A stretch of 64,000 nt of DNA. Origin: Agromyces mediolanus. Lineage in GTDB: Bacteria; Actinomycetota; Actinomycetes; Actinomycetales; Microbacteriaceae. Below, in pieces: positions 1-64,000 of the stretch. The notes beneath the pieces are model-generated. The model saw only the letters and a program-made list of their open reading frames with translations, did not search any database and was not told the origin of the DNA. Both the position numbers and the translations under genes were made by a program. The DNA lies in NCBI RefSeq assembly GCF_023715325.1, contig NZ_JAMBNX010000010.1, forward strand, positions 1-64,000, given 5' to 3'. Numbering within the stretch: the first letter of the stretch is position 1; each line of letters opens with the position of its first letter.

Positions 1-60
1 TTGCATGTGTTAAGCACGCCGCCAGCGTTCGTCCTGAGCCAGGATCAAACTCTCCAAAAG
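1..60 (-). rRNA. 16S ribosomal RNA, 5' end only
   Basis: The reverse complement reads the universal bacterial 16S start: GAGTTTGATCCTGG followed by CTCAGGACGAACGCTGGCGG, then GCGTGCTTAACACATGCAA up to the window edge. The mature 5' end is placed near base 60 by analogy with E. coli, where about eight bases precede GAGTTTGATC. The rest of the gene lies left of the window. The exact 5' end is an estimate. Confidence 0.97.
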
Positions 61-335
61 AAACTTCAATCACTGACAGAGAAACAACTGACTAAAAAAT
101 CAAATTGTCCATCAATCAAAGGAATCCCATCATCCAAAGATGACCAGGGTTCAATAAATTGGCATTGAACATAGTGCACGCTGTTGAGTTCTCAAGAAAC
201 GGACGCACCCGAGCTCCGGTCAATCAGACCTTCAATCAGGGCAACCTGTCTACCGTACCACCCCTGAGAGCCGGTCGAGACCGAGCGATTCGAACCAGAG
301 AGATCTGGATCGAGATTCACAGAGGAGGAGGTTTC
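61..335 (-). other. rRNA operon leader (transcribed, non-coding)
   Basis: This AT-richer stretch separates the rRNA promoters from the 16S gene and holds no credible gene. It contains the boxA-like block listed separately and a run of short A/T-rich segments that resemble the leaders of other Microbacteriaceae rRNA operons, which are cut by RNases during 16S maturation. The partner sequence for any processing stem would lie beyond the 16S gene, outside the window. Confidence 0.6.
176..200 (-). promoter_or_regulatory. boxA-type antitermination element of the rRNA leader
   Basis: On the minus strand this reads TTTCTTGAGAACTCAACAGC followed by GTGC. The TTGAGAACTCAACAGCGTGC block is widely conserved upstream of actinobacterial 16S genes and corresponds to the boxA region, where Nus factors load for rRNA antitermination. 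The assignment rests on similarity to this remembered block and on its position between promoter and 16S gene. Confidence 0.65.
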
Positions 336-364
336 ATCTTAGGCTTGAAATCACCGAGTCGCAA
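336..364 (-). promoter_or_regulatory. rRNA promoter, proximal
   Basis: On the minus strand a -35 hexamer TTGCGA (359-364) and a -10 hexamer TAAGAT (336-341) are separated by exactly 17 bases. This is a near-ideal primary sigma-factor promoter pointing at the 16S gene. Transcription would start near 329, giving a leader of about 270 bases. Confidence 0.7.
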
Positions 365-455
365 TGCTGCGCCTTCGAGGTTATTTGGCTAAGATCTTCG
401 CCGTTCGGGGCCCGTTCGCTTCTCGCGTTTTCCGGCCGCCGTGGCGACATGGAAT

Positions 456-484
456 AACTTACGCGGCTCCGGCCGCCGCAGCAA
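456..484 (-). promoter_or_regulatory. rRNA promoter, distal
   Basis: On the minus strand -35 TTGCTG (479-484) and -10 TAAGTT (456-461) are separated by 17 bases. The design matches the proximal promoter 120 bases downstream (TTGCxx, 17, TAAGxT). Tandem promoters are usual for rRNA operons. The remaining sequence between 485 and 545 shows nothing else recognisable. Confidence 0.6.
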
Positions 485-545
485 AATCCGGCCTGCATCC
501 CGGGCGTGTCGCCCGGAATTCCGCGGTTTCTCGCCGGGGATGGCG

Positions 546-580
546 AACGGCCCGCCATCCTCACGGATGAGCGGGCCGTT
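546..580 (-). terminator. Intrinsic terminator-like hairpin after the aldo/keto reductase
   Basis: Arms AACGGCCCGC (546-555) and GCGGGCCGTT (571-580) pair perfectly, and an inner stem CATCC/GGATG closes a four-base loop with one bulged A. It lies 24 bases past the stop codon of the minus-strand reductase gene. It separates that gene from the rRNA promoters, which fire in the same direction. Confidence 0.7.
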
Positions 581-603
581 CAGGCGACGGGCGTGCGCAG
601 CGA

Positions 604-1446
<843 letters not shown>

Positions 1447-1538
1447 TCACGCGCCGCCGACACCCGCGAGGGGCGTTCGCTGCTCGCGATCAGCGCCGGC
1501 GACGGGCGCGGGGCTCCGCGTCATACGATGGAGGGCTC

Positions 1539-4500
1539 ATGTCTCGACTCGCCCCGGTGCCGCCCATCACCTACCCGCCCGAGCTCCCGGTCTCGGCGCA
1601 GCGGGAGGAGATCGCGCGCGCCCTGCGCGAGCACCAGGTGGTGATCGTCGCGGGCGCCACGGGCTCGGGCAAGACCACCCAGCTGCCGAAGCTCTGCCTC
1701 GAGCTCGGCCGCGAGCAGATCGCGCACACGCAGCCCCGCCGCATCGCGGCCCGCACGATCGCCGAGCGCATCGCCGAGGAGACCGGCACCGAGCTCGGCG
1801 GCCTCGTCGGCTACCAGGTGCGCTTCACCGACCGGGCGAGCGAGTCGACCCGCGTGAAGGTGATGACCGACGGCATCCTGCTGAACGAGATCCACCGCGA
1901 CCGGGAACTCCGCCGCTACGACACGATCATCATCGACGAGGCGCACGAGCGCAGCCTCAACATCGACTTCCTGCTCGGCTACCTGAAGCAGCTGCTCCCC
2001 CGACGCCCCGACCTGAAGCTCATCGTCACGAGCGCGACGATCGACCCGGAGAGCTTCGCGAAGCACTTCGCCGACGCTGACGGCACCCCCGCGCCGGTGA
2101 TCGAGGTGTCCGGCCGCACCTACCCGGTCGAGATCCGGTACCGCCCGCTCGTCGGCGACGCGGCCGGCGACGACGACGAGGGCGCGGCGGCCGACGACCG
2201 CGATGTGCAGCAGGGCATCCTCGACGCCCTCGACGAGCTCGACCGCGAATCGTCGGGTGACGTGCTCGTGTTCCTCTCCGGGGAGAGCGAGATCCGCGAC
2301 GCCGAGCAGGCGGTGCGCACGCACGCGGAGCGCCGCGGCGGACGCGGCGGGGTGACCGAGGTGCTCCCCCTCTACGGCCGGCTCTCCTCCGCGGAGCAGC
2401 ACCGGGTCTTCGAGCCCTCGGCGGTCGCCGGGCTCCGCCGGCGCGTCGTGCTCGCCACGAACGTCGCCGAGACGAGCCTGACCGTGCCCGGCATCCGCTA
2501 CGTCGTCGACGCCGGGACCGCGCGGATCAGCCGCTACTCCGCCCGCTCGAAGGTGCAGCGACTGCCGATCGAGCCGATCTCGCAGGCCTCCGCGAACCAG
2601 CGCTCGGGCCGCTCCGGCCGCACGAGCGACGGCATCGCCATCCGCCTCTACGGCGAGGACGACTTCGAGCGCCGCCCCGAGTTCACCGACCCCGAGATCC
2701 TGCGCACGAACCTCGCCGCCGTCATCCTGCAGATGGCCGCGCTCGGGCTCGGGCCCATCGAGGACTTCCCCTTCCTCACCCCGCCGGACACCCGCGGCGT
2801 GCGCGACGGCCTCGACCTCCTCGCCGAGCTCGGCGCGCTCGAGCCCGGCGGCCGCGACGACGCCCGCGGCCCACGGCTCACCCGGATCGGCCGCCAGCTC
2901 TCCCGGCTGCCGATCGAGCCGCGCTACGCGCGCATGGTGCTGGAGTCGAAGGCCCACGGCGTCTCCCGCGAGGTGCTCGCGATCGTCGCCGGCCTCACCA
3001 TCCAGGATCCGCGCGAGCGCCCGCTCGACCGGCGCGAGGAGGCGAACCAGGCGCACGCCCGCTTCGTCGACCCGACAAGCGACTTCCTCACCCTGCTGAA
3101 CCTCTGGAACCACCTCGAACAGCAGCAGCGCGAACTCTCCGGCAGCGCGTTCCGACGCCGCTGCAAGGCCGAGTTCCTGAACTCGCTGCGGGTGCGGGAG
3201 TGGCAGGACCTCTACCGGCAGCTCGTCCGGCTGGCGAAGCCGCTCGGGCTCGAGATCGCAGGCGACCGGGCGAACACCGCCGCCGCCGACGCCGGGGCGG
3301 ACGCCGACGGCATCCACCGGTCACTCCTCGCGGGCCTCCTCTCCCAGCTCGGCCTGCGCGACGACGCGAAGACCTCCTCCGGGCGCGGCGGCGCCGGCCA
3401 GGCGCGCGAGGCGGAGCGCAAGGGACGCCGCCAGCAGGCCGAGTTCCTCGGCGCCCGGGGCGCGCGCTTCGCGCTCTTCCCCGGCTCCGCGCTCGCGAAG
3501 AAACCGCCGGCCGCCGTGATGAGCGCCGAGCTCGTCGAGACCAGCCGGCTGTTCGCCCGCACGAACGCGGCGATCGATCCGGCCTGGGCCGAACAGCTCG
3601 CGGGCCCGCTCGCGAAGCGCAGCTACTCCGAGCCGCGCTGGGAGCGCCGGCAGGGTGCCGCCGTCGCCGACGAGAAGGTCACCCTCTACGGACTCGCCAT
3701 CGTGCCGAAGCGGCGCATGCAGCTCGCCCGCGCCGACGCCGGCCTCGCCCGCGAGCTCTTCATCCGTCACGCCCTCGTGCTCGAGGAGTGGGACTGGAAC
3801 CGGCTCGACCGCCGCGTGTACCGGTTCGTCCGCGACAACCGGGAGCTCCGCCGGGAGCTCGGCGAGGTCGAGGAGCGCACCCGCCGCCGCGACCTGCTGC
3901 TCGGGGACGAGGCCGCGGTCGCCTTCTACGAGGCGCGCGTACCGGCCGAGGTCGTCGACGCCCGCAGCTTCGAGGGTTGGTGGCGCGGCGAGCACCGCGA
4001 GCGGCCCGAGCTGCTCACGATGACGCGGGCGGACCTCCTCGGCGAGGAGGAGGCGGATGCCGGGGCCGACGGCTTCCCCGACGGCTGGGTGCAGGGCGAT
4101 CAGCGGCTCCGGCTCGCCTACCGCTTCGAGCCCGGCGCGCCCGACGACGGCGTCACCGTGCTCGTGCCGCTCGTGCTGCTGCCCCGACTCGAACCGACCG
4201 GATTCGACTGGCAGGTGCCCGGCCTCCGCGACGAACTCATCACCGCGATGCTCCGCACGCTGCCGAAGGTGCTGCGCCGCCAGGTCGTCCCCGCCGCGGA
4301 ATGGGCGGCGAAGATCGCCGCCGAGCTGCCCGCCGGCCCGGAGACCGGCGAGGCGCGCCCGCCCTTCGCCGAGATCGTCGCGCAGTCCATCAAGCGCCTC
4401 ACCTACGCCCCGGTCTCGGCCGAGGACTTCGAGCTCGAGCGCATCCCGCCGCACCTGCGGGTCACCTACCGCGCGGTCGACGAACGCGGGCGCGTGCTCG

Positions 4501-5555
4501 GCGAGGCGAAGGAGCTCGCCGAGCTGCAGTCGCGGCTGGCCGAGCGGGCCGGGCGCGCCGTCGCGGCGACGTTCACGAGCGGCGACCGGGCCGGCCGCGA
4601 CCGCGGCGGCCGCACCGTCGCCGCCGAGCACGGCGCGGCCGAGCACCGCGGCCCCGCCGCCGTCGCGGCGGCCGCGCACGACGGGCCGAAGCCGGAGCGG
4701 GGGCTCACCCGCTGGGCGTGGGATCGGCTGCCCGCGCACGTCGACACCCGGCAGGGCGGCAACACGATCCGCGCCTACCCCGCGATCGTCGATGAGGGCG
4801 ACAGCGTCGCCCTCGTGCTCGTGCCGACGGCGGAGGAGCGCGACCGGGCGTCGCGCCGGGGCATCCGCCGGCTCCTGATGCTGCAGACCCCCTCGCCGTC
4901 GGCCTACGTGCAGGAGCACCTCTCCAACGAGGAGAAGCTCTCGCTCGGCCAGAGCGCCTACCAGGGACCGCGCGCCCTGCTCGAGGACTGCCTCGCGGCG
5001 GTCGTCGACGAGGAGCTTCGCCTCCGGCATCCGGACGGCCTCCTCGCGAGCCGCGAAGCGTTCGACGCCGCGCTCGCCGCGATCGGCGCGGTCGTCGTCG
5101 AGCGGATGTTCGAGACCGCGGCGCTCGTGGCGAAGATCCTGAAGGCGGCGCGCGAGGCGGACCGCGCGATCACGAAGGCGTCCAGCCTGCAGCTGATGTC
5201 GGCGCTCGCCGACGCCAGGTCGCAGCTCGAGGCGCTGACGCCCGCCGGGTTCATCCAGGCGACGGGGCTCGCCCGGCTCCGGCACCTGCCCCGCTACCTC
5301 GAGGCGATCACGGTGCGGGTGCGCCGGATGCAGGAGAACCCCGGTCGCGACCGCCAGCTCATGACCGAGTTCGCGCAGGCCGCGGAGGCCTACGCGAAGG
5401 CGGGCGGCACCGTGCCAATCGACCCGGAGGGCGATCCCGCGCTCGTGCGGGTGCGCTGGCTGCTCGAGGAGCTCCGCGTCGGATTGTTCGCGCAGGAGCT
5501 CCGCACCGCCGAGACGGTGTCGGTGCAGCGGATCCGGAAGGCGCTCGCCGGCTGA
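1539..5555 (+). CDS. hrpA: ATP-dependent RNA helicase HrpA (DEAH family)
   Basis: A 1338-residue protein, the usual length for bacterial HrpA (about 1300). The Walker A motif GATGSGKT is near residues 39-46, DEAH near 133-136 and SAT near 165-167. QRSGRSGR lies near residue 355, followed by the HA2/OB region and the large C-terminal DUF3418 part. The family unwinds RNA and in E. coli rescues collided ribosomes. A GGAGGG ribosome site lies directly before the ATG, and a -10-like TACGAT (1524-1529) ends nine bases upstream of it, so the leader is extremely short or absent. It converges on the ABC transporter operon. Confidence 0.97.
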   Translation: MSRLAPVPPITYPPELPVSAQREEIARALREHQVVIVAGATGSGKTTQLPKLCLELGREQIAHTQPRRIAARTIAERIAEETGTELGGLVGYQVRFTDRASESTRVKVMTDGILLNEIHRDRELRRYDTIIIDEAHERSLNIDFLLGYLKQLLPRRPDLKLIVTSATIDPESFAKHFADADGTPAPVIEVSGRTYPVEIRYRPLVGDAAGDDDEGAAADDRDVQQGILDALDELDRESSGDVLVFLSGESEIRDAEQAVRTHAERRGGRGGVTEVLPLYGRLSSAEQHRVFEPSAVAGLRRRVVLATNVAETSLTVPGIRYVVDAGTARISRYSARSKVQRLPIEPISQASANQRSGRSGRTSDGIAIRLYGEDDFERRPEFTDPEILRTNLAAVILQMAALGLGPIEDFPFLTPPDTRGVRDGLDLLAELGALEPGGRDDARGPRLTRIGRQLSRLPIEPRYARMVLESKAHGVSREVLAIVAGLTIQDPRERPLDRREEANQAHARFVDPTSDFLTLLNLWNHLEQQQRELSGSAFRRRCKAEFLNSLRVREWQDLYRQLVRLAKPLGLEIAGDRANTAAADAGADADGIHRSLLAGLLSQLGLRDDAKTSSGRGGAGQAREAERKGRRQQAEFLGARGARFALFPGSALAKKPPAAVMSAELVETSRLFARTNAAIDPAWAEQLAGPLAKRSYSEPRWERRQGAAVADEKVTLYGLAIVPKRRMQLARADAGLARELFIRHALVLEEWDWNRLDRRVYRFVRDNRELRRELGEVEERTRRRDLLLGDEAAVAFYEARVPAEVVDARSFEGWWRGEHRERPELLTMTRADLLGEEEADAGADGFPDGWVQGDQRLRLAYRFEPGAPDDGVTVLVPLVLLPRLEPTGFDWQVPGLRDELITAMLRTLPKVLRRQVVPAAEWAAKIAAELPAGPETGEARPPFAEIVAQSIKRLTYAPVSAEDFELERIPPHLRVTYRAVDERGRVLGEAKELAELQSRLAERAGRAVAATFTSGDRAGRDRGGRTVAAEHGAAEHRGPAAVAAAAHDGPKPERGLTRWAWDRLPAHVDTRQGGNTIRAYPAIVDEGDSVALVLVPTAEERDRASRRGIRRLLMLQTPSPSAYVQEHLSNEEKLSLGQSAYQGPRALLEDCLAAVVDEELRLRHPDGLLASREAFDAALAAIGAVVVERMFETAALVAKILKAAREADRAITKASSLQLMSALADARSQLEALTPAGFIQATGLARLRHLPRYLEAITVRVRRMQENPGRDRQLMTEFAQAAEAYAKAGGTVPIDPEGDPALVRVRWLLEELRVGLFAQELRTAETVSVQRIRKALAG

Positions 5556-5610
5556 GCCGGGCGAGCGCCCTCCGTCGCGGCACGCCGTTCGGGCGTCGCG
5601 CGGACCGCGG

Positions 5611-6419
<809 letters not shown>

Positions 6420-6423
<4 letters not shown>

Positions 6424-7418
6424 CGTGCGTCTCCTCCGTGCTTGGCGGCGATGCCGGCGTCGCTCTCGTCGAACTCGACGGCGGACATCGAGGCCGTCAC
6501 CGGCCCGGGACCTGCGTCGGGCCTGGCGCCGACGCCGCGGGCGAAGCGCTTCTCGAGGAAGAACTGGCCGACCATGAGCACCGAGGTGATGGCGAGGTAC
6601 CAGATCGAGGCGACGATGAGCAGCGGGATCGGGTTGAAGATCTCGACCGAGATATCTCGGGTGCGGGTGTACAGCTCGAGGGTGAACGGCACCGCGGTGG
6701 CCAGCGAGGTGGTCTTCAGCATCGAGATCACCTCGTTGCCGGTCGGCGGGATGATCACCCGCATCGCCTGCGGCAGCACGACGCGGCGCATCGTCTTGCC
6801 CCAGCCCATGCCGAGCGCCGTCGCGGCCTCGTGCTGGCCCGGGTCGACCGAGAGCAGGCCCGCGCGCACGATCTCGGCCATGTAGGCCGACTCGTTCAGG
6901 CCGAGGCCGATGACCGTCAGCCAGAAGGCGTTGAAGAGCACCTTGGTCGGGAACGACACCCAGGGCTCCATGAACGGCACGCCGAGATCGATGGAGGAGT
7001 AGATCGTCGCGAGCAGGCCCCAGAAGACGAGCTGCACGTACACCGGGGTGCCGCGGAAGATCCAGAGGTAGACCCAGGCGACCGACTTGAGCACCGGGTT
7101 CGGCGACTGCCGCATCACCGCGAGGATGATGCCGAGCACGACGCCGATGATCATCGAGAGCACGGTCAGCAGCAGGGTGAACCCCGCCGCCTGGGTGACC
7201 CGCTTGTCGAAGACGTACTTGCCGACGGAGCCCCAGTCGAACGCCTCGCGCTGCGCGGCGTCGATCACGAAGACGGCGACCGCCGCGAGCAGCAGCACCG
7301 CGACGACGATGCGCCACGGATGCCGCAGCTTCACGACCTTCTCGGGAGCGTTGGGCGGGGCGGACGCCCCGCCCGCCGGCGCGGGCGAAGCTGCCCGGCC
7401 GGCCGACGAGTCGCTCAT
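6420..7418 (-). CDS. Polar amino acid ABC transporter, permease
   Basis: A 332-residue membrane protein of the HisMQ family. A hydrophilic Ala/Pro-rich N-terminus (about 35 residues) is followed by a first membrane helix ([16 protein letters not shown]), the conserved [15 protein letters not shown] segment, then further helices. The cytoplasmic EAA loop is present ([20 protein letters not shown]). The C-terminal tail is charged. The ATG start at 7416-7418 lies two bases after the binding-protein stop, and the stop overlaps the ATPase start. A single permease suggests a homodimer. Confidence 0.95.
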
Positions 7419-7420
7419 GC

Positions 7421-8317
7421 CTACTTGCCCGCGTTGATGTCGATCGTGTCGACGGCGCCGGCCTCCACGCCCCACTCGGCGAGGATGTCGCCGTACGTGC
7501 CGTCGTCGATCAGCGACTGCATCGCAGCCTGCACGGCCTTCGCGAGCTCGGAGCCCTTCTTCACGGGGAAGCCGTACGGCGCCGAGTCGAAGACCTCGCC
7601 GGCCTGGACGAGCTTGCCGTCGGTCTGGGCGATCGCGTAGCCCGTGACCGGCGAGTCGGCGCTCATCGCGTCGGCCTGGCCGAGGACGACGGCGTTGGCT
7701 GCGGCCTCCTGGGTGTCGAAGGGCGTGATCTCGATTGCGGGCTTGCCCGCGTCGACGCAGGCCTGGCTCTTGGCCGGCAGCTCGTCGGTGTGCTCGTAGG
7801 TCGTCGCCTGCACGGCGACCTTCAGCCCGCAGGCGTCGTCGGGGTCGACGGTCTTGTCCTTGGGAGCGGCCCACAGGATGCCCGCGCTGTAGTAGTCGAC
7901 GAAGTCGACCTGCTTCTGGCGCTCGGCGTTGTCCGTGAAGGAGGACATGCCGAGGTCCATGGTGCCGCCGGTGATCGACGGGATGATCTTGTCGAAGCTC
8001 GCGATCTCGTACTTGATCTCGAGGCCGAGCTTGGCGCCGAGCGCGTCGACGAGGTCGACGTCCCAGCCGATCGGGTTGCCGTCGGCGTCCTTGTACTCGT
8101 TGGGCGGGTATGCCGCGTCGGTGCCGACGACGAGCACGCCCGCGCTCTTGATCTCCTCGGGGAGGAGCGCGACCGCAGCCTCGTCCACGGCGATGGAGGC
8201 GCCGGTGTCGCCGCCGGGGGCGGCGCTCGGCGGGGTGCTGTTGTCGACGCAGCCGGTGAACAGCAGCGCGGCCGCCGAAGCGATGGCAGCCGGGAGGAGC
8301 AGACGTCGGGTGTTCAT
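7421..8317 (-). CDS. Amino acid ABC transporter, substrate-binding lipoprotein
   Basis: A 298-residue SBP_bac_3 family protein. The signal peptide begins [16 protein letters not shown] and ends in the lipobox FTGC, so it is predicted to be a lipid-anchored extracellular receptor. The ligand-binding fold is visible in [30 protein letters not shown] and [11 protein letters not shown]. The start is the ATG just before the signal peptide, preceded by an AGAGGT ribosome site; a longer reading frame upstream lacks signal features. It is the first gene of the operon. No regulator is adjacent. Confidence 0.95.
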
Positions 8318-8561
8318 GATGGGACCTCTGTCGTCACGAAGTGATTGGGGACACGTACAGCGACGTAGCGTATCTCCAGGGCTCCGTCGCCGTGGCCCGA
8401 GCATAGCCCGCCCGATCGCGCAGGCCCGAACCCACGACCGAATACGCCGGGATCCGCCACTCAAACGCAGCATTCCAGCGCGTGCAGTGAAATCCACGCA
8501 GTGATTCACCCATCTCGCGCCCGCTTCCCTCGGCGGTCGCGGTCGATAGAGTGGTCCAACT

Positions 8562-9770
8562 GTGGGGAGCTACTCGGAACTGCTGAAGACCAGGGGCGTC
8601 GCCCGCATCATCGCGGCCCAGCTGACCGCCCGATTCCCTTCCGGCATGCTCTCGCTCGCGTTCCTCCTGCACGTCGAGCAGCAGACCGGCTCGTACGGCT
8701 CGGCGGGCCTCGTGCTCGCCGCGACCTCGATCGGCCAAGCCGTCGCCGGCCCGCTCACGAGCCGCATGATGGGGCGCTTCGGCATGCGCCCCGTGCTCAT
8801 CACGACGCTCACGATCTGCGTCGCCGCGATCGTCGCCATCGGCGTCATCCCGCCGATCATGCCGCTCTACCTCGGCATCGGCCTCCTGGCCGGGCTCTCG
8901 ACCCCGCCCGTCCAGCCCGCGGTGCGGACCATCTACCCGAAGATGGTGAACTCCCGCCAGCTCACCCCGCTCTTCTCCCTGGACGCCTCGGCGCAGGAGA
9001 TCATCTGGGTCGTCGGCCCCGTGGTGACCACCTTCGTCTCCACCCAGCTCGGCACGATCTGGGGCATCCTGCTCGCGGCCGCGCTCATGATCGTCGGCGG
9101 CGCCTGGTTCATCTCCTCCCCCGAGCTCGGCCGGGTGCGCATCCCGCGCTCGAAGCGCCGCTTCGGCGTGGTGCTCGCGCGGCCGCCCGTGCTCCTCGCG
9201 ACCGTCGTCGGCTTCCTGCTCATCGGCGCCTGCGCGGCGATCGAGGCGGGCGTCGTCGCCGTCTTCGGCCACGGCGGTGCCGAGGCGGGCATCGTGCTCG
9301 CGATCTTCTCGATCGGCAGCCTCGCCGGCGGCCTCTTCCTCGGCCACACCCCGATCGGGCCGTGGTCCACGGCCCGGCGGATGTTCATCGTCTTCGCGGG
9401 CACGGCGCTCGCGGCGGGGGCGATGGACTTCTGGTGGCTCGCCGGCACGCTCTTCGTCGCCGGCATCGGCATCGCCCCCGCGCTCGCCGTGCTCTTCGCG
9501 ATCGTCTCGGCGAGCGTGAAGTTCTCCGACACCGCGGAGGCCTACGGCTGGGTCGGCACGGGCCAGCTCATCGGCGCCGCCCTCGGCTCGGCCCTCGCGG
9601 GCTTCCTCATCGACGGCAACGGCGCCCAGGGCGCGTTCTGGGCGGCTGCGGCGCTCGCCTTCCTCGGCACGCTCGTGCCCGCGCTCGCGAAACGCTGGCA
9701 CCCGGACCTCCGCGGCCGCGACGCGAGCCCGATCCCCGACACCGAGCCGGTGCCGATCACCCCCAGCTGA
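8562..9770 (+). CDS. MFS transporter
   Basis: A 402-residue protein with about twelve membrane helices, typical of the major facilitator superfamily. The loop 2-3 region GPLTSRMMGRFGMRPVL matches the MFS signature position. No substrate motif is recognisable; drug or sugar efflux is possible. The start is GTG. A -10-like TAGAGT (8547-8552) ends nine bases before it and no Shine-Dalgarno sequence is present, which suggests a leaderless transcript. A GAGGAG ribosome site two bases after the stop codon serves the next gene, so the two form an operon. Confidence 0.9.
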   Translation: MGSYSELLKTRGVARIIAAQLTARFPSGMLSLAFLLHVEQQTGSYGSAGLVLAATSIGQAVAGPLTSRMMGRFGMRPVLITTLTICVAAIVAIGVIPPIMPLYLGIGLLAGLSTPPVQPAVRTIYPKMVNSRQLTPLFSLDASAQEIIWVVGPVVTTFVSTQLGTIWGILLAAALMIVGGAWFISSPELGRVRIPRSKRRFGVVLARPPVLLATVVGFLLIGACAAIEAGVVAVFGHGGAEAGIVLAIFSIGSLAGGLFLGHTPIGPWSTARRMFIVFAGTALAAGAMDFWWLAGTLFVAGIGIAPALAVLFAIVSASVKFSDTAEAYGWVGTGQLIGAALGSALAGFLIDGNGAQGAFWAAAALAFLGTLVPALAKRWHPDLRGRDASPIPDTEPVPITPS

Positions 9771-9783
9771 CGAGGAGAACCGA

Positions 9784-10611
9784 ATCTCCGATCACCGCGC
9801 TCCCCTGCTGCCGCTGGCCGACGGCGCCGCGATCCCGCAGCTCGGCTTCGGGCTCTACAAGGTGCCCGCCGCCGACGCGACCCGGCTCGCCCTCGCCGCC
9901 ATCGAGGCGGGCTACCGGCACCTCGACACCGCGGCCTTCTACGCCAACGAAGCCGAAGTCGGCCGCGCGGTGCGGGAAGCCCCCGTCCCGCGCGAGGAGC
10001 TCTTCGTCACGAGCAAGGTCTGGAAGGACGACCACGGCTACGACGAGACGCTGCAGGCGTTCGACGCCTCGATGGAGCGCTTCGGGCTCGAGCGGATCGA
10101 GCTGTACCTCATCCACTGGCCGGTGCCGTCGATCGACCGCTACGTCGACACCTGGCGCGCGCTCGTGCGGCTCCGTGAGGAGGGGCGGGTGCGCTCCATC
10201 GGCGTCGCGAACTTCCACGCGCACCACGTCGACCGGCTCGTCGCCGAGACCGGCGAGGCGCCCGTGGTGAACCAGGTCGAGCTGCACCCCTGGCTGCCGC
10301 AGACGGAGCTCCGCGCGTACGACGGGGCGCACGGCATCCTGACCGAAGCGTGGTCGCCGCTCGCGCGCGGCCGCGTGCTCGGCGACCCGGTGCTGGCGCG
10401 CATCGCCGCGAAGCACGGGCGCACGCCGGCGCAGATCGTGCTGCGCTGGCACGTGCAGCTCGGCAACGTCGTGATCCCGAAGGCCTCCTCGCCCGAGCGC
10501 ATTCGGGAGAACCTCGACGTGTTCGGCTTCGAGCTCGACGCGGACGACCTGGCGGCGATCGCCGAGCTCGAGTCGGGCGAGCGCACGGGTCGCGACCCCG
10601 ACGACGACTGA
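9784..10611 (+). CDS. Aldo/keto reductase with apparent ATC start codon
   Basis: A 275-residue AKR with the catalytic tetrad visible: HLDTAAFYANE (Asp, Tyr), VTSKVWKDD (Lys) and YLIHWP (His). The cofactor segment VIPKASSPERIREN is also present. The conserved first strand LPLADGAAIPQLGFGLYK lies upstream of the first in-frame GTG (9862), so the gene must start earlier. No in-frame ATG, GTG or TTG exists between the preceding stop and that strand. A GAGGAG site (9772-9777) sits six bases before ATC at 9784, giving (M)SDHRAPLLPL. A CTG at 9805 or 9808, or a sequencing error in an ATG, are alternatives. It forms an operon with the MFS gene and is a paralogue of 604-1434. Confidence 0.85.
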   Translation: MSDHRAPLLPLADGAAIPQLGFGLYKVPAADATRLALAAIEAGYRHLDTAAFYANEAEVGRAVREAPVPREELFVTSKVWKDDHGYDETLQAFDASMERFGLERIELYLIHWPVPSIDRYVDTWRALVRLREEGRVRSIGVANFHAHHVDRLVAETGEAPVVNQVELHPWLPQTELRAYDGAHGILTEAWSPLARGRVLGDPVLARIAAKHGRTPAQIVLRWHVQLGNVVIPKASSPERIRENLDVFGFELDADDLAAIAELESGERTGRDPDDD

Positions 10612-10734
10612 CGAACGAGGGGCCGCGGCGGTTGTGGGCGCCGAAGGACTCCCAGCAGACGGCAACCCGATCGTGACCCGACTCCCAGCGCCCGGTCAGC
10701 CACCGCCCCCGGCCACCGCCCTAGCGTGTGGGCC

Positions 10735-11605
10735 ATGACCACGACGACGCGACTCGCACGGCCCCTCGCGGCCCTCGCCGCGGCGGCGTTCGCCGCCCTC
10801 CTCCTCGCCGGCTGCACCGCCCAGGGCGGCGGGTCCTCGGCCCCCCGCGATGCCGGCCGGCCCCGGCGCCCCGCTCACCGAGGAATCGGCGGGCGCCGAC
10901 ACGACGCGCGACGCCGACGGCACGAGCGAACGCAGCGTGGTCACCACCGGCTGGCTGCAGCTCACGGTCGAGGACCCCGTCGCGACGGCGGCGGATGCCT
11001 CGGCGCTCGTCGAGCGCGCCGGCGGCCGGGTCGACCACCGCTCCGAGACGCCGGGCACCGACACGCAGCCGGCGCGCGCTTCGCTCGTGCTGCGCATCCC
11101 GGCCGACGAGCTCGACGGGGCCGTCGCCGCGCTCCGCGAGCTCGGGCGCGTCGACCAGGTGTCACTGGACGCCTCGGACGTCACGGTCGAACGGCAGGAC
11201 CTCGAGGCGAGGATCGAGGCGCTCACCGCCTCGGTCGATCGCCTGCAGCAGCTCCTCGCGAGCGCCGCGACGACGACGGACCTCATCGCGATCGAGTCCG
11301 AGCTCACCACCAGGCAGGCGGAGCTCGACGGGCTCACGGCGCAGCGCGAGCTCCTCGTGGACCAGATCGACTACGCGACCGTGAGCCTCGAGCTCGTCAC
11401 CGAGGGCGTCGCGCCGAGCGCGGGCCCCGGAGACTTCTGGTCTGGGCTCGCCGTCGGCTGGGACTCGCTCCTCGCCTTCCTCGGGGCGGCGCTCGTCGCC
11501 CTCGGCGTCGCCCTGCCGTGGCTCGGCGTGCTCGCCGTCGTCGGCGGGCTCGTCGTCGGGATCGTGCTGCTCTCGACGAGGCGACGGGGCGACCGGGAGG
11601 CGTAG
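10735..11605 (+). CDS. DUF4349 lipoprotein, split by an apparent frameshift
   Basis: The first 35 codons from ATG 10735 encode a lipoprotein signal (PLAALAAAAFAALLLAGC, then TAQGGGSS). The rest of the protein (SERSVVTTGWLQLTVEDP onward) continues in the next frame. It has a coiled-coil stretch (DLEARIEALTASVDRLQQL), conserved tail SLELVTEG and a C-terminal membrane helix before RRRGDREA. The switch falls at a run of six C (10841-10846). Removing one C joins the two halves into a standard DUF4349 protein, whose function is unknown. A -10 TAGCGT lies seven bases before the ATG, suggesting a leaderless mRNA. It may be a sequencing error, a broken gene or a slippery phase-variable tract. Confidence 0.8.
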
Positions 11606-11614
11606 GCTTCGGGT

Positions 11615-12772
11615 GTGGGCCCTGAGACTCTGCTCGACGACTCCCTGCTCGACCGCATCCGCGAGCGCGCGGCCGGCTACGACCGCGACAACGGCTTCTT
11701 CACGGAGGACCTCGAGGAGCTCAGGGAGCGCGGCTACCTGCGGGCCCTCGTGCCCGCCGAGTTCGGCGGCCTCGGCTGGAGCCTCGAGGACGCGGTGCGC
11801 GGGCAGATGCGCCTCGGCGGCGCCGCCCCGGCGACGGCGCTCGCCGTCAACATGCACCTCGTCTGGACGGGCGTCGCGAAGGTGCTGCACGACCGCGGCG
11901 ACGACACGCTCGACTTCCTCCTCCGCGAGGCGGGCGAGGGCGAGCTGTTCGGCTTCGGCATCAGCGAGGCCGGCAACGACCTGATGCTCTTCGGCTCCCG
12001 CTCCGAGGCCGACCCGCAGCCCGACGGAGGCTACCGCTTCACCGGCCGCAAGATCTTCACCTCGCTGTCCCCCGCCTGGACGCGGCTCGGCACGATGGGA
12101 CTCGACTCCGTCTCCGCGGATGCGCCGAAGCTCGTCTACGCGTTCATCGACCGCGAAGACCCCGACGTCAAGATCCTCGACGACTGGAACACGCTCGGCA
12201 TGCGGGCGAGCCAGAGCCGCACCACGGTGCTCGACGGCGCCTACGCCGCCGCCGACCGGATCGTGCGCCGGCTCGACCCCGGCCCCAACGCCGATCCCTT
12301 CGTCTTCGGCATCTTCGCGAACTTCGAACTGCTGCTCTCCGCCGTCTACACGGGCATCGGCGGCCGGGCGATCGAGCTCGCCGTGGCGGCAGCGCGCCGC
12401 CGCACCTCGATGAAGCACGGCGGCCGGCCGCTCTCGAACGACCCCGACATCCGCTGGCGCATCGCCGACGCCGCGATCGCGCACGACGCCATCGAGCCGC
12501 AGCTGCGCTCGCTCGCCCGCGACGTCGACGAGCTCGTCGACCACGGCGCCGGCTGGTACCCGAAGCTCTCCGGGGCGAAGGTGCGCGCGACCGAGACGGC
12601 GAAGCACGTCGTCGACCAGGCGGTGCGGGTGGCCGGCGGATCGAGCTACTTCGCCGGCAACGAGCTCGGCCGGCTCTACCGCGACGTGCTCGCCGGCATC
12701 TTCCACCCCTCCGACGACGAGTCCGCGCACGGCACGGTGGCGAACGCCCTGCTCGGCCCGGCCGAGGACTGA
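11615..12772 (+). CDS. Acyl-CoA dehydrogenase family protein
   Basis: A 385-residue flavoprotein of acyl-CoA dehydrogenase length. The N-terminal helical domain runs from IRERAAGYDRDNGFF. The middle domain carries FGFGISEAGNDLMLFGSR and the substrate loop YRFTGRKIFTSLSPAWTRLG. The C-terminal four-helix domain ends with GGSSYFAGNELGRLYRDV. It may act on acyl-CoA thioesters or be a monooxygenase-like member; the substrate is unknown. The start is GTG, with a -10-like TAGGCT (11603-11608) six bases upstream, which suggests a leaderless transcript. No electron-transfer flavoprotein gene is adjacent. Confidence 0.88.
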   Translation: MGPETLLDDSLLDRIRERAAGYDRDNGFFTEDLEELRERGYLRALVPAEFGGLGWSLEDAVRGQMRLGGAAPATALAVNMHLVWTGVAKVLHDRGDDTLDFLLREAGEGELFGFGISEAGNDLMLFGSRSEADPQPDGGYRFTGRKIFTSLSPAWTRLGTMGLDSVSADAPKLVYAFIDREDPDVKILDDWNTLGMRASQSRTTVLDGAYAAADRIVRRLDPGPNADPFVFGIFANFELLLSAVYTGIGGRAIELAVAAARRRTSMKHGGRPLSNDPDIRWRIADAAIAHDAIEPQLRSLARDVDELVDHGAGWYPKLSGAKVRATETAKHVVDQAVRVAGGSSYFAGNELGRLYRDVLAGIFHPSDDESAHGTVANALLGPAED

Positions 12773-12853
12773 GCGGGCGGCCGCGGGCCCGGCGGGCGCC
12801 TGGCTAGACTGGAGGAGGCGGCATCCGCCCGCACTCGCACTCTGGAGGTCGTT

Positions 12854-13030
12854 GTGAACGTCGTCGCTTTCCTCATCGCCATGGGCCTGTTCGTGTTCGG
12901 CATGTGGCTCATGGGCACCGCGCCGCACCTCGCCGGCGTCGAGGCGATCGTCTTCTTCGCGGGCATCATCTGCGTCTCGCTCGCGATGGCGATCCCGATG
13001 AACCTGCTCGGCCGTCGCGACGGCGTCTGA
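12854..13030 (+). CDS. Small two-helix membrane protein
   Basis: A 58-residue protein (MNVVAFLIAMGLFVFGMWLM, then GTAPHLAGVEAIVFFAGI, then ICVSLAMAIPMNLLGRRDGV) with two predicted membrane helices and a short basic tail. The GTG start is set by a TGGAGG ribosome site six bases upstream, and a -10-like TAGACT lies near 12803. Its function is not recognised. It stands directly before the AlaX-type gene with a seven-base gap, so the two may be cotranscribed. Confidence 0.8.
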   Translation: MNVVAFLIAMGLFVFGMWLMGTAPHLAGVEAIVFFAGIICVSLAMAIPMNLLGRRDGV

Positions 13031-13037
13031 ACCGCCG

Positions 13038-13919
13038 ATGACACTGCCCGGCACGCCGACCCGCGTCGACTACCCGGCCGGGGCGCTCTCGAGCACCGCC
13101 ACGGTGCTGCACGTCGCCCCCGCCGCCGACGGCCTCGTCGCCGTCGTGACCGACGCCACGAGCTTCCACCCGGTCGATGCGGCCTGGCCCGACCAGCCCG
13201 CCGACCGCGGCGTGATCCGTGCGGGCGGCCGGGAGGTGCCGATCGTCGATGCCGTGGTGGCGGCGAGCGACGGCACGGAGCTCCACCTCGGCGACGCGAT
13301 CCCGGTGCGCAAGGGCACCGAGGGCTGGACGTTCCTCGTCGCGCACCTCGTCGACGCCGACGCCGCGCCGGCCGAGGGCGACGAGGTCGAGATCGTCGCC
13401 GACCCCGAGCTGCGCGCCGCCCTCAGCGTCGGCCACACCGCCTGCCACCTCGCCTCGCTCGCGCTGAACCGGGCGCTCGCCGGGCGCTGGTCGAAGGAGC
13501 CCCGCGAGGACGCGCTCGGCGCCCCCGACTTCGACGGCACCGCCATCCAGAGCTCGCGCATCGAGGCGGACCGCTCGGTCGACCGCTACCGGCTGAACAA
13601 GTCGCTGCGCCGCGCCGGCTTCGACACCGCCTCGCTCGACGAGGCCACTCTCCCCGCGCTCGCCGGCGAGGTGCAGGCGACCCTCGCCGAGTGGGTCGCG
13701 GCGGATGCCGCGGTCCGCATCGAGGCCGAGGGGCCGGCGCTCACCGACCGCCGTTCCTGGGTCTGCGAGCTTCCGGATGCCACGGCACGGATCCCCTGCG
13801 GCGGCACGCACGCGACATCGACCGGGGCGCTCGGCGCGCTCGCCGTGCAGCTCGAACTGGCCGACGACGGCGGCACCCCCGTGCTCGTCATGACGACGCG
13901 CGCGACGCCGCAGCGCTGA
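13038..13919 (+). CDS. AlaX-type alanyl-tRNA editing / metal-dependent hydrolase
   Basis: A 293-residue protein related to the editing domain of alanyl-tRNA synthetase. The zinc-binding motifs are present: HTACH near residues 135-139 and CGGTH near 254-258. An N-terminal beta-barrel-like part resembles the class that hydrolyses mischarged Ser- or Gly-tRNA(Ala). The region between the two motifs is family-like (SSRIEADRSVDRYRLNKSLR). It would act in trans in the cytoplasm as a translation proofreading factor. The ATG follows the small membrane gene by seven bases. The tRNA specificity is inferred from the family. Confidence 0.88.
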   Translation: MTLPGTPTRVDYPAGALSSTATVLHVAPAADGLVAVVTDATSFHPVDAAWPDQPADRGVIRAGGREVPIVDAVVAASDGTELHLGDAIPVRKGTEGWTFLVAHLVDADAAPAEGDEVEIVADPELRAALSVGHTACHLASLALNRALAGRWSKEPREDALGAPDFDGTAIQSSRIEADRSVDRYRLNKSLRRAGFDTASLDEATLPALAGEVQATLAEWVAADAAVRIEAEGPALTDRRSWVCELPDATARIPCGGTHATSTGALGALAVQLELADDGGTPVLVMTTRATPQR

Positions 13920-14002
13920 GCGGGCCCCGTACGCCGACGGCAGCTGCGCCGACTCGCCCGCGACTGCCGGACCACCCCGCCTGCGGGAGTACGATGGCGC
14001 TC

Positions 14003-14497
14003 GTGGGAATTCGCATCGAGAAGATCGACCTGCCGGGCATCGGAGTCCGGCACGATCTCGTGACCGAGCACGGTCGCCGGATCAGCGTCGTCTCGCACCG
14101 TGACGGCGAGCGCGACCTCGGCGTCTTCGACGAGGACGACCCCGACGCCTGCCGCAACTCCGTGCCGCTGAACGACGAGGAGGCCGCGGCGCTCGCCGAC
14201 GTCCTGGGCGCTTCGGTCATGCTCTCCCGGCTGACGAGCCTCTCCGACGAGACCGCCGGGCTCTACACCGAGCAGATCGCCCTGCCGACGGACTCGCCGT
14301 TCCTGAACCGCACGCTCGGCGACACGAAGGCGCGCACCCGCACGCACGCCTCGATCGTGGCGATCGTGCGCGACGGCCAGGTGATCCCCTCCCCCACCCC
14401 CGCTGAATCCCTGCGCGCCGGTGACGTCATCGTCGCCGTCGGCACCCGCGAGGGCCTCGACGGCGTGTCGCGGCTGCTCGCCAACGGACCAGACTGA
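14003..14497 (+). CDS. khtT: KhtT-like regulatory subunit of a K+/H+ antiporter (RCK_C domain)
   Basis: A 164-residue soluble protein. An N-terminal part (IRIEKIDLPGIGVRHDLVTE) is followed by a TrkA-C/RCK_C domain (TDSPFLNRTLGDTKARTRTH, then GDVIVAVGTREGLDGV). In Bacillus the KhtT/KhtU pair forms a K+/H+ antiporter whose RCK_C subunit senses nucleotides such as c-di-AMP. The GTG at 14003 is chosen because a -10-like TACGAT (13990-13995) ends seven bases before it. An ATG at 13994 lies within that hexamer and would not be on such a transcript. The gene is followed after 13 bases by the antiporter. Confidence 0.88.
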   Translation: MGIRIEKIDLPGIGVRHDLVTEHGRRISVVSHRDGERDLGVFDEDDPDACRNSVPLNDEEAAALADVLGASVMLSRLTSLSDETAGLYTEQIALPTDSPFLNRTLGDTKARTRTHASIVAIVRDGQVIPSPTPAESLRAGDVIVAVGTREGLDGVSRLLANGPD

Positions 14498-14510
14498 GTC
14501 CGCGCCCCGT

Positions 14511-15701
14511 ATGCACGAGACCACGCTGCTCCTGATCGAAGTCGGCGCGCTGCTTCTCGGCATGAGTCTGCTCGGGCGCCTGGCCCTCCGCATCGGCCTC
14601 TCGCCGATCCCGTTCTACCTGCTGCTCGGCCTCGCCTTCGGCCAGGGCGGCATCGTGCCCTTCGACGCCAGCATCGAGTTCCTGCAGACCGGCTCCGAGA
14701 TCGGCGTCATCCTGCTGCTCGCCCTGCTCGGCCTCGAGTACACGGCGGGCGAGCTCTTCGAGAGCCTGAAATCCGCGCGAGCGGCGGGGATCGTGGACGC
14801 CCTGCTGAACGCCCTGCCCGGGGCGGCGCTCGCCCTGCTGCTCGGCTGGGGGCCGGTCGCGGCGGTGGCGCTGGCGGGGGTGACCTGGGTGTCGTCCTCC
14901 GGCGTGATCGCGAAGCTGCTGCGCGACCTCGGCCGGCTCTCGAACCGCGAAACGCCGGCCCTGCTCGGCGTCCTCGTGCTCGAGGACCTCGCGATGGCGT
15001 TCTACCTGCCGGTGCTCTCGGCGATCGTCATCGGCGTGAGCCTCTGGCAGGGTGCCATCGCCGTGGCGATCGCGGTGACGGTCGTCGTCGTCATCCTCTA
15101 CATCGCGCTGCGGCACGGCAACATCGTCTCGAAGCTCTTCCCCGCCGACCACGCCGAGCCGCTGCTCCTCGGCGTCCTCGGGCTGACGATGCTCGTCGCG
15201 GGCGTGGCCCAGGAGGTCTCGGTGTCGGCCGCGGTCGGCGCGTTCCTCGTGGGCATCGCCCTCTCCGGCCGGGTGGCGGCGGCGGCGAGCCAGGTGCTGA
15301 CCCCGCTCCGCGACCTCTTCGCGGCGACCTTCTTCGTGTTCTTCGGGCTCACCACCGACTCGTCGAACCTGCTCTCGATGCTCCTGCCCGCGCTCGTGCT
15401 CGTCGCCGTCACCTCGGTGACGAAGGTCGCCACCGGGGCGTTCGCGGCCCGGCGCGCGGGCGTCGCCGCGCTCGGCCAGTGGCGGGCGGGCTTCAGCCTG
15501 ATCCCGCGCGGAGAGTTCTCGATCGTGATCGCCGGGCTCGCCGTGACGGCCGGGGTGACGCCCGCGCTCGCCTCGCTCGCGACGGACTACGTGCTCCTCA
15601 CGATCATCCTCGGCACCTTCCTCGCCCGGATGCCCGACGCCACGTGGTTCCGCCAGGCGGTGCGCCGGCGCGGGCTCGCGAAGGAGCCGGCGCCGAGCTG
15701 A
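14511..15701 (+). CDS. khtU: KhtU/KefB-like cation:proton antiporter (CPA2)
   Basis: A 396-residue integral membrane protein with about twelve helices, the transport domain of the CPA2 family without a fused nucleotide-binding domain. Family features include the ion-binding region around VTWVSSSGVIAKLL and VLVLEDLAMAFYLP, and the C-terminal WRAGFSLIPRGEFSIVIAGL. It should exchange K+ (or Na+) for protons, with the adjacent KhtT-like protein as regulatory partner. The ATG at 14511 begins the first helix; longer in-frame extensions are coding shadow of the upstream gene. Confidence 0.92.
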   Translation: MHETTLLLIEVGALLLGMSLLGRLALRIGLSPIPFYLLLGLAFGQGGIVPFDASIEFLQTGSEIGVILLLALLGLEYTAGELFESLKSARAAGIVDALLNALPGAALALLLGWGPVAAVALAGVTWVSSSGVIAKLLRDLGRLSNRETPALLGVLVLEDLAMAFYLPVLSAIVIGVSLWQGAIAVAIAVTVVVVILYIALRHGNIVSKLFPADHAEPLLLGVLGLTMLVAGVAQEVSVSAAVGAFLVGIALSGRVAAAASQVLTPLRDLFAATFFVFFGLTTDSSNLLSMLLPALVLVAVTSVTKVATGAFAARRAGVAALGQWRAGFSLIPRGEFSIVIAGLAVTAGVTPALASLATDYVLLTIILGTFLARMPDATWFRQAVRRRGLAKEPAPS

Positions 15702-15720
15702 GCCCTGGGCCGCGGAGCGC

Positions 15721-16827
15721 TCAGCCCTCGGCTGCGGCGTCCGCGCGGTCGGCCCGGGCGAGCCGCTCGGCGTCTGACTCGCTCGCGCCCTCGGAGGCCG
15801 CGAGCAACTCACGGACACGCGGCACGACCTCGCTGCCGTAGCGCTCGATGCTGCCCATCATCGCCTCGTGCGGCAGGGTGCCGTTCGAGTACTTGAGGTC
15901 GAAGCGCACGGCGCCGACGTTGCGCAGCGCGGCGGCGATCTTCTGCGCGACCGTCTCGGGCGAGCCCGCGAAGAGGGCGCCGTGCGAGGACGCCTCCGCC
16001 TCGAAGTGCTCCCGGGTCACCGCACCCCAACCGCGCTCGCGGCCGATCCGGTCGATGATGACCTGGTAGTGCGGCCAGAGCACGTCGAGCGCCTCCTCGT
16101 CGCTGTCGGCGATGAAGCCGGGCGAGTGGATGGCGACGGGCTGCTCCGGCTTGCCGAACTGGGCGAGCGCCTTGCGGTAGAGGTCGGCGAGCGGGGCGAA
16201 GCGCGCCGGGCTGCCGCCGATGATCGCGAGCACGAGGGGCAGGCCGTAGTGCGCCGCGCGCACGACGGACTCGGGGCTGCCGCCGACGCCGATCCAGGTC
16301 TTCAGGCGGCCGTGCTCGACGGGCGGGAAGACGCGCTGCTCGGTGAGCGGGGCGCGCAGCGCGCCCGACCACGTGACGGGCTCCTGTTCGAGGAGCGCGG
16401 AGAACAGCTCGAGCTTCTCCTCGAAGAGCTCCTGGTACTGCGCGAGGTCGTAGCCGAACAGCGGGAACGACTCGATGAACGAGCCGCGGCCGAGGATGAC
16501 CTCGGCGCGTCCGCCGGACAGCCCGTCGAGCGTCGCGAAGCGCTGGAAGACGCGCACCGGGTCGTCGCTCGAGAGCACGGTGACAGCGGAGCCGAGGTGG
16601 ATGCGCTCGGTGCGCCCCGCGATCGTGCCGAGCACGACCTCGGGCGCCGACACGGCGAACTCGTGGCGATGGTGCTCGCCGATGCCGAAGAAGTCGAGCC
16701 CCAGCCGGTCGGCCAGCACCGCCTCTTCGACGATGTTCCGGAGCACCTGGGCGTGACTGAGCGTCCCACCGTCGGGGCCGACCGTGACGTCGCCGAAAGT
16801 GTCGAGGCCGAATTCATACGTCTGCAT
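15721..16827 (-). CDS. LLM-class flavin-dependent oxidoreductase
   Basis: A 368-residue luciferase-like TIM-barrel monooxygenase. Visible features are the N-terminal MQTYEFGLDTFGDVT, the active-site FFGIGEHHRHEFAVSAPEVV, the cofactor loop GGRAEVILGRGSFIESFPLF and IGVGGSPESVVRAAHYGLPL. Members use FMNH2 or F420. A divergently transcribed gene at 16995 encodes an F420-dependent NADP reductase-like protein, which favours a linked F420/flavin redox pair, but this is inference. The ATG start lies at the beginning of the conserved domain with an upstream GGGGAGG. The gene converges on khtU. Confidence 0.92.
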   Translation of the reverse strand: MQTYEFGLDTFGDVTVGPDGGTLSHAQVLRNIVEEAVLADRLGLDFFGIGEHHRHEFAVSAPEVVLGTIAGRTERIHLGSAVTVLSSDDPVRVFQRFATLDGLSGGRAEVILGRGSFIESFPLFGYDLAQYQELFEEKLELFSALLEQEPVTWSGALRAPLTEQRVFPPVEHGRLKTWIGVGGSPESVVRAAHYGLPLVLAIIGGSPARFAPLADLYRKALAQFGKPEQPVAIHSPGFIADSDEEALDVLWPHYQVIIDRIGRERGWGAVTREHFEAEASSHGALFAGSPETVAQKIAAALRNVGAVRFDLKYSNGTLPHEAMMGSIERYGSEVVPRVRELLAASEGASESDAERLARADRADAAAEG

Positions 16828-16994
16828 GTTCTGCGGAACCTCCCCCTCGCCGAGGCTATTCCCGATCGCTCGGGAGGGGAATGCCTCGGGCCGTCGCGCA
16901 TGCCCGCGGGAATGGGCCGCCGACCCGGGACGTTGCATCGGAGTGGACGGAAGCGCGGACCGCGCCCGTCACGACGAAGAGGAGTGGAACGCAC

Positions 16995-17645
16995 GTGGAG
17001 CAGCGGCCGAGCATCGGCATCTTCGGCGCCGGCAAGGTCGGCACCGCCCTCGCACGCCTCCTCGTCGAGGCCGGGTACGAGGTGCGCATCGCCGGCTCCC
17101 CCCGCCAGACCGCCCTGGAGCTCCTCGTCGGCGTCGTCGCGCCCGGCGCGCTCGTCGCGTCTCCCGAGCAGCTCGTCGCGGCATCCGACGTCGTCATCGT
17201 CGCCGTCCCGTTCGGCAAGGCCGGCACCGTGCCGTGGTCGAGCCTCGACGGCCGCATCGTCGTCGACGCCATGAACTACTGGCCGCCGATCGACGGACGG
17301 CTCCCCGAGGTCGACGCCGATCCCCGCTCGACGAGCGAGCAGCACGAGTCCCGCAACCCGAGCATGCGCCTCGTCAAGTCGCTGAACCACCTCGGCTACC
17401 ACGACATGGAGGACGACGCGCTGCCCGCGGGCGACCCCCTGCGCCGCGCCCTCGCGGTCGTCGGCGACGACCCCGACGCGCGAGCCGTGCTCGCCGGCAT
17501 CATCGACGCGATCGGCTTCGACGCCGTCGACGGCGGCCCGCTCGCGAACGGCCGGGTGCTGGAGCCCGGTCATCCGGCGTTCGGCCGGGAGCTCTCCGCC
17601 GCCGAACTCGAGGGAATGTTCGCCGCGGCGCGCGCCGCGGCCTAG
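16995..17645 (+). CDS. NADPH-dependent F420 reductase-like protein
   Basis: A 216-residue NAD(P)-binding protein. The Rossmann motif GIFGAGKVGTALARLLVEAG is at the N-terminus, followed by SDVVIVAVPFGKAG, the substrate-side segment VVDAMNYWPPIDG and VKSLNHLGYHDMED. It resembles the F420H2:NADP+ oxidoreductase-like family (NADP_Rossmann plus F420-binding residues). Such enzymes move hydride between NADPH and F420; the exact cofactor here is inferred. The GTG start follows GGAG with a spacing of ten bases. It is divergent from the LLM oxidoreductase gene. Confidence 0.85.
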   Translation: MEQRPSIGIFGAGKVGTALARLLVEAGYEVRIAGSPRQTALELLVGVVAPGALVASPEQLVAASDVVIVAVPFGKAGTVPWSSLDGRIVVDAMNYWPPIDGRLPEVDADPRSTSEQHESRNPSMRLVKSLNHLGYHDMEDDALPAGDPLRRALAVVGDDPDARAVLAGIIDAIGFDAVDGGPLANGRVLEPGHPAFGRELSAAELEGMFAAARAAA

Positions 17646-17660
17646 CGAGCGCGCCGCGGC

Positions 17661-19148
17661 TTAGCCGAGCGCGCTGCGCCGACGGCGACGGGCGCCGAGG
17701 TCGACGAGCCCGACCGCGAGCGCGACCGCGAGGAGCACGGCGACCGCGAGCATCGCGAGCGCGTAGGCGTCGTGGTAGACGTCGATGCCCGCGCCGCCGG
17801 CGCTGCCGTCGCCGCCGGACTCGCGGTAGATCGTCGCGTAGAAGATCGACAGCGTGAGCGCCGTGCCGATGGCGGTGCCGATGCGCTGACCGAGCTGGCC
17901 CACCGAACCCGCGAGGCCGCCCTGCTTCACCGGCACGTCGGCGAGGGTGAGCGTCTGGTTCGGTGAGACGACGAAGCCGCCGCCCGCACCGGCGAGCACC
18001 ATCGCGGCCGCCATGGCCCACGGCGTCCACGCCTCCGGCGTCGCCACGGCGGCGAGCACGAGGAGGCCGACGCCCGCGAGCAGCAGGGCGATGCCCCAGA
18101 CGACGAGCGGACGGCCGAGCCGATCGACGAGCCGCCCGCCGATCATCGAGGTCACGGCGCTGACGAGCGCGAAGCCGATGCCCACCATGCCGGCGTACAC
18201 CGCTTGCAGCCCGAGACCGTGCTGCAGGTACAGCGTCGTCAGCAGGAACATCGACGGCATCGCCGCGAAGTACACCGCCGCGAGCACCGTGCCGTTGCGG
18301 AACGAGCCGACCCGGAACAGCGCGAGCGGCACGAGCGGATGCCGCCCCCGCGCCGCGTAGCGCCGCTCCCAGGCGACGAAGGCGATGAGGCCGAGCACGA
18401 AGACGACGAGGGTCCACCACCGGGCCGGGTCGTCGTCCGGCGAACCGGTCGTGAACAGGAACGGCCACATCAGCGAGAGCACCGTCACCGCGAAGAGCAG
18501 CACCCCGACCGGATCGAGCTCCAGCCGCCCCGGCGAGGGCAGCCGCGTCTGCGGCAGCAGCCACACGGCGAGGGCGATCGCCACGAGCGTGAGCGGCACG
18601 TTCATCCAGAAGATCCACCGCCAGCCGTCGCTCGGGCCGCCGACCGCGATGGCGAGGCCGCCGAGCGTCGGGCCGAAGGCCGTGGCGAGCCCGATCGTGG
18701 CGCCGAACAGCCCGAACGCCTTGCCGCGCTCGGCGCCCTGGAAGAGCTGCTGCACGAGGCCGATCACCTGCGGCATCTGGATGCCCGCCGCGACGCCCTG
18801 CAGCAGCCGGCCGACGAGCAGCACCGCGCCGTTCGGGGCGAGAGCGCAGATCGCGCTCGTCACGAGGAACAGCGAAAGCCCGATGAGGAACATCGCCTTG
18901 CGCGAACGCTGATCCCCGATGCGACCGGCGGGAACGAGCGTCAGCCCGAAGGTGAGCACGTAGCCCGCGACGACGAGCTGCAGCTCGGTCGGGCTCGCGC
19001 CGAGCGCGGACTCGATCGACGGCAGGCCGACGTTCACCTTCGAGAGGTCGAGGATCGTGAGTGCCGCGACCGAGACGCAGACCCAGTAGGCGCGCCAGCG
19101 CTTGTCGGGGGTGAGCGGGATCGACTGGGTCAACGGTGGGTTCGACAT
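17661..19148 (-). CDS. MFS exporter, DHA2 (14-helix) family
   Basis: A 495-residue protein with fourteen predicted helices, the length of DHA2 drug:H+ antiporters. Family marks are the helix 1 segment LTILDLSKVNVGLPSIESAL, the motif GRIGDQRSRKAMFLIG and motif C-like GPTLGGLAIAVGG. It likely exports a toxic compound; the substrate is unknown. A -10-like TAGTCT ends seven bases before the ATG. A perfect 7-2-7 palindrome lies 43 bases upstream of the ATG and is probably its operator, although no regulator gene is adjacent. Confidence 0.92.
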   Translation of the reverse strand: MSNPPLTQSIPLTPDKRWRAYWVCVSVAALTILDLSKVNVGLPSIESALGASPTELQLVVAGYVLTFGLTLVPAGRIGDQRSRKAMFLIGLSLFLVTSAICALAPNGAVLLVGRLLQGVAAGIQMPQVIGLVQQLFQGAERGKAFGLFGATIGLATAFGPTLGGLAIAVGGPSDGWRWIFWMNVPLTLVAIALAVWLLPQTRLPSPGRLELDPVGVLLFAVTVLSLMWPFLFTTGSPDDDPARWWTLVVFVLGLIAFVAWERRYAARGRHPLVPLALFRVGSFRNGTVLAAVYFAAMPSMFLLTTLYLQHGLGLQAVYAGMVGIGFALVSAVTSMIGGRLVDRLGRPLVVWGIALLLAGVGLLVLAAVATPEAWTPWAMAAAMVLAGAGGGFVVSPNQTLTLADVPVKQGGLAGSVGQLGQRIGTAIGTALTLSIFYATIYRESGGDGSAGGAGIDVYHDAYALAMLAVAVLLAVALAVGLVDLGARRRRRSALG

Positions 19149-19191
19149 CCGTTCCAGACTAGGCCCGCCGCTGCGGCGAAAACGGGCGATG

Positions 19192-19207
19192 TCCTCATAA
19201 ATGAGGA
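19192..19207. promoter_or_regulatory. Palindromic operator candidate upstream of the DHA2 exporter
   Basis: TCCTCAT-AA-ATGAGGA is a perfect inverted repeat with 7-base arms. It sits in the 98-base divergent promoter region between the exporter (minus) and the membrane protein at 19247 (plus). The size and symmetry suit a TetR or MarR family dimer, as is usual for DHA2 exporters. Neither neighbour encodes such a regulator, so it would act from elsewhere. Confidence 0.5.
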
Positions 19208-19246
19208 ATAGCGCGACCAGCGGGGCAGGCGCATGATGTACGGGTT

Positions 19247-19945
19247 ATGTCGAGGGCACCGGTGGATGAGGGGAGCGAAGGTGTTGGGGACCCATCCACC
19301 CTGCCTCCCGTGATCGATCGGGCGGGCCTGCGGGTGCGGACGCTGCGTCCGCGCCGCACGCTCGGCTGGTCGATCGGGCTGCCGATCGCGACCCTCGCGC
19401 TGCCGCTGCTCTGCCTCGCGCTCTGGGTGCTGTACCGCCCGGGCAGCACGCGCCCGTTCCTCCTCGTCGGCGTGCTCGCCGTACTGATCGCGGGCGCCGT
19501 CGCCCTGGCCTTCCTGCAGTACCGCCGCACCCGGGCCTCCGTGAGCGCGGCCGGCCTCGTCGAACGCGGCTTCTTCGGCGGCACCAAGACGATCGCCGCG
19601 CGCGACATCTCGGGCGTGTTGCGCGTGCAGCTCTATCGGGGGGCGAGCGCGGAGACGAGCTCCCAGCTCTTCGTGATCGACCGGCGCGGGCACGCGGCGT
19701 TCCGCATGCGCGGCGGCTTCTGGGACGAGGAGACCATGGACCTCGTCGCGCCCGTGCTCGGCGTCGACGAGGTCGTGCGCGAGGAGCCCGTCACGATGGC
19801 CGAGCTGCGGCGCAGCGACCCGCGGCTACTGTACTGGTTCGAGCGCCGGCCGAAGCTCCGCGCCGAGGATCAGCCGGTGCTGATGCCGAAGAGCGGGGCC
19901 GTCGGGGTGCTGGAGGGCAGCTCGACGAAGCCCAGCCGCTCGTAG
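19247..19945 (+). CDS. Two-helix membrane protein with a bacterial PH-like domain
   Basis: A 232-residue protein. A 40-residue hydrophilic N-terminus is followed by two membrane helices (IATLALPLLCLALWVL and FLLVGVLAVLIAGAVALAFL). A soluble beta-rich part follows (RTRASVSAAGLVERGFFGGT and QLFVIDRRGHAAFRMRGGFW), resembling bacterial PH-domain proteins of Actinobacteria. Function unknown. Its 3' end overlaps the converging GNAT gene by 76 bases. The ATG at 19247 follows a weak GGCAGG site. Confidence 0.8.
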   Translation: MSRAPVDEGSEGVGDPSTLPPVIDRAGLRVRTLRPRRTLGWSIGLPIATLALPLLCLALWVLYRPGSTRPFLLVGVLAVLIAGAVALAFLQYRRTRASVSAAGLVERGFFGGTKTIAARDISGVLRVQLYRGASAETSSQLFVIDRRGHAAFRMRGGFWDEETMDLVAPVLGVDEVVREEPVTMAELRRSDPRLLYWFERRPKLRAEDQPVLMPKSGAVGVLEGSSTKPSRS

Positions 19946-20487
19946 AACGCCCGCGCCGCCGTGTTCGCCGGGTCGAAGCCGAGGTGCACGCCCGGCACGC
20001 CCCGACCGCGAAGCGCCGCCCGCAGCACGTCGATGAGCCGGCGACCGAGCCCCTGCCCCTGCGCCTCGGGCAGCAGGTCGATGTGCAGGTGCGCGGGGAA
20101 CTCGTCGAGCTCGGCGACGAGCATGCGCTCGGGGTCTCGGCCGGCCTCGAGCAGCCGCGATTCGGTGAAGGCCGGCTCGCGGCCGGTGGACGGGCCGGGC
20201 CGCGGATGCCGCGCGGCGAAGCCGGGCGCCCACTCGCGCCGCCACCACTCGACGAAGTCGCGTGTGTCGGCCACGCCGAGGACGTACCCGACGGCCCGGT
20301 GCCCGTTCGTCACGACGAAGACGAGCGACGGGTCGTAGGCGAGGTACGGCAAGGCGAACACCTCGGGCATGAGCGTGTCGTCGGAGTAGCGGCCGCTCGC
20401 GTCGCCGCCGGCGATCGCGGTGCGGAGGCAGACGTCGGCGATGTCGTCGCGGTCGGCCGGCTGGTACTGGCGGACGAGGAGGGTCAT
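19870..20487 (-). CDS. GNAT family N-acetyltransferase
   Basis: A 205-residue acetyltransferase. The N-terminal VRQYQPADRDDIADVCLRTA, central VVTNGHRAVGYVLGVAD and acetyl-CoA loop LPEAQGQGLGRRLIDVLRAA are followed by HLGFDPANTAARAFYERLGF, a standard GNAT order. It resembles O-GlcNAcase-associated or YjgM-like acetyltransferases, but the substrate is unknown. The ATG at 20485-20487 overlaps the stop of a seven-codon upstream frame as ATGA. Its last 76 bases overlap the converging gene at 19247-19945. Confidence 0.88.
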   Translation of the reverse strand: MTLLVRQYQPADRDDIADVCLRTAIAGGDASGRYSDDTLMPEVFALPYLAYDPSLVFVVTNGHRAVGYVLGVADTRDFVEWWRREWAPGFAARHPRPGPSTGREPAFTESRLLEAGRDPERMLVAELDEFPAHLHIDLLPEAQGQGLGRRLIDVLRAALRGRGVPGVHLGFDPANTAARAFYERLGFVELPSSTPTAPLFGISTG

Positions 20488-20507
20488 CGCGACGCGCTTT
20501 CGGCCAT
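20484..20507 (-). CDS. Seven-codon leaderless upstream reading frame
   Basis: On the minus strand a -10-like TAGGAT (20514-20519) is followed six bases later by ATG GCC GAA AGC GCG TCG CGA TGA (MAESASR). The stop overlaps the ATG of the GNAT gene (ATGA). It would be the first thing translated on a leaderless transcript, with the GNAT reached by termination-reinitiation. It could equally be chance; no homology is claimed. Confidence 0.3.
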   Translation of the reverse strand: MAESASR

Positions 20508-20559
20508 GCCGCGATCCTATCGGCGGCCGAGGACGCACCGTCATCGGCTGCGCACTCGC

Positions 20560-20650
20560 ACAACTCAGGAACATCTGGCGGTTATGCAGTGGCAGAGATT
20601 CCCGCAGCCGCGGAATGATGCGGATGTCGCGCCGGTCGTTCCTGAGTTGT
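20560..20650. repeat. Inverted-repeat element, TTCCTGAGTTGT family, locus 1
   Basis: A perfect 13-base inverted pair, ACAACTCAGGAAC (20560-20572) and GTTCCTGAGTTGT (20638-20650), frames a 65-base centre. The centre contains a further small hairpin (20599-20617, ATTCCCGC / GCGGAAT with one bulge). The left arm shares 24 identical bases (20560-20583) with the reverse complement of 57489-57512. It lies between two minus-strand genes, after the racemase and before the GNAT. It may also work as a terminator, but the same arms recur at 57.3-57.6 kb between divergent genes, so a repeated element is the better description. Confidence 0.8.
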
Positions 20651-20679
20651 GTGAGACGGGGCGGGGCGCGCGGGGCGGC

Positions 20680-21894
20680 TCAGCGCAGCAGCAGGGGCGG
20701 GGCGCTCGCCCAGGCCTGCACGAGCTCCTCGCGCACCGCGACACCGGTGCCGGGGCCGGCGGGCACGGCGAGCTGGCCGCGATGCTCGCCCGTGCCGAGG
20801 ACGAAGGGCTCCGTGAGGTCCTCGGCGTAGTAGCGGTCGGATGCCGAGGTGTCGCCAGGCAGCAGGAAGCCGGGCAGCGCCGCGAGCGCGACGTTCGCCG
20901 CGCGGCCGAGGCCGGTCTCGAGCATGCCGCCGCACCACACGGGCACCTCGAGCGCCAGGCACGCCTCGTGCACCCGCAGCGACTCGAGGTAGCCGCCCAT
21001 CCGGCCCGGCTTGATGTTCACGATGCTCGTCGCGCCGCGCTCGATCGCGTCGAGCGCCGTCGTGCGGTCGAGGATGGACTCGTCGAGGCAGACCGGGGTG
21101 TCGCAGGCGGCGGCGAGCTGCACGTGGCTCGCCAGGTCCTCCTCCGCGAAGGGCTGCTCGATGAGCAGCAGACCGAAACGGTCGAGCTCCGCGAGGAGCG
21201 GGATGTCGGCCTGACGGTAGGCGGTGTTCGCGTCGACCTGCAGGAGTCCCGCGGGGCCGAGGAGCTCGCGCACCGCGCCGACCGGCACGAGGTCCCAGCC
21301 CGGCTTGATCTTCAGCTTGATGCGGCGATAGCCCTGCTCGACGTACCCGGCCACCTCGTCGAGGAGCTCCTCGAGCGTCGGCGCGATGCCGACGGAGACC
21401 CCGCAGTCGACCCAGTCGCGCACGGCGCCGAAGCACTCGGCCATCGAGCGGCCCTGGGCGCGGAGCTCGGCGTCGAGCACCGCCGCCTCGAGTGCCGCCT
21501 TCGCCATCCGATGCCCGGACACGACGGCGAGCGCGGGACCCACGGCGGCCGCGGCGGGCACCGAGGCGATCGCCGACGCGGCGCCGCCGCCGACCGGCTG
21601 CGGTCCGTCGTCCGGCTCGTGCGGGCCGCGGCCAGCGCCGGCCAGGAGGGCGGGGCCCAGGTAGTGCTCGATGACCGCGGCGGCCCCGTCGACGTACTCC
21701 GAGGAGTAGAACGGCTCGCGTCCGGCGACGCACTCGGCCCAGCCGTCGCCGGCCTCGGTGCGCACCCGCACGAGCAGGGCCTCGCGCACCGTCTCGCGCC
21801 CGAAGGACGTCTCGAACGGGCGCACGAGCGGCACCTCGATGCGGTGCAGCTCGATCGCCTCGAGCCGCGCGGGCACGGTCGTCTGCTCGGTCAT
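20680..21894 (-). CDS. o-Succinylbenzoate synthase / N-succinylamino acid racemase (enolase superfamily)
   Basis: A 404-residue muconate-lactonizing-subgroup enolase. The acid/base lysine pair is in RRIKLKIKPGWD and the metal ligands are in LQVDANTAY, LLLIEQPFAEEDL and CLDESILDRT. The second catalytic lysine is in NIKPGRMGGYLES, followed by WCGGMLETGLGRAANVALAA. This is the MenC2/NAAAR family. Linkage by an ATGA overlap to a GNAT of the type paired with N-succinylamino acid racemases favours the racemase role over menaquinone synthesis; no other men gene is near. A low-complexity insertion (about residues 90-115, Pro/Gly/Ala-rich) is unusual. Confidence 0.88.
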   Translation of the reverse strand: MTEQTTVPARLEAIELHRIEVPLVRPFETSFGRETVREALLVRVRTEAGDGWAECVAGREPFYSSEYVDGAAAVIEHYLGPALLAGAGRGPHEPDDGPQPVGGGAASAIASVPAAAAVGPALAVVSGHRMAKAALEAAVLDAELRAQGRSMAECFGAVRDWVDCGVSVGIAPTLEELLDEVAGYVEQGYRRIKLKIKPGWDLVPVGAVRELLGPAGLLQVDANTAYRQADIPLLAELDRFGLLLIEQPFAEEDLASHVQLAAACDTPVCLDESILDRTTALDAIERGATSIVNIKPGRMGGYLESLRVHEACLALEVPVWCGGMLETGLGRAANVALAALPGFLLPGDTSASDRYYAEDLTEPFVLGTGEHRGQLAVPAGPGTGVAVREELVQAWASAPPLLLR

Positions 21895-22721
21895 GGGGCC
21901 TCCCGGTCGGGGTCGTCCTCGGTGAACACGTAGTCGCCCGCCGCATCGAGCTCGGGCCGCGCGCCGGCACGGGCCATCTCCGTGAACGCGACGACGGAGG
22001 CGGCCCGGAGCGCAGCGGCCTCGGCCGGGGCCTCCCGGCGGAGCGCCTCGTAGTCGGGGACGAGCGCGAAGCCTCCGTCGCCGCGCCACGCGGGCGCCGG
22101 CTCCCCCGCGAGCGCTCGGTGCACGCGCGGCGAGTCGAGGCGCCAGCGCACCTCGAAGCGGTCGCTGCGGTCGCTGCCGGAGATCTCGTCGCCGAGCACG
22201 CCGTAGAACTCCGGAAGATACCCGGCGACCTCGGCGCCGAGGCGGACGAGGTTCATCCGGGCGTTGCGGCGGATGAGCGGATCGAAGGTCCAGCGGATCT
22301 CGTCGACGCCGTGCGCGAGGCAGAGCTCGCGCTGACGGAGCTTCAGCGCGGCGCCGATGCCGCGCCCCCGTGCGGCCGGCGCGACGGCGTTCATGTGCGA
22401 GTGCAGGTGCACGCCGCCCGCCCAGCCGAGGAAGCCGAGGGTCGCACCGAGCACCTCGCCGGGCGCGGCGAAGGGCGGCGTGCCCGAGGCATCCACTCCG
22501 CCGTCGTCGTCGGGCACGGCGACGAGCACCGTGCCGCTTGCGTGGGCGAGGGCCCGGATCGTCGAGTCGTCGAGGCCGCGTCCTTCTCCCCAGGTCGCGT
22601 CGAAGCGGGCGAGGACGGCGCCGACCTCCGCGGCGGCGGCGGGGCGGGTGTGGATGCCGCTGCGCGCGTCGACGGCGTCGGCGAGTCGGCGGGCCTCCTG
22701 CGCGCCGTCGGGCTGGGTCAT
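21891..22721 (-). CDS. GNAT family acyltransferase, N-succinyltransferase type
   Basis: A 276-residue GNAT. The acyl-CoA loop is VAPAARGRGIGAALKLRQRE. It is followed by the distinctive IRWTFDPLIRRNARMNLVRL, then GYLPEFYGVLGDEISGSDRS and DRFEVRWRLDS. That tail (W-FDPL, N-R-N, YG, SDRF-V-W) is the hallmark of the GNATs encoded beside N-succinylamino acid racemases. There the GNAT succinylates D-amino acids from succinyl-CoA so the racemase can convert them to L forms. It overlaps the racemase start as ATGA. The N-terminal start is the only ATG; no strong ribosome site is seen. Confidence 0.82.
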   Translation of the reverse strand: MTQPDGAQEARRLADAVDARSGIHTRPAAAAEVGAVLARFDATWGEGRGLDDSTIRALAHASGTVLVAVPDDDGGVDASGTPPFAAPGEVLGATLGFLGWAGGVHLHSHMNAVAPAARGRGIGAALKLRQRELCLAHGVDEIRWTFDPLIRRNARMNLVRLGAEVAGYLPEFYGVLGDEISGSDRSDRFEVRWRLDSPRVHRALAGEPAPAWRGDGGFALVPDYEALRREAPAEAAALRAASVVAFTEMARAGARPELDAAGDYVFTEDDPDREAP

Positions 22722-22772
22722 GCTTCGACGCTAGCTGCTCGCGGGCCCGGTCGTCGACGGCGACGCGGGAGC

Positions 22773-22798
22773 GGGCGCCGCGCGAGTGCGCGGCGCCC
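22773..22798 (-). terminator. Terminator of the urate-degradation operon
   Basis: GGGCGCCGCGC (22773-22783), loop GAGT, GCGCGGCGCCC (22788-22798): a perfect 11-bp GC stem with a four-base loop, 17 bases past the uricase stop codon. There is no U tract, as is common in high-GC Actinobacteria. Confidence 0.8.
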
Positions 22799-22815
22799 GT
22801 CCTGCGTCCGGCCCG

Positions 22816-23766
22816 TCAGCAGAACGCGCCGACGCTCTCCCATGCGCCGGGCGCGGGCACCAGGCCCTCGCGCGTGACCGTCGCCTCGATGAGCCCGTAG
22901 GAGCGATCGGAGGCGTAGAAGACCTCGTTCGGGTTGTCGAGGCCGAACGGCGCGAGGTCGACGACGAAGTGGTGCTTGTTCGGCATGGAGAAGCGGATCT
23001 CGGCGATCTCCGGATGCCGCTCGAGCGCGGCCTGCCCCATCTCGAACAGCGTCGTCTGCAGCGCCGCCGAGTAGTGCTCGGTGAACGCCTCGAGGAGGAT
23101 GGCCTTCACGCTGTCGTACGTCGCGTTGTAGTCGGGCTCGGCACCCGGCCGGTAGCGCCAGCGCGTCGCGACGCTCGTGGCGAGGATGCGGTCGGTCGTC
23201 TCCTGCAGGGTCGTGTAGCGGTCCTTCGGGTAGCCGACGAAGCCCGACTGGGTCGTCTTCAGCACGACGAGGTCCTTCAGGCCGGCGATGACGTGACGCT
23301 CGTCGCCGTCGGCGACGACCGCGGCGGTGCGCACCTCCTGGCCCGAGCGGACGAACGCGTGGTCGTGCTCCTCCCCGTGGGCGAGGATGCGCTCCCAGGC
23401 GTAGCTCTCGGCGAGCCAGCGGCCGCCGGTGACCCAGTCGAAGGAACCGGTGAAGTGGTCGGCGAGGCGCAGCAGGAACGCCTCGGGCGAGCCGACGCCG
23501 TCGCGTGCGAAGGCGAAGATGGTGTTCTTCTGGGTGTCGGTCGCGACGATGTGCGAGTTGTCGCCCGCGAGATGCGCCCCGGCGAAGTCGCCGCGCAGCT
23601 GCGAGGTGACGTTCAGGTCCTCGATCTCGTGGCGGTCGGTGTCACGGGTCACCTTCACGACGCGCACCTCGGCCTTGCCGTACTGGTTCGGGCCGAGCAC
23701 GATGCCGCCGGTGTCGCCGGCCGGGGTGGTGGTGGTCTCGCTCGCGGTGGTCAGGATGTCGGTCAT
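22816..23766 (-). CDS. pucL: Urate oxidase (factor-independent uricase)
   Basis: A 316-residue cofactor-free uricase that oxidises urate with O2 to 5-hydroxyisourate and H2O2. The two T-fold repeats are complete. Visible landmarks are YGKAEVRVVKVTRD, IVATDTQKNTIFAFA (catalytic Thr), DLVVLKTTQSGFVGYPKDRY (purine-binding Phe region), SMPNKHHFVVDL (catalytic His) and FYASDRSYGLIEATV. The length is normal. It is the last gene of uraD-hiuH-uricase, three bases after hiuH. The H2O2 made here may explain the nearby peroxiredoxin. Confidence 0.97.
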   Translation of the reverse strand: MTDILTTASETTTTPAGDTGGIVLGPNQYGKAEVRVVKVTRDTDRHEIEDLNVTSQLRGDFAGAHLAGDNSHIVATDTQKNTIFAFARDGVGSPEAFLLRLADHFTGSFDWVTGGRWLAESYAWERILAHGEEHDHAFVRSGQEVRTAAVVADGDERHVIAGLKDLVVLKTTQSGFVGYPKDRYTTLQETTDRILATSVATRWRYRPGAEPDYNATYDSVKAILLEAFTEHYSAALQTTLFEMGQAALERHPEIAEIRFSMPNKHHFVVDLAPFGLDNPNEVFYASDRSYGLIEATVTREGLVPAPGAWESVGAFC

Positions 23767-23769
23767 GAG

Positions 23770-24111
23770 CTAGCTTCCTCGGTAGGTCGAATAGGCGAAT
23801 GGGCTGAGCAGCAACGGCACGTGGTAGTGCCGGCCGTCGTCGGCGACGGTGAAGCCGATCAGCACCTCGGGGTAGAAGGTGTCGGTGCCGGAGGCGGCGA
23901 AGTATGCCCCGGTGTCGAAGCGCAGGCGGTACTCGCCGCCCGGCACCCGCTCGGGGCCGAGCTGCTTCGCGCGGCCGTCGGCGTCGGTCGTGCCGCTCGC
24001 GACGGCCTCCCAGCCCTCGGTGGTGCGGCGCGAGAGCTCGACGCCGATGCCCGGCGCCGGGACGCCGCGCTGCGCGTCGAGCACGTGCGTGGTGATCTGT
24101 GAAACGGTCAT
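23770..24111 (-). CDS. hiuH: 5-Hydroxyisourate hydrolase (transthyretin-like)
   Basis: A 113-residue protein that hydrolyses 5-hydroxyisourate to OHCU, the second step of urate breakdown. The transthyretin-like fold marks are the start SQITTHVLDAQRGVPAPGI (catalytic His), an Arg in the YRLRFDTGAYF region, FYPEVLIGF, HYHVPLLLSPFAYSTY and the family-defining C-terminal YRGS. A GGAGGG site lies eleven bases before the ATG. The ATG overlaps the stop of a 19-codon frame that bridges it to uraD. Confidence 0.97.
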   Translation of the reverse strand: MTVSQITTHVLDAQRGVPAPGIGVELSRRTTEGWEAVASGTTDADGRAKQLGPERVPGGEYRLRFDTGAYFAASGTDTFYPEVLIGFTVADDGRHYHVPLLLSPFAYSTYRGS

Positions 24112-24167
24112 GGCAGGGTTCCCTCCGGCGGGCTCGGCTCGTGCGTCTTCGGGTGCGGCTCGGTCAT
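24108..24167 (-). CDS. 19-codon linker frame between uraD and hiuH
   Basis: An ATG overlapping the uraD stop (ATGA) opens a frame MTEPHPKTHEPSPPEGTLP whose own stop overlaps the hiuH ATG (ATGA). It thus bridges the 52-base gap exactly. It may serve translational coupling of hiuH, or be chance in GC-rich DNA. The peptide is Pro/His/Glu-rich with no family resemblance. Part of it contains the hiuH ribosome site. Confidence 0.3.
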   Translation of the reverse strand: MTEPHPKTHEPSPPEGTLP

Positions 24168-24661
24168 GCGGTCACCGTCCCTTCCAGTCGGAGGACGGCG
24201 ATCTCGCGCAGCTGCGTCGCGACGATCTCGTCCTCCTCGGCGGCGTCGTGGCCGAGCCGCTCGGTCAGGGCGGCGAGGATCTCCCCCGCACTGCGCCCGG
24301 CCGCGCGGATGAGGAATACCCGGCCGAAGCGCTCCTCGTAGGCCCGGTTGCCCGCGGCGAGCCGCTCGGCGAGCTCGGCGTCGGCGGGATCGACCCCCGC
24401 CTGCTCCGAGCGCGACAGGGTCGCCTCGCGGCCGGCGCCCGCGGCCCGTTCGCCGATCCGCGGATGGTGGCCGAGCGCCCGCTCGACCTCCTCGGCCGTG
24501 AACGGCGATGCGGCGCGGCCCGCCTGGGCCACGAGCTCGGCGACGGAGGCGTAGGGCCGCCCGTCGGCGAGCTCGTCGCACCATCTCGGCACGTCGATGC
24601 ATGGTCGGAGGAGCTCGATCGCCTCCCGGCGGTCGGCCCCATTGAACTGTTCAAGCTTCAT
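24164..24661 (-). CDS. uraD: OHCU decarboxylase
   Basis: A 165-residue protein that decarboxylates 2-oxo-4-hydroxy-4-carboxy-5-ureidoimidazoline to S-allantoin, the third step of urate catabolism. The N-terminal catalytic region includes RPCIDVPRWCDEL, followed by the active-site GHHPRIGE (catalytic His), LSRSEQAGVDPAD and the C-terminal helix LREIAVLRLEGTVTA. The ATG at 24661 has an AGGAAG site about ten bases upstream; an in-frame ATG at 24691 is an alternative. It is the first gene of its operon, with operator-like palindromes just upstream. Confidence 0.95.
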   Translation of the reverse strand: MKLEQFNGADRREAIELLRPCIDVPRWCDELADGRPYASVAELVAQAGRAASPFTAEEVERALGHHPRIGERAAGAGREATLSRSEQAGVDPADAELAERLAAGNRAYEERFGRVFLIRAAGRSAGEILAALTERLGHDAAEEDEIVATQLREIAVLRLEGTVTA

Positions 24662-24698
24662 CGCTTGATTCGCTTCCTGGTCTGCTGGCATCCACGGT

Positions 24699-24734
24699 GT
24701 ACGGAATACGAAAGCTGGCTTTCATATCGTGGAA
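24699..24734. promoter_or_regulatory. Operator-like palindromes upstream of uraD
   Basis: GTACGGAATACGAAA (24699-24713) and TTTCATATCGTGGAA (24720-24734) each match 7 of 10 positions of the TTCCG-N5-CGGAA pattern seen across the cluster, and their centres are exactly 21 bp apart. An overlapping second symmetry, TACGAAAGC-TG-GCTTTCATA (24707-24726), has 8 of 9 paired arm positions. The match is weak singly; spacing and position before the uricase operon are what support it. Confidence 0.45.
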
Positions 24735-24832
24735 CTGTTATTTCAGCATGCGACAATGTTAGCAAGCGGATGCCGCGTCGGCAATGGCTGCGACGCCGTC
24801 GGCGCAGGGTCGCCGACGCGGCATCCGCCGTC

Positions 24833-25309
24833 TCAGACCGCCAGCCGCTCGCGGAGGCGCGCCACGTGCCCCACCGGGTCGACGTTGTACTCCACGCTCG
24901 CCACGAGCCCACCGGGGTCGACGACCACGGTGGAGCGGATGACGCCGTCGAAGGTACGGCCGGCGACGGTCTTCTGCCCCCAGGCGCCCCAGGCGCGCGC
25001 GGTCTCCGCCCCCTCGTCGGAGAGCAGCGGGAAGCTCAGCTGCTCGGCGTCGGCGAACTCGGCGAGCCGGGCGACGGGGTCCGGCGAGATGCCGAGCACG
25101 ACGTAGCCGGCCCCCTGCAACGAGGCCAGGTTGTCGCGGAAGTCGCACGCCTCGGTCGTGCAGCCCGGCGTGAACGCCGCCGGGTAGAAGTACACGATGA
25201 CGGGACTGCCGCGCAGCCCGGCGAGGGTGCGCACGGTGCCGGTGGCATCGGGCAGGGCGAAGTCGGGGGCCTCGCGGCCGGGCTCGAGCTCGTCGGATGA
25301 GGCGATCAT
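24833..25309 (-). CDS. bcp: Thioredoxin-dependent peroxiredoxin, BCP type
   Basis: A 158-residue peroxiredoxin that reduces H2O2 and organic peroxides. The peroxidatic and resolving cysteines are in TPGCTTEACDFRD, preceded by VIVYFYPAAF and followed by VLGISPDPVARLAEF and FPLLSDEG. Length and motif order match BCP/PrxQ. It stands alone on the minus strand between the glyoxylate operon and the urate operon. Both uricase and xanthine oxidation can make H2O2, so a protective role in purine breakdown is plausible but inferred from position only. Confidence 0.95.
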   Translation of the reverse strand: MIASSDELEPGREAPDFALPDATGTVRTLAGLRGSPVIVYFYPAAFTPGCTTEACDFRDNLASLQGAGYVVLGISPDPVARLAEFADAEQLSFPLLSDEGAETARAWGAWGQKTVAGRTFDGVIRSTVVVDPGGLVASVEYNVDPVGHVARLRERLAV

Positions 25310-25396
25310 GTCGGTGCTCCTGTCGTGGTCGTACGGGGCTCGGGCCGGGGCCTGGCGGAGGGCCTGGCATGGTGGAGGTCCGAGCCTGGCGGAGGC

Positions 25397-25422
25397 GGGG
25401 CCGGGGCGGCGGCCCCGGCCCC
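25397..25422 (-). terminator. Terminator of the glyoxylate/allantoinase operon
   Basis: GGGGCCGGGGC (25397-25407), loop GGCG, GCCCCGGCCCC (25412-25422): a perfect 11-bp stem, 12 bases after the allantoinase stop codon on the minus strand. It matches the style of the terminator after uricase. Confidence 0.78.
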
Positions 25423-25434
25423 ATCGGCGGCCGG

Positions 25435-27978
25435 CTACTCGTCGTTCCCCACCCGGAGCAGCCGACCCTGCGCGAGCCCGCGGTCGATCTCCGCACCCGC
25501 GAGATACGCGGTGCGGACGACCCCGGTGAGCTCGCGCCCGTCATAGGGGGTGACCGGGTGGCGGTGCTCGAGGGCACCCGCCTCCACGGTGAAGTGCGCG
25601 TCGGGGGCGAACACGGCGAAGTCCGCGGCGCCGCCGACCTGGATGCGACCTTTGCCGCGCAGCCCGGCCCGATCGGCCGGCCGGGACGACATCCACTCGA
25701 CGACGCGCTCGAGCGGGATGCCCCGGCGGCGCGCCTCGCTCCAGACGAGCGGCAGGCCGAGCTGCAGCGAGGCGATCCCGCCCCACGCCTGCTCGAAGTC
25801 GCCGTCGCCCGCGTACTTCAGCTCGGGCGTCGCCGGCGAGTGGTCGGAGACGATGAAGTCGATCGTGCCGTCGACGAGCCCCTGCCAGAGGGCGTCGCGG
25901 TTCGCCTCGCCGCGGATCGGCGGGCAGCACTTGTACGCCGTCGCCCCGGCCGGCACGGTCTCGGCGACGAGGGTCAGGTAGTGCGGGCAGGTCTCGACGG
26001 TGAGGTCGACCCCGGCCGCCTTGGCCGCACGGATCTGCGGGAGCGAGTCGGCGCTGCTGAGGTGCAGCACGTGCGCGCGGGCGCCCGTCTTCGCCGCGCG
26101 GGCGATGACCTCGGCGATCGCGGCGTCCTCGGCCTCGTGCGGGCGGGAGGCGAGGAAGTCCACGTACTCGCGCCCGCCGCGGTGCGGGGCGGTGTCGATG
26201 AGGTGCGCGTCCTCGGCGTGCACGAGGAGGAGCGAGCCGCGCCCGGCGATGACCGCCATGGCCTGCTCCATCTCCTCGGGGGTGACCTGCGGGAACTCGT
26301 CGACGCCCGAGTGCAGCAGGAAGCACTTGAAGCCGAACACGCCCTCGTCGACGAGCGGCTCGAGCTCGGCCAGATTGCCCGGCACGACGCCGCCCCAGAA
26401 GCCGACGTCGACGACGACCTGGCCGGCTGCGACCGCGCGCTTCTCCTCGAGCGCCGCGACCGACACGGTCGGCGGGATGCTGTTCAACGGCATGTCGACG
26501 ATCGTCGTGACCCCGCCCGCGGCGGCGGCCCGCGTCGCGGAGGCGAAGCCCTCCCACTCGGTGCGGCCCGGCTCGTTCACGTGCACGTGGGTGTCGACGA
26601 GGCCCGGCAGCAGCACCTCGCCCGGGCCGAGCTCGACCAGCCTGGCGCCCGTGAGTCCCGCCCCGAGCGGCGAGATCTGCACGATCCGGCCGGCCCGGAC
26701 GCCGATCTCGGCGGCCCGTTCGATCGGCGCACCGCCGTCGCCAGCGAGCAGGGCCCGCTCGGCGCGCAGCACGAGGTCGAAGACGGGGGCGGCCGGGGCC
26801 GCGGTGGCGGTGGCGGTAGCGGTGGCGGCCGGGGCGGCGGCGCCGGTGGTGAGCTCGGTCACGAGGTCCTCCGAGAGTCGGGTGAGCAGGTCTCCGGCGT
26901 TCGCGATCGAGACGGCCGGATCGGGTTCGAGTTCGGCGAGGGAACGCACCGAGGCGAACCCGGAGGCGGCGAGCGCGGCGGCGTCGAGCTCGCTGCGCCC
27001 GCAGACGGCGTGGACCGGGATGCCGGCACGACGCGCGGCGCGCGCCACCCCGAGCGGGGTCTTGCCCATGAGGCTCTGCGCGTCGAGGCTGCCCTCCCCC
27101 GTGATCACGAGGTCGGCCCCGACGAGCCGGTCGTCGAGGCCGGTGAGCTCCAGCACGACGTCGATGCCGGGGCGGCGATTCGCACCGAGCACCGCGAGCG
27201 CGGCGAAGCCGACGCCTCCGGCGGCCCCGGCTCCGGGAGCCTCGGCCGCCTCGCGGGCCGGCCGGGCGATGGCCGCATCGTGCCGCGAGAGCACCTCGAC
27301 GAAGCGGGCCAGCCCGGCATCGAGGGCGGCGATGCCCGCCGCGTCGGCGCCCTTCTGCGCGGCGAAGACCGCCGCCGCGCCGTGCGGGCCGAGCAGCGGA
27401 TTGTCGACGTCGCTCGCGAGCACGAACTCGGCCGCCGCGAGCCGCGGGTCGAGCCCGCCGAGCTCGACGCGGTCGAGCCCGGCGAGCGCGGCGCCGCCCT
27501 CGGGGAGGTCCCGTCCCGAGGCGTCGACGAGGCGCGCTCCGAGCCCGCGGAGGAGCCCGGCCCCACCGTCGGTCGATGCGCTGCCGCCGATCGCGAGCAC
27601 GATGCGCGTCGCCCCGGCGTCGAGCGCGGCGGCGATCAGCCGCCCCGTGCCGAGGCTCGTCGCGCGCCCGGCATCCCGCTCGCCTGCAGCGAGCAGCTCG
27701 AGGCCCGAAGCGCGGGCGAGCTCGACGACCGCCTCCTCGCCGCGCACCCCGAACTCGGCGTCGAGCTCCGCGCCGAGCGGTCCCGGCACGCGAGCGCTCC
27801 GGGCGGCGAAGCCCGCGGCGAGGGCGGCGTCGAGCGTGCCCTCACCGCCGTCGGCGACCGGCACCTCGACGAGTTCGATCCCGGGGTCGGCCCGGCGCGC
27901 CCCCTCGGCGACCCGCCGGGCCACCTCCGGGGCGGACAGGGATCCCTTGAACTTGTCGGGGGCGATCACGACGCGCAT
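25435..27978 (-). CDS. glxK-allB: Glycerate kinase-allantoinase fusion
   Basis: A continuous 847-residue frame. Residues 1 to about 372 are a GlxK-type glycerate kinase (RVVIAPDKFKGSLSAPEVAR, ADGGEGTLDA, IGGSASTDGGAGLLRGLGAR, ITGEGSLDAQSLMGKTPLGV). Residues from about 400 are a full allantoinase: metal site PGLVDTHVHVNEPGRTEWEG, carboxylated Lys in GFKCFLLHSG, HAEDAHL, HLSSADS, SDHSP. An Ala/Thr linker joins them. Allantoinase opens allantoin to allantoate; the kinase phosphorylates glycerate made from glyoxylate. Inside the frame a GGAGG (26868-26872) lies five bases before an in-frame GTG (26862), so a free 475-residue allantoinase could also be made. The ATG at 27978 is two bases after gcl. 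Confidence 0.9.
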   Translation of the reverse strand: MRVVIAPDKFKGSLSAPEVARRVAEGARRADPGIELVEVPVADGGEGTLDAALAAGFAARSARVPGPLGAELDAEFGVRGEEAVVELARASGLELLAAGERDAGRATSLGTGRLIAAALDAGATRIVLAIGGSASTDGGAGLLRGLGARLVDASGRDLPEGGAALAGLDRVELGGLDPRLAAAEFVLASDVDNPLLGPHGAAAVFAAQKGADAAGIAALDAGLARFVEVLSRHDAAIARPAREAAEAPGAGAAGGVGFAALAVLGANRRPGIDVVLELTGLDDRLVGADLVITGEGSLDAQSLMGKTPLGVARAARRAGIPVHAVCGRSELDAAALAASGFASVRSLAELEPDPAVSIANAGDLLTRLSEDLVTELTTGAAAPAATATATATAAPAAPVFDLVLRAERALLAGDGGAPIERAAEIGVRAGRIVQISPLGAGLTGARLVELGPGEVLLPGLVDTHVHVNEPGRTEWEGFASATRAAAAGGVTTIVDMPLNSIPPTVSVAALEEKRAVAAGQVVVDVGFWGGVVPGNLAELEPLVDEGVFGFKCFLLHSGVDEFPQVTPEEMEQAMAVIAGRGSLLLVHAEDAHLIDTAPHRGGREYVDFLASRPHEAEDAAIAEVIARAAKTGARAHVLHLSSADSLPQIRAAKAAGVDLTVETCPHYLTLVAETVPAGATAYKCCPPIRGEANRDALWQGLVDGTIDFIVSDHSPATPELKYAGDGDFEQAWGGIASLQLGLPLVWSEARRRGIPLERVVEWMSSRPADRAGLRGKGRIQVGGAADFAVFAPDAHFTVEAGALEHRHPVTPYDGRELTGVVRTAYLAGAEIDRGLAQGRLLRVGNDE

Positions 27979-27980
27979 GC

Positions 27981-29774
<1,794 letters not shown>

Positions 29775-29838
29775 GGGAGTGCTCCTTCCGGAGACGGTGG
29801 AGGAAGAGGAGGAGGAAGTGGGGTGGCTCGTGCCCGCG

Positions 29839-30717
29839 CTATGCGCGGCCGGCGAGCTCGGCCGTCAGCTTGAACAGGCCGGAGTGGTCGAGGCCGCCGT
29901 CGCCGCGGGCGACGGTCGCCTGGACGAGCTGCGACACGGCCGAGCCGAGCGGGACGGTGATGCCGGCCTGTCGTGCGGCGGCGGTGACGATGCCCAGGTC
30001 CTTGTTGTGGAGGGCGAGGCGGAATCCGGGGGCGAAGTCGCGGTCGAGCATCTTGCGCCCCTTCTGGTCGAGGACCTTCGAGCCGGCGAGTCCGCCGCCG
30101 AGGACCGTCAACGCGGCGTCGGTGTCGACGCCGAAGGCTTCGAGGAAGACGACCGCCTCGGCGAGCGCCTGGATGTTGACCGCGACGATGAGCTGGTTCG
30201 CGGCCTTCACGGTCTGGCCGGCGCCGGAGGGGCCGACGTGCACGATCGTGCGGCCGACGGCGTCGAGCACCGGGCGGGCGCGTTCGAAGTCCTCGGGCGA
30301 GCCGCCGACCATGATCGAGAGCACGCCGTCGATGGCGCCCTGCTCCCCGCCCGAGACGGGGGCGTCGATCGCGCCGAGCCCGGCGGCCGTGGCCTCGCCG
30401 GCGAGCTCCTTCGCCACGTCGGGGCGGATCGAGGAGGTGTCGATCCAGAGTGCGCCGGCCTTCGCGTTCGCGAACACGCCGTCCTCGCCCTGCACGACGC
30501 CGGCGACGTCGGGCGAGTCGGGCACCATCGTGACGACGACGTCGGCGTCGCGGACCGCCTCGGCGATGCTCCCGGCGGCCTGGCCGCCCGCGTCGACGAG
30601 CGCGTCGACCGGGCCGCGGCTCCGGTTGTAGCCGGTGACGTCGAAGCCCGCCTCGACGAGGTTCTTGGCCATGGGCAGGCCCATGATGCCGAGGCCGATG
30701 ATCGCGATGCTGGTCAT
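29839..30717 (-). CDS. glxR: 2-Hydroxy-3-oxopropionate (tartronate semialdehyde) reductase
   Basis: A 292-residue beta-hydroxyacid dehydrogenase that reduces tartronate semialdehyde to D-glycerate with NAD(P)H. The Rossmann motif [20 protein letters not shown] is at the N-terminus. The substrate motif is [13 protein letters not shown], the catalytic lysine is in [17 protein letters not shown] and the C-terminal [14 protein letters not shown] is present. All family features are intact. It sits between hyi and gcl, supplying the substrate for the kinase half of the downstream fusion. Confidence 0.96.
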
Positions 30718-30822
30718 GGTGTCGTCCTTCTGTGTCGCGGTGCGTGCGTCGTGGGTCTGGCGGTCGGGCTGCTGGGCCGGGGCGTCTGCTCGGCCCGGGC
30801 GGTCTGCTCGGCCCGGGGCGAT

Positions 30823-31614
30823 TCAGGCGCCGGCGGATGCCTCGGCGAGCCAGGCGAAGGCGTCGTCGAGCGGCGCCTTGTACTCGAGGCCGACCGGGCC
30901 CTCGTAGCCGAGTTCGCGGCTGCGGGCGATCCACCGTTCGAGCGGGAGCGCGCCGGTGCCGGGCGCGCCGCGGCCGGGGTCGTCGGCGATCTGGATGTGG
31001 CCGAAGGAGGCGGCGTGCGCCTCGATCACGGCGGCGACGTCGTCGCCGTTCACGGCGAGGTGGTAGAAGTCGGCGAGGAGGGCGAGGTTCGCGGCATCCG
31101 GCACCCGTTCGATCGCGGCGAGCGCGTCGGCGGCCGTGAGCAGCGGGTAGCGCGGCGCCCCCGAGACGGGCTCGACGAGCACGGTGCCGCCGATCGCGGC
31201 GACGCCGGCGGCCGCGAGGGCGAGGTTCTGCGTCGCCGTCTCGTCCTGCGCGGCCGGGTCGACGCCGTCGAGGCGGTTGCCGTAGAGGGCGTTGAAGGCC
31301 GGGGTGCCGAGCGCCTCACCGATGGCGGCGACGGCGGCGACGTTGTCACGGAACTCGACCTCGCGCCCCGTCCAGGAGACGAGGCCGCGGTCGCCTGCTG
31401 GCATGTCGCCGGCGAAGAAGTTCAGACCGGTGAGCTGCACGCCGGCGTCGCGGATCGCGGCGATGAAGGCGTCGGCGTCGCGATCGGCCGGCACGGCGCC
31501 GTCGAAGGGCCACCAGAACTCGACCGCGTCGAAGCCGGCGGCCTTGGCCGCGGCGGGGCGCTCGAGGAGCGGCAGCTCGGTGAGGAGGATCGAGCAGTTC
31601 ACCGTGTACGTCAT
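30823..31614 (-). CDS. hyi: Hydroxypyruvate isomerase
   Basis: A 263-residue xylose-isomerase-like TIM barrel that interconverts hydroxypyruvate and tartronate semialdehyde. Metal and substrate residues are visible in DAVEFWWPFDG, LTGLNFFAGDMPAGDRGLVS, VLVEPVSGAPRYPL, LLADFYHLAVNGDD, GHIQIADDPGRGAPGTG and GPVGLEYKAP. It is the first gene of the glyoxylate operon. The best operator palindrome of the region lies 25 bases upstream of its ATG. The 105-base gap to glxR contains a small tandem duplication of a GTCTGCTCGGCCCGGG unit. Confidence 0.93.
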   Translation of the reverse strand: MTYTVNCSILLTELPLLERPAAAKAAGFDAVEFWWPFDGAVPADRDADAFIAAIRDAGVQLTGLNFFAGDMPAGDRGLVSWTGREVEFRDNVAAVAAIGEALGTPAFNALYGNRLDGVDPAAQDETATQNLALAAAGVAAIGGTVLVEPVSGAPRYPLLTAADALAAIERVPDAANLALLADFYHLAVNGDDVAAVIEAHAASFGHIQIADDPGRGAPGTGALPLERWIARSRELGYEGPVGLEYKAPLDDAFAWLAEASAGA

Positions 31615-31638
31615 CGTCGATGGCCCTTCGCGCTACTT

Positions 31639-31653
31639 TTCCGTAATTCGGAA
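31639..31653. promoter_or_regulatory. Operator palindrome of the hyi-gcl operon
   Basis: TTCCG-TAATT-CGGAA is the only copy in the window with all ten arm positions matching the proposed N5 pattern. It begins 25 bases upstream of the hyi ATG, where it would block promoter clearance. A weaker symmetric sequence, TTTTGCTATGTGAAA, follows at a 21-bp shift (31660-31674). The likely binder is the IclR regulator at 35949, by location. Confidence 0.65.
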
Positions 31654-31834
31654 GATTCCTTTTGCTATGTGAAAGCGTAAGCGAGGCTGCGGCGAGCGTC
31701 AACCCCCCGCGGCGGTCCGCGGCCGGCGAGGTGCACGACGAAACGGTCGACGCGCCGAGCGATTCCGGCGCGGCGGGCGAATCACCGTGCAACTCGCGCT
31801 GCGAGCGCGGGGCAGGGGCGGGCGGGGGTGACGA

Positions 31835-31870
31835 AGCGCCCGGCGAAGGGAGTCTGCTTCGCCGGGCGCT
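31835..31870 (-). terminator. Terminator of the aceB-DUF6986-allE operon
   Basis: AGCGCCCGGCGAAG (31835-31848), an eight-base loop, CTTCGCCGGGCGCT (31857-31870): a perfect 14-bp stem, 70 bases after the allE stop codon on the minus strand. This is one of the strongest hairpins in the window. Confidence 0.82.
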
Positions 31871-31940
31871 CCGGATGCCCCGGCCGGGAGTCACCCGGCA
31901 CGGAGCTGGTTCCCCGCCGCCCGAGGGCGCGGGAGTCGGG

Positions 31941-32753
31941 TCAGGTGAGCCGGATCTGCCGGTTCACGTCCTTGTACAGCAGGTAGCGGAACGGCCCGGG
32001 GCCGCCCGCGTAGCAGGCCTGCGGGCAGAACGCCCGCAACCACATGAAGTCGCCGGCCTCGACCTCGACCCAGTCATCGTTCAGCCGGTACACCGCCTTG
32101 CCCTCGAGCACGAACAGGCCGTGCTCCATCACGTGCGTCTCGGCGAAGGGGATCACCCCGCCCGGCTGGAACGTCACGATGTTCACGTGCATGTCGTGCG
32201 CGAGGTCGTCGGGGTCGACGAAGCGGGTGGTCGCCCAGGCCCCGTCGGTGTCCGGCATCGGGCGCGGCGCGACATCCTGATCCCGTGTGACGAACGACGT
32301 CGGGGCCGCGATGCCGTCCACCGGCTCGTAGGCCTTGCGGATCCAGTGGAACGAGGCGGGCTCGCCACCCTCGTTCGCGATCGACCACTCGGCGCCCGCC
32401 GCGAGGTACGCGTAGCCGCCCGCGCCGAGCACGTGCCGTTCGCCGGCGAGCTTCAGCGCGAGCTCGCCCGCGGTGACGAAGACGACGCCCTCGACGCCGG
32501 CCTCCGGCTCGGGTCGCTCGGCGCCGCCGCCGGGCGCGATCTCCACGATGAGCTGCGCGAACGTCGTCGCGAAGCCCGCGATGGGGCGCGCGATAATCCA
32601 GGAGCGGGTGCCCGTGAAGCCCGGCAGATTGCTCGTGACGATGTCGCGCAGCACCCCCTTCGGGATAACGGTGTACGCCTCCTTCACGACCGCGCGGTCG
32701 GTGAGGAGCTCGGACTGGGCCGGCAGGCCGCCCTTCGGCGTGTAGTAGCTCAT
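31941..32753 (-). CDS. allE: (S)-Ureidoglycine aminohydrolase
   Basis: A 270-residue bicupin of the YlbA/AllE family, which releases ammonia from S-ureidoglycine to give S-ureidoglycolate. Marks are the start SYYTPKGGLPAQSELLTDRA, the first cupin around GELALKLAGERHVLGAGGYA and the second cupin with the metal ligands in FAETHVMEHGLFVLEGKAVY. GDFMWLRAFCPQACYAGG follows near the C-terminus. The ATG overlaps the stop of the DUF6986 gene as ATGA. The steps before (allantoate amidohydrolase) and after it (ureidoglycolate cleavage) are not encoded in the window. Confidence 0.95.
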   Translation of the reverse strand: MSYYTPKGGLPAQSELLTDRAVVKEAYTVIPKGVLRDIVTSNLPGFTGTRSWIIARPIAGFATTFAQLIVEIAPGGGAERPEPEAGVEGVVFVTAGELALKLAGERHVLGAGGYAYLAAGAEWSIANEGGEPASFHWIRKAYEPVDGIAAPTSFVTRDQDVAPRPMPDTDGAWATTRFVDPDDLAHDMHVNIVTFQPGGVIPFAETHVMEHGLFVLEGKAVYRLNDDWVEVEAGDFMWLRAFCPQACYAGGPGPFRYLLYKDVNRQIRLT

Positions 32754-34096
32754 GCTGGTGCTCCGGGGATCGAGGGGGTGGCGGGGATCGAGGGGGTGGC
32801 GGGGATCGAGGGGGTGGCGGGGACGGATGCCGCAGCGAGCCGCGGGTGCGCGAGCGCGACGAGCCCCGCCCGCTCCACGCCGGCGTCTGCGGCGACCTCG
32901 GCGGCGGAGACGGCGCCGCACTCGACGCCGCGCAGCACGAAGTCGGCGAGCGCGCGGGCGGTGGCCGGCTCGTCGAGCACGGCGCCGGGGGTCCGCTCGA
33001 GGTAGGCGCGGAGCCGGGCGGCCGCGGCCGGATAGCCCTCCCGGAAGAAGGCGTAGCTCGCGAGGTAGCGGGTCGGCAGCTGGTGCGGGTGGAGGTCCCA
33101 GCCCTGGTAGTAGCCGCGCTCCAGCGAGCGCCGCACGAGGCGGGCGTGCAGGGCCCACGCCTCCGCGGTGCGGTCGCCGAGGGGCAGCACGTTCGTGGAG
33201 CCGTCGGAGAGCCGGATGCCGGTGCCCGCGACGGCGAGCTGCATGACACCCTTGGCGAGGTCGGCGGCGGGGTGCTCCATCGACTGGTACCCGGCCGCGA
33301 TCTGCAGCGAGGCGCTGTAGTCGTACGTGCCGTAGTGCAGCCCGGTGATGCGGCCGGGCGCGGCGTGCGGCAGCTGCGCCACCGGCGAGCGGCCGTCGGC
33401 GCCGAGCACGAGCTGCGGCGTCTCGACCTGCACCTCGAAGCGGATCCGCCCCTCGGCGAGGCCGTGCACCTGCTCGAGCTCGGCGGCGAGCGCCGCCATC
33501 GTCTCGACCTGGGCGACGGTGGTCACCTTCGGCAGGGTGAGCACGAGCCCGTCGGGCAGGCCGCCGCCCTCGACGAGCGCGGTCACGAAGAGGTCGAGCG
33601 TGCGGATGCCTCGCGCCCGCGTCGGCCGCTCGAAGCACTTGAAGCGGATGCCGACGAAGGGCGGCGCCGTGCCGGCCGCGACCGCGTCGAGCACGCGGCG
33701 GGCGGCGAGCACCGCGTCGGCGTCCTCAGCCTCGTCGCCGCGGTCGCCGTAGCCGTCCTCGAAGTCGAGCCGCAGGTCCTCGATGGGCTCCTGCTCGAGT
33801 TTGCGCGCGACCCGCGGCCCGAGCTCCGCGGCGAGCGCGGCGTCGAGGCCGGCGACGAGCGCGACGCCCTCGAGCCCGCCCGCCTCCTCGGCGGCGGCGA
33901 GCGCCTGAGCGCCCCACTCCGCGGCGAGCCCGGGGGTGAAGCGATCGGCGGGCACGTACACGGTGTGCACGGGCTGCCGGGAGCCGTCGTCGCCCGGGTA
34001 GGCGCGCTCCAGCAGCTCGTCGGTGGCGGCGAGCCGGCGCTCGGCGTCGGCGAGGGCCGCGGCACCGAGCGCGGTCGTGGTGGCGCCCGAACCCAT
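32750..34096 (-). CDS. DUF6986 family protein, aldolase/citrate-lyase-like
   Basis: A 448-residue protein with an HpcH/HpaI-type TIM-barrel look: EDLRLDFEDGYGDRGDEAED (acidic metal-site-like cluster), FVGIRFKCFERPTRARGIRT, LVLTLPKVTTVAQVETMAAL, RFEVQVETPQLVLGADGRSP and GITGLHYGTYDYSAS-like GRITGLHYGTYDYSASL. I assign it from memory to DUF6986, whose reaction is not known to me. It overlaps aceB (TGATG) upstream and allE (ATGA) downstream, so all three are coupled. The context suggests a step in ureidoglycine, ureidoglycolate or glyoxylate chemistry. The C-terminus ends in three ATPSIP repeats that look dispensable. Confidence 0.8.
   Translation of the reverse strand: MGSGATTTALGAAALADAERRLAATDELLERAYPGDDGSRQPVHTVYVPADRFTPGLAAEWGAQALAAAEEAGGLEGVALVAGLDAALAAELGPRVARKLEQEPIEDLRLDFEDGYGDRGDEAEDADAVLAARRVLDAVAAGTAPPFVGIRFKCFERPTRARGIRTLDLFVTALVEGGGLPDGLVLTLPKVTTVAQVETMAALAAELEQVHGLAEGRIRFEVQVETPQLVLGADGRSPVAQLPHAAPGRITGLHYGTYDYSASLQIAAGYQSMEHPAADLAKGVMQLAVAGTGIRLSDGSTNVLPLGDRTAEAWALHARLVRRSLERGYYQGWDLHPHQLPTRYLASYAFFREGYPAAAARLRAYLERTPGAVLDEPATARALADFVLRGVECGAVSAAEVAADAGVERAGLVALAHPRLAAASVPATPSIPATPSIPATPSIPGAPA
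32765..32818. repeat. Three tandem 18-bp repeats at the 3' end of the DUF6986 gene
   Basis: GGGGATCGAGGGGGTGGC is repeated three times without a mismatch (32765-32782, 32783-32800, 32801-32818). On the minus strand it encodes ATPSIP units near the C-terminus. Because 18 is a multiple of three, copy-number changes would keep the frame, so the tail can vary between strains. Confidence 0.9.
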
Positions 34097-35697
34097 CAGC
34101 CCTCCAGTAGTTCGTAGGCGGGCAGGGTGAGGAAGTCGACGAAGCCGTCGTCGAGGCAGAGCTCCTCGACGAGCCGGGCGGCGGGCTCGTAGTACCGGGC
34201 GAAGCGCTCGGCATCCACCTGCTGGCGCAGCGCCGCGACCTCCTCGGCGAGCACCGTGCGGACGAGCTCGGGCGTGACCGTGCGGCCCGTGTCGGCGAGC
34301 TCGATGCCGTTGCGCAGCTGCTGCCACACCTGCGAGCGGGAGATCTCGGCGGTCGCGGCATCCTCCATCAGGTTGTGCAGCGCGACCGCGCCGTCCCCGG
34401 AGAGCCAGACCGCCGTGTACGCGACGGCGACCGAGAGGTTCAGCCGGAGCCCGGCCTCCGTCACGCGTCCGGGTGCGGATGCCGCGTCGAGGAGCTCGTC
34501 GGCGGTGACCGCGACCTCGGGGCGCTGCCGGTCGAGCTGGTTGGGCCGGCTGCCGAGCACGGCGTCGAACACCTCGCGGCAGACCGGGACGAGGTCGGGG
34601 TGGGCGACCCAGGAGCCGTCGAAGCCGTCCTCGGCCTCGCGGGTCTTGTCCGCGCGGACCTTCTCGAAGGCGGCCCGGGTGACCTCGAGGTCGTTGCGGT
34701 TCGGCACGAACGCCGCCATGCCGCCCATGGCGAAGGCGCCGCGGCGGTGGCACGTCTGCACGAGGAGCTCGGTGTAGGCCCGCATGAACGGCGCCGTCAT
34801 CGAGACGTCGGCACGGTCGGGCAGCACGAACGCGGGGCCGGCGTCGCGGAACACCTTGATGAAGCTGAACAGGTAGTCCCAGCGGCCGGCGTTCAGGCCC
34901 GAGGCGTGTTCGCGGAGCTCGTAGAGGATCTCGTCCATCTCGAACGCGGCGGGGATCGTCTCGATGAGCACGGTCGCGCGGACGGTTCCGCGCGGCAGGC
35001 CGAGCTGCTCCTGCGCAAAGACGAAGACGTCGTTCCAGAGCCGGGCCTCGAGGTGCGACTCGAGCTTCGGCAGGTAGTAGTAGGGGCCGTGGCCGTTCTC
35101 GAGCAGCGGCTTCGCGGTGTGGAAGAAGTGCAGGCCGAAGTCGACGAGCGAGCCGCTCGCCCGCTCGCCGTCGATGAGCACGTGCCGCTCTGGGAGGTGC
35201 CAGCCGCGCGGGCGGGTGACGACGGTGGGCCGCTCGAGGTCGCTGCGGAGGGCGTACTGCTTGCCCTGCGGCGAGGTGTACGCGAGGGTGCCGCGGGCGG
35301 CGTCGAGGAGGTTCCGCACACCGGCGACGACGTTGTGCCAGGTGGGGCTCGCGGCGTCCTCGAGGTCGGCGAGCCAGACCTTGGCGCCGGAGTTCAGGGC
35401 GTTGATGGCCATCTTCGGCGGGGCCGCCGGGCCGGTGATCTCGACGCGGCGGTCGAGGAGCGCGGGCGGGGCCGGGGCGACTCGCCAGTCGGACTCGCGC
35501 ACCTCGCGCGTCTCGGGGAGGAAGTCGAGCCGACCGCTCGCCGCCGCCCGCTCGCGCCGTTCACCGCGTGCGGCGAGCAGCTCACGGCGCCGCGCCGCGA
35601 AGCGGTGGTGCAGCGCCTCGACGAAGGCGAGGGCCTCGGCCGAGAGGACCTCGTCGCCCCCGTCGACGTCGGTGGGGGTCGTGATCTCGATGGTCAT
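34096..35697 (-). CDS. aceB: Malate synthase A
   Basis: A 533-residue protein that condenses glyoxylate with acetyl-CoA to malate. Family marks are the N-terminal [40 protein letters not shown], the glyoxylate/Mg2+ site around [17 protein letters not shown] and [33 protein letters not shown] and the catalytic Asp segment [20 protein letters not shown] follow. The length fits the A isoform. No isocitrate lyase is near, so here it serves glyoxylate from allantoin rather than the glyoxylate shunt. It starts an operon divergent from the IclR gene. Confidence 0.97.
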
Positions 35698-35759
35698 GCG
35701 GGGGCTGCTCCTTCGCGGCTCGACGCGGTCCGCTCATCATCGCGCATGCGCTCCGAGCG

Positions 35760-35805
35760 TTCCGAAAGTTTTCGCATTATGGATGTTAATGTTTGCTTTA
35801 CGGAA
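35760..35805. promoter_or_regulatory. aceB/iclR divergent promoter with tandem operator-like sites
   Basis: TTTCGCATTATGGAT (35770-35784) and GTTTGCTTTACGGAA (35791-35805) each match 7 of 10 positions of TTCCG-N5-CGGAA and are spaced exactly 21 bp. A further TTCCG half site begins at 35760 inside the palindrome CGAAA-GT-TTTCG (35763-35774). On the minus strand CATAAT (35776-35781) is a good -10 for aceB, so the sites overlap its promoter. Confidence 0.5.
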
Positions 35806-35948
35806 ACACAAGCCTCCGGCATCCCGCTCGACGCCGCAGCGCGCACCCCGACGGCCCAGCCGGCGGAGCCGTGCGGTATCTTGTGTCCACCCGCGTTTTC
35901 CGCGATGCGGATACTCGCCCCCGAGATGCAGAACCGAGGAGCCCCGGC

Positions 35949-36698
35949 ATGGCCGAAGCTGAAGGCGTCAAGTCCGTCGCACGGGTCTTCGACCTGCTCG
36001 AACTCATCGCCGACGCGGGCGGCGACGTCACGCTGAGCGAGCTGTCGACGACGGCCGAGCTGCCGCTGCCGACCATCCACCGCCTGCTGCGCACCCTCGT
36101 CTCCCTCGGCTACGCCCGCCAGCTCGCGAACCGCCGCTACGCGCTCGGCCCGCGCCTCGTGCGGCTCGGCGAGGTCGCGAACCGCCAGTTCGGCCAGCTC
36201 GCCCGCCCGCAGCTCAAGGGCCTCGTCGAGCGGCTCGGCGAGACCGCGAACCTCGCCACCCTCGACGGCGACCGCGTCATCTACGTCTCCCAGGCGCCCT
36301 CGCCGCACGCCATGCGCATGTTCACCGAGGTCGGTCGGCGCTCGTACCTGCACTCGACCGGGGTCGGCAAGGCCATCCTCGCCGAGCTCGACGACGAACA
36401 GGTGCGCGAGATCGTGGGCCGCACCGGCCTGCCCGCCGAGACCGAGCACTCCATCACGACCCTCGAGGCGCTCCTGGCCGACCTGGCCGAGATCCGGGCC
36501 CGCGGCTACTCCATCGACGACGGCGAGCAGGAGATCGGCGTGCGCTGCTACGCCATGGCCGTGCCGGGCGCCCCGGTGCCGACGGCCGTCTCGGTCTCCG
36601 GGCCGCTCGCCCGCGTCGACGAGGACTTCGCCGCCCGGGCCATCCCGGTGCTGCGCGAGGCGGTGCGCGAGATCGGCGCCCTCGCCGCCGCGGCCTGA
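35949..36698 (+). CDS. IclR family transcriptional regulator, probable purine/allantoin repressor
   Basis: A 249-residue regulator with an N-terminal winged helix (KSVARVFDLLELIADAGGDV and LPLPTIHRLLRTLVSLGYAR). The C-terminal IclR effector domain follows (YLHSTGVGKAILAELDDEQV and RARGYSIDDGEQEIGVRCYA). IclR proteins such as AllR control allantoin and glyoxylate genes by sensing glyoxylate or allantoin-pathway metabolites. It lies between aceB (divergent) and xdhA (downstream), in the middle of the purine island, with palindromes on both sides. GAGGAG precedes the ATG; a -10-like TATCTT is at 35877-35882. It is the most likely reader of the TTCCG-N5-CGGAA sites. Confidence 0.9.
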   Translation: MAEAEGVKSVARVFDLLELIADAGGDVTLSELSTTAELPLPTIHRLLRTLVSLGYARQLANRRYALGPRLVRLGEVANRQFGQLARPQLKGLVERLGETANLATLDGDRVIYVSQAPSPHAMRMFTEVGRRSYLHSTGVGKAILAELDDEQVREIVGRTGLPAETEHSITTLEALLADLAEIRARGYSIDDGEQEIGVRCYAMAVPGAPVPTAVSVSGPLARVDEDFAARAIPVLREAVREIGALAAAA

Positions 36699-36792
36699 GC
36701 CGCCGCCCGACCCTTTGCCCCTCGACCATCGCCCGGGTCGACCTTCGGCGTCCCTTCGGGCACTGCCTCTGCCGGATCGTGCCCGAGTCGCG

Positions 36793-36838
36793 TAGTATCC
36801 ATATCCGTTCTGCGAAAACCGGATTCCGGATCGCAAGA
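36793..36838 (+). promoter_or_regulatory. xdhA promoter with tandem operator-like sites
   Basis: A -10-like TAGTAT (36793-36798) is followed by ATCCGTTCTGCGAAA (36803-36817, 8 of 10 matches to TTCCG-N5-CGGAA) and TTCCGGATCGCAAGA (36824-36838, 7 of 10), spaced exactly 21 bp. Transcription would start near 36805, inside the first site, leaving a leader of about 160 bases before the xdhA ATG. No convincing -35 is seen. Confidence 0.5.
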
Positions 36839-36963
36839 ACTGCCGGTTCGGCGAGCGGTACCCTGGAGGTGTCCGCCGCTGGGCGGGCGCGGTGCGAGGT
36901 GGGGCCACCGGGGCCCCGGTGCCGCAGGCGTCGACGTCGACGCCGGACCCGAGGAGTTTCGAT

Positions 36964-38519
36964 ATGGAACACCACGCCCTGACCGTCAACGGTCGATCCC
37001 GCCCGCTCGACGGCGTCCCCGCGCACGCGACCGCCCTCGACTGGCTCCGCGACACCGGCCTCACCGGCAGCAAGGAGGGCTGCGCCGAAGGCGAATGCGG
37101 TGCCTGCGCCATGCTGCTCGCCACCCCCGCCGACGACGGCGGCACCGCCTGGACCGCGGTGAACGCGTGCCTCGTGCCGGTGCACGCCCTCGCGGGTCAG
37201 GAACTGGTGACCGCCGAAGGGCTCGGCTCCCCCGAGGCGCTGCACCCGGTGCAGGAGAAGCTCGCCGAGGCCGGCGGCTCCCAGTGCGGCTACTGCACGC
37301 CCGGCTTCGCCTGCAGCATGGCCGGCGAGTTCTACCGCGCCGACCGCGTCGTCCAGGATGCCTCGGCCGAGCCCGACCCCTCCGGCGAGCCCTGCCCCGT
37401 GCACGACGGCGCCCCGAGCGGCGCCGCCCCCGACGACCCCGAGAGCGCGGCCGACGCCGAGCACGGCCCGAACGGCTTCGACCTGCACTCGCTGAGCGGC
37501 AACCTCTGCCGTTGCACCGGGTACCGGCCGATCCGCGACGCCGCCTACACGCTCGGCTTCCCGGAGGCGGACGACCCGCTGGCCGAGCGGCGCGCGCAGC
37601 CCGCCCCCGTCGCCGTGCCCACCGACTACGCCCACGACGGCGCCCGCTTCGTCCGGCCCGCCTCGCTCGTCGAGACGCTGGCGCTCCTCCGCGACGAGCC
37701 GGACGCGCTCCTCGTGGCCGGCTCGACCGATTGGGGCGTCGAGGTGAACATCCGCGGCCGCCGGGCCCCGCTCGTCGTGGCCATCGAGCAGCTCGAGGAG
37801 CTGCGCACCCTGCACCTCGGCGACGACGTCGTGGAGATCGGCGCGGCGCTGCCGCTCTCGGACGTCGAGCGCCGCCTCGACGGCCGGGTGCCGCTGCTCG
37901 CCCAGCTCTTCCCGCAGTTCGCCTCCCGCCTCATCCGCAACCGCGGCACGATCGGCGGCAACCTCGGCACCGGCTCGCCGATCGGCGACACCCCGCCCGC
38001 CCTCCTCGCCCTCGGCGCGCGCGTCGTGCTCGCGAAGGCGGACGAGACGGGCGCGGTCCTCGAGCGCGAGGTCGAGCTCGCCGAGTACTTCACCGGGTAC
38101 CGGCAGACGGTGCGGGAGCCGGGCGAGCTCATCCGGGCCATCCGCATCCCGCTGCCGCTCGCAGGGCTCACCGCGTTCCACAAGATCGCCAAGCGCCGCT
38201 TCGACGACATCTCGAGCGTCGCCGTCGCGTTCGCGCTCGACGTCGACGACGCGGGCGTGGTCACGGCCGCCCGGATCGGCCTCGGCGGCGTGGCCGCCAC
38301 GCCGCTCCGCGCCTACGAGGCGGAGCAGGTGCTCGTCGGCCGGCCGTGGGACCTCACGACGGTGCGCGCCGCCTCGGCGGTGCTCCGCGAGACGGGCACC
38401 CCGATGAGCGACCACCGGGCGAGCGCCGACTACCGCAGCGCGATGCTCGGCACGGCCCTCCTGAAGCTGTACGCCACCTCCCGCGGCTCCAGTCGCAGCT
38501 CCCGGACGGAGGTCCCGGC

Positions 38520-38523
<4 letters not shown>
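36964..38523 (+). CDS. xdhA: Xanthine dehydrogenase, FeS/FAD small subunit
   Basis: A 519-residue fusion of the two small XDH domains. The plant-type [2Fe-2S] centre is in GCAEGECGACAMLL, with a further Cys in NACLVP. The second cluster ligands are in SQCGYCTPGF and LCRCTGYRPIRD. An acidic Pro-rich insertion of about 40 residues separates these last two motifs. The FAD domain follows (LVAGSTDWGVEVNIRGRRAP, GTIGGNLGTGSPIGDTPPAL). It passes electrons from the molybdenum site to NAD+ or another acceptor. The stop overlaps xdhB as ATGA. The ATG is set by AGGAG nine bases upstream. Confidence 0.96.
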
Positions 38524-40907
<2,384 letters not shown>

Positions 40908-40917
40908 CGGGACCCGG

Positions 40918-41775
40918 ATGGACTGGCTCGACGCGCTGCAGCGGCTCCGCGAGGCGCGGACGCCCGCGGTCATCGTCACCCTGGCGATGGTCCGCGGGCA
41001 CGCCCCCCGGAACGGCGGCGCCAAAATGGTCGTCTCCGCCGACGGCCTCTTCGGCACCGTCGGCGGCGGCAACCTCGAGGCGACGGCCGTGCGCCGCGCG
41101 CGGGAGCTCCTCGCCGAGGGTGCGGCCGAGCCGGAGCTGCTGACGCTGACCTTGAGCGACAAGGCGAACACGGAGTACGGCGTGCAGTGCTGCGGAGGAG
41201 AGGTCACGATGCTCTTGGAACCCGTCCGCACGGTGCCGGCGGTCGCCGTCTTCGGCGTCGGCCACGTCGGCCTCGAACTCGCCCGGGTGCTGGCGAGGCA
41301 TCCGCTCGAACTCCACCTGGTGGACTCCCGCCCCGAGATGCTCGCCGCCGACCGCCTCGGCGAGCCCGGCCGCACCGGCCCGCTCGCCGACGCCGTCGCG
41401 GAGGTGCGGGTGCACCACGCGCCCGTGCCGGAGGCCGCGCTCGCCGAGCTGCCGCCCGGCTCCCACGTGCTCGTCATGACCCATGACCACGTCGAGGACC
41501 TCGCGATCGTCGAGACAGCGCTGCGCACGCCGGGGCTCGGCTCCATCGGGCTGATCGGCTCGCGCTCGAAGTGGGCGAGGTTCCGCGGCAAGCTCCACGA
41601 GCTCGGCCACGACGACGAGGCGCTCGCTCGGGTCACGACGCCGATCGGGATCGACGGCATCGGCTCGAAGCTGCCCGCCGCGATCGCCGTGAGCGTCGCC
41701 GCCCGGGTGCTGCAGCTCATCGAGGCGGCGGAGCCCGAGGCCGCAGCCGAGGGGGACGAGGGGGACGAGGAGTGA
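40918..41775 (+). CDS. xdhC: XdhC, Moco-sulfuration/insertion chaperone of xanthine dehydrogenase
   Basis: A 285-residue XdhC/CoxI family protein. The N-terminal XdhC domain (VTLAMVRGHAPRNGGAKMVV and LFGTVGGGNLEA) carries the conserved Cys pair in QCCGGEVTMLLEP. A Rossmann part follows (VAVFGVGHVGLELARVLARH), then the C-terminal IGLIGSRSKWARFRGKL and TTPIGIDGIGSKLPAAIAVS. In Rhodobacter, XdhC binds Moco, has it sulfurated and delivers it to XdhB. It lies ten bases after xdhB; its stop overlaps the next start as GTGA. The acidic C-terminal tail is not typical of the core domain. Confidence 0.95.
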   Translation: MDWLDALQRLREARTPAVIVTLAMVRGHAPRNGGAKMVVSADGLFGTVGGGNLEATAVRRARELLAEGAAEPELLTLTLSDKANTEYGVQCCGGEVTMLLEPVRTVPAVAVFGVGHVGLELARVLARHPLELHLVDSRPEMLAADRLGEPGRTGPLADAVAEVRVHHAPVPEAALAELPPGSHVLVMTHDHVEDLAIVETALRTPGLGSIGLIGSRSKWARFRGKLHELGHDDEALARVTTPIGIDGIGSKLPAAIAVSVAARVLQLIEAAEPEAAAEGDEGDEE

Positions 41776-42521
41776 GCGGCGCCCGCTCGGCCCTCGTCAC
41801 CGGCGCGGGCAGCGGCATCGGCCGTGCCTGCGCCCGTGCCCTGCTCGGGGCGGGCTGGAACGTGACGCTCGCCGGGCGCCGCCGCGCGCCGCTCGAGGAG
41901 ACCGCCGCCGGGTTCCGGGCGGCGCTCGTCGTGCCCGCCGACGTCACCGACGCGGCCGACGTCGAGCGGCTCTTCGCCCGCCACGACGAGCGCTTCGGGC
42001 GGCTCGACCTGCTCTTCAACAACGCCGGCACCTTCGGCCCGAGCGCCGACGTCGGCGCCCTCGACGAGGCCGAGTGGGCGGCGACGCTCGCGGTGAACGT
42101 GACCGCGGCGGTGCGCTGCGCGGGTGCCGCGTTCCGGCGGATGGCGGCCCAGCGGCCGCCCGGTGGCCGCGTCGTGAACAACGGCTCCGTCTCGGCGCAG
42201 GTGCCCCGGCGGCCCCGCTCGGCCGCGTACACGACGACGAAGCACGCGATCGCCGGGCTCTCGAAGTCCATCGAGCTCGACGGCCGGGTGCACGGCATCA
42301 CCTGCACCGAGCTCGACCTCGGCAACGCGCGCACCGCCCTCGTCGACGGCCTCGTCGGCGGGGGCGCCCTCCAGGCCGACGGCCGACGCCTCGTCGAACC
42401 GACGATGGCCGCCGACGACGTCGCCCGGCTCTTCCTGACGCTCGCCGAGCTGCCGCTCTCGGTGAGCGTCCCGCAGCTGACGGCGACGGCGGCGGGCATG
42501 CCCTTCATCGGCCGCGGCTGA
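41772..42521 (+). CDS. Short-chain dehydrogenase/reductase
   Basis: A 249-residue classical SDR. The cofactor motif TGAGSGIGRA is at the N-terminus, followed by NNAG (FNNAGTFGPSAD), the catalytic Ser in NNGSVSAQVP and the YxxxK pair in AYTTTKHAIAGL. An Arg at the end of the second strand region suggests NADP use. The GTG start overlaps the xdhC stop, so it is coupled to the xanthine dehydrogenase operon. Its substrate is unknown; a role in ureide or glyoxylate metabolism is possible only by position. Confidence 0.88.
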   Translation: MSGARSALVTGAGSGIGRACARALLGAGWNVTLAGRRRAPLEETAAGFRAALVVPADVTDAADVERLFARHDERFGRLDLLFNNAGTFGPSADVGALDEAEWAATLAVNVTAAVRCAGAAFRRMAAQRPPGGRVVNNGSVSAQVPRRPRSAAYTTTKHAIAGLSKSIELDGRVHGITCTELDLGNARTALVDGLVGGGALQADGRRLVEPTMAADDVARLFLTLAELPLSVSVPQLTATAAGMPFIGRG

Positions 42522-42565
42522 GCGGCGCGCGGAGCCGCCCCGGCGCGTGCCGAGGCATCCGCCCG

Positions 42566-43753
42566 TCAGCTCAGGCGGCGCCCCCGCATGATCGCGAGCG
42601 GGAGCGTCGCGAGCGACAGCGCCGCGGCGCAGAGGAAGGCGACCGGGAACGAGAAGCCCGCCGCGATCGTGCCGACGAGCACGGCGCCGAAGCCGGTGCC
42701 CGCGTCGAAGCCGATGTTCCACACCATGCTCGCGAGCAGGGTGTCCCGCGGGCCGACGGCGGCGAAGGCCTCCCCCAGCGTGAGGTTCTGCAGTCCGCCG
42801 TAGCCGAGGCCGACGAGGGCGGCGCCGACGAGCAGCGCCCAGTCCGCGGGTGCCGAGGCATCCACGACGCCCCAGGCCGTGATCGCGAGGCCGGCGGTCG
42901 TCGCGAGCACGAGCGGCCAGAGCAGGGGGCGCGCGCCGAAGCGGTCGGCCGGCCCGCCGATGAGCCAGCGCGAGAGCGCGGCGAGGCCCGTGAGGAGCAG
43001 CAGCGCGGCCGCCGCGAGCAGCTGGTCGCCGGCGAGCTGCGGCAGGAAGGTGATCAGGGCGCCGCCGGCGACGGTGACGGCGAGGAGCAGCGCGACCGGG
43101 CGGAACAGCACGGCGGCCGCGGCGAGCGGGCCGTGCGAGGCGTGCGCGTGCTCGGCCGGGTGCGGCGGCTTCGCGGCGAGGTGGCGGGCGAGGCGGAGCG
43201 CGGCGGGGATGCCGAGCACGGGCAGTGCGGCGACCACGAACACCGGGGCGTAGCCGAGGTGCTCCGCGACCCAGGGCGCGAGCGGCAGCAGCACGAGCTG
43301 GGGTCCGGCGATCGCGAGGCCCCAAGCGCCGATCGCCCGCCCCCGACGGGCCGGTTCGATGAGCTCGGGCACGGCGCTGCCGCCGGCCACGGTGAGCACG
43401 GCGAAGCCGAGCCCGCGCACCGCCGACCAGGCGAGGATGACGGGCAGCTCGGCGGAGGCGAGCATCGCCGGGGCGGGGAGACCGAGGAGCAGCAGCCCGA
43501 CGACGAGCACGGGCCCCCAGCCGAAGCGGCGGAGCGCCGCGGGCACCATCGTCTGACCGGCGACGGTGGCGAGCATCAGCACGCCTGTGACGAGCCCGGC
43601 CCCCGCGACGTCGGCGCCGCCCGACACCGCCCAGAGCGGGGCGACCGGCATGAGCACGGCGAAGCCGGAGAAGCCCAGGGCCGTCATCGTGATGAGTGCG
43701 GGCATCCCGGGCGCCCGCCATACCGATCCTGCGCCCGGCCCGTTCGTCGTCAA
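42566..43753 (-). CDS. MFS transporter, purine-island
   Basis: A 395-residue, roughly twelve-helix MFS protein (ALITMTALGFSGFAVLMPVA at helix 1, RRGRAIGAWGLAIAGPQL at the central loop, His-rich loop HPAEHAHASHG between halves). Its place between the xdh genes and the NCS2 permease suggests a purine or ureide transporter, but no sequence mark proves it. The longest frame begins with TTG at 43753 with AAGAGG just upstream. An internal ATG (MPALITMTAL) lacks the preceding conserved residues, so the TTG is kept with moderate confidence. Confidence 0.82.
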   Translation of the reverse strand: MTTNGPGAGSVWRAPGMPALITMTALGFSGFAVLMPVAPLWAVSGGADVAGAGLVTGVLMLATVAGQTMVPAALRRFGWGPVLVVGLLLLGLPAPAMLASAELPVILAWSAVRGLGFAVLTVAGGSAVPELIEPARRGRAIGAWGLAIAGPQLVLLPLAPWVAEHLGYAPVFVVAALPVLGIPAALRLARHLAAKPPHPAEHAHASHGPLAAAAVLFRPVALLLAVTVAGGALITFLPQLAGDQLLAAAALLLLTGLAALSRWLIGGPADRFGARPLLWPLVLATTAGLAITAWGVVDASAPADWALLVGAALVGLGYGGLQNLTLGEAFAAVGPRDTLLASMVWNIGFDAGTGFGAVLVGTIAAGFSFPVAFLCAAALSLATLPLAIMRGRRLS

Positions 43754-43838
43754 GTCCTCTTCACCGTTCCCTTCCGATCCATCCCACCACGGCCGGAGGG
43801 CGTGTGACGCCGCCGGGAGCGCGGACGTGGGACGCGAC

Positions 43839-43873
43839 CGCGCCCCGGTCGGCGCAGTGCCGACCGGGGCGCG
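43839..43873 (-). terminator. Terminator after the NCS2 permease gene
   Basis: CGCGCCCCGGTCGGC (43839-43853), loop GCAGT, GCCGACCGGGGCGCG (43859-43873): a perfect 15-bp stem, the longest uninterrupted GC stem seen here. It lies 13 bases past the permease stop codon on the minus strand. Confidence 0.85.
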
Positions 43874-43886
43874 TCGAAGGCGCGGC

Positions 43887-45377
43887 TCAGCCGGCGATGA
43901 GGCTCTCGATCGGCCCGCGCACGAAGTAGAGCGCGAAGCCGGCCGCGACGATCCACATCAGCCAGTGCACCTTGCGCCCCCGACCGGATGCCGCGTTCAC
44001 GAGCGCCCAGGAGATGAAGCCCACGCCGATGCCGTTCGCGATCGAGTACGTGAGCGGCATCGTCACGATCGTGAGGAAGGCGGGCAGCGCCACCGCGAAC
44101 TTGTCGAACTTGATCTCGCGGATCTGCCCCATCATCATCGCGCCGACGATGACGAGCGCCGCGGAGCCGACCTCGATCGGCACCACGAGCGTGAGCGGCG
44201 TGAGGAACATGGAGAGGAGGAACAGCACGCCCACGACGATCGAGGCGAGCCCGGTGCGTGCGCCCTCGCCGATGCCGGAGGCGCTGTCGACGTAGACCGT
44301 GTTCGAGGAGGTGGAGGTCGCACCGCCCGCGATCGCGCCGGCGCCCTCGACGATGAACGCCGCCCGCAGCCGCGGGAAGGTGCCGTCCTTGTGCGCGAGC
44401 CCGGCGTTCTTCGCGAGCCCGGTCATCGTGCCCATCGCGTCGAAGAAGTTCGAGAACACGAGGGTGAAGATGAGCATCGTCGCCGACAGCGCGCCGATGC
44501 GGCCGAAGGAGCCGAAGAGGTCGAACTGCCCGACGAGCCCGAAGTCGGGCACGGTGAACAGCGCGGTCGGCAGCTCGGGGATCGTCATGTGCCAGCCGTT
44601 CGGGTCCTCGAAGGAGGGGCCGAGCTTCAGGAGCGCCTGGGCGATGATGGCGATGATCGTGGTCACGACGATGCCGATCAGGATGCCGCCGGGCACCTTC
44701 CTGGCGACGAGGATGCCGATGAGCACGAGGCCGAGCAGGAAGATCAACGTCGGCACCGAAGTGATCGAGCCGGCGTCGCCGAGCTGCACGGGCGGGCCGC
44801 CCGGCGTGCGGTTCACGAAGCCGGAGTCGACGAAGCCGATGAAGGCGATGAACAGGCCGATGCCGACGGTGATCGCCGCCTTCAGCGCCTGCGGCACCGC
44901 GCGGAAGATCGCGGTGCGTGCGCCGGTGGCGCCGAGGAGCACGATGATGACGCCGTTGATCACGACGAGGCCCATCGCCTCCGGCCAGGTGACCTGCCCC
45001 ACGACCGAGACCGCGAGGAAGGAGTTGATGCCGAGGCCGGCCGCGATGGCGAAGGGCAGCCGGGCGAAGACGCCGAAGAGGATGGTCATCAGGCCGGCGG
45101 TGAGGCCGGTCGCCGCGCCGACCTGGGCGGCGTCGAGGGCGTTGCCGGCGACGTCTTCGGTACCGCCGAGGATCAGCGGGTTCAGGATGACGATGTACGC
45201 CATCGTCACGAAGGTGACGATGCCGCCGCGGATCTCCCGACCGAAGGTGGAGCCGCGCCGGGTGATCTCGAAGAAGCGGTCGATGGCGTTCTTCGGCTCG
45301 CCGTCGACCGTGGTGGTCGCGCCGGTGGGCAGCGGGTCGGGGATGGGCGTCGCGGTGCTGTCGGTGTGCTGGGTCAC
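43887..45377 (-). CDS. NCS2 family purine permease (AzgA/PbuG type)
   Basis: A 496-residue membrane protein of the adenine/guanine/hypoxanthine branch of NCS2 transporters. Features are the N-terminal GSTFGREIRGGIVTFVTMAY, the helix 3 segment LPFAIAAGLGINSFLAVSVV, the TM8-like FSNFFDAMGTMTGLAKNAGL and EGAGAIAGGATSTSSNTVYV. It should import guanine, hypoxanthine or adenine with protons. It is 12 bases downstream of the guanine deaminase gene and in the same operon, so import and deamination are linked. The start is GTG (MTQHTD). Confidence 0.94.
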   Translation of the reverse strand: MTQHTDSTATPIPDPLPTGATTTVDGEPKNAIDRFFEITRRGSTFGREIRGGIVTFVTMAYIVILNPLILGGTEDVAGNALDAAQVGAATGLTAGLMTILFGVFARLPFAIAAGLGINSFLAVSVVGQVTWPEAMGLVVINGVIIVLLGATGARTAIFRAVPQALKAAITVGIGLFIAFIGFVDSGFVNRTPGGPPVQLGDAGSITSVPTLIFLLGLVLIGILVARKVPGGILIGIVVTTIIAIIAQALLKLGPSFEDPNGWHMTIPELPTALFTVPDFGLVGQFDLFGSFGRIGALSATMLIFTLVFSNFFDAMGTMTGLAKNAGLAHKDGTFPRLRAAFIVEGAGAIAGGATSTSSNTVYVDSASGIGEGARTGLASIVVGVLFLLSMFLTPLTLVVPIEVGSAALVIVGAMMMGQIREIKFDKFAVALPAFLTIVTMPLTYSIANGIGVGFISWALVNAASGRGRKVHWLMWIVAAGFALYFVRGPIESLIAG

Positions 45378-45389
45378 GTCCGTCTCCGC

Positions 45390-45920
45390 TCAGTACTCGA
45401 TGCGGGTGGCGGTGTGCTGCCACTCGGTGAAGGGGGCGACCCGCTCGGCGGGCGGCAGCTCGATGTCGGCGACCGGCATGACCGCGCGGTCCGAGTCGTC
45501 GCCCTCGAAGTAGCGGTAGAAGACGGCGTCGTCGAAGCCCGCGTCGGCCGCGTCGTGCCGGCTCGCCGCGAAGTAGACGCGGTCGATGCGGGCCCAGAGG
45601 GAGGAGGCGAGGCACATCGGGCAGGGCTCGCAGCTCGTGTAGAGCACGGCGCCGGAGAGGTCGAAGTCGCCGATGCCCTGACAGGCGGCGCGGATGGCCG
45701 AGACCTCGGCGTGGGCGGTGGGGTCGAGATTCGCGGTGACCCGGTTGACGCCCTCGAAGACCCGGCCGTCGGCCGTGACGACGATCGCGCCGAACGGGCC
45801 GCCCGAGCGGCGCACGTTCTCGGTGGCGAGCGCGACGGCTCGGGCGAGGTACTGGGCGGGCGTCGGCTCGGCGCCGTCGGGCGCCGTTCCGGCCGTGGTG
45901 GTGGTACCGAGCGATTCCAT
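45390..45920 (-). CDS. guaD: Guanine deaminase, CDA-fold
   Basis: A 176-residue zinc hydrolase of the cytidine-deaminase fold. The zinc and catalytic residues are in DPTAHAEVSAIRAACQ (His, Glu) and YTSCEPCPMCLASSLWARID (Cys pair). The C-terminal segment matches B. subtilis GuaD-type enzymes, which convert guanine to xanthine. That is the expected entry to the xdh reaction. The ATG at 45918-45920 is preferred because an AGGA site lies eight bases upstream; an in-frame ATG at 45929 is possible. It is the first gene of guaD-NCS2. Confidence 0.92.
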   Translation of the reverse strand: MESLGTTTTAGTAPDGAEPTPAQYLARAVALATENVRRSGGPFGAIVVTADGRVFEGVNRVTANLDPTAHAEVSAIRAACQGIGDFDLSGAVLYTSCEPCPMCLASSLWARIDRVYFAASRHDAADAGFDDAVFYRYFEGDDSDRAVMPVADIELPPAERVAPFTEWQHTATRIEY

Positions 45921-46110
45921 GAAAAGCATCCTTGCTCTCGGAGTCCGAATCGGGCGGTCGGGTCCGCGGCGTCTGTTCGGCGCCGGCGTGATCGTCGTCG
46001 ATCCGTTCGGGTCTGCTGGGCTGCGGCACCGGGCGGCTTCGTGGCGGCCCGGCGACTGGTCGAGGCTAACAGCCCCCATTCCCAGGGTCTACACGTTTTT
46101 GGAAGTTTGC

Positions 46111-46125
46111 TTCTGAAATACGGAA
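46111..46125. promoter_or_regulatory. Operator-like palindrome between guaD and the HTH-Mop gene
   Basis: TTCTG-AAATA-CGGAA matches 9 of 10 positions of the TTCCG-N5-CGGAA pattern. On the minus strand it covers a possible guaD -35 (TTCAGA). It is 28 bases from the palindrome in the opposing promoter. Confidence 0.55.
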
Positions 46126-46132
46126 AACTTGC

Positions 46133-46161
46133 TTGCAGTTCCGCGGATGCGGAAGTATTGT
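46133..46161 (+). promoter_or_regulatory. Promoter of the HTH-Mop/modABC operon with operator in the spacer
   Basis: A -35 TTGCAG (46133-46138) and -10 TATTGT (46156-46161) are 17 bases apart. The spacer begins with the perfect palindrome TTCCG-CGGATG-CGGAA (46139-46154). The -10 ends seven bases before the ATG, so the mRNA is leaderless. A protein bound to the palindrome would directly occlude RNA polymerase. Confidence 0.7.
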
Positions 46162-46168
46162 CAACGCT

Positions 46169-46576
46169 ATGGCGCAATATCGGATCAGTGAGGCCGCCGA
46201 TCTCCTCGGCGTGAGCGACGACACCGTTCGGCGATGGGTACAGGACGGGCTGCTGAGCGTCTCGAAGGACGACGCCGGCCGCCAGGTCGTGCCCGGTCGC
46301 GAACTCGCCGCGAGGGCGCAGGCCATCGCGGCGACCATCGCCGACCGGACCCATGTGCGCCGCAGCGCCCGCAACCGCTTCGTCGGTCTCGTCACCAAGG
46401 TCGAGATCGCCGGGCTCATGGCCCAGGTCGAGCTGCAGTGCGGCCCGAACCGGGTCGTCTCGCTCATGTCGGCCGAGGCCGCGAGGGAGATGGAGCTCGA
46501 GATCGGTTCGCGAGGTGTCGCCGTGGTCAAGGCGACCACGGTGATCATCGAGACGGAAGAGGACCCCTCGTCGTGA
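46169..46576 (+). CDS. MerR/excisionase-type HTH protein with Mop (TOBE) domain
   Basis: A 135-residue protein. An N-terminal helix-turn-helix (YRISEAADLLGVSDDTVRRW) is joined to a molybdopterin-binding Mop/TOBE domain (SARNRFVGLVTKVEIAGLMA, ending AVVKATTVIIETEE). Mop domains bind molybdate or tungstate, so this is the likely molybdate sensor for modABC. It is not a ModE but a one-component analogue common in Actinobacteria. The start is the ATG seven bases after the -10, a leaderless arrangement. Its stop overlaps modA as GTGA. Confidence 0.92.
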   Translation: MAQYRISEAADLLGVSDDTVRRWVQDGLLSVSKDDAGRQVVPGRELAARAQAIAATIADRTHVRRSARNRFVGLVTKVEIAGLMAQVELQCGPNRVVSLMSAEAAREMELEIGSRGVAVVKATTVIIETEEDPSS

Positions 46577-47436
46577 TCCCGCAGCATCCCGCCGCCACCA
46601 CTCCGCCCCGCCGCCGGTCCCGCCTCGCCGGCGTCGGCGCCGCCATCGCCGCTGCCGCCCTCCTGGCCGGCTGCGCCGCGGGAGGCCAGCCCGCCCCGAG
46701 CCCCACCGAGCGCACGGGCGCCGACGAGTCCGCCCTGACGGGCGAGCTCACGATCTACGCCGCCGCCTCGCTGAGCGGTGCCTTCGACGAGCTCGCCGCG
46801 CGCTTCGAGGCCGAGCACCCCGGTGTCGACGTCGTGCCGATCACCTACGACGGCTCCTCCGTGCTCGCCACGCAGCTCATCGAGGGCGCTCCCGCCGACG
46901 TGTTCGCCTCGGCCGACGAGAAGAACATGGCGAAGGTGCTCGATGCCGGTCTCGCCGAGTCCGCCGACGACGTCGCCACCAACGTGCTCGAGATCGCCGT
47001 CGCCCCCGGCAACCCGCTCGGCATCGACGGCCTCGACGCCCTCGCCGACGGCGCCACGACGACCGCCGACGACCGCCCCGCGACCGTCGTGCTCTGCGCG
47101 CCCGAGGTGCCCTGCGGCGCGGCCTCGCAGAGGCTCATCCAGGCGGCGGGCCTCACGCTGACCCCCGCGAGCGAGGAGCAGAACGTCACCGCCGTGCTCA
47201 CCAAGGTGAAGTCCGGCGAGGCCGACGCGGGGCTCGTCTACGTGACCGACGTGGCGGCCGCGGGCGACGCGGTCGAGGGCGTCGGGATCGCGAACGCCGC
47301 GGACGCGACGAACGTCTACCCGCTGACCGCGCTCACCGCCGCGCCGAACCCGGAGGCGGCCGCCGCCTTCGTCGCGTTCGTCACCTCGAAGGCCGGCCAG
47401 CGGGTGCTCGCCTCCTTCGGCTTCGGAGCGCCGTGA
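46573..47436 (+). CDS. modA: Molybdate ABC transporter, substrate-binding lipoprotein
   Basis: A 287-residue ModA. The signal sequence ends in the lipobox LLAGC, followed by the binding domain LTIYAAASLSGAFDELAARF, VPITYDGSSVLATQLIEGAP, ADVFASADEKNMAKVLDAGL and SGEADAGLVYVTDVAAAGD. It captures molybdate outside the cell for ModBC. The GTG start overlaps the upstream regulator's stop (GTGA), with GAGG as ribosome site. Confidence 0.96.
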   Translation: MIPQHPAATTPPRRRSRLAGVGAAIAAAALLAGCAAGGQPAPSPTERTGADESALTGELTIYAAASLSGAFDELAARFEAEHPGVDVVPITYDGSSVLATQLIEGAPADVFASADEKNMAKVLDAGLAESADDVATNVLEIAVAPGNPLGIDGLDALADGATTTADDRPATVVLCAPEVPCGAASQRLIQAAGLTLTPASEEQNVTAVLTKVKSGEADAGLVYVTDVAAAGDAVEGVGIANAADATNVYPLTALTAAPNPEAAAAFVAFVTSKAGQRVLASFGFGAP

Positions 47437-48260
47437 CCCGAGTCGAGCACGCGCCCCGCGGTGTCGCCGTCGCGGGGCGCTTCCCCGGCTGGCTGTACGT
47501 CCCGGCCGGCCTCGGCGCCGCCGTGCTGCTGCTGCCGCTCCTCGCGCTGCTGCTCCGCCTCGACTGGGCGGGCGTGCCCGCGGCGATCACCTCCCCCGAG
47601 GCGGTGCAGGCGCTCGGCCTCTCGCTCGCCACCGCGAGCTGGGCCACGCTCGCCTGCGTGGTCCTCGGTGTCCCGCTCGCCCTCGTCATCGCCCGGAGCT
47701 CGCGCGGCACCGCCGCCGCACTGCGCACCCTCGTCACCCTGCCGCTGGTGCTGCCCCCGCTCGTCGGCGGCATCGCACTGCTCTCGCTCCTCGGTCGCAC
47801 CGGGCTCCTCGGCGAGGCGCTCGCCGTCTGGGGCATCCGCATCCCCTTCACGACCGCGGCCGTCGTCATCGCGCAGGTCTTCGTCGCGCTGCCCTTCCTC
47901 GTGATCTCCGTGGAGGGCGCGCTGCGCACCGCGGGCACCCGCTTCGAGGGCGTCGCCGCAGGACTCGGCGCCGGGCGCTTCACCGTCTTCCGCCGGATCA
48001 CCCTGCCCCTCGTCGCCCCGGGCCTCCTCGCGGGCGCCGTGCTGTGCTTCGCCCGGGCGCTGGGCGAGTTCGGCGCGACGGCGCTCTTCGCCGGCAACGC
48101 CGCCGGCACGACCCGGACCATGCCGCTCGCGATCTACACGGCCTTCAACGGCGCCGGGGTCAGCGAGGACACGGCCATCGCGCTGTCCTTGATGCTCATC
48201 GCCGTGGCGATCGCGGTGCTCGTGCTGATGCGGGGCTGGCGAGCGGACGCCCCGCGATGA
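47433..48260 (+). CDS. modB: Molybdate ABC transporter, permease
   Basis: A 275-residue membrane protein of the ModB/CysTW family with five to six helices. The EAA-type cytoplasmic loop is visible (FEGVAAGLGAGRFTVFRRIT), with LPLVLPPLVGGIALLSLLGR and ARALGEFGATALFAGN characteristic of molybdate permeases. The start overlaps modA (GTGA) and the stop overlaps modC (ATGA), so mod genes are tightly coupled. Confidence 0.96.
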   Translation: MTRVEHAPRGVAVAGRFPGWLYVPAGLGAAVLLLPLLALLLRLDWAGVPAAITSPEAVQALGLSLATASWATLACVVLGVPLALVIARSSRGTAAALRTLVTLPLVLPPLVGGIALLSLLGRTGLLGEALAVWGIRIPFTTAAVVIAQVFVALPFLVISVEGALRTAGTRFEGVAAGLGAGRFTVFRRITLPLVAPGLLAGAVLCFARALGEFGATALFAGNAAGTTRTMPLAIYTAFNGAGVSEDTAIALSLMLIAVAIAVLVLMRGWRADAPR

Positions 48261-49408
48261 GCGCGGCACCGGAAGGACGGAGGGATGCCGCGGCCGGCCC
48301 GGCGGCGGACGCCGCACTCGTCGCCGAGCTCGAGGTCGAGCGCGGCGGCTTCCGGCTCGAGGCGTCCCTCGCCGTCGGCGCGGACCAGGTGCTCGCCGTG
48401 CTCGGGCCGAACGGCTCGGGCAAGTCGACGCTCCTCGGGGCGATCGCCGGGCACGTGCCCGTCGCTCGGGGCGAGATCCGCGTCGGCGGGCGCCTGCTCG
48501 GCGGCTCGACGACGCGCGACGTGCCGCTCCCGGCCCGCCGCATCGGCCTGCTCGGACAGCAGCCGCTGCTGTTCCCGCACCTGAGCGCCCTCGAGAACGT
48601 CGCCTTCGGCCCGCGCGCCCAGGGCCTCGGCCGACGCGAGGCGCGCACCGAGTCCGCCGGATGGCTCGAACGGGTCGGCCTCGCCGGCTTCGAGCGGCGC
48701 CGTCCGGCCGAGCTCTCCGGCGGGCAGCAGCAGCGTGTCGCGCTCGCCCGCACGCTCGCCGCCCGGCCCGCGGCGCTGCTCCTCGACGAGCCCTTCGCGG
48801 CGCTCGACGTCGAGGCGGCGGCCGGCATGCGACGGCTCGTCCGCGAGCACCGTGCCGCGCTCGGCATCCCGATGCTGCTCGTGACCCACGACCCGCTCGA
48901 CGCGCTCGTGCTCGCCGGCCGCGCGGCCATCCTGCAGGCCGGTCGCCTCGTCGACGAGGGACCGATCGCCCGGGTGCTCGGCCATCCGCGAACGCCGTTC
49001 ATCGCGGCGCTCGCGGGGGTGGACCTCGTCGAGGGCGTCGCCCTCGACCCGGCGACGGTGCGGGCGGCCGGCGGGCTCGTGCTGCGTTCGGCCGAGCGGG
49101 CGGATCTCGTCACCGGCGCACCGGCCTCGGCGGTCTTCGCCCCGGCGGCGGTGCACGTGCGGGCGGCGGGGGCGGATGCCTCGCCCGGCGCGGCTGCCGC
49201 GGTCGGTGAGGCCGGCGCGAACCGCTGGTCCGGTACCGTCGCGAGCCTCGAACCCACCGCCGGCGGCGTGCGCATCCTCACCGCCGAGCAGCCCAAGGTC
49301 GCCGTCGACGTGCCGACCGCCGCGGCGGTCGCGCTCGACCTCGAACCGGGCGCGGTGCTCGCCTTCCGGGTCGATCCGGCCGACGTGTCGGTGCGCCCCC
49401 TCGTCTGA
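48257..49408 (+). CDS. modC: Molybdate ABC transporter, ATP-binding protein
   Basis: A 383-residue ATPase. Walker [10 protein letters not shown], signature [20 protein letters not shown], Walker [12 protein letters not shown] and the H-loop VTHDPLDA are in order. A C-terminal regulatory region ends in a single Mop/TOBE-like domain ([20 protein letters not shown] onward). ModC energises molybdate import with ModB. Molybdate goes to Moco synthesis encoded immediately downstream, consistent with the demand of xanthine dehydrogenase. Confidence 0.95.
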
Positions 49409-49458
49409 CGGCGCATCCTCGCGGCGGTGTTACGGTAGACGCCCACGAGGGGGTGACG

Positions 49459-50550
49459 ATGACGATCACGACGCCGGCGCAGACCGGAACGGACGGAGCC
49501 AGGCGGCTGCCGGCGTCCGGCGAGCTGCCGGACCGCCTCGGCCGCCCCATGCGGGATCTCCGCATCTCGATCACCGATCGCTGCAACTTCCGCTGCGTCT
49601 ACTGCATGCCGAAGGCCGTCTTCGGCCGCGATTACGCCTTCCTCGACCGCGACGAGCTGCTGAGTTTCGACGAGATCGTGCGGATCGCCGGGGTGGCCGC
49701 CGCGCACGGCGTCGAGAAGCTCCGGCTGACGGGCGGCGAGCCGCTGCTCCGCCGCGGCGTCGAGGAGCTCGTGGGCCGGCTCGCCGAGCTCCGCACCCCC
49801 GACGGCCGACCGCTCGAGCTCGCTCTCACGACGAACGGCGCCGCGCTCGCGGTGAAGGCCGACGCCCTCCGCGAGGCCGGACTCACCCGGGTCACCGTGT
49901 CGCTGGACTCGCTCGACGACCGCCGGTTCCAGGAGATGAACGACGTGCGCTTCCCCGTGGCGCGCGTGCTCGCCGGTATCGACGCCGCACACGCGGCCGG
50001 GCTCGGCCCCATCAAGCTCAATATGGTGGTGAAGCGCGGGCTGAACGACGACGAGGTCGTCGCGATGGCGCGGCACTTCAAGGGCACGCCGTACACGCTG
50101 CGCTTCATCGAGTACATGGATGTCGGCACCTCGAACGGCTGGGATCTCGCCGAGGTCGTGCCCTCGGCCGAGATCGTCGCGCGGATCGGGGCGGAGCTGC
50201 CGCTCGTCCCCCTCGGGCGCTCGGCGCCGGGCGAGACCGCGGCCCGCTGGCGCTACGCCGACGGCGAGGGCGAGATCGGCGTCATCTCGAGCGTGACGAA
50301 CGCGTTCTGCGGCACGTGCAACCGCGCCAGGATCTCGACCGAGGGCAAGCTGTTCACCTGCCTCTTCGCGAGCGAGGGGCACGACCTGCGCGCCCTCCTC
50401 CGCGGCGGCGCCGACGACGCCGAGCTGGCCGCGGCGATGGGGGCGATCTGGGGCGCCCGCGACGACCGCTACTCCGAGCTGCGCGCGGGCCTCACGCCCG
50501 AACTCCGGGCCGCCCGGCAGAAGATCGAGATGAGCTACATCGGCGGCTGA
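49459..50550 (+). CDS. moaA: GTP 3',8-cyclase MoaA
   Basis: A 363-residue radical SAM enzyme, the first step of Moco synthesis, acting on GTP. The N-terminal cluster motif is [11 protein letters not shown], the SAM contact is [13 protein letters not shown] and the C-terminal cluster is in [20 protein letters not shown]. The double-Gly C-terminus (SYIGG) essential for activity is present. The ATG at 49459 is chosen because GAGGGG lies five to eight bases upstream; a GTG at 49453 would be too close. It follows modC by 50 bases. Confidence 0.97.
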
Positions 50551-50576
50551 GCCGCACCCGGCCGGGGGTCAGCGCC

Positions 50577-51077
50577 TCACAGCCCGACCCACTCCGAGAC
50601 GCCGTCGTCGAAGTGCTGCCGCTTCCAGATCGGCACCTCCTGCTTCACGAGCTCGACGAGGCGCTCGCACGCGTCGAAGGCCTCCGCCCGGTGCCCCGCT
50701 CCGGCCGCCGCGACGAGGGCGACGTCGCCGATCCCGAGGTCGCCGACGCGGTGGGCGGCGGCGACCGCGAAGCCGGTCTCCTCGCGGATGCGTCGGACGC
50801 AGTCCGCGAGGAATCGCTGGGCGTCGGGGTGGCCGCGGTAGTCGAGGGCGCGCACGGGCCGGCCGCCGTCGTGGTCGCGCACGACGCCGTGGAACACGAC
50901 GACGGCGCCCGAGGCCTCGCTCTCGACCGCCCGGCGGACCGCGGCCTCGTCGAGGGGCGTCTCGGAGACGACGGCGTAGGGCTCGGTGGGCTCGGGCTCG
51001 GTGGGCTCGGGCTCGGTGGGCTCCGGCTCGGTGGGCTCCGGATCCGGCATCGCTGGCTCGCTTTCGCTCGGGGTCAT
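50577..51077 (-). CDS. moaE: Molybdopterin synthase catalytic subunit MoaE
   Basis: A 166-residue protein; residues from about 34 form the MoaE domain (VVVFHGVVRDHDGGRPVRAL, AAAHRVGDLGIGDVALVAAA, the catalytic Lys in VELVKQEVPIWKRQ). With MoaD it adds two sulfurs to precursor Z. The first 33 residues are an unusual extension with four PEPTE repeats. The ATG at 51077 overlaps the moeZ stop (ATGA), which supports this start; an internal ATG at residue 10 would keep the repeats too. Confidence 0.94.
   Translation of the reverse strand: MTPSESEPAMPDPEPTEPEPTEPEPTEPEPTEPYAVVSETPLDEAAVRRAVESEASGAVVVFHGVVRDHDGGRPVRALDYRGHPDAQRFLADCVRRIREETGFAVAAAHRVGDLGIGDVALVAAAGAGHRAEAFDACERLVELVKQEVPIWKRQHFDDGVSEWVGL
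50982..51041. repeat. Four tandem 15-bp repeats encoding PEPTE units in moaE
   Basis: Residues 13-32 of MoaE are four successive PEPTE units; the DNA unit is close to GGGCTCGGTGGGCTC on the plus strand, with minor variants. The repeats lengthen a disordered acidic N-terminus ahead of the conserved domain. Unit length is a multiple of three, so copy number can vary in frame. Confidence 0.85.
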
Positions 51078-52225
51078 CGGGTGAGGTACTCCGCGCCGAG
51101 CGCGGCGAAACGGTCGATGCCGCCGTCGAGGGAGACGACACCGTCGTGACCGCGGGCGGCGAGCGCCGCAGCAGCCCGTGCGGAGCGGAGCCCGACTTCG
51201 CAATAGACGACGAGCGGGCCGGCGTCCGCCGACGACGGTTCGGCCCCGCCGAGGAGCTCGCCGAGCGGCACGAGCTCGCTCCCGGCGATGCGGCGGAGCT
51301 CGGCCTCGGCCGGCTCGCGGACGTCGAGCAGGCGCAACGGCTCACCGGCCCGCAGCCGGCGCAGCAGCTCGGCGGCCGAGATCGCCGCGGTCGGGGCATC
51401 CGCAGATGCCTCGCGCGGAGGCAGCCCGCAGAAGCGTTCGTAGTCGACGAGCTCGGTGACCTCGGCCGCGTCGGGGTCGACGCCGTAGGCGATCTCGCGG
51501 CTGCGCCCGCTCAACGCGTCGTAGCTCAGCACCCGCCCGAGGAGGGGGTCGCCGAGGCCGGCGACGAGCTTCACGACCTCGCTCGCGAGCATGGCTCCGA
51601 TCGTGAGGCACAGCGTCGGCAGCACGCCGCCGAGCTCGCACGAGGGCACCTCGCCCGGCGCCGGCGGCGTCGGGAACAGGTCGCGGTAGCCGGGACCGTG
51701 CCCGCGCCAGGCGACGCCCACCTGGCCCTGGTACCGCAGGATCGCCCCCCAGACGAGCGGGACGCCGGCGAGGTGCGCGGCGTCGTTCGCGAGGTAGCGG
51801 GTGGGGAAGTTGTCGCTGCCGTCGACGACGAGGTCGTAGTCGGCGAGGATGCCGGGGAGGTTCGCCGCGGTCAGCCGCACGCGGTGCCGGACCACCCGGC
51901 ACTCGGGGTCGATCGCGGCGACGGTGTCGGCGAGCGAGTCGACCTTGGGGCGGCCGAGGTCGCCGACCCCGTGGCTCAGCTGCCGGGGCAGGTTGCTGAG
52001 CTCCACCGCATCGTCGTCCGCGATGCCGATCGTGCCGATCCCCGAGCCCGCGAGCGCCGGCACGACGGCGCTGCCGAGCCCGCCCGCGCCGATCACGAGC
52101 ACCCGCGCCGCGGCGAGTCGCCGTTGCGCCTCCTCGCCGTAGCCGGGCAGCATGAGTTGGCGGCTGTGCCGGCTCACCCGCTCGGCGCCGAGCGGCGGGC
52201 CCGGCGCCACGAGCGGCTGGGTCAT
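51074..52225 (-). CDS. moeZ: MoeB/MoeZ-type adenylyltransferase with rhodanese domain
   Basis: A 383-residue E1-like enzyme that activates the MoaD C-terminus as acyl-adenylate. The ATP site VLVIGAGGLGSAVVPALAGS, DDDAVELSNLPRQLSHGVGD and NFPTRYLANDAAHLAGVPLV are present. A C-terminal rhodanese domain has the active Cys in VVYCEVGLRSARAA. The CxxC zinc pairs of E. coli MoeB are missing (YRDLFPTPPAPGEVPSCELG), as in MoeZ-type proteins, which can also supply the sulfur. A -10-like TACACT lies six bases before the ATG, giving a leaderless start. It is divergent from moaD. Confidence 0.93.
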   Translation of the reverse strand: MTQPLVAPGPPLGAERVSRHSRQLMLPGYGEEAQRRLAAARVLVIGAGGLGSAVVPALAGSGIGTIGIADDDAVELSNLPRQLSHGVGDLGRPKVDSLADTVAAIDPECRVVRHRVRLTAANLPGILADYDLVVDGSDNFPTRYLANDAAHLAGVPLVWGAILRYQGQVGVAWRGHGPGYRDLFPTPPAPGEVPSCELGGVLPTLCLTIGAMLASEVVKLVAGLGDPLLGRVLSYDALSGRSREIAYGVDPDAAEVTELVDYERFCGLPPREASADAPTAAISAAELLRRLRAGEPLRLLDVREPAEAELRRIAGSELVPLGELLGGAEPSSADAGPLVVYCEVGLRSARAAAALAARGHDGVVSLDGGIDRFAALGAEYLTR

Positions 52226-52249
52226 TCGGTCAGTGTACCCGCGCGACTT

Positions 52250-52285
52250 TTCCGCTTGGCGGATGCCGGATTCCGCCGTTCGGGT
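52250..52285. promoter_or_regulatory. Operator-like palindromes between moeZ and moaD
   Basis: TTCCG-CTTGG-CGGAT (52250-52264, 9 of 10 matches) and TTCCG-CCGTT-CGGGT (52271-52285, 8 of 10) are spaced exactly 21 bp in the 72-base divergent promoter. The first covers the moeZ -35 region; the second abuts the moaD -10 TAGCAT (52285-52290). Confidence 0.55.
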
Positions 52286-52297
52286 AGCATCGAGCCC

Positions 52298-52543
52298 ATG
52301 ACCCTCGTGACCGTGCGCTACTTCGCGGCCGCGGCAGACGCCGCCGGCCGGGAGGAGGAGCGGATCGAGCTCGGCGACGCCACCGTCGGCGGGCTCCGCG
52401 AGCTGCTCGCCGAGCGTTACGGCGCCGACATGCAGCGGGTCTTGCAGAACGGCTCCTTCCTCGTCGACGGCACCGTGCGCCGCGACCCCGCGACCCCGCT
52501 CGGCGCCGCGGTCGACCTGCTGCCGCCCTTCGCCGGCGGCTGA
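52298..52543 (+). CDS. moaD: Molybdopterin synthase sulfur carrier MoaD
   Basis: An 81-residue ubiquitin-like protein ending in the required Gly-Gly (DLLPPFAGG). The fold marks are VTVRYFAAAADAAGREEERI, the central VGGLRELLAERYG and a conserved NG before FLVDG. MoeZ adenylates and thiocarboxylates its C-terminus; MoaE then uses the sulfur. A -10-like TAGCAT ends seven bases before the ATG, so the mRNA is leaderless. It is divergent from moeZ and upstream of moeA. Confidence 0.95.
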   Translation: MTLVTVRYFAAAADAAGREEERIELGDATVGGLRELLAERYGADMQRVLQNGSFLVDGTVRRDPATPLGAAVDLLPPFAGG

Positions 52544-52657
52544 GCGCACCGGGCGCGGCCGGGGGCCGGGGTCGGGAGCCGGGCGCGGCCGGGGGCGGGT
52601 GCGGCCGGGAGCCGAGCGCACAGGGCGTCCGAAGCATTCGCCACCTAGGCTGAACGC

Positions 52658-53935
52658 ATGCGCAGCTACGCCGAACACCGTCGTGCGGTCACCGAGCTGC
52701 TCGCCCCGCTCGAGTCCCGGCTCGGCGCCGAGGAGGCGGGCCTCGCCGCCGGCGACGCGCTCGGTCGCGTGCTCGCCGCCGACGTCGACTGCCCGATCGA
52801 CCTGCCCGGCTTCGACAACTCGCAGATGGACGGCTACGCGCTCCGCGCCGCCGAACTCGCCGGCGCCGCCCCGGGGTCGCCCGTGCGTCTGCCGATCGGA
52901 CCGACCAGCGCCGCGGGCGACCACGTCTTCGAGCTCGCCCCGGGCACGGCCTCGCCGGTCATGACCGGCGCACCGATCCCGCGCGGCGCCGATGCGGTGG
53001 TGCCCATCGAGTCCGCCGATCCGCCCGCGTTCATCGGCATCTCCGGCGCCCGCCACGACTCGCCCGTGCAGTCCACCGTCGGATTCGCCGCCCCGGTCGA
53101 GCCCGGGGCGTTCGTGCGTCGCACCGGCAGCGACGTCGCCGCGGGCGCGCTGCTCCTCGCCGCCGGAACTCGGCTCGGCCCCGCCCAGCTCGGCGCCCTC
53201 GCGGCCGCCGGCGTGACGACCGTGCGCGTGCGGCGGCGGCTGCGGGTGCTGCTCGTCTCCACCGGGCACGAGCTCCGGCCCCCGGCCGCAGAGCTGCGGC
53301 CCGGGCAGATCCACGATGCCAACTCGACGATGCTGAGCGCCGCGCTCCGCGGCTGCGGTGCCGACGTGGTCGAGGCCGTCTCCCCCGACGACGCCGACTC
53401 GCTGCGCCAGGCGATCGCCTCCGCCGCCGATCGAGTCGATCTCGTCGTCACGAGCGGCGGCGTGAGCGAAGGCGCCTTCGAAGTCGTGCGGGAGGCGCTC
53501 GGCCCGCTCGGTGTCGCCTTCGAGAAGGTCGCGATCCAGCCGGGCGGCCCGCAGGGGCTGGGGCTCGCGCGGTTCGGCGACCCGCATGGCGCGGAGGCCG
53601 CCGCCGGCGTCCCCGTGGTCGCGTTCCCCGGCAACCCGGTGAGCGCGCTCGTCTCCTTCGAGCTGTTCCTCCGACCCGTGCTGCGTCGACTCGAGGGGCT
53701 CGCGCCCGACCGGCATCGGGCGACCCTCCCCCTCGCCCACGAGGTCGTCTCACCGCTCGCGAAGCACCAGGTCCGCCGCGGCGTCATCGACGGCGACGGC
53801 GCCGTCGAGGTCGGCGCTCCGAGCTCTCACCTGCTGCACGCGTACGCGCAGGCGACGGTGCTCGTGCACCTGCCCGTCGGCGTCGACCGGCTCCCGGCCG
53901 GCGCCCCCGTCGACGTCTGGAGGATCGATGACTGA
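52658..53935 (+). CDS. moeA: Molybdopterin molybdenumtransferase MoeA
   Basis: A 425-residue protein that inserts molybdate into MPT-AMP. Domain marks are LPGFDNSQMDGYALRAAEL, IMTGAPIPRGADAVVPIE-like SPVMTGAPIPRGADAVVPIE, VLLVSTGHELRPPAAELRPG with GQIHDANSTML, DLVVTSGGVSEGAFEVVREA and VVAFPGNPVSALVSFELFLR. A -10-like TAGGCT ends six bases before the ATG, another leaderless start. The 114-base gap after moaD is filled by degenerate GC-rich repeats (GGAGCCGGGCGCGGCCGGGG-like, 52555-52620). It overlaps moaC by eight bases. Confidence 0.95.
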   Translation: MRSYAEHRRAVTELLAPLESRLGAEEAGLAAGDALGRVLAADVDCPIDLPGFDNSQMDGYALRAAELAGAAPGSPVRLPIGPTSAAGDHVFELAPGTASPVMTGAPIPRGADAVVPIESADPPAFIGISGARHDSPVQSTVGFAAPVEPGAFVRRTGSDVAAGALLLAAGTRLGPAQLGALAAAGVTTVRVRRRLRVLLVSTGHELRPPAAELRPGQIHDANSTMLSAALRGCGADVVEAVSPDDADSLRQAIASAADRVDLVVTSGGVSEGAFEVVREALGPLGVAFEKVAIQPGGPQGLGLARFGDPHGAEAAAGVPVVAFPGNPVSALVSFELFLRPVLRRLEGLAPDRHRATLPLAHEVVSPLAKHQVRRGVIDGDGAVEVGAPSSHLLHAYAQATVLVHLPVGVDRLPAGAPVDVWRIDD

Positions 53936-54413
53936 CGAGCCCGATTCCGGCCTCACCCACCTGCGCGCCGACGGCTCGGCGCACATGGTCGACGTGACCG
54001 ACAAGGCGGTCACCCGGCGCACGGCGAGCGCGCAGGCCGTGCTCGTCACCCGCGCGGACGTCGTGGCCCGCATCACCGACGGCAGCCTGCCGAAGGGCGA
54101 GGCGCTCGGCACGGCGCGCATCGCCGGCATCCTGGCCGCGAAGCAGACCTCCGCGCTCATCCCGCTCTGCCATCCGCTCCCCCTCACCAAGCTCGCCGTG
54201 GACTTCGAGCCGGCCGACGACCGGGTGCGGGTCGTCGCGACCGCGACGACGAACGGCGTGACCGGCGTCGAGATGGAAGCGCTCACCGCCGCGAGCGTCG
54301 CCGCCCTCACCCTCTACGACATGATCAAGGCCGTCGACCACGAGGCCGTCATCACCGACGTCTGCGTGCTCGCGAAGTCGGGCGGCAAGCGCGGCGAGTG
54401 GAGCCGCGGGTGA
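53928..54413 (+). CDS. moaC: Cyclic pyranopterin monophosphate synthase MoaC
   Basis: A 161-residue protein that converts the MoaA product to cyclic pyranopterin monophosphate. Family marks are GSAHMVDVTDKAVTRRTASA, AGILAAKQTSALIPLCHPLP, VTGVEMEALTAASVAALTLY with DMIKAVD and VLAKSGGKRGEW. All are intact. A GGAGG site lies in the last codons of moeA, five bases before the ATG. The stop overlaps the next gene as GTGA. Confidence 0.97.
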   Translation: MTDEPDSGLTHLRADGSAHMVDVTDKAVTRRTASAQAVLVTRADVVARITDGSLPKGEALGTARIAGILAAKQTSALIPLCHPLPLTKLAVDFEPADDRVRVVATATTNGVTGVEMEALTAASVAALTLYDMIKAVDHEAVITDVCVLAKSGGKRGEWSRG

Positions 54414-54907
54414 GCGCCGGCAGCCGGCATGGCGCGCACGCGGTCGTCATCGTCTCCTCGACCCGGGCCGCGGCCGGCGTCTACGAGGACCGCACGGGCC
54501 CCGTGATCGCGGAGTGGCTGCGCGAGCGCGGCTTCGCCGTCGAGGGGCCGGTGGTCGCCGCCGACGGGCCGGACTTCGCGATCGCGCTCGACACCGCGCT
54601 CGCGACGAGCCCCGCCGTCGTCGTGTCAACGGGCGGCACCGGGATCGCGCCGGGCGACACCGTGCCCGAGGCGACCGCCGCCGTCATCGACCGCGAGCTG
54701 CCGGGCTTCGCCGAGGAACTGCGTCGTCGCGGCGCCGCGACGACGCCGACCGCCCTGCTGAGTCGCGGCCGGGCCGGCATCGCCTCCGGGGCGCTCGTCG
54801 TCAACCTGCCCGGCTCGTCCGGCGGCGTGCGCGACGGACTCGGCGTGCTCGACGAGGTGCTCGACCACGTGCTCGACCAGCTCTCGGGCGGGGATCACCC
54901 GGCCTGA
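54410..54907 (+). CDS. mog: Molybdopterin adenylyltransferase MogA/MoaB
   Basis: A 165-residue protein that adenylylates molybdopterin before metal insertion. Marks are VVIVSSTRAAAGVYEDRTGP, the molybdopterin-binding VVVSTGGTGIAPGDTVPEAT and VVNLPGSSGGVRDGLGVLDE. It is the last gene of the moeA-moaC-mog operon, starting with GTG overlapping moaC. Its 3' end overlaps the converging PAP2 gene by 13 bases. Confidence 0.94.
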   Translation: MSAGSRHGAHAVVIVSSTRAAAGVYEDRTGPVIAEWLRERGFAVEGPVVAADGPDFAIALDTALATSPAVVVSTGGTGIAPGDTVPEATAAVIDRELPGFAEELRRRGAATTPTALLSRGRAGIASGALVVNLPGSSGGVRDGLGVLDEVLDHVLDQLSGGDHPA

Positions 54908-55647
54908 TCCGGTGCCGGGTCGGCCGCGGCATCCCGTCGCCGATGCCAGCGCTGCCGCTCCCGCTCGAGCGGACGCGCGAGGATCGCCCACACCACGAGC
55001 GCGACCCCGGCGCCGACGAGGGCTCCGGCGATCGTGTCGGTGAGCCAGTGCACCCCGAGGTACGTGCGGGTGAACGCCATCAGCACGGTGTACGCGACCC
55101 CGAGCACCCACACCCAGACGCGCGGCGCGATGATGCCGACGACCACGGCGATCGTGGCGGCGTTCGCCACATGCCCCGAGGGGAATGAACCGAAGTCGCT
55201 CGTGACCAGCATGTCCTCCGGACGTGCCCGACCGAACAGCTGCTTCAGCAGTTGCACGACGCCCGCGCTCGCGGCGGAGGCGAGCAGGAAGAACGCGGCG
55301 CCCCACGGACGGCGGCAGACGAGCAGGACGACGGCGCCGCCGAGGGGCACCACGAACACGCCGATCGCGCCGCCACCGAGCCGGTTCATCGTGAACGCGA
55401 CGGCGTCGCCGAACGCGCCGCGCAGCTCGATGACCTCGCTCGCCCAGCCCTCGTCGACGCCGACGATGCCGTTGCGGATCGCGATCAGTCCGCCGAGGAG
55501 CACCGCCACGAGCAGCACGCCGAGGCCCGCGGCGACGATCACCCGGCGGTGCAGCCGTCGTGCGGCCGGGGCATCCGTGCCGTCCGCCGCAGCCGGCCGG
55601 GCCGAGTGCGCCGAACGGTCCGGATGGGTCGAGTCGTCGTGGGCCAT
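54895..55647 (-). CDS. PAP2 family phosphatase, membrane-bound
   Basis: A 250-residue membrane protein with about five helices. The three phosphatase motifs are present: KQLFGRARP, FPSGH and the TRTYLGVHWLTD segment (Arg, His nucleophile, Asp). Such enzymes dephosphorylate lipid phosphates such as undecaprenyl pyrophosphate or phosphatidic acid at the outer membrane face. The hydrophilic N-terminus (about 32 residues) and basic C-terminus face the cytoplasm. It is unrelated to the Moco genes it converges on. Confidence 0.92.
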   Translation of the reverse strand: MAHDDSTHPDRSAHSARPAAADGTDAPAARRLHRRVIVAAGLGVLLVAVLLGGLIAIRNGIVGVDEGWASEVIELRGAFGDAVAFTMNRLGGGAIGVFVVPLGGAVVLLVCRRPWGAAFFLLASAASAGVVQLLKQLFGRARPEDMLVTSDFGSFPSGHVANAATIAVVVGIIAPRVWVWVLGVAYTVLMAFTRTYLGVHWLTDTIAGALVGAGVALVVWAILARPLERERQRWHRRRDAAADPAPDQAG

Positions 55648-55670
55648 GCGCCCACGCTAGCCGCCCGCCC

Positions 55671-56954
55671 TCAGTCGCCGAGCGGCGGCACGCTGCGCGG
55701 GCGCACGAGCGCCCAGAGCGCCACGATCGCGATCACCGCCGCCGCGGTCATCACGATCGCCATCGGCACCGCGCTGCCGACGCCCATGAGGCCGATCAGC
55801 GGCGAGATGAGGCCCGCGAGACCGAAGTTCAGCGCTCCGAGGAGCGACGCCGCCGTGCCCGCCTCGTTGCCGTGCGAGGCGAGCGCGAGGATCTGCACCG
55901 CGGGGAACGAGAAGCCGCACGCCATGATGAACAGGAACAGCGGCACGATCGTGCCCCAGAGCCCGGCGCCGGTGAGGTCGAGCACGGCGATCGCGACCGC
56001 CGAGCCGAGCAGGACGAGGGTCGTGACCGCGAGGATCCACTGCGGCTGCACCCGCCCGCGCATGAGCCGCGAGCTCGTCTGCACGCCGATGATGATGCCG
56101 ACGGAGTTCACGCCGAAGAGCAGGCCGTACTGCTGCGCCGTGAAGCCGTACACCTCCTGGAACAGGAACGACGAGGTGGAGAGGTAGCCGAAGAGTCCGG
56201 TGAACACCATGCCGCCGACGAGGGCGGCGCCGAGGTACACCCGGTCGCGGAACAGCGCCCGGTACCGCTCGCGCATGGTGGAGTGGCCCGCGGCGTGCCG
56301 GCGCTGCTTCGGCAGCGTCTCGACGATGAGGAACGCGACGCAGACGACGACCACGACGCCGTAGACCGCGAGCACCCAGAAGATGCCGCGCCAGTCCATC
56401 ACCTGCAGGAGCTGCGAGCCGATGACGGGAGCGAGCACCGGCGCGAGCCCGTTCACGAGCGCCAGGCGGGACAGCATGCGCACGAGCGGCTTGCCGCCGA
56501 AGAGGTCGCGCACCATCGCCATCGCGACGACGCCGCCGGCGGCCGCGCCGAAGCCCTGCAGCAAGCGGAAGACGGCGAGCCAGGTGAGGTCGGGGGCGAA
56601 CGCCGCCCCGACCGAGGCCGCGATGTGCAGGAGCGTCGACAGAATCAGCGGCAGCCGCCGGCCGACCTTGTCGCTCCACGGCCCGACGATGAGCTGTCCG
56701 AACCCGAAGCCGATCATCGTGCCCGTGAGCGTCAGCTGCACCGCGGCGGCGCTCACGCCGAGCTCGGCCTGCAGCACCGGGAACGCCGGCAGGTAGAGGT
56801 CGACGGTGAACGGCCCGAGCGCCGTGAGCGCCCCGAGCACGAGCACGTAGACGAGCCGCTGACGCCCGCTCAACCGGTCGCCGGGGTGCGCGTGGGCGGC
56901 GGACACCGCGCCGGTGTCGTCGGGGCGGATGATCGGGATGGAGGCGGTGGACAT
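55671..56954 (-). CDS. MFS exporter, Bcr/CflA family
   Basis: A 427-residue, twelve-helix drug exporter of the DHA1/Bcr-CflA type. Marks are YVLVLGALTALGPFTVDLYL with PAFP, GQLIVGPWSDKVGRRLPLI and RLLQGFGAAAGGVVAMAMVR, then APVLAPVIGSQLL (motif C). It likely confers resistance to compounds such as bicyclomycin or chloramphenicol, judged by family only. The ATG at 56954 is the start of the conserved part. An open frame continues far upstream but is translated repeat DNA. Confidence 0.92.
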   Translation of the reverse strand: MSTASIPIIRPDDTGAVSAAHAHPGDRLSGRQRLVYVLVLGALTALGPFTVDLYLPAFPVLQAELGVSAAAVQLTLTGTMIGFGFGQLIVGPWSDKVGRRLPLILSTLLHIAASVGAAFAPDLTWLAVFRLLQGFGAAAGGVVAMAMVRDLFGGKPLVRMLSRLALVNGLAPVLAPVIGSQLLQVMDWRGIFWVLAVYGVVVVVCVAFLIVETLPKQRRHAAGHSTMRERYRALFRDRVYLGAALVGGMVFTGLFGYLSTSSFLFQEVYGFTAQQYGLLFGVNSVGIIIGVQTSSRLMRGRVQPQWILAVTTLVLLGSAVAIAVLDLTGAGLWGTIVPLFLFIMACGFSFPAVQILALASHGNEAGTAASLLGALNFGLAGLISPLIGLMGVGSAVPMAIVMTAAAVIAIVALWALVRPRSVPPLGD

Positions 56955-56964
56955 GGGCTCCCTG

Positions 56965-57130
56965 GGCGGATGCGGCGGCTGGGCGGTGCCGGCTCGGCGG
57001 GCCGGGTCGGCGGGGCGGGCTGGGCAGTGCGGGCTGGGCGGTGCGGGTCGGCGGGCGGGGCTGGGGGGTGCCGGCCCGGCGGGCTGGCTCGGCGGGCGTG
57101 CTCGGCGGGCTGCCGGGGCCCGTCGTGCAC
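56965..57130. repeat. Degenerate G-rich repeats upstream of the Bcr/CflA gene
   Basis: Short imperfect units of the types GGGCTGGGCGGTGC and GGCTCGGCGGGC recur throughout, with almost no A. The plus strand carries many runs of three to six G, giving potential for G-quadruplex or slipped structures. It lies just before the exporter ATG, so on the minus strand it is a C-rich leader. No gene is credible here. Confidence 0.7.
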
Positions 57131-57320
57131 GGAATCGTGCGCTCGGATCGAGTGCGCGGATGGCGCGGTTCGAGTGCCCGCGCCCGGGGAGCCGATGGCG
57201 CCCGCGGAGTCGAATCGATTCGAGAACGTCCATGGTAGCGCATCTCCCGCAGCGGGGCGAGCAATGCGCGCCGCGGCATCCGCCCTCCCCTCCCGCCCCG
57301 CCCGTCCCCCTTCTCCTCAC

Positions 57321-57446
57321 CTCGCAGAACTCAGGAACTTCCCCGGCCGCCCCGCCCGTCCCCCTTCCCCGCCCCTCGCAGAACTCAGGAACACCCTCGG
57401 CCACCCCTGCCCGCCCCCTCCCCGCCCTCTCCCACAACTCAGGAAC
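57321..57446 (-). repeat. Left arm of the TTCCTGAGTTGT array: three copies, 54-bp period
   Basis: GAACTCAGGAAC occurs at 57327-57338 and 57381-57392, and CAACTCAGGAAC at 57435-57446, exactly 54 bases apart each time. The units start with CTCGCAG or CTCCCAC and are filled by C/T-rich sequence (CCCCGCCC tracts). They are inverted relative to the right arm. The third copy reads ACAACTCAGGAAC, the same 13 bases as the left arm of the 20.6-kb element. Confidence 0.88.
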
Positions 57447-57488
57447 CGCCCGCCGCCGACCAGGCCTTTCGGCATCCGTGTCGCCCAG

Positions 57489-57614
57489 AACCGCCAGATG
57501 TTCCTGAGTTGTCGGAGGGGGCGGGTGGGGGCGTTCCTGAGTTGTGGGAGGGAGGCAGGTGGGGGCGTTCCTGAGTTGTGGGAGGGAGGCGGGCGGGGGC
57601 GTTCCTGAGTTCGG
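57489..57614 (+). repeat. Right arm of the TTCCTGAGTTGT array: four copies, 33-34-bp period
   Basis: GTTCCTGAGTTGT begins at 57500, 57533 and 57567, and the variant GTTCCTGAGTTCGG at 57601 (steps of 33, 34 and 34). The units are separated by G-rich filler such as GGGAGGGAGGCGGGCGGGGG. Bases 57489-57512 are identical over 24 positions to the reverse complement of 20560-20583. Left and right arms could pair into a large cruciform. The array lies in a 717-base gap between divergent genes with no other content recognised. Confidence 0.88.
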
Positions 57615-57671
57615 CGAGGGGCCCGCCGGCGGCGGGGTGGACGCTCAGGCGCGGTGGGTAGGGTGGCGGGC

Positions 57672-59042
57672 GTGTCGAGTGACTTCCGCGCCTTCCCCGC
57701 AGATCCCGCCGCCGTCGCACGCCTCGGCGGGCTCGGCCTCGACTACCGCGTGCTCTCCCCCGACGATCGCGAGGCGCTCGCCGTCTGGTCCGGCGCCGAG
57801 CACCGCGGCTTCCATCACCCGCGGCCGACCCCCGAGACCGTCGAGCGCGAGGTCGCCCTGCTCCAGGAGCGCCGGGTGCACGGGGTCTACGACCCCGAAC
57901 TCGGCGACGGCATCCCCGTCGGGACGGTCGCGAGCTGGCCGACGGGCCTCAGCGTGCCCGGCGGCCGAAGCGTCGACGGCTGGGCCGTCTCCGCCGTGAC
58001 CGTCGCCCCGACCCACCGCCGTCGCGGCATCGCGAGGGCGATGATGCAGGCCGAGCTCGCGAACGCGGTCACCGCGGGCGCCGCCGTCGCGATGCTCACC
58101 GCCACCGAGGCGACGCTCTACGGCCGCTACGGCTATGCGCCCGCCGCGCGCGCGGCGACCCTCGAGATCGATCGCCGCCGGGTCGAGTGGGCGGGCGCCG
58201 AGGTGCCCGGCCTGGTGCGCTTCGTGACGGATGCCGCGGGGTTCCGCCGTTCGGCCGGGCAGATCGTCCGGCGCCAGGTCGCCCGCACGCCCGGCGAGAT
58301 CGACCGCTGGCCCGCGCTCGTCGACCGGGTCCTCGGGCTCGACGACCCCGACGGCGAATCGGCGCGGGCCACCCGCGTCGCCCGCTACGACGACGCTCGC
58401 GGCCAGGCGCATGGCTTCGTCTCGTACCGCATCACGCGCGACGGGATGGGTGCCGGCGTCGTCGAGTTCGACTTCCTCGCCGCTGCGAGCGACGAGGCCG
58501 AGGCGGCGCTCTGGCGTTTCCTGCTGGAGCAGGACTTCGTCTCGACCGTGCGCGCCCGGCTCCGCTCCGTCGACGAGCCGCTCCGGTGGCTGCTCGTCGA
58601 CCAGCGCGCGATCACGACGACGGTCGGCGACCATCTGTGGCTCCGCATCCTCGACCCGGCGGCCGCACTCGAGGCCCGTCGCTACGAGGGTCCCGGCTCG
58701 CTCGTGCTCGAACTCGACGACCCGCTCGGCCACGCGTCGGGACGCTACGCGCTGGAAGTCTCGGCGCGCGGGGTCGCCGAGGTGCAGCGCCTCGACGGCG
58801 GCGCGCAGGATGCCTCGGGCGCATCGACGCCGACCGGCGCGACGGCCCCGACCCGACGTTCGAAGCCCGCGCACGGTCTCCGGCTCGGCGTCGACGCCCT
58901 CGCCGCCATGTACCTCGGCGACGCCAGGGCGAGCCTCCTGGCACGCGCCGGCCGGATCGAGGAGACCGGCCCCGGCTCGCTCGCCGTCGCCGACCGTCTG
59001 TTCGCGACGAACCGCGCGCCCCGCCTCAGCATCTGGTTCTGA
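57672..59042 (+). CDS. Eis-like GNAT acetyltransferase with SCP2-like C-terminus
   Basis: A 456-residue protein organised like mycobacterial Eis: an N-terminal GNAT domain (LSPDDREALAVWSGAEHRGF, VSAVTVAPTHRRRGIARAMM, then TEATLYGRYGYAPAARAATL). A second GNAT-like domain and a sterol-carrier-like C-terminal domain follow. The chain ends in an aromatic residue (RLSIWF), whose carboxylate is catalytic in Eis. Eis enzymes acetylate aminoglycosides and other amines. The GTG at 57672 is chosen since a -10-like TAGGGT (57659-57664) ends seven bases before it; a GTG at 57654 precedes that hexamer. Confidence 0.88.
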   Translation: MSSDFRAFPADPAAVARLGGLGLDYRVLSPDDREALAVWSGAEHRGFHHPRPTPETVEREVALLQERRVHGVYDPELGDGIPVGTVASWPTGLSVPGGRSVDGWAVSAVTVAPTHRRRGIARAMMQAELANAVTAGAAVAMLTATEATLYGRYGYAPAARAATLEIDRRRVEWAGAEVPGLVRFVTDAAGFRRSAGQIVRRQVARTPGEIDRWPALVDRVLGLDDPDGESARATRVARYDDARGQAHGFVSYRITRDGMGAGVVEFDFLAAASDEAEAALWRFLLEQDFVSTVRARLRSVDEPLRWLLVDQRAITTTVGDHLWLRILDPAAALEARRYEGPGSLVLELDDPLGHASGRYALEVSARGVAEVQRLDGGAQDASGASTPTGATAPTRRSKPAHGLRLGVDALAAMYLGDARASLLARAGRIEETGPGSLAVADRLFATNRAPRLSIWF

Positions 59043-59079
59043 GTTCGCGCCGCCGCGGAGGCGGCCCGGCGCGCTCGCC

Positions 59080-60234
59080 TCAGCGGGCGTCCTGGCGGGG
59101 GAAGACGACCTTCTCGAGGATGATGATGATCGACGCCGCGACGGGGATGGCGACGAGCGCTCCCAGGACGCCGCCGAGCGTGCCGCCCGCGACCGCGGCG
59201 ATGACGACGAGGGCGCCGGGCACCGCGACCGCCTTGTTCATGATGCGGGGGCTGATGACGTAGGCCTCGACCTGCATGTACACGAGGTAGTAGATCGCCG
59301 CGGCGAGCGCCGTCACGGGCGAGGCCGCGAACGACACGAGCGAGATGATGACGGCGCCCGTCAGCGTGCCGATGAGCGGCACGAGCGAGCAGAGGAACGC
59401 GACGAAGGCGAGCAGGATCGGCGCCGGCGCCCCGATGATGGTGAGGTAGATGAGGCTCAGCACCCCGTTCACGGCGCCGAGCGTGACCTGCCCGATGACG
59501 TAGCGGCCGACGGCGCCGGTGATGTCGCCGGCGACGTCGAGATAGCCGCGGCGCGAGCTGGCCGGCACGAAGCGGGCCGAGGCGCGCTTCATCGACCGCA
59601 GCGAGGCGAGGAAGTAGAGGGTCAGGATGAGCACGATGGTCGCGCCGGTGAAGCCGCCCGCGATGCCCGCGCCGACCGCGAGGAGGCCGCCGCCGAGCGA
59701 GCCGATGTGCGCCGGGTCGCTCAGCCAGTCGCCGATGGCCTGGATCGCCTGGTCGATCGAGTCGCCGCCCGTGAGCCCGTTGATCCAGTTCACCAGCTGG
59801 CTCTCGCGCACGGCGACGACGATGCGGTCCCAGTCGTTCACGATGCGCGTGCTCTCGGTGATGACGATCGGCACGATGGTCGCGATGAGGCCGACGAAGA
59901 GGCCGATCACCACGGCGAAGACGATGAGGATGGCGGCCCAGCGGGGCAGGCCGCGCCGCTGCATCCAGCTGACCACCGGGTCCAGGCCGAGCGCCAGGAA
60001 GAGCGCGAGCGCGACGTAGAGGATGACGGTCGAGAGCTGGCCGACGATGCCGCCGAGCGCGAGCGCGACGAGCACGCCCAGGGTCGCGGTGAAGCCGATC
60101 CGGAACGCGTTGACGCGGAAGGACGGCAGCTCGACGACGTCGGCCGGCTTGCTCGAGGCGTCGCGCGCGGCGGTCTCGGCCTTCGCCTGGCCGGAGGTCG
60201 ATCGGGACTTCGGCGTGTTCCGCATGCTCCGCAT
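59080..60234 (-). CDS. AI-2E family transporter
   Basis: A 384-residue membrane protein of the AI-2E/YdiK-type family, once linked to autoinducer-2 export and now also to Na+/H+ exchange. About eight helices are visible: FRIGFTATLGVLVALALGGI, STVILYVALALFLALGLDPV, AAILIVFAVVIGLFVGLIAT and so on. The family motif region is FVAFLCSLVPLIGTLTGAVI with PRIMNKAVAVPGALVVIAAV near the end. A hydrophilic Ser/Lys-rich N-terminus of 40 residues precedes helix 1. Two ATGs (60234, 60225) are possible starts. Confidence 0.92.
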   Translation of the reverse strand: MRSMRNTPKSRSTSGQAKAETAARDASSKPADVVELPSFRVNAFRIGFTATLGVLVALALGGIVGQLSTVILYVALALFLALGLDPVVSWMQRRGLPRWAAILIVFAVVIGLFVGLIATIVPIVITESTRIVNDWDRIVVAVRESQLVNWINGLTGGDSIDQAIQAIGDWLSDPAHIGSLGGGLLAVGAGIAGGFTGATIVLILTLYFLASLRSMKRASARFVPASSRRGYLDVAGDITGAVGRYVIGQVTLGAVNGVLSLIYLTIIGAPAPILLAFVAFLCSLVPLIGTLTGAVIISLVSFAASPVTALAAAIYYLVYMQVEAYVISPRIMNKAVAVPGALVVIAAVAGGTLGGVLGALVAIPVAASIIIILEKVVFPRQDAR

Positions 60235-60390
60235 GTTCCGACCGTAGCCGCGCCGGGCACGCCGCGGAAGGTCCGCCGCGGCGAGTTGACAGGGCGGATC
60301 TCCTGTGCTCGGAATGAACGGGCGCGGAGCGCGTTGACCTCAAAGGGAAGACGCGCCCATGGGCGACGCGCGCCCGCCGGAAGGAGCACC

Positions 60391-61833
60391 GTGACCGCAG
60401 AGACCGCCGTCGGATTCCGCTCGGAGCGCGGCCCCGTGCTCATCGCGCTCATGCTCGCGACGGGCCTCATCGCCATCGACTCGACGATCCTCGCCACCGC
60501 GGTGCCGTCCATCGTCCGCGATCTCGGCGGTTTCGCGCAGTTCCCCTGGCTGTTCTCGGTGTACCTGCTCGCGCAGGCGGTCTCCGTCCCGGTCTACGCG
60601 AAGCTCGCCGACACCGTGGGCCGGAAGCCGATCATGCTCGTCGGCATCGGGCTGTTCCTCGTCGGATCGGTGCTCTGCGGCTTCGCCTGGGACATGACCT
60701 CGCTCATCGTCTTCCGCGCCGTCCAGGGCCTCGGCGCGGGTGCCGTGATGCCGGTGTCGATCACGATCACCGGCGACCTCTACACGGTCCGCGAGCGCGC
60801 CAGGGTGCAGGGGTACATCGCGAGCGTCTGGGCGGCCTCCTCCGTCATCGGCCCGACCCTCGGCGGGCTCTTCGCCGGCTACCTCGACTGGCGCTGGATC
60901 TTCTTCATCAACATCCCGCTGTGCATCATCGCCGCCGTCGTGCTGTGGCGCCGCTACCACGAGTCGCTCGACCGTGAGAAGCACACGATCGACGTCACCG
61001 GGTCGATCGTGCTCACGATCGGGCTGACGCTCCTCATCCTCGCGGTGCTGGAGGGCGGCCAGGCCTGGTCGTGGCTGTCCTGGCAGTCCCTCGGCGCGTT
61101 CGGCATCGGCGCGGCGCTCATCGTCGCCTTCGTGTTCATCGAGCTGCGGGCCAAGGAGCCCGTGCTGCCGCTCTGGGTGTTCTCGCGCCGCCTGATCGTC
61201 ACGACCTCGCTCATCTCGTTGGGCGTCGGCGCGGTGCTGATCGGGCTCACCTCCTATGTGCCGACCTTCCTGGAGGTGTCGGCGGGGACGAGCCCGCTCG
61301 TCGCCGGCCTCGCGGTGGCCGCGCTCACCCTGGGCTGGCCGATCTCGGCGTCGCAGTCGGGACGCCTCTACCTGCGCGTCGGGTTCCGGACGACCGCGCT
61401 CATCGGCCTCGCGATCGCGATCGCCGGCTCGGCGGCGCTCATCGCCGCGTCATTCGTGCCGAACCCGTGGACGGCGGCGCTCGCGTGCTTCATCGTCGGA
61501 CTGGGGCTCGGCCTCGTCGCCTCGCCGACGCTCATCGCGGCGCAGTCCTCGGTGCCGTGGTCGGAGCGCGGGGTGGTGACGGGGGCGAACATGTTCCTCC
61601 GCTCGGTCGGCAGCGCGGTCGGCGTCGCGGTGTTCGGTGCGGTGGCCAACGGCGTGATCGAGCGCTCCGGCCTCGGCGACCACTCCCCCGTCGCGGTGCA
61701 GGGGGCCGCGACCGCGGTGTTCGTCGCGGTGATCGTCGCCGCCGCGGCGACGATCGTCGCCGCCCTCGTGATGCCGCAGGCGCGCGTGGAGGACGTGGAG
61801 CTCGCCCCGAGCGCGCCGGCGGCGGCCGGCTGA
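60391..61833 (+). CDS. MFS exporter, DHA2 (14-helix) family
   Basis: A 480-residue transporter with fourteen helices. Marks are IALMLATGLIAIDSTILATA with VPSIV, AKLADTVGRKPIMLVGIGLF, FRAVQGLGAGAVMPVSITIT and SVIGPTLGGLFAGYLDWRWI with FFINIP. These are the classical DHA2 motifs of drug:proton antiporters. GTG start with a perfect AAGGAG four bases upstream. A consensus -35 TTGACA lies at 60286-60291, but no good -10 follows at the right distance. It converges on the oxidoreductase gene across a strong hairpin. Confidence 0.93.
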   Translation: MTAETAVGFRSERGPVLIALMLATGLIAIDSTILATAVPSIVRDLGGFAQFPWLFSVYLLAQAVSVPVYAKLADTVGRKPIMLVGIGLFLVGSVLCGFAWDMTSLIVFRAVQGLGAGAVMPVSITITGDLYTVRERARVQGYIASVWAASSVIGPTLGGLFAGYLDWRWIFFINIPLCIIAAVVLWRRYHESLDREKHTIDVTGSIVLTIGLTLLILAVLEGGQAWSWLSWQSLGAFGIGAALIVAFVFIELRAKEPVLPLWVFSRRLIVTTSLISLGVGAVLIGLTSYVPTFLEVSAGTSPLVAGLAVAALTLGWPISASQSGRLYLRVGFRTTALIGLAIAIAGSAALIAASFVPNPWTAALACFIVGLGLGLVASPTLIAAQSSVPWSERGVVTGANMFLRSVGSAVGVAVFGAVANGVIERSGLGDHSPVAVQGAATAVFVAVIVAAAATIVAALVMPQARVEDVELAPSAPAAAG

Positions 61834-61882
61834 CCACCCCCCGCCCGCGCCGTTCTTGCCCTACTCCCGCTCGCTTCCCCCG

Positions 61883-61956
61883 CGCCGAGAGGGTCGGATT
61901 CCGGCGGCGCGAGCGCGGTCGGCTCGTGCGGATGCCGGGAAACGACCCTCTCGGCG
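61883..61956. terminator. Long nested hairpin between convergent genes
   Basis: Perfect 14-base arms CGCCGAGAGGGTCG (61883-61896) and CGACCCTCTCGGCG (61943-61956) enclose 46 bases that themselves pair in nested fashion (TTCCGGC with GCCGGGAA, then GCGAGC with GCTCGT). The whole 74 bases fold into one long, nearly continuous stem. It lies between the converging DHA2 exporter and the oxidoreductase, so a bidirectional terminator is likely. Its length and internal symmetry also suit a REP-like palindromic unit. Confidence 0.7.
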
Positions 61957-62011
61957 GGGGCGAGGGGTGGGGGCGCAGGTGGGGCGCGGGTGGGGGTGGG
62001 GGCCGGGGCGG

Positions 62012-63478
62012 CTACGCCCGCAGCTCGGGCAGGCGGATGCCGAAGCGCTCGCGCAGCGCGAGCCGGGCCGCGTACCAGCCGTTCATGCCGTGCACGGCCG
62101 GCCCGGGGGGCGTGGATGCGGAGCAGAGATAGACGCCCTCGAGCGGAGTACGCCACGGTGCGCGGGACACGACGGGACGTTTCACGAGCTGCGCGAGCGT
62201 CGTCGCCCCGCCGCCGAGGTCCCCGCCGACGAGGTTCGCGTTGCCGCGTTCCAGGGCGACGGCGGAGCTCGCGGCGGAGGCGAGCACGAGGTCCCGGAAG
62301 CCGGGCGCGAATCGCTCCACCTCGGCGGTGATGAGCTCGGTCGCGTCGAACGTCGAGCCGGCGGGCACGTGCGTGTACGCCCAGAGCACGTGCTTGCCGG
62401 CTGGCGCGCGGCTCGCGTCGAGCACGCTCGGCTGCGTGACGAGCACGAACGGATGCCTCGGCGCGCCGTCCGTGCCGGGCTGACGCCCCGCGGCGACGGC
62501 GTTCTCGGCGGCGGCGATCTCGGCGCGGGTGCCGCCGAGGTGCACGGTGGGTGCGAGTCCGACCTCCTCCGCCGCCCAGGGGACGGGGCCGTCGAGCGCG
62601 AAGTCGACCTTCGCGACCCCGCTGCCGAAGCGGAACCGGTCGAGCGCGCGCGCGTAGCGCCGGGGCAGTCGGGCGGTGCGGAGCAGGCCCGGCCCGGTGT
62701 CGAGCAACACCGCTCGGCTGCGCGGCAGTTCGCCGAGCTCGCGCATGCGGACGCCGGTCTCGATGCGCCCGCCGAGACGGCGGAGCTCGGCCGCGAGCGC
62801 GTCGGCGATGCGCTGCGACCCGCCCTCGGGATAGCCCCAGCCGGCGGCATGGCCGTGCGCGGCGAGGAGGAGCCCTGCGCCCGCCGAGGCGAGGTTCGGC
62901 AGGCGCCCGGCGGCGTGCGCGACGACCCCGGTGAAGAGTGCGGCGGCGACGGGGCCGACGAATCGGGAGCTCCACAGACTGGTGCCCTGATCGACCGCCC
63001 TGGCACCGAAACGCAGCGCGGCGACGGGGTCGCGCGGCATCCGGAGCAGCTGGGAGCCGGTGAAGTCGACGACCCCGTCGATGCGGGAGACGAGCGGGGC
63101 GAGGAGCCGTCGCCACTGGCCGCCGTCGGCGCCGAGTCCGGCGATCGTGCGGTCGAGCTCGCGCCAGGCGAGCCCCGCCCCGCCGCCGGGGATCGGGTGG
63201 GCGTAGGAGAGCTCGGGCACGATCCAGCGCACACCCCGGTCGGCGCCGGCCTCGCCGAGCAGGCCGAGCTCACGGAGCACGGGCGAGGCGAGGGCCGCGG
63301 GATGCACCGCCGAGCCGACGTCGTGGCGGAACCCGGGCAGGGTGAGTTCGGCGGTGCGGGTCGCCCCGCCGATCGTGTTCTCCGCCTCGAGCAGGAGCAC
63401 GTCGAGCCCGGCGCGCGCGGCCACGACGGCGGCGACGAGCCCGTTCGGCCCGCTGCCGACGACGGTGACGTCGGTCAT
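62012..63478 (-). CDS. FAD-dependent oxidoreductase, phytoene desaturase-like
   Basis: A 488-residue amine-oxidase/CrtI-type flavoprotein. The dinucleotide motif VVGSGPNGLVAAVVAARAGL is at the N-terminus, followed by LLLEAENTIGGATRTAELTL with PGFRHDVGSAVHP. The C-terminal FAD motif is GVYLCSASTPPGPAVHGMNG. It belongs with the pyridine nucleotide-disulphide oxidoreductase domain 2-like group rather than true carotenoid enzymes, and no crt genes are near. The substrate is unknown. The ATG is one base after the stop of the upstream Nudix gene, so they form an operon. Confidence 0.9.
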   Translation of the reverse strand: MTDVTVVGSGPNGLVAAVVAARAGLDVLLLEAENTIGGATRTAELTLPGFRHDVGSAVHPAALASPVLRELGLLGEAGADRGVRWIVPELSYAHPIPGGGAGLAWRELDRTIAGLGADGGQWRRLLAPLVSRIDGVVDFTGSQLLRMPRDPVAALRFGARAVDQGTSLWSSRFVGPVAAALFTGVVAHAAGRLPNLASAGAGLLLAAHGHAAGWGYPEGGSQRIADALAAELRRLGGRIETGVRMRELGELPRSRAVLLDTGPGLLRTARLPRRYARALDRFRFGSGVAKVDFALDGPVPWAAEEVGLAPTVHLGGTRAEIAAAENAVAAGRQPGTDGAPRHPFVLVTQPSVLDASRAPAGKHVLWAYTHVPAGSTFDATELITAEVERFAPGFRDLVLASAASSAVALERGNANLVGGDLGGGATTLAQLVKRPVVSRAPWRTPLEGVYLCSASTPPGPAVHGMNGWYAARLALRERFGIRLPELRA

Positions 63479-63479
63479 C

Positions 63480-64000
63480 TCAGAAGGCCGAGACGTACTG
63501 CCAGGGCAGGCCGGTCATGACGAGCCGGTGCCTCGGGCCGTCGGCCCCCGCGCCGTGCTCGGCGCCGTCGACGGCGAAGTAGGCCGCGTCCTCCTGCCAG
63601 AGGATCGTCGTGCCGGCCTCGTCGAAGCGCCCGGCGAAGCGGTGCAGCTCGCGCTGACGGAACCGGGTGAGCGCGGCGTCGACGGATCGTTCTGCGGCGA
63701 GCCCGTGCAGGGTGACCCAGGTGGGCGGCCAGAGCGTCATCGCCCCCGCGGCGTGGCGGTCGAGCGCCTCGGCCGGACGGATCCAGGCGACGGCCACGAG
63801 CTCCTCGGGCGCCGGGCGCAGCTCGCCGTCGGGCATGCGGGCGGCGAAGAAGGTCGTCACCAGCCGCTTCTGCGCGATCATCGGCGGTACCCAGTGCGAG
63901 AACGCGACGAGCTCGCCGGGATCGATCTCGATGCCGATCTCCTCGCGGGTCTCGCGCACCGCAGCCCGGCGGGCGCTCTCGACGTCGTCGATCGTCTGCC
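63480..64000 (-). CDS. Nudix hydrolase, 5' end outside the window
   Basis: The visible 172 codons include most of the Nudix box at the window edge: VESARRAAVRETREEIGIEI, matching E-x7-RE-U-x-EE-x-G-U. Further on are VAFSHWVPPMIAQKRLVTTF with FAARMPDG, and an EELVAVAWIRPAEALDRHAA segment typical of actinobacterial NUDIX proteins. It should hydrolyse a nucleoside diphosphate derivative. The N-terminus, including the box glycine, lies beyond base 64000. It is one base upstream of the oxidoreductase gene. Confidence 0.9.
   Translation of the reverse strand, partial: QTIDDVESARRAAVRETREEIGIEIDPGELVAFSHWVPPMIAQKRLVTTFFAARMPDGELRPAPEELVAVAWIRPAEALDRHAAGAMTLWPPTWVTLHGLAAERSVDAALTRFRQRELHRFAGRFDEAGTTILWQEDAAYFAVDGAEHGAGADGPRHRLVMTGLPWQYVSAF

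What the first reader, a model, noticed from the sequence alone, without database searches (positions are those of the whole stretch)
20560..57614. A dispersed inverted-repeat element with core TTCCTGAGTTGT, expanded into a seven-copy array
Seen directly: the same perfect 13-bp arms (ACAACTCAGGAAC ... GTTCCTGAGTTGT) occur head-to-head at 20560-20650 and at 57434-57512, with 24 identical bases in one arm at both loci. The second locus is flanked by two more inverted copies at an exact 54-bp period on the left and three more direct copies at 33-34 bp on the right. The core is far less GC-rich than its surroundings. I know no named element with this core. Candidate roles: a REP/MITE-like unit, a protein-binding array, or a structured RNA.
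Basis: seen in the sequence. Interest (0 to 1): 0.75.

Follow-up and report, generated by a model that had tools for sequence, protein, structure and literature searches.

The report
Scattered DNA palindromes with dedicated nuclease
About thirty copies of a 91-base DNA palindrome are scattered between the genes of this soil bacterium; they appear to come and go together with one predicted DNA-cutting enzyme whose gene they flank on both sides, and related enzymes in other species have palindromes of their own, which looks like a so far undescribed kind of enzyme-linked genomic repeat.

Summary
The window holds two of about 31 copies, in this Agromyces genome, of a roughly 91-bp intergenic palindrome with near-invariant arms, near-fixed spacing and drifting interior. 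By my count 29 of 31 have an orthologous copy in A. soli; there the arms differ at 1.4% of sites, the interior at 14.4%. A third close species has none by motif search, and 10 of 10 examined sites lack it. The key link: the element flanks, on both sides, a gene for an AbiEi-like domain fused to a Vsr/EDxHD-fold nuclease, in five named Microbacteriaceae genera and one unnamed. The element-free species also lacks the cognate nuclease. Other nucleases of the family often have their own palindromes on both sides: 11 of 28 in other Agromyces against 11 of 955 control genes. Two such palindromes tested are dispersed in their own genome and not in the others sampled. This resembles REPIN/RAYT systems, but no RAYT (Y1) gene was found. 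Best reading: a REPIN-like repeat maintained or copied by an unrelated nuclease. Mobilisation is inferred, not shown; in five element-bearing Actinobacteria the cognate nuclease was not found.

The parts
20560..20650 (+). complete 91-bp element 'C1a' (orientation: conserved ACATCTGGCGGTTATG next to the left arm)
   Evidence: ortholog in A. soli with one arm change, ACAATTCAGG (L109); absent in G330
20560..20572 (-). left arm ACAACTCAGGAAC
20638..20650 (+). right arm GTTCCTGAGTTGT
57326..57614 (.). nested array: three left-hand arms and four right-hand arms around one central element
   Evidence: an array with three left and four right arms stands at the orthologous place in A. soli (G338 59565-59850); the G330 site is empty
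57434..57512 (-). central 79-bp element of the array (conserved AACCGCCAGAT next to the right arm)
57326..57337 (-). outer left arm copy (AGAACTCAGGAA)
57380..57391 (-). second left arm copy (AGAACTCAGGAA)
57534..57545 (+). second right arm copy
57568..57579 (+). third right arm copy
57602..57613 (+). outer right arm copy, variant TTCCTGAGTTCG

Best explanation
A family of REPIN-like palindromic DNA elements, each paired with its own nuclease. Shown: two inverted arms at a near-fixed distance are the conserved part; copies are dispersed between genes; a gene coding for an AbiEi-like DNA-binding domain fused to a Vsr/EDxHD-fold nuclease carries copies on both sides; related nucleases have different arm sequences; elements and cognate nuclease are absent together in the close species G330. 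Inferred: the AbiEi-like domain binds each arm, two molecules sit on the same face of the DNA, and the nuclease domain cuts there. Repair or copying after the cut spreads or restores the palindrome, slowly, as RAYT enzymes are thought to do for REPINs. Once the nuclease is lost nothing maintains the palindromes and they disappear.
For: Nuclease link: an iterated HMM search of 11,036 ORFs from the fetched loci gave 13 domain rows in 9 ORF records (7 distinct genes), every one 1-80 bp from an arm, measured from the end of the open frame; a strict test finds matching palindromes on both sides in 6 of the 7. Nearly all those loci were fetched because they carry arms, so this set is selected; the next ones are not. 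Family rule: of DUF559 genes taken by Pfam in seven Actinobacteria (22 of 24 hits, those with a locus), 9 of 17 of the AbiEi-REase kind pass the strict test against 13 of 656 control genes with the same windows; with arms sharing 14 bases, short loops allowed, 5 of 17 against 0 of 656. In other Agromyces 11 of 28 against 11 of 955. Prediction tested: the palindrome flanking the G303 gene has 9 pairs in a 400-kb sample of G303 (7 away from the gene) and 0 in the G304 and G330 samples; that of G304 has 4 in its own sample (3 away) and 0 in the others. Arm class follows the nuclease tree: 7 changes among 26 hand-labelled rows against at least 10 in 300 shuffles. Co-absence: the cognate nuclease scores 406 bits in G000 and G338, at most 279 in the other 58 Agromyces, 142 in G330; G330 has no element. 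Constraint: arms 9/622 changed, interior 246/1707, flanks 193/1249; interior length equal in 23 of 26 ortholog pairs, off by 1 in 3. Spacing clusters at 63, 73-76 and 83-87 in 22 species. Fold: AbiEi antitoxin 6y8q and the I-Bth0305I and Vsr catalytic domains are among the top five matches.
Against: No transposition, cleavage or binding was observed, and no target-site duplication or clean recent insertion was found. By my count 29 of 31 G000 copies are orthologous in A. soli, so recent mobility is low. In 5 of 8 element-bearing Actinobacteria searched with PF04480 (G362 M. galbinum with 10 pairs, G364, G367, G379, G381) no DUF559 hit with a locus has AACTCAGG arms beside it, and G379 has no DUF559 hit at all; Pfam misses some members (L303 has no Pfam match), so this may be lack of sensitivity. 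17 of 28 nuclease genes in other Agromyces and 8 of 17 elsewhere fail the strict two-sided test; several (L378, L380, L387) show no such palindrome. A second kind of DUF559 gene, which I first took as a negative control (0 of 5 strict), has matching compact hairpins on both sides in 2 of 5 when short loops are allowed, so it is no negative control. The same arms occur in Verrucomicrobia with up to 49 pairs, where DUF559 is absent from 17 of 22 non-actinobacterial genomes searched and no enzyme was found. No fold match reached E 0.001 or lower, and the 6y8q match has an rmsd of 12 A. In G330, 39 of 73 first-look candidates were scored in the nuclease search.
Confidence: 0.58

Rival explanations
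1. Operator and decoy: the palindromes are binding sites by which the AbiEi-like domain shuts down its own nuclease. Dispersed copies act as decoys, tethers or protected 'self' marks, and are kept because an untied nuclease is harmful. No copying by the enzyme is needed.
For: AbiEi of Streptococcus agalactiae binds inverted repeats and autoregulates (PMC7319586, start of abstract seen in the search listing). The fold match to AbiEi, near-invariant arms and helical spacing fit. The upstream copy lies where an operator would lie.
Against: It does not explain the downstream copy, nor tens of dispersed copies with fixed spacing, nor species in which genes of the same family have few or no palindromes.
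Confidence: 0.2
2. 3'-end hairpins: transcribed stem-loops that end or protect mRNAs, spread by ordinary duplication. The nuclease neighbourhood is secondary.
For: 12 of 31 copies lie between convergent genes, and in the 14 same-strand cases the upstream gene ends within 95 bp or overlaps the copy. The complete copies fold into hairpins closed by the arms. REPs show a like placement (PMC3733652, passages read).
Against: Interior pairs are not kept by compensatory change. Orientation among same-strand genes is mixed, 8 to 6. It does not explain the nuclease link, the paralog-specific arms or the co-absence in G330.
Confidence: 0.1
3. Conventional MITE of a DDE or HUH insertion sequence with these ends.
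For: Terminal inverted repeats, and copies with similar interiors in a Verrucomicrobia-type MAG (nzgw509).
Against: Y1_Tnp was found in 0 of 10 Agromyces tested and 0 of 13 element-bearing actinobacterial records (one of them A. soli again). None of 30 Y1 loci from other genomes has the inverted element beside it. No target duplications were seen by eye. Other transposase families were not searched.
Confidence: 0.07
4. Structured non-coding RNA with a three-way junction.
For: Several single sequences fold into three-way junctions.
Against: RNAalifold keeps only the near-invariant outer stem, on an alignment that is unsure in the interior. Double compensatory changes 3 against 2.8 expected. No Rfam match at the element.
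Confidence: 0.03

Closest known systems
REP / BIME / REPIN sequences with RAYT (TnpA-REP, 'REPtrons')
   Same: short palindromes, two inverted units with a linker, intergenic, near 3' ends, tens of copies, enzyme gene flanked by copies, enzyme-specific repeat families, vertical persistence
   Different: the enzyme is an AbiEi-like/Vsr-EDxHD fusion, not a Y1 HUH transposase; no GTAG tag; arms at near-fixed spacing
TIRYT genes (tyrosine transposases with terminal inverted repeats, PMC3733652)
   Same: gene decorated on both sides with its own repeat, some of which belong to a dispersed family
   Different: enzyme again a tyrosine transposase; here each side carries a complete palindrome
AbiE type IV toxin-antitoxin systems
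   Same: AbiEi-like N-terminal domain; inverted-repeat DNA
   Different: here a single two-domain protein with a nuclease; dispersed copies of the repeat; no AbiEii among the three neighbouring genes scanned in G000
EDxHD homing endonucleases / Vsr
   Same: predicted fold of the C-terminal domain
   Different: linked to palindromes dispersed in the genome; no intron seen at the loci read

Membership tests
REP/REPIN with RAYT | cognate Y1_Tnp (PF01797) gene in the genome | tested here: not met
   0 of 10 Agromyces including G000 and G338; 0 of 13 element-bearing actinobacterial records, one of them A. soli again
REP/REPIN with RAYT | GTAG or CGTC tetranucleotide at the foot of a hairpin | tested here: not met
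   the conserved arms ACAACTCAGGAAC/GTTCCTGAGTTGT and the adjoining conserved motif hold no such tag (by eye); definition from PMC8266576 and PMC3733652, passages read
REP/REPIN with RAYT | dispersed intergenic inverted pairs, enzyme gene flanked by copies | tested here: met
   but with another enzyme
MITE / insertion sequence | target-site duplication at the ends | tested here: inconclusive
   in many of 30 printed copies the flanks continue the palindrome rather than repeat directly (by eye); empty sites in G330 are not base-exact
AbiE type IV toxin-antitoxin | AbiEi-type DNA-binding domain | tested here: inconclusive
   Pfam PF13338 over its cut-off in 1 of 6 proteins (L278), just under it in L228, weak in L279; PF17194 weak in L285; none for the A. 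soli protein or L303; PADLOC AbiEi profiles at E below 0.001 in 4 of 4; 6y8q is the first structural match, E 0.001, rmsd 12 A
AbiE type IV toxin-antitoxin | partner nucleotidyltransferase toxin AbiEii next to it | tested here: not met
   the three neighbouring genes scanned in G000 are a pyridine nucleotide-disulphide oxidoreductase, a permease and a phosphorylase; other loci not scanned
Vsr / EDxHD nuclease | catalytic fold and acidic/His residues | tested here: met
   DUF559 over its cut-off for the G000 and A. soli proteins, MTES_1575 REase under its cut-off; Foldseek to the I-Bth0305I catalytic domain (TMt 0.82) and Vsr, E 0.0016-0.018; E201, D228, E238, D240, H245, D254 invariant in 7 proteins; activity not testable here
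Structured RNA | compensatory base changes in stems | tested here: not met
   3 observed, 2.8 by shuffle, 18 ortholog pairs

The most novel reading that the evidence does not exclude
A new class of genomic replicator: interspersed palindromes copied or maintained by AbiEi-EDxHD and other DUF559-type nucleases, evolved independently of RAYT/REPIN. Each nuclease lineage has its own arm code, often around a CAGGA-like core; the repeats stay at fixed sites for long times and vanish genome-wide when the enzyme is lost. The same arm code recurs in Verrucomicrobia with an enzyme still to be found.
Probability: 0.5. Interest if true: 0.92.

Novelty: new variant of a known kind. Interest (0 to 1): 0.85.

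Why it matters
RAYT/REPIN is the well-known case of bacterial palindromes with a dedicated, domesticated enzyme. A second, unrelated enzyme family with the same arrangement would show that this way of life evolved more than once, would give DUF559/MTES_1575-type proteins (listed by Pfam as of unknown function) a testable role, and would make the question 'what keeps such repeats in genomes?' testable, because close species with and without nuclease plus elements are at hand. The matched nuclease-arm pairs also allow decoding of DNA recognition by comparison.

Tried and rejected
RAYT (PF01797) as the enzyme: not found in G000, G338 or 13 element-bearing actinobacterial records (one of them A. 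soli again); found in 16 of 22 other element-bearing genomes, but none of 30 such loci shows the inverted element beside it.

Structured RNA: RNAalifold, Rfam and the compensatory-change test gave no support.

Negative control that failed: five DUF559 genes of a second kind seemed free of flanking palindromes (0 of 5). They are dropped as a control. The two kinds had been told apart only after seeing the flanks.

G295: six hits, five of them at 91-bp steps, are a direct tandem repeat holding ACAACTCAGGAA, not inverted pairs; left aside.

All-against-all BLASTP of ORFs near elements showed families that look common (named by eye from later reading); the nuclease was found only by reading the genes between paired elements.

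Looser two-sided test (8 shared bases): 6 of 94 control genes in element-bearing loci (2 of them nuclease genes) and 16 of 146 in G330 pass, so 8 bases is too weak; 10 or more are used in the text.

Verrucomicrobia: genes between paired elements in L190, L212, L234 and L236 look ordinary, judged by eye from translations; no enzyme found.

Literature: searches for AACTCAGGAA (15 of 100 hits listed), Microbacteriaceae with inverted repeat, DUF559 with palindrom or inverted repeat, AbiEi with repetitive extragenic palindromic, REPIN with RAYT and Actinobacteria, REPIN/RAYT/endonuclease/Vsr, Verrucomicrobia with RAYT, and MTES_1575 gave no description of this link in what I saw; only open-access PMC papers are covered.
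Full report
WHAT IS THERE. The 12-mer TTCCTGAGTTGT occurs 46 times in the genome (22 forward, 24 reverse); the reversed control occurs 0 times. With TTCCTGAGTTNT and one mismatch there are 76 hits against 7 for the control. They group into about 31 places. The typical copy is an inverted pair 79 bp apart, 91 bp in all. Next to one arm only there is a conserved ACATSTGSCNGTTATG, so a copy has an orientation. 30 copies were aligned (C55d, with one arm only, was left out).

CONTEXT. With a simple codon-model gene finder, 12 of 31 copies lie between convergent genes, 14 between genes on the same strand and 5 between divergent genes; two (among the 14) overlap the end of a predicted ORF, and in the other 12 same-strand cases the upstream gene ends 10-95 bp away. 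In these 14 the copy points with the genes in 8 and against them in 6.

AGROMYCES RELATIVES. A 21-base motif with up to 2 mismatches is found in 2 of 60 Agromyces species, 24 copies in G000 and 25 in G338. By my reading 29 of 31 G000 places have an orthologous element in A. soli (not C55b, nor the single arm C55d), with flanks about 90% identical. In 26 of 30 ortholog alignments (4 left out: the alignment did not cross the element, or the copy is special) the arms differ at 9 of 622 sites, the interior at 246 of 1707, the flanks at 193 of 1249; gap columns are 3, 30 and 559. Interior length is equal in 23 of 26 and off by one in 3. So arms and spacing are kept, interior letters are not. In 18 ungapped pairs, double changes that keep a predicted interior pair number 3 against 2.8 in shuffles. 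Nested arm arrays like that at 57326-57614 also occur in A. soli, at the orthologous place and at three more.

LOSS IN A CLOSE SPECIES. The unnamed species G330 is nearest to A. soli: 93.5% identity over 61 kb of alignment, against 91.7% for G000-G330 and 90.4% for G000-G338. With other Agromyces as outgroup, sites that group G330 with G338 number 112, against 57 and 40 for the alternatives (after taking out locus L140, which repeats L110; loci vary, L111 gives 13 for G330+G338, 13 and 14 for the others). G330 has no copy by the motif search, no AACTCAGGAA decamer in 799,530 bases read, and no element at 10 of 10 orthologous sites compared, two of which keep a stretch like a decayed arm. The elements were therefore most likely lost there.

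THE NUCLEASE. Reading the genes between paired elements in G000 showed one with Pfam matches to REase MTES_1575 and DUF559, at C22:145405-146313, outside the window. An iterated HMM search with its C-terminus over 11,036 ORFs of the fetched loci gave 13 domain rows in 9 ORF records, that is 7 distinct genes, every one 1-80 bp from an arm measured from the end of the open frame. They come from G000, A. soli, Microbacterium sp. RH59, M. hydrocarbonoxydans, Plantibacter flavus, Cryobacterium breve and a genome of another Microbacteriaceae genus (G080). Elements stand before and after the gene (by eye; strict test 6 of 7). Nearly all these loci were fetched because they carry arms. Two further cases with AACTCAGG arms on both sides, found by Pfam, are from Yonghaparkia and Cryobacterium algoricola (L319, L331). 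The seven proteins align over their length, 28-32% identical to the A. soli protein outside Agromyces, 93% within. AlphaFold2 with five sequences (mean pLDDT 74) and Foldseek give AbiEi antitoxin 6y8q (rmsd 12 A), I-Bth0305I, Vsr and 3hrl among the first six, probability 0.99-1.00 but none at E 0.001 or lower; a profile search of PDB sequences gives 3hrl, E 0.00012. Over 60 Agromyces the family is common (56 of 60 have some member), but the cognate type stands out: 406 bits in G000 and A. soli, 279 for the best elsewhere, 142 in G330 (in G330, 39 of 73 first-look candidates were scored). Elements and cognate nuclease are thus present together in two species and absent together in G330.

A GENERAL RULE. 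DUF559 genes were taken by Pfam from 30 element-bearing genomes without regard to arms (12 of 30 genomes had any). Of the 24 hits in seven Actinobacteria, 22 have a locus; 17 are of the AbiEi-REase kind and 9 of them have palindromes with matching arms on both sides, with arms that differ from gene to gene (for example AATCAAGGAGTT, CCTGAATTCAGG, CCGAATTCAGGAGTT). With the same windows 13 of 656 control genes pass; asking for 14 shared bases and allowing short loops, 5 of 17 against 0 of 656. Five genes of a second DUF559 kind pass 0 of 5 in the strict test, but 2 of 5 have matching compact hairpins on both sides when short loops are allowed: the rule seems to reach beyond the AbiEi kind, and they are no negative control. 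In other Agromyces 11 of 28 best-scoring genes, one per genome, pass the strict test; 11 of 955 other genes in three Agromyces samples do, one of them lying between two real elements. Prediction: if the flanking palindrome is the master of a family, it must be dispersed in its own genome. In a 400-kb sample of G303 its arm gives 9 inverted pairs, 7 of them away from the gene; in G304 its own arm gives 4, 3 away from the gene; each gives 0 in the other genomes sampled. On a tree of 52 nucleases the four commonest arm classes, labelled by hand on 26 rows, need 7 changes; 300 label shuffles need at least 10, mean 13.8. AACTCAGG itself appears in several branches, so that code recurs.

WHAT DOES NOT FIT. 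Of 8 element-bearing Actinobacteria searched with PF04480, three (G368, G373, G382) have a DUF559 gene with AACTCAGG arms beside it; five (G362 M. galbinum with 10 pairs, G364, G367, G379, G381) show none at the loci fetched, and G379 has no DUF559 hit. Pfam misses some members (L303), so this is open.

WIDER SPREAD. Pairs per genome reach 49 (MAG nzgw509), 24 (A. soli), 18 and 10, with 0 control hits in 37 genomes. In the family, 10 of 398 genomes have it, control 0. In 22 actinobacterial species (23 rows; PHSC20C1 went in twice) the element length, decamer to decamer, clusters at 63, 73-76 and 83-87, steps of about one helical turn; 0 of 5000 uniform draws cluster as well, though species are not independent and the scan saw only 62-92. 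In the other bacteria lengths spread (resultant 0.31), many arms are iterated octamers, and no enzyme was found.

HOW IT MOST LIKELY WORKS. Shown: near-invariant arms at set spacing, enzyme gene between copies, enzyme-specific arms, dispersal, common absence. From known families: AbiEi binds inverted repeats and autoregulates (PMC7319586, listing only); Vsr/EDxHD domains cut DNA (recalled). Inferred: the protein binds both arms, cuts, and repair keeps or copies the element. Whether the enzyme copies the elements (best reading) or is only restrained by them (main rival) is open.

COMPARISON AND NOVELTY. The closest known systems are REPINs with RAYTs (PMC8266576 and PMC3733652, passages read): same layout and placement, but the defining enzyme and tag are absent. 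PMC3710099 (passages read) describes MTES_1575 as a protein with a Vsr-type REase and a HEPN domain and says nothing of palindromes in the passages seen. The searches listed under Tried and rejected showed no report of the link. I rate it a new variant of a known kind (enzyme-linked interspersed palindromes) because copying is not shown; if it is, this is a new class.

Noticed in passing
L189-L296 (Verrucomicrobia and other non-actinobacterial loci): The same AACTCAGG arms occur in Verrucomicrobia, often as iterated octamers, e.g. ATCTGG(AACTCAGG)nAA ... TT(CCTGAGTT)nCCAGAT, up to 49 pairs per genome, with uneven lengths and no enzyme identified beside them.
   Followed up: partly
L341 and L342 (Naasia, G381): DUF559 genes of a second kind carry compact hairpins (23-30-bp arms, short loop) with the same sequence on both sides; whether these are dispersed was not tested.
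   Followed up: partly
L094 (G295 C1:2448700-2449400): A direct tandem array of a 91-bp unit that contains ACAACTCAGGAA and ...TCCTGAACCGTCGACC; not an inverted pair, purpose unknown.
   Followed up: no
L068, L078, L082, L083, L087, L089: Elements come in pairs 0.6-2.6 kb apart around one or two genes (the nuclease, a siderophore-interacting protein, a DNA alkylation repair enzyme, a BadF-type ATPase) more often than expected for 31 copies in 4 Mb (estimate by hand).
   Followed up: partly
L381, L382, L384 and G303/G304 samples: Elements of several other Agromyces share an internal CGTGTCG...CGACACG inverted repeat although their arms differ.
   Followed up: no
G338 C1:706282-706541, 708264-708482, 1296026-1296200: Further nested arm arrays in A. 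soli, with several left and right arms: arms multiply outward.
   Followed up: partly
L272 (Agromyces italicus): At least one 75-bp element with AACTCAGGAA arms in another named Agromyces; the nuclease HMM found no member in this 8-kb locus.
   Followed up: no
window 1-60, minus strand: End of a 16S rRNA gene at the contig edge.
   Followed up: no
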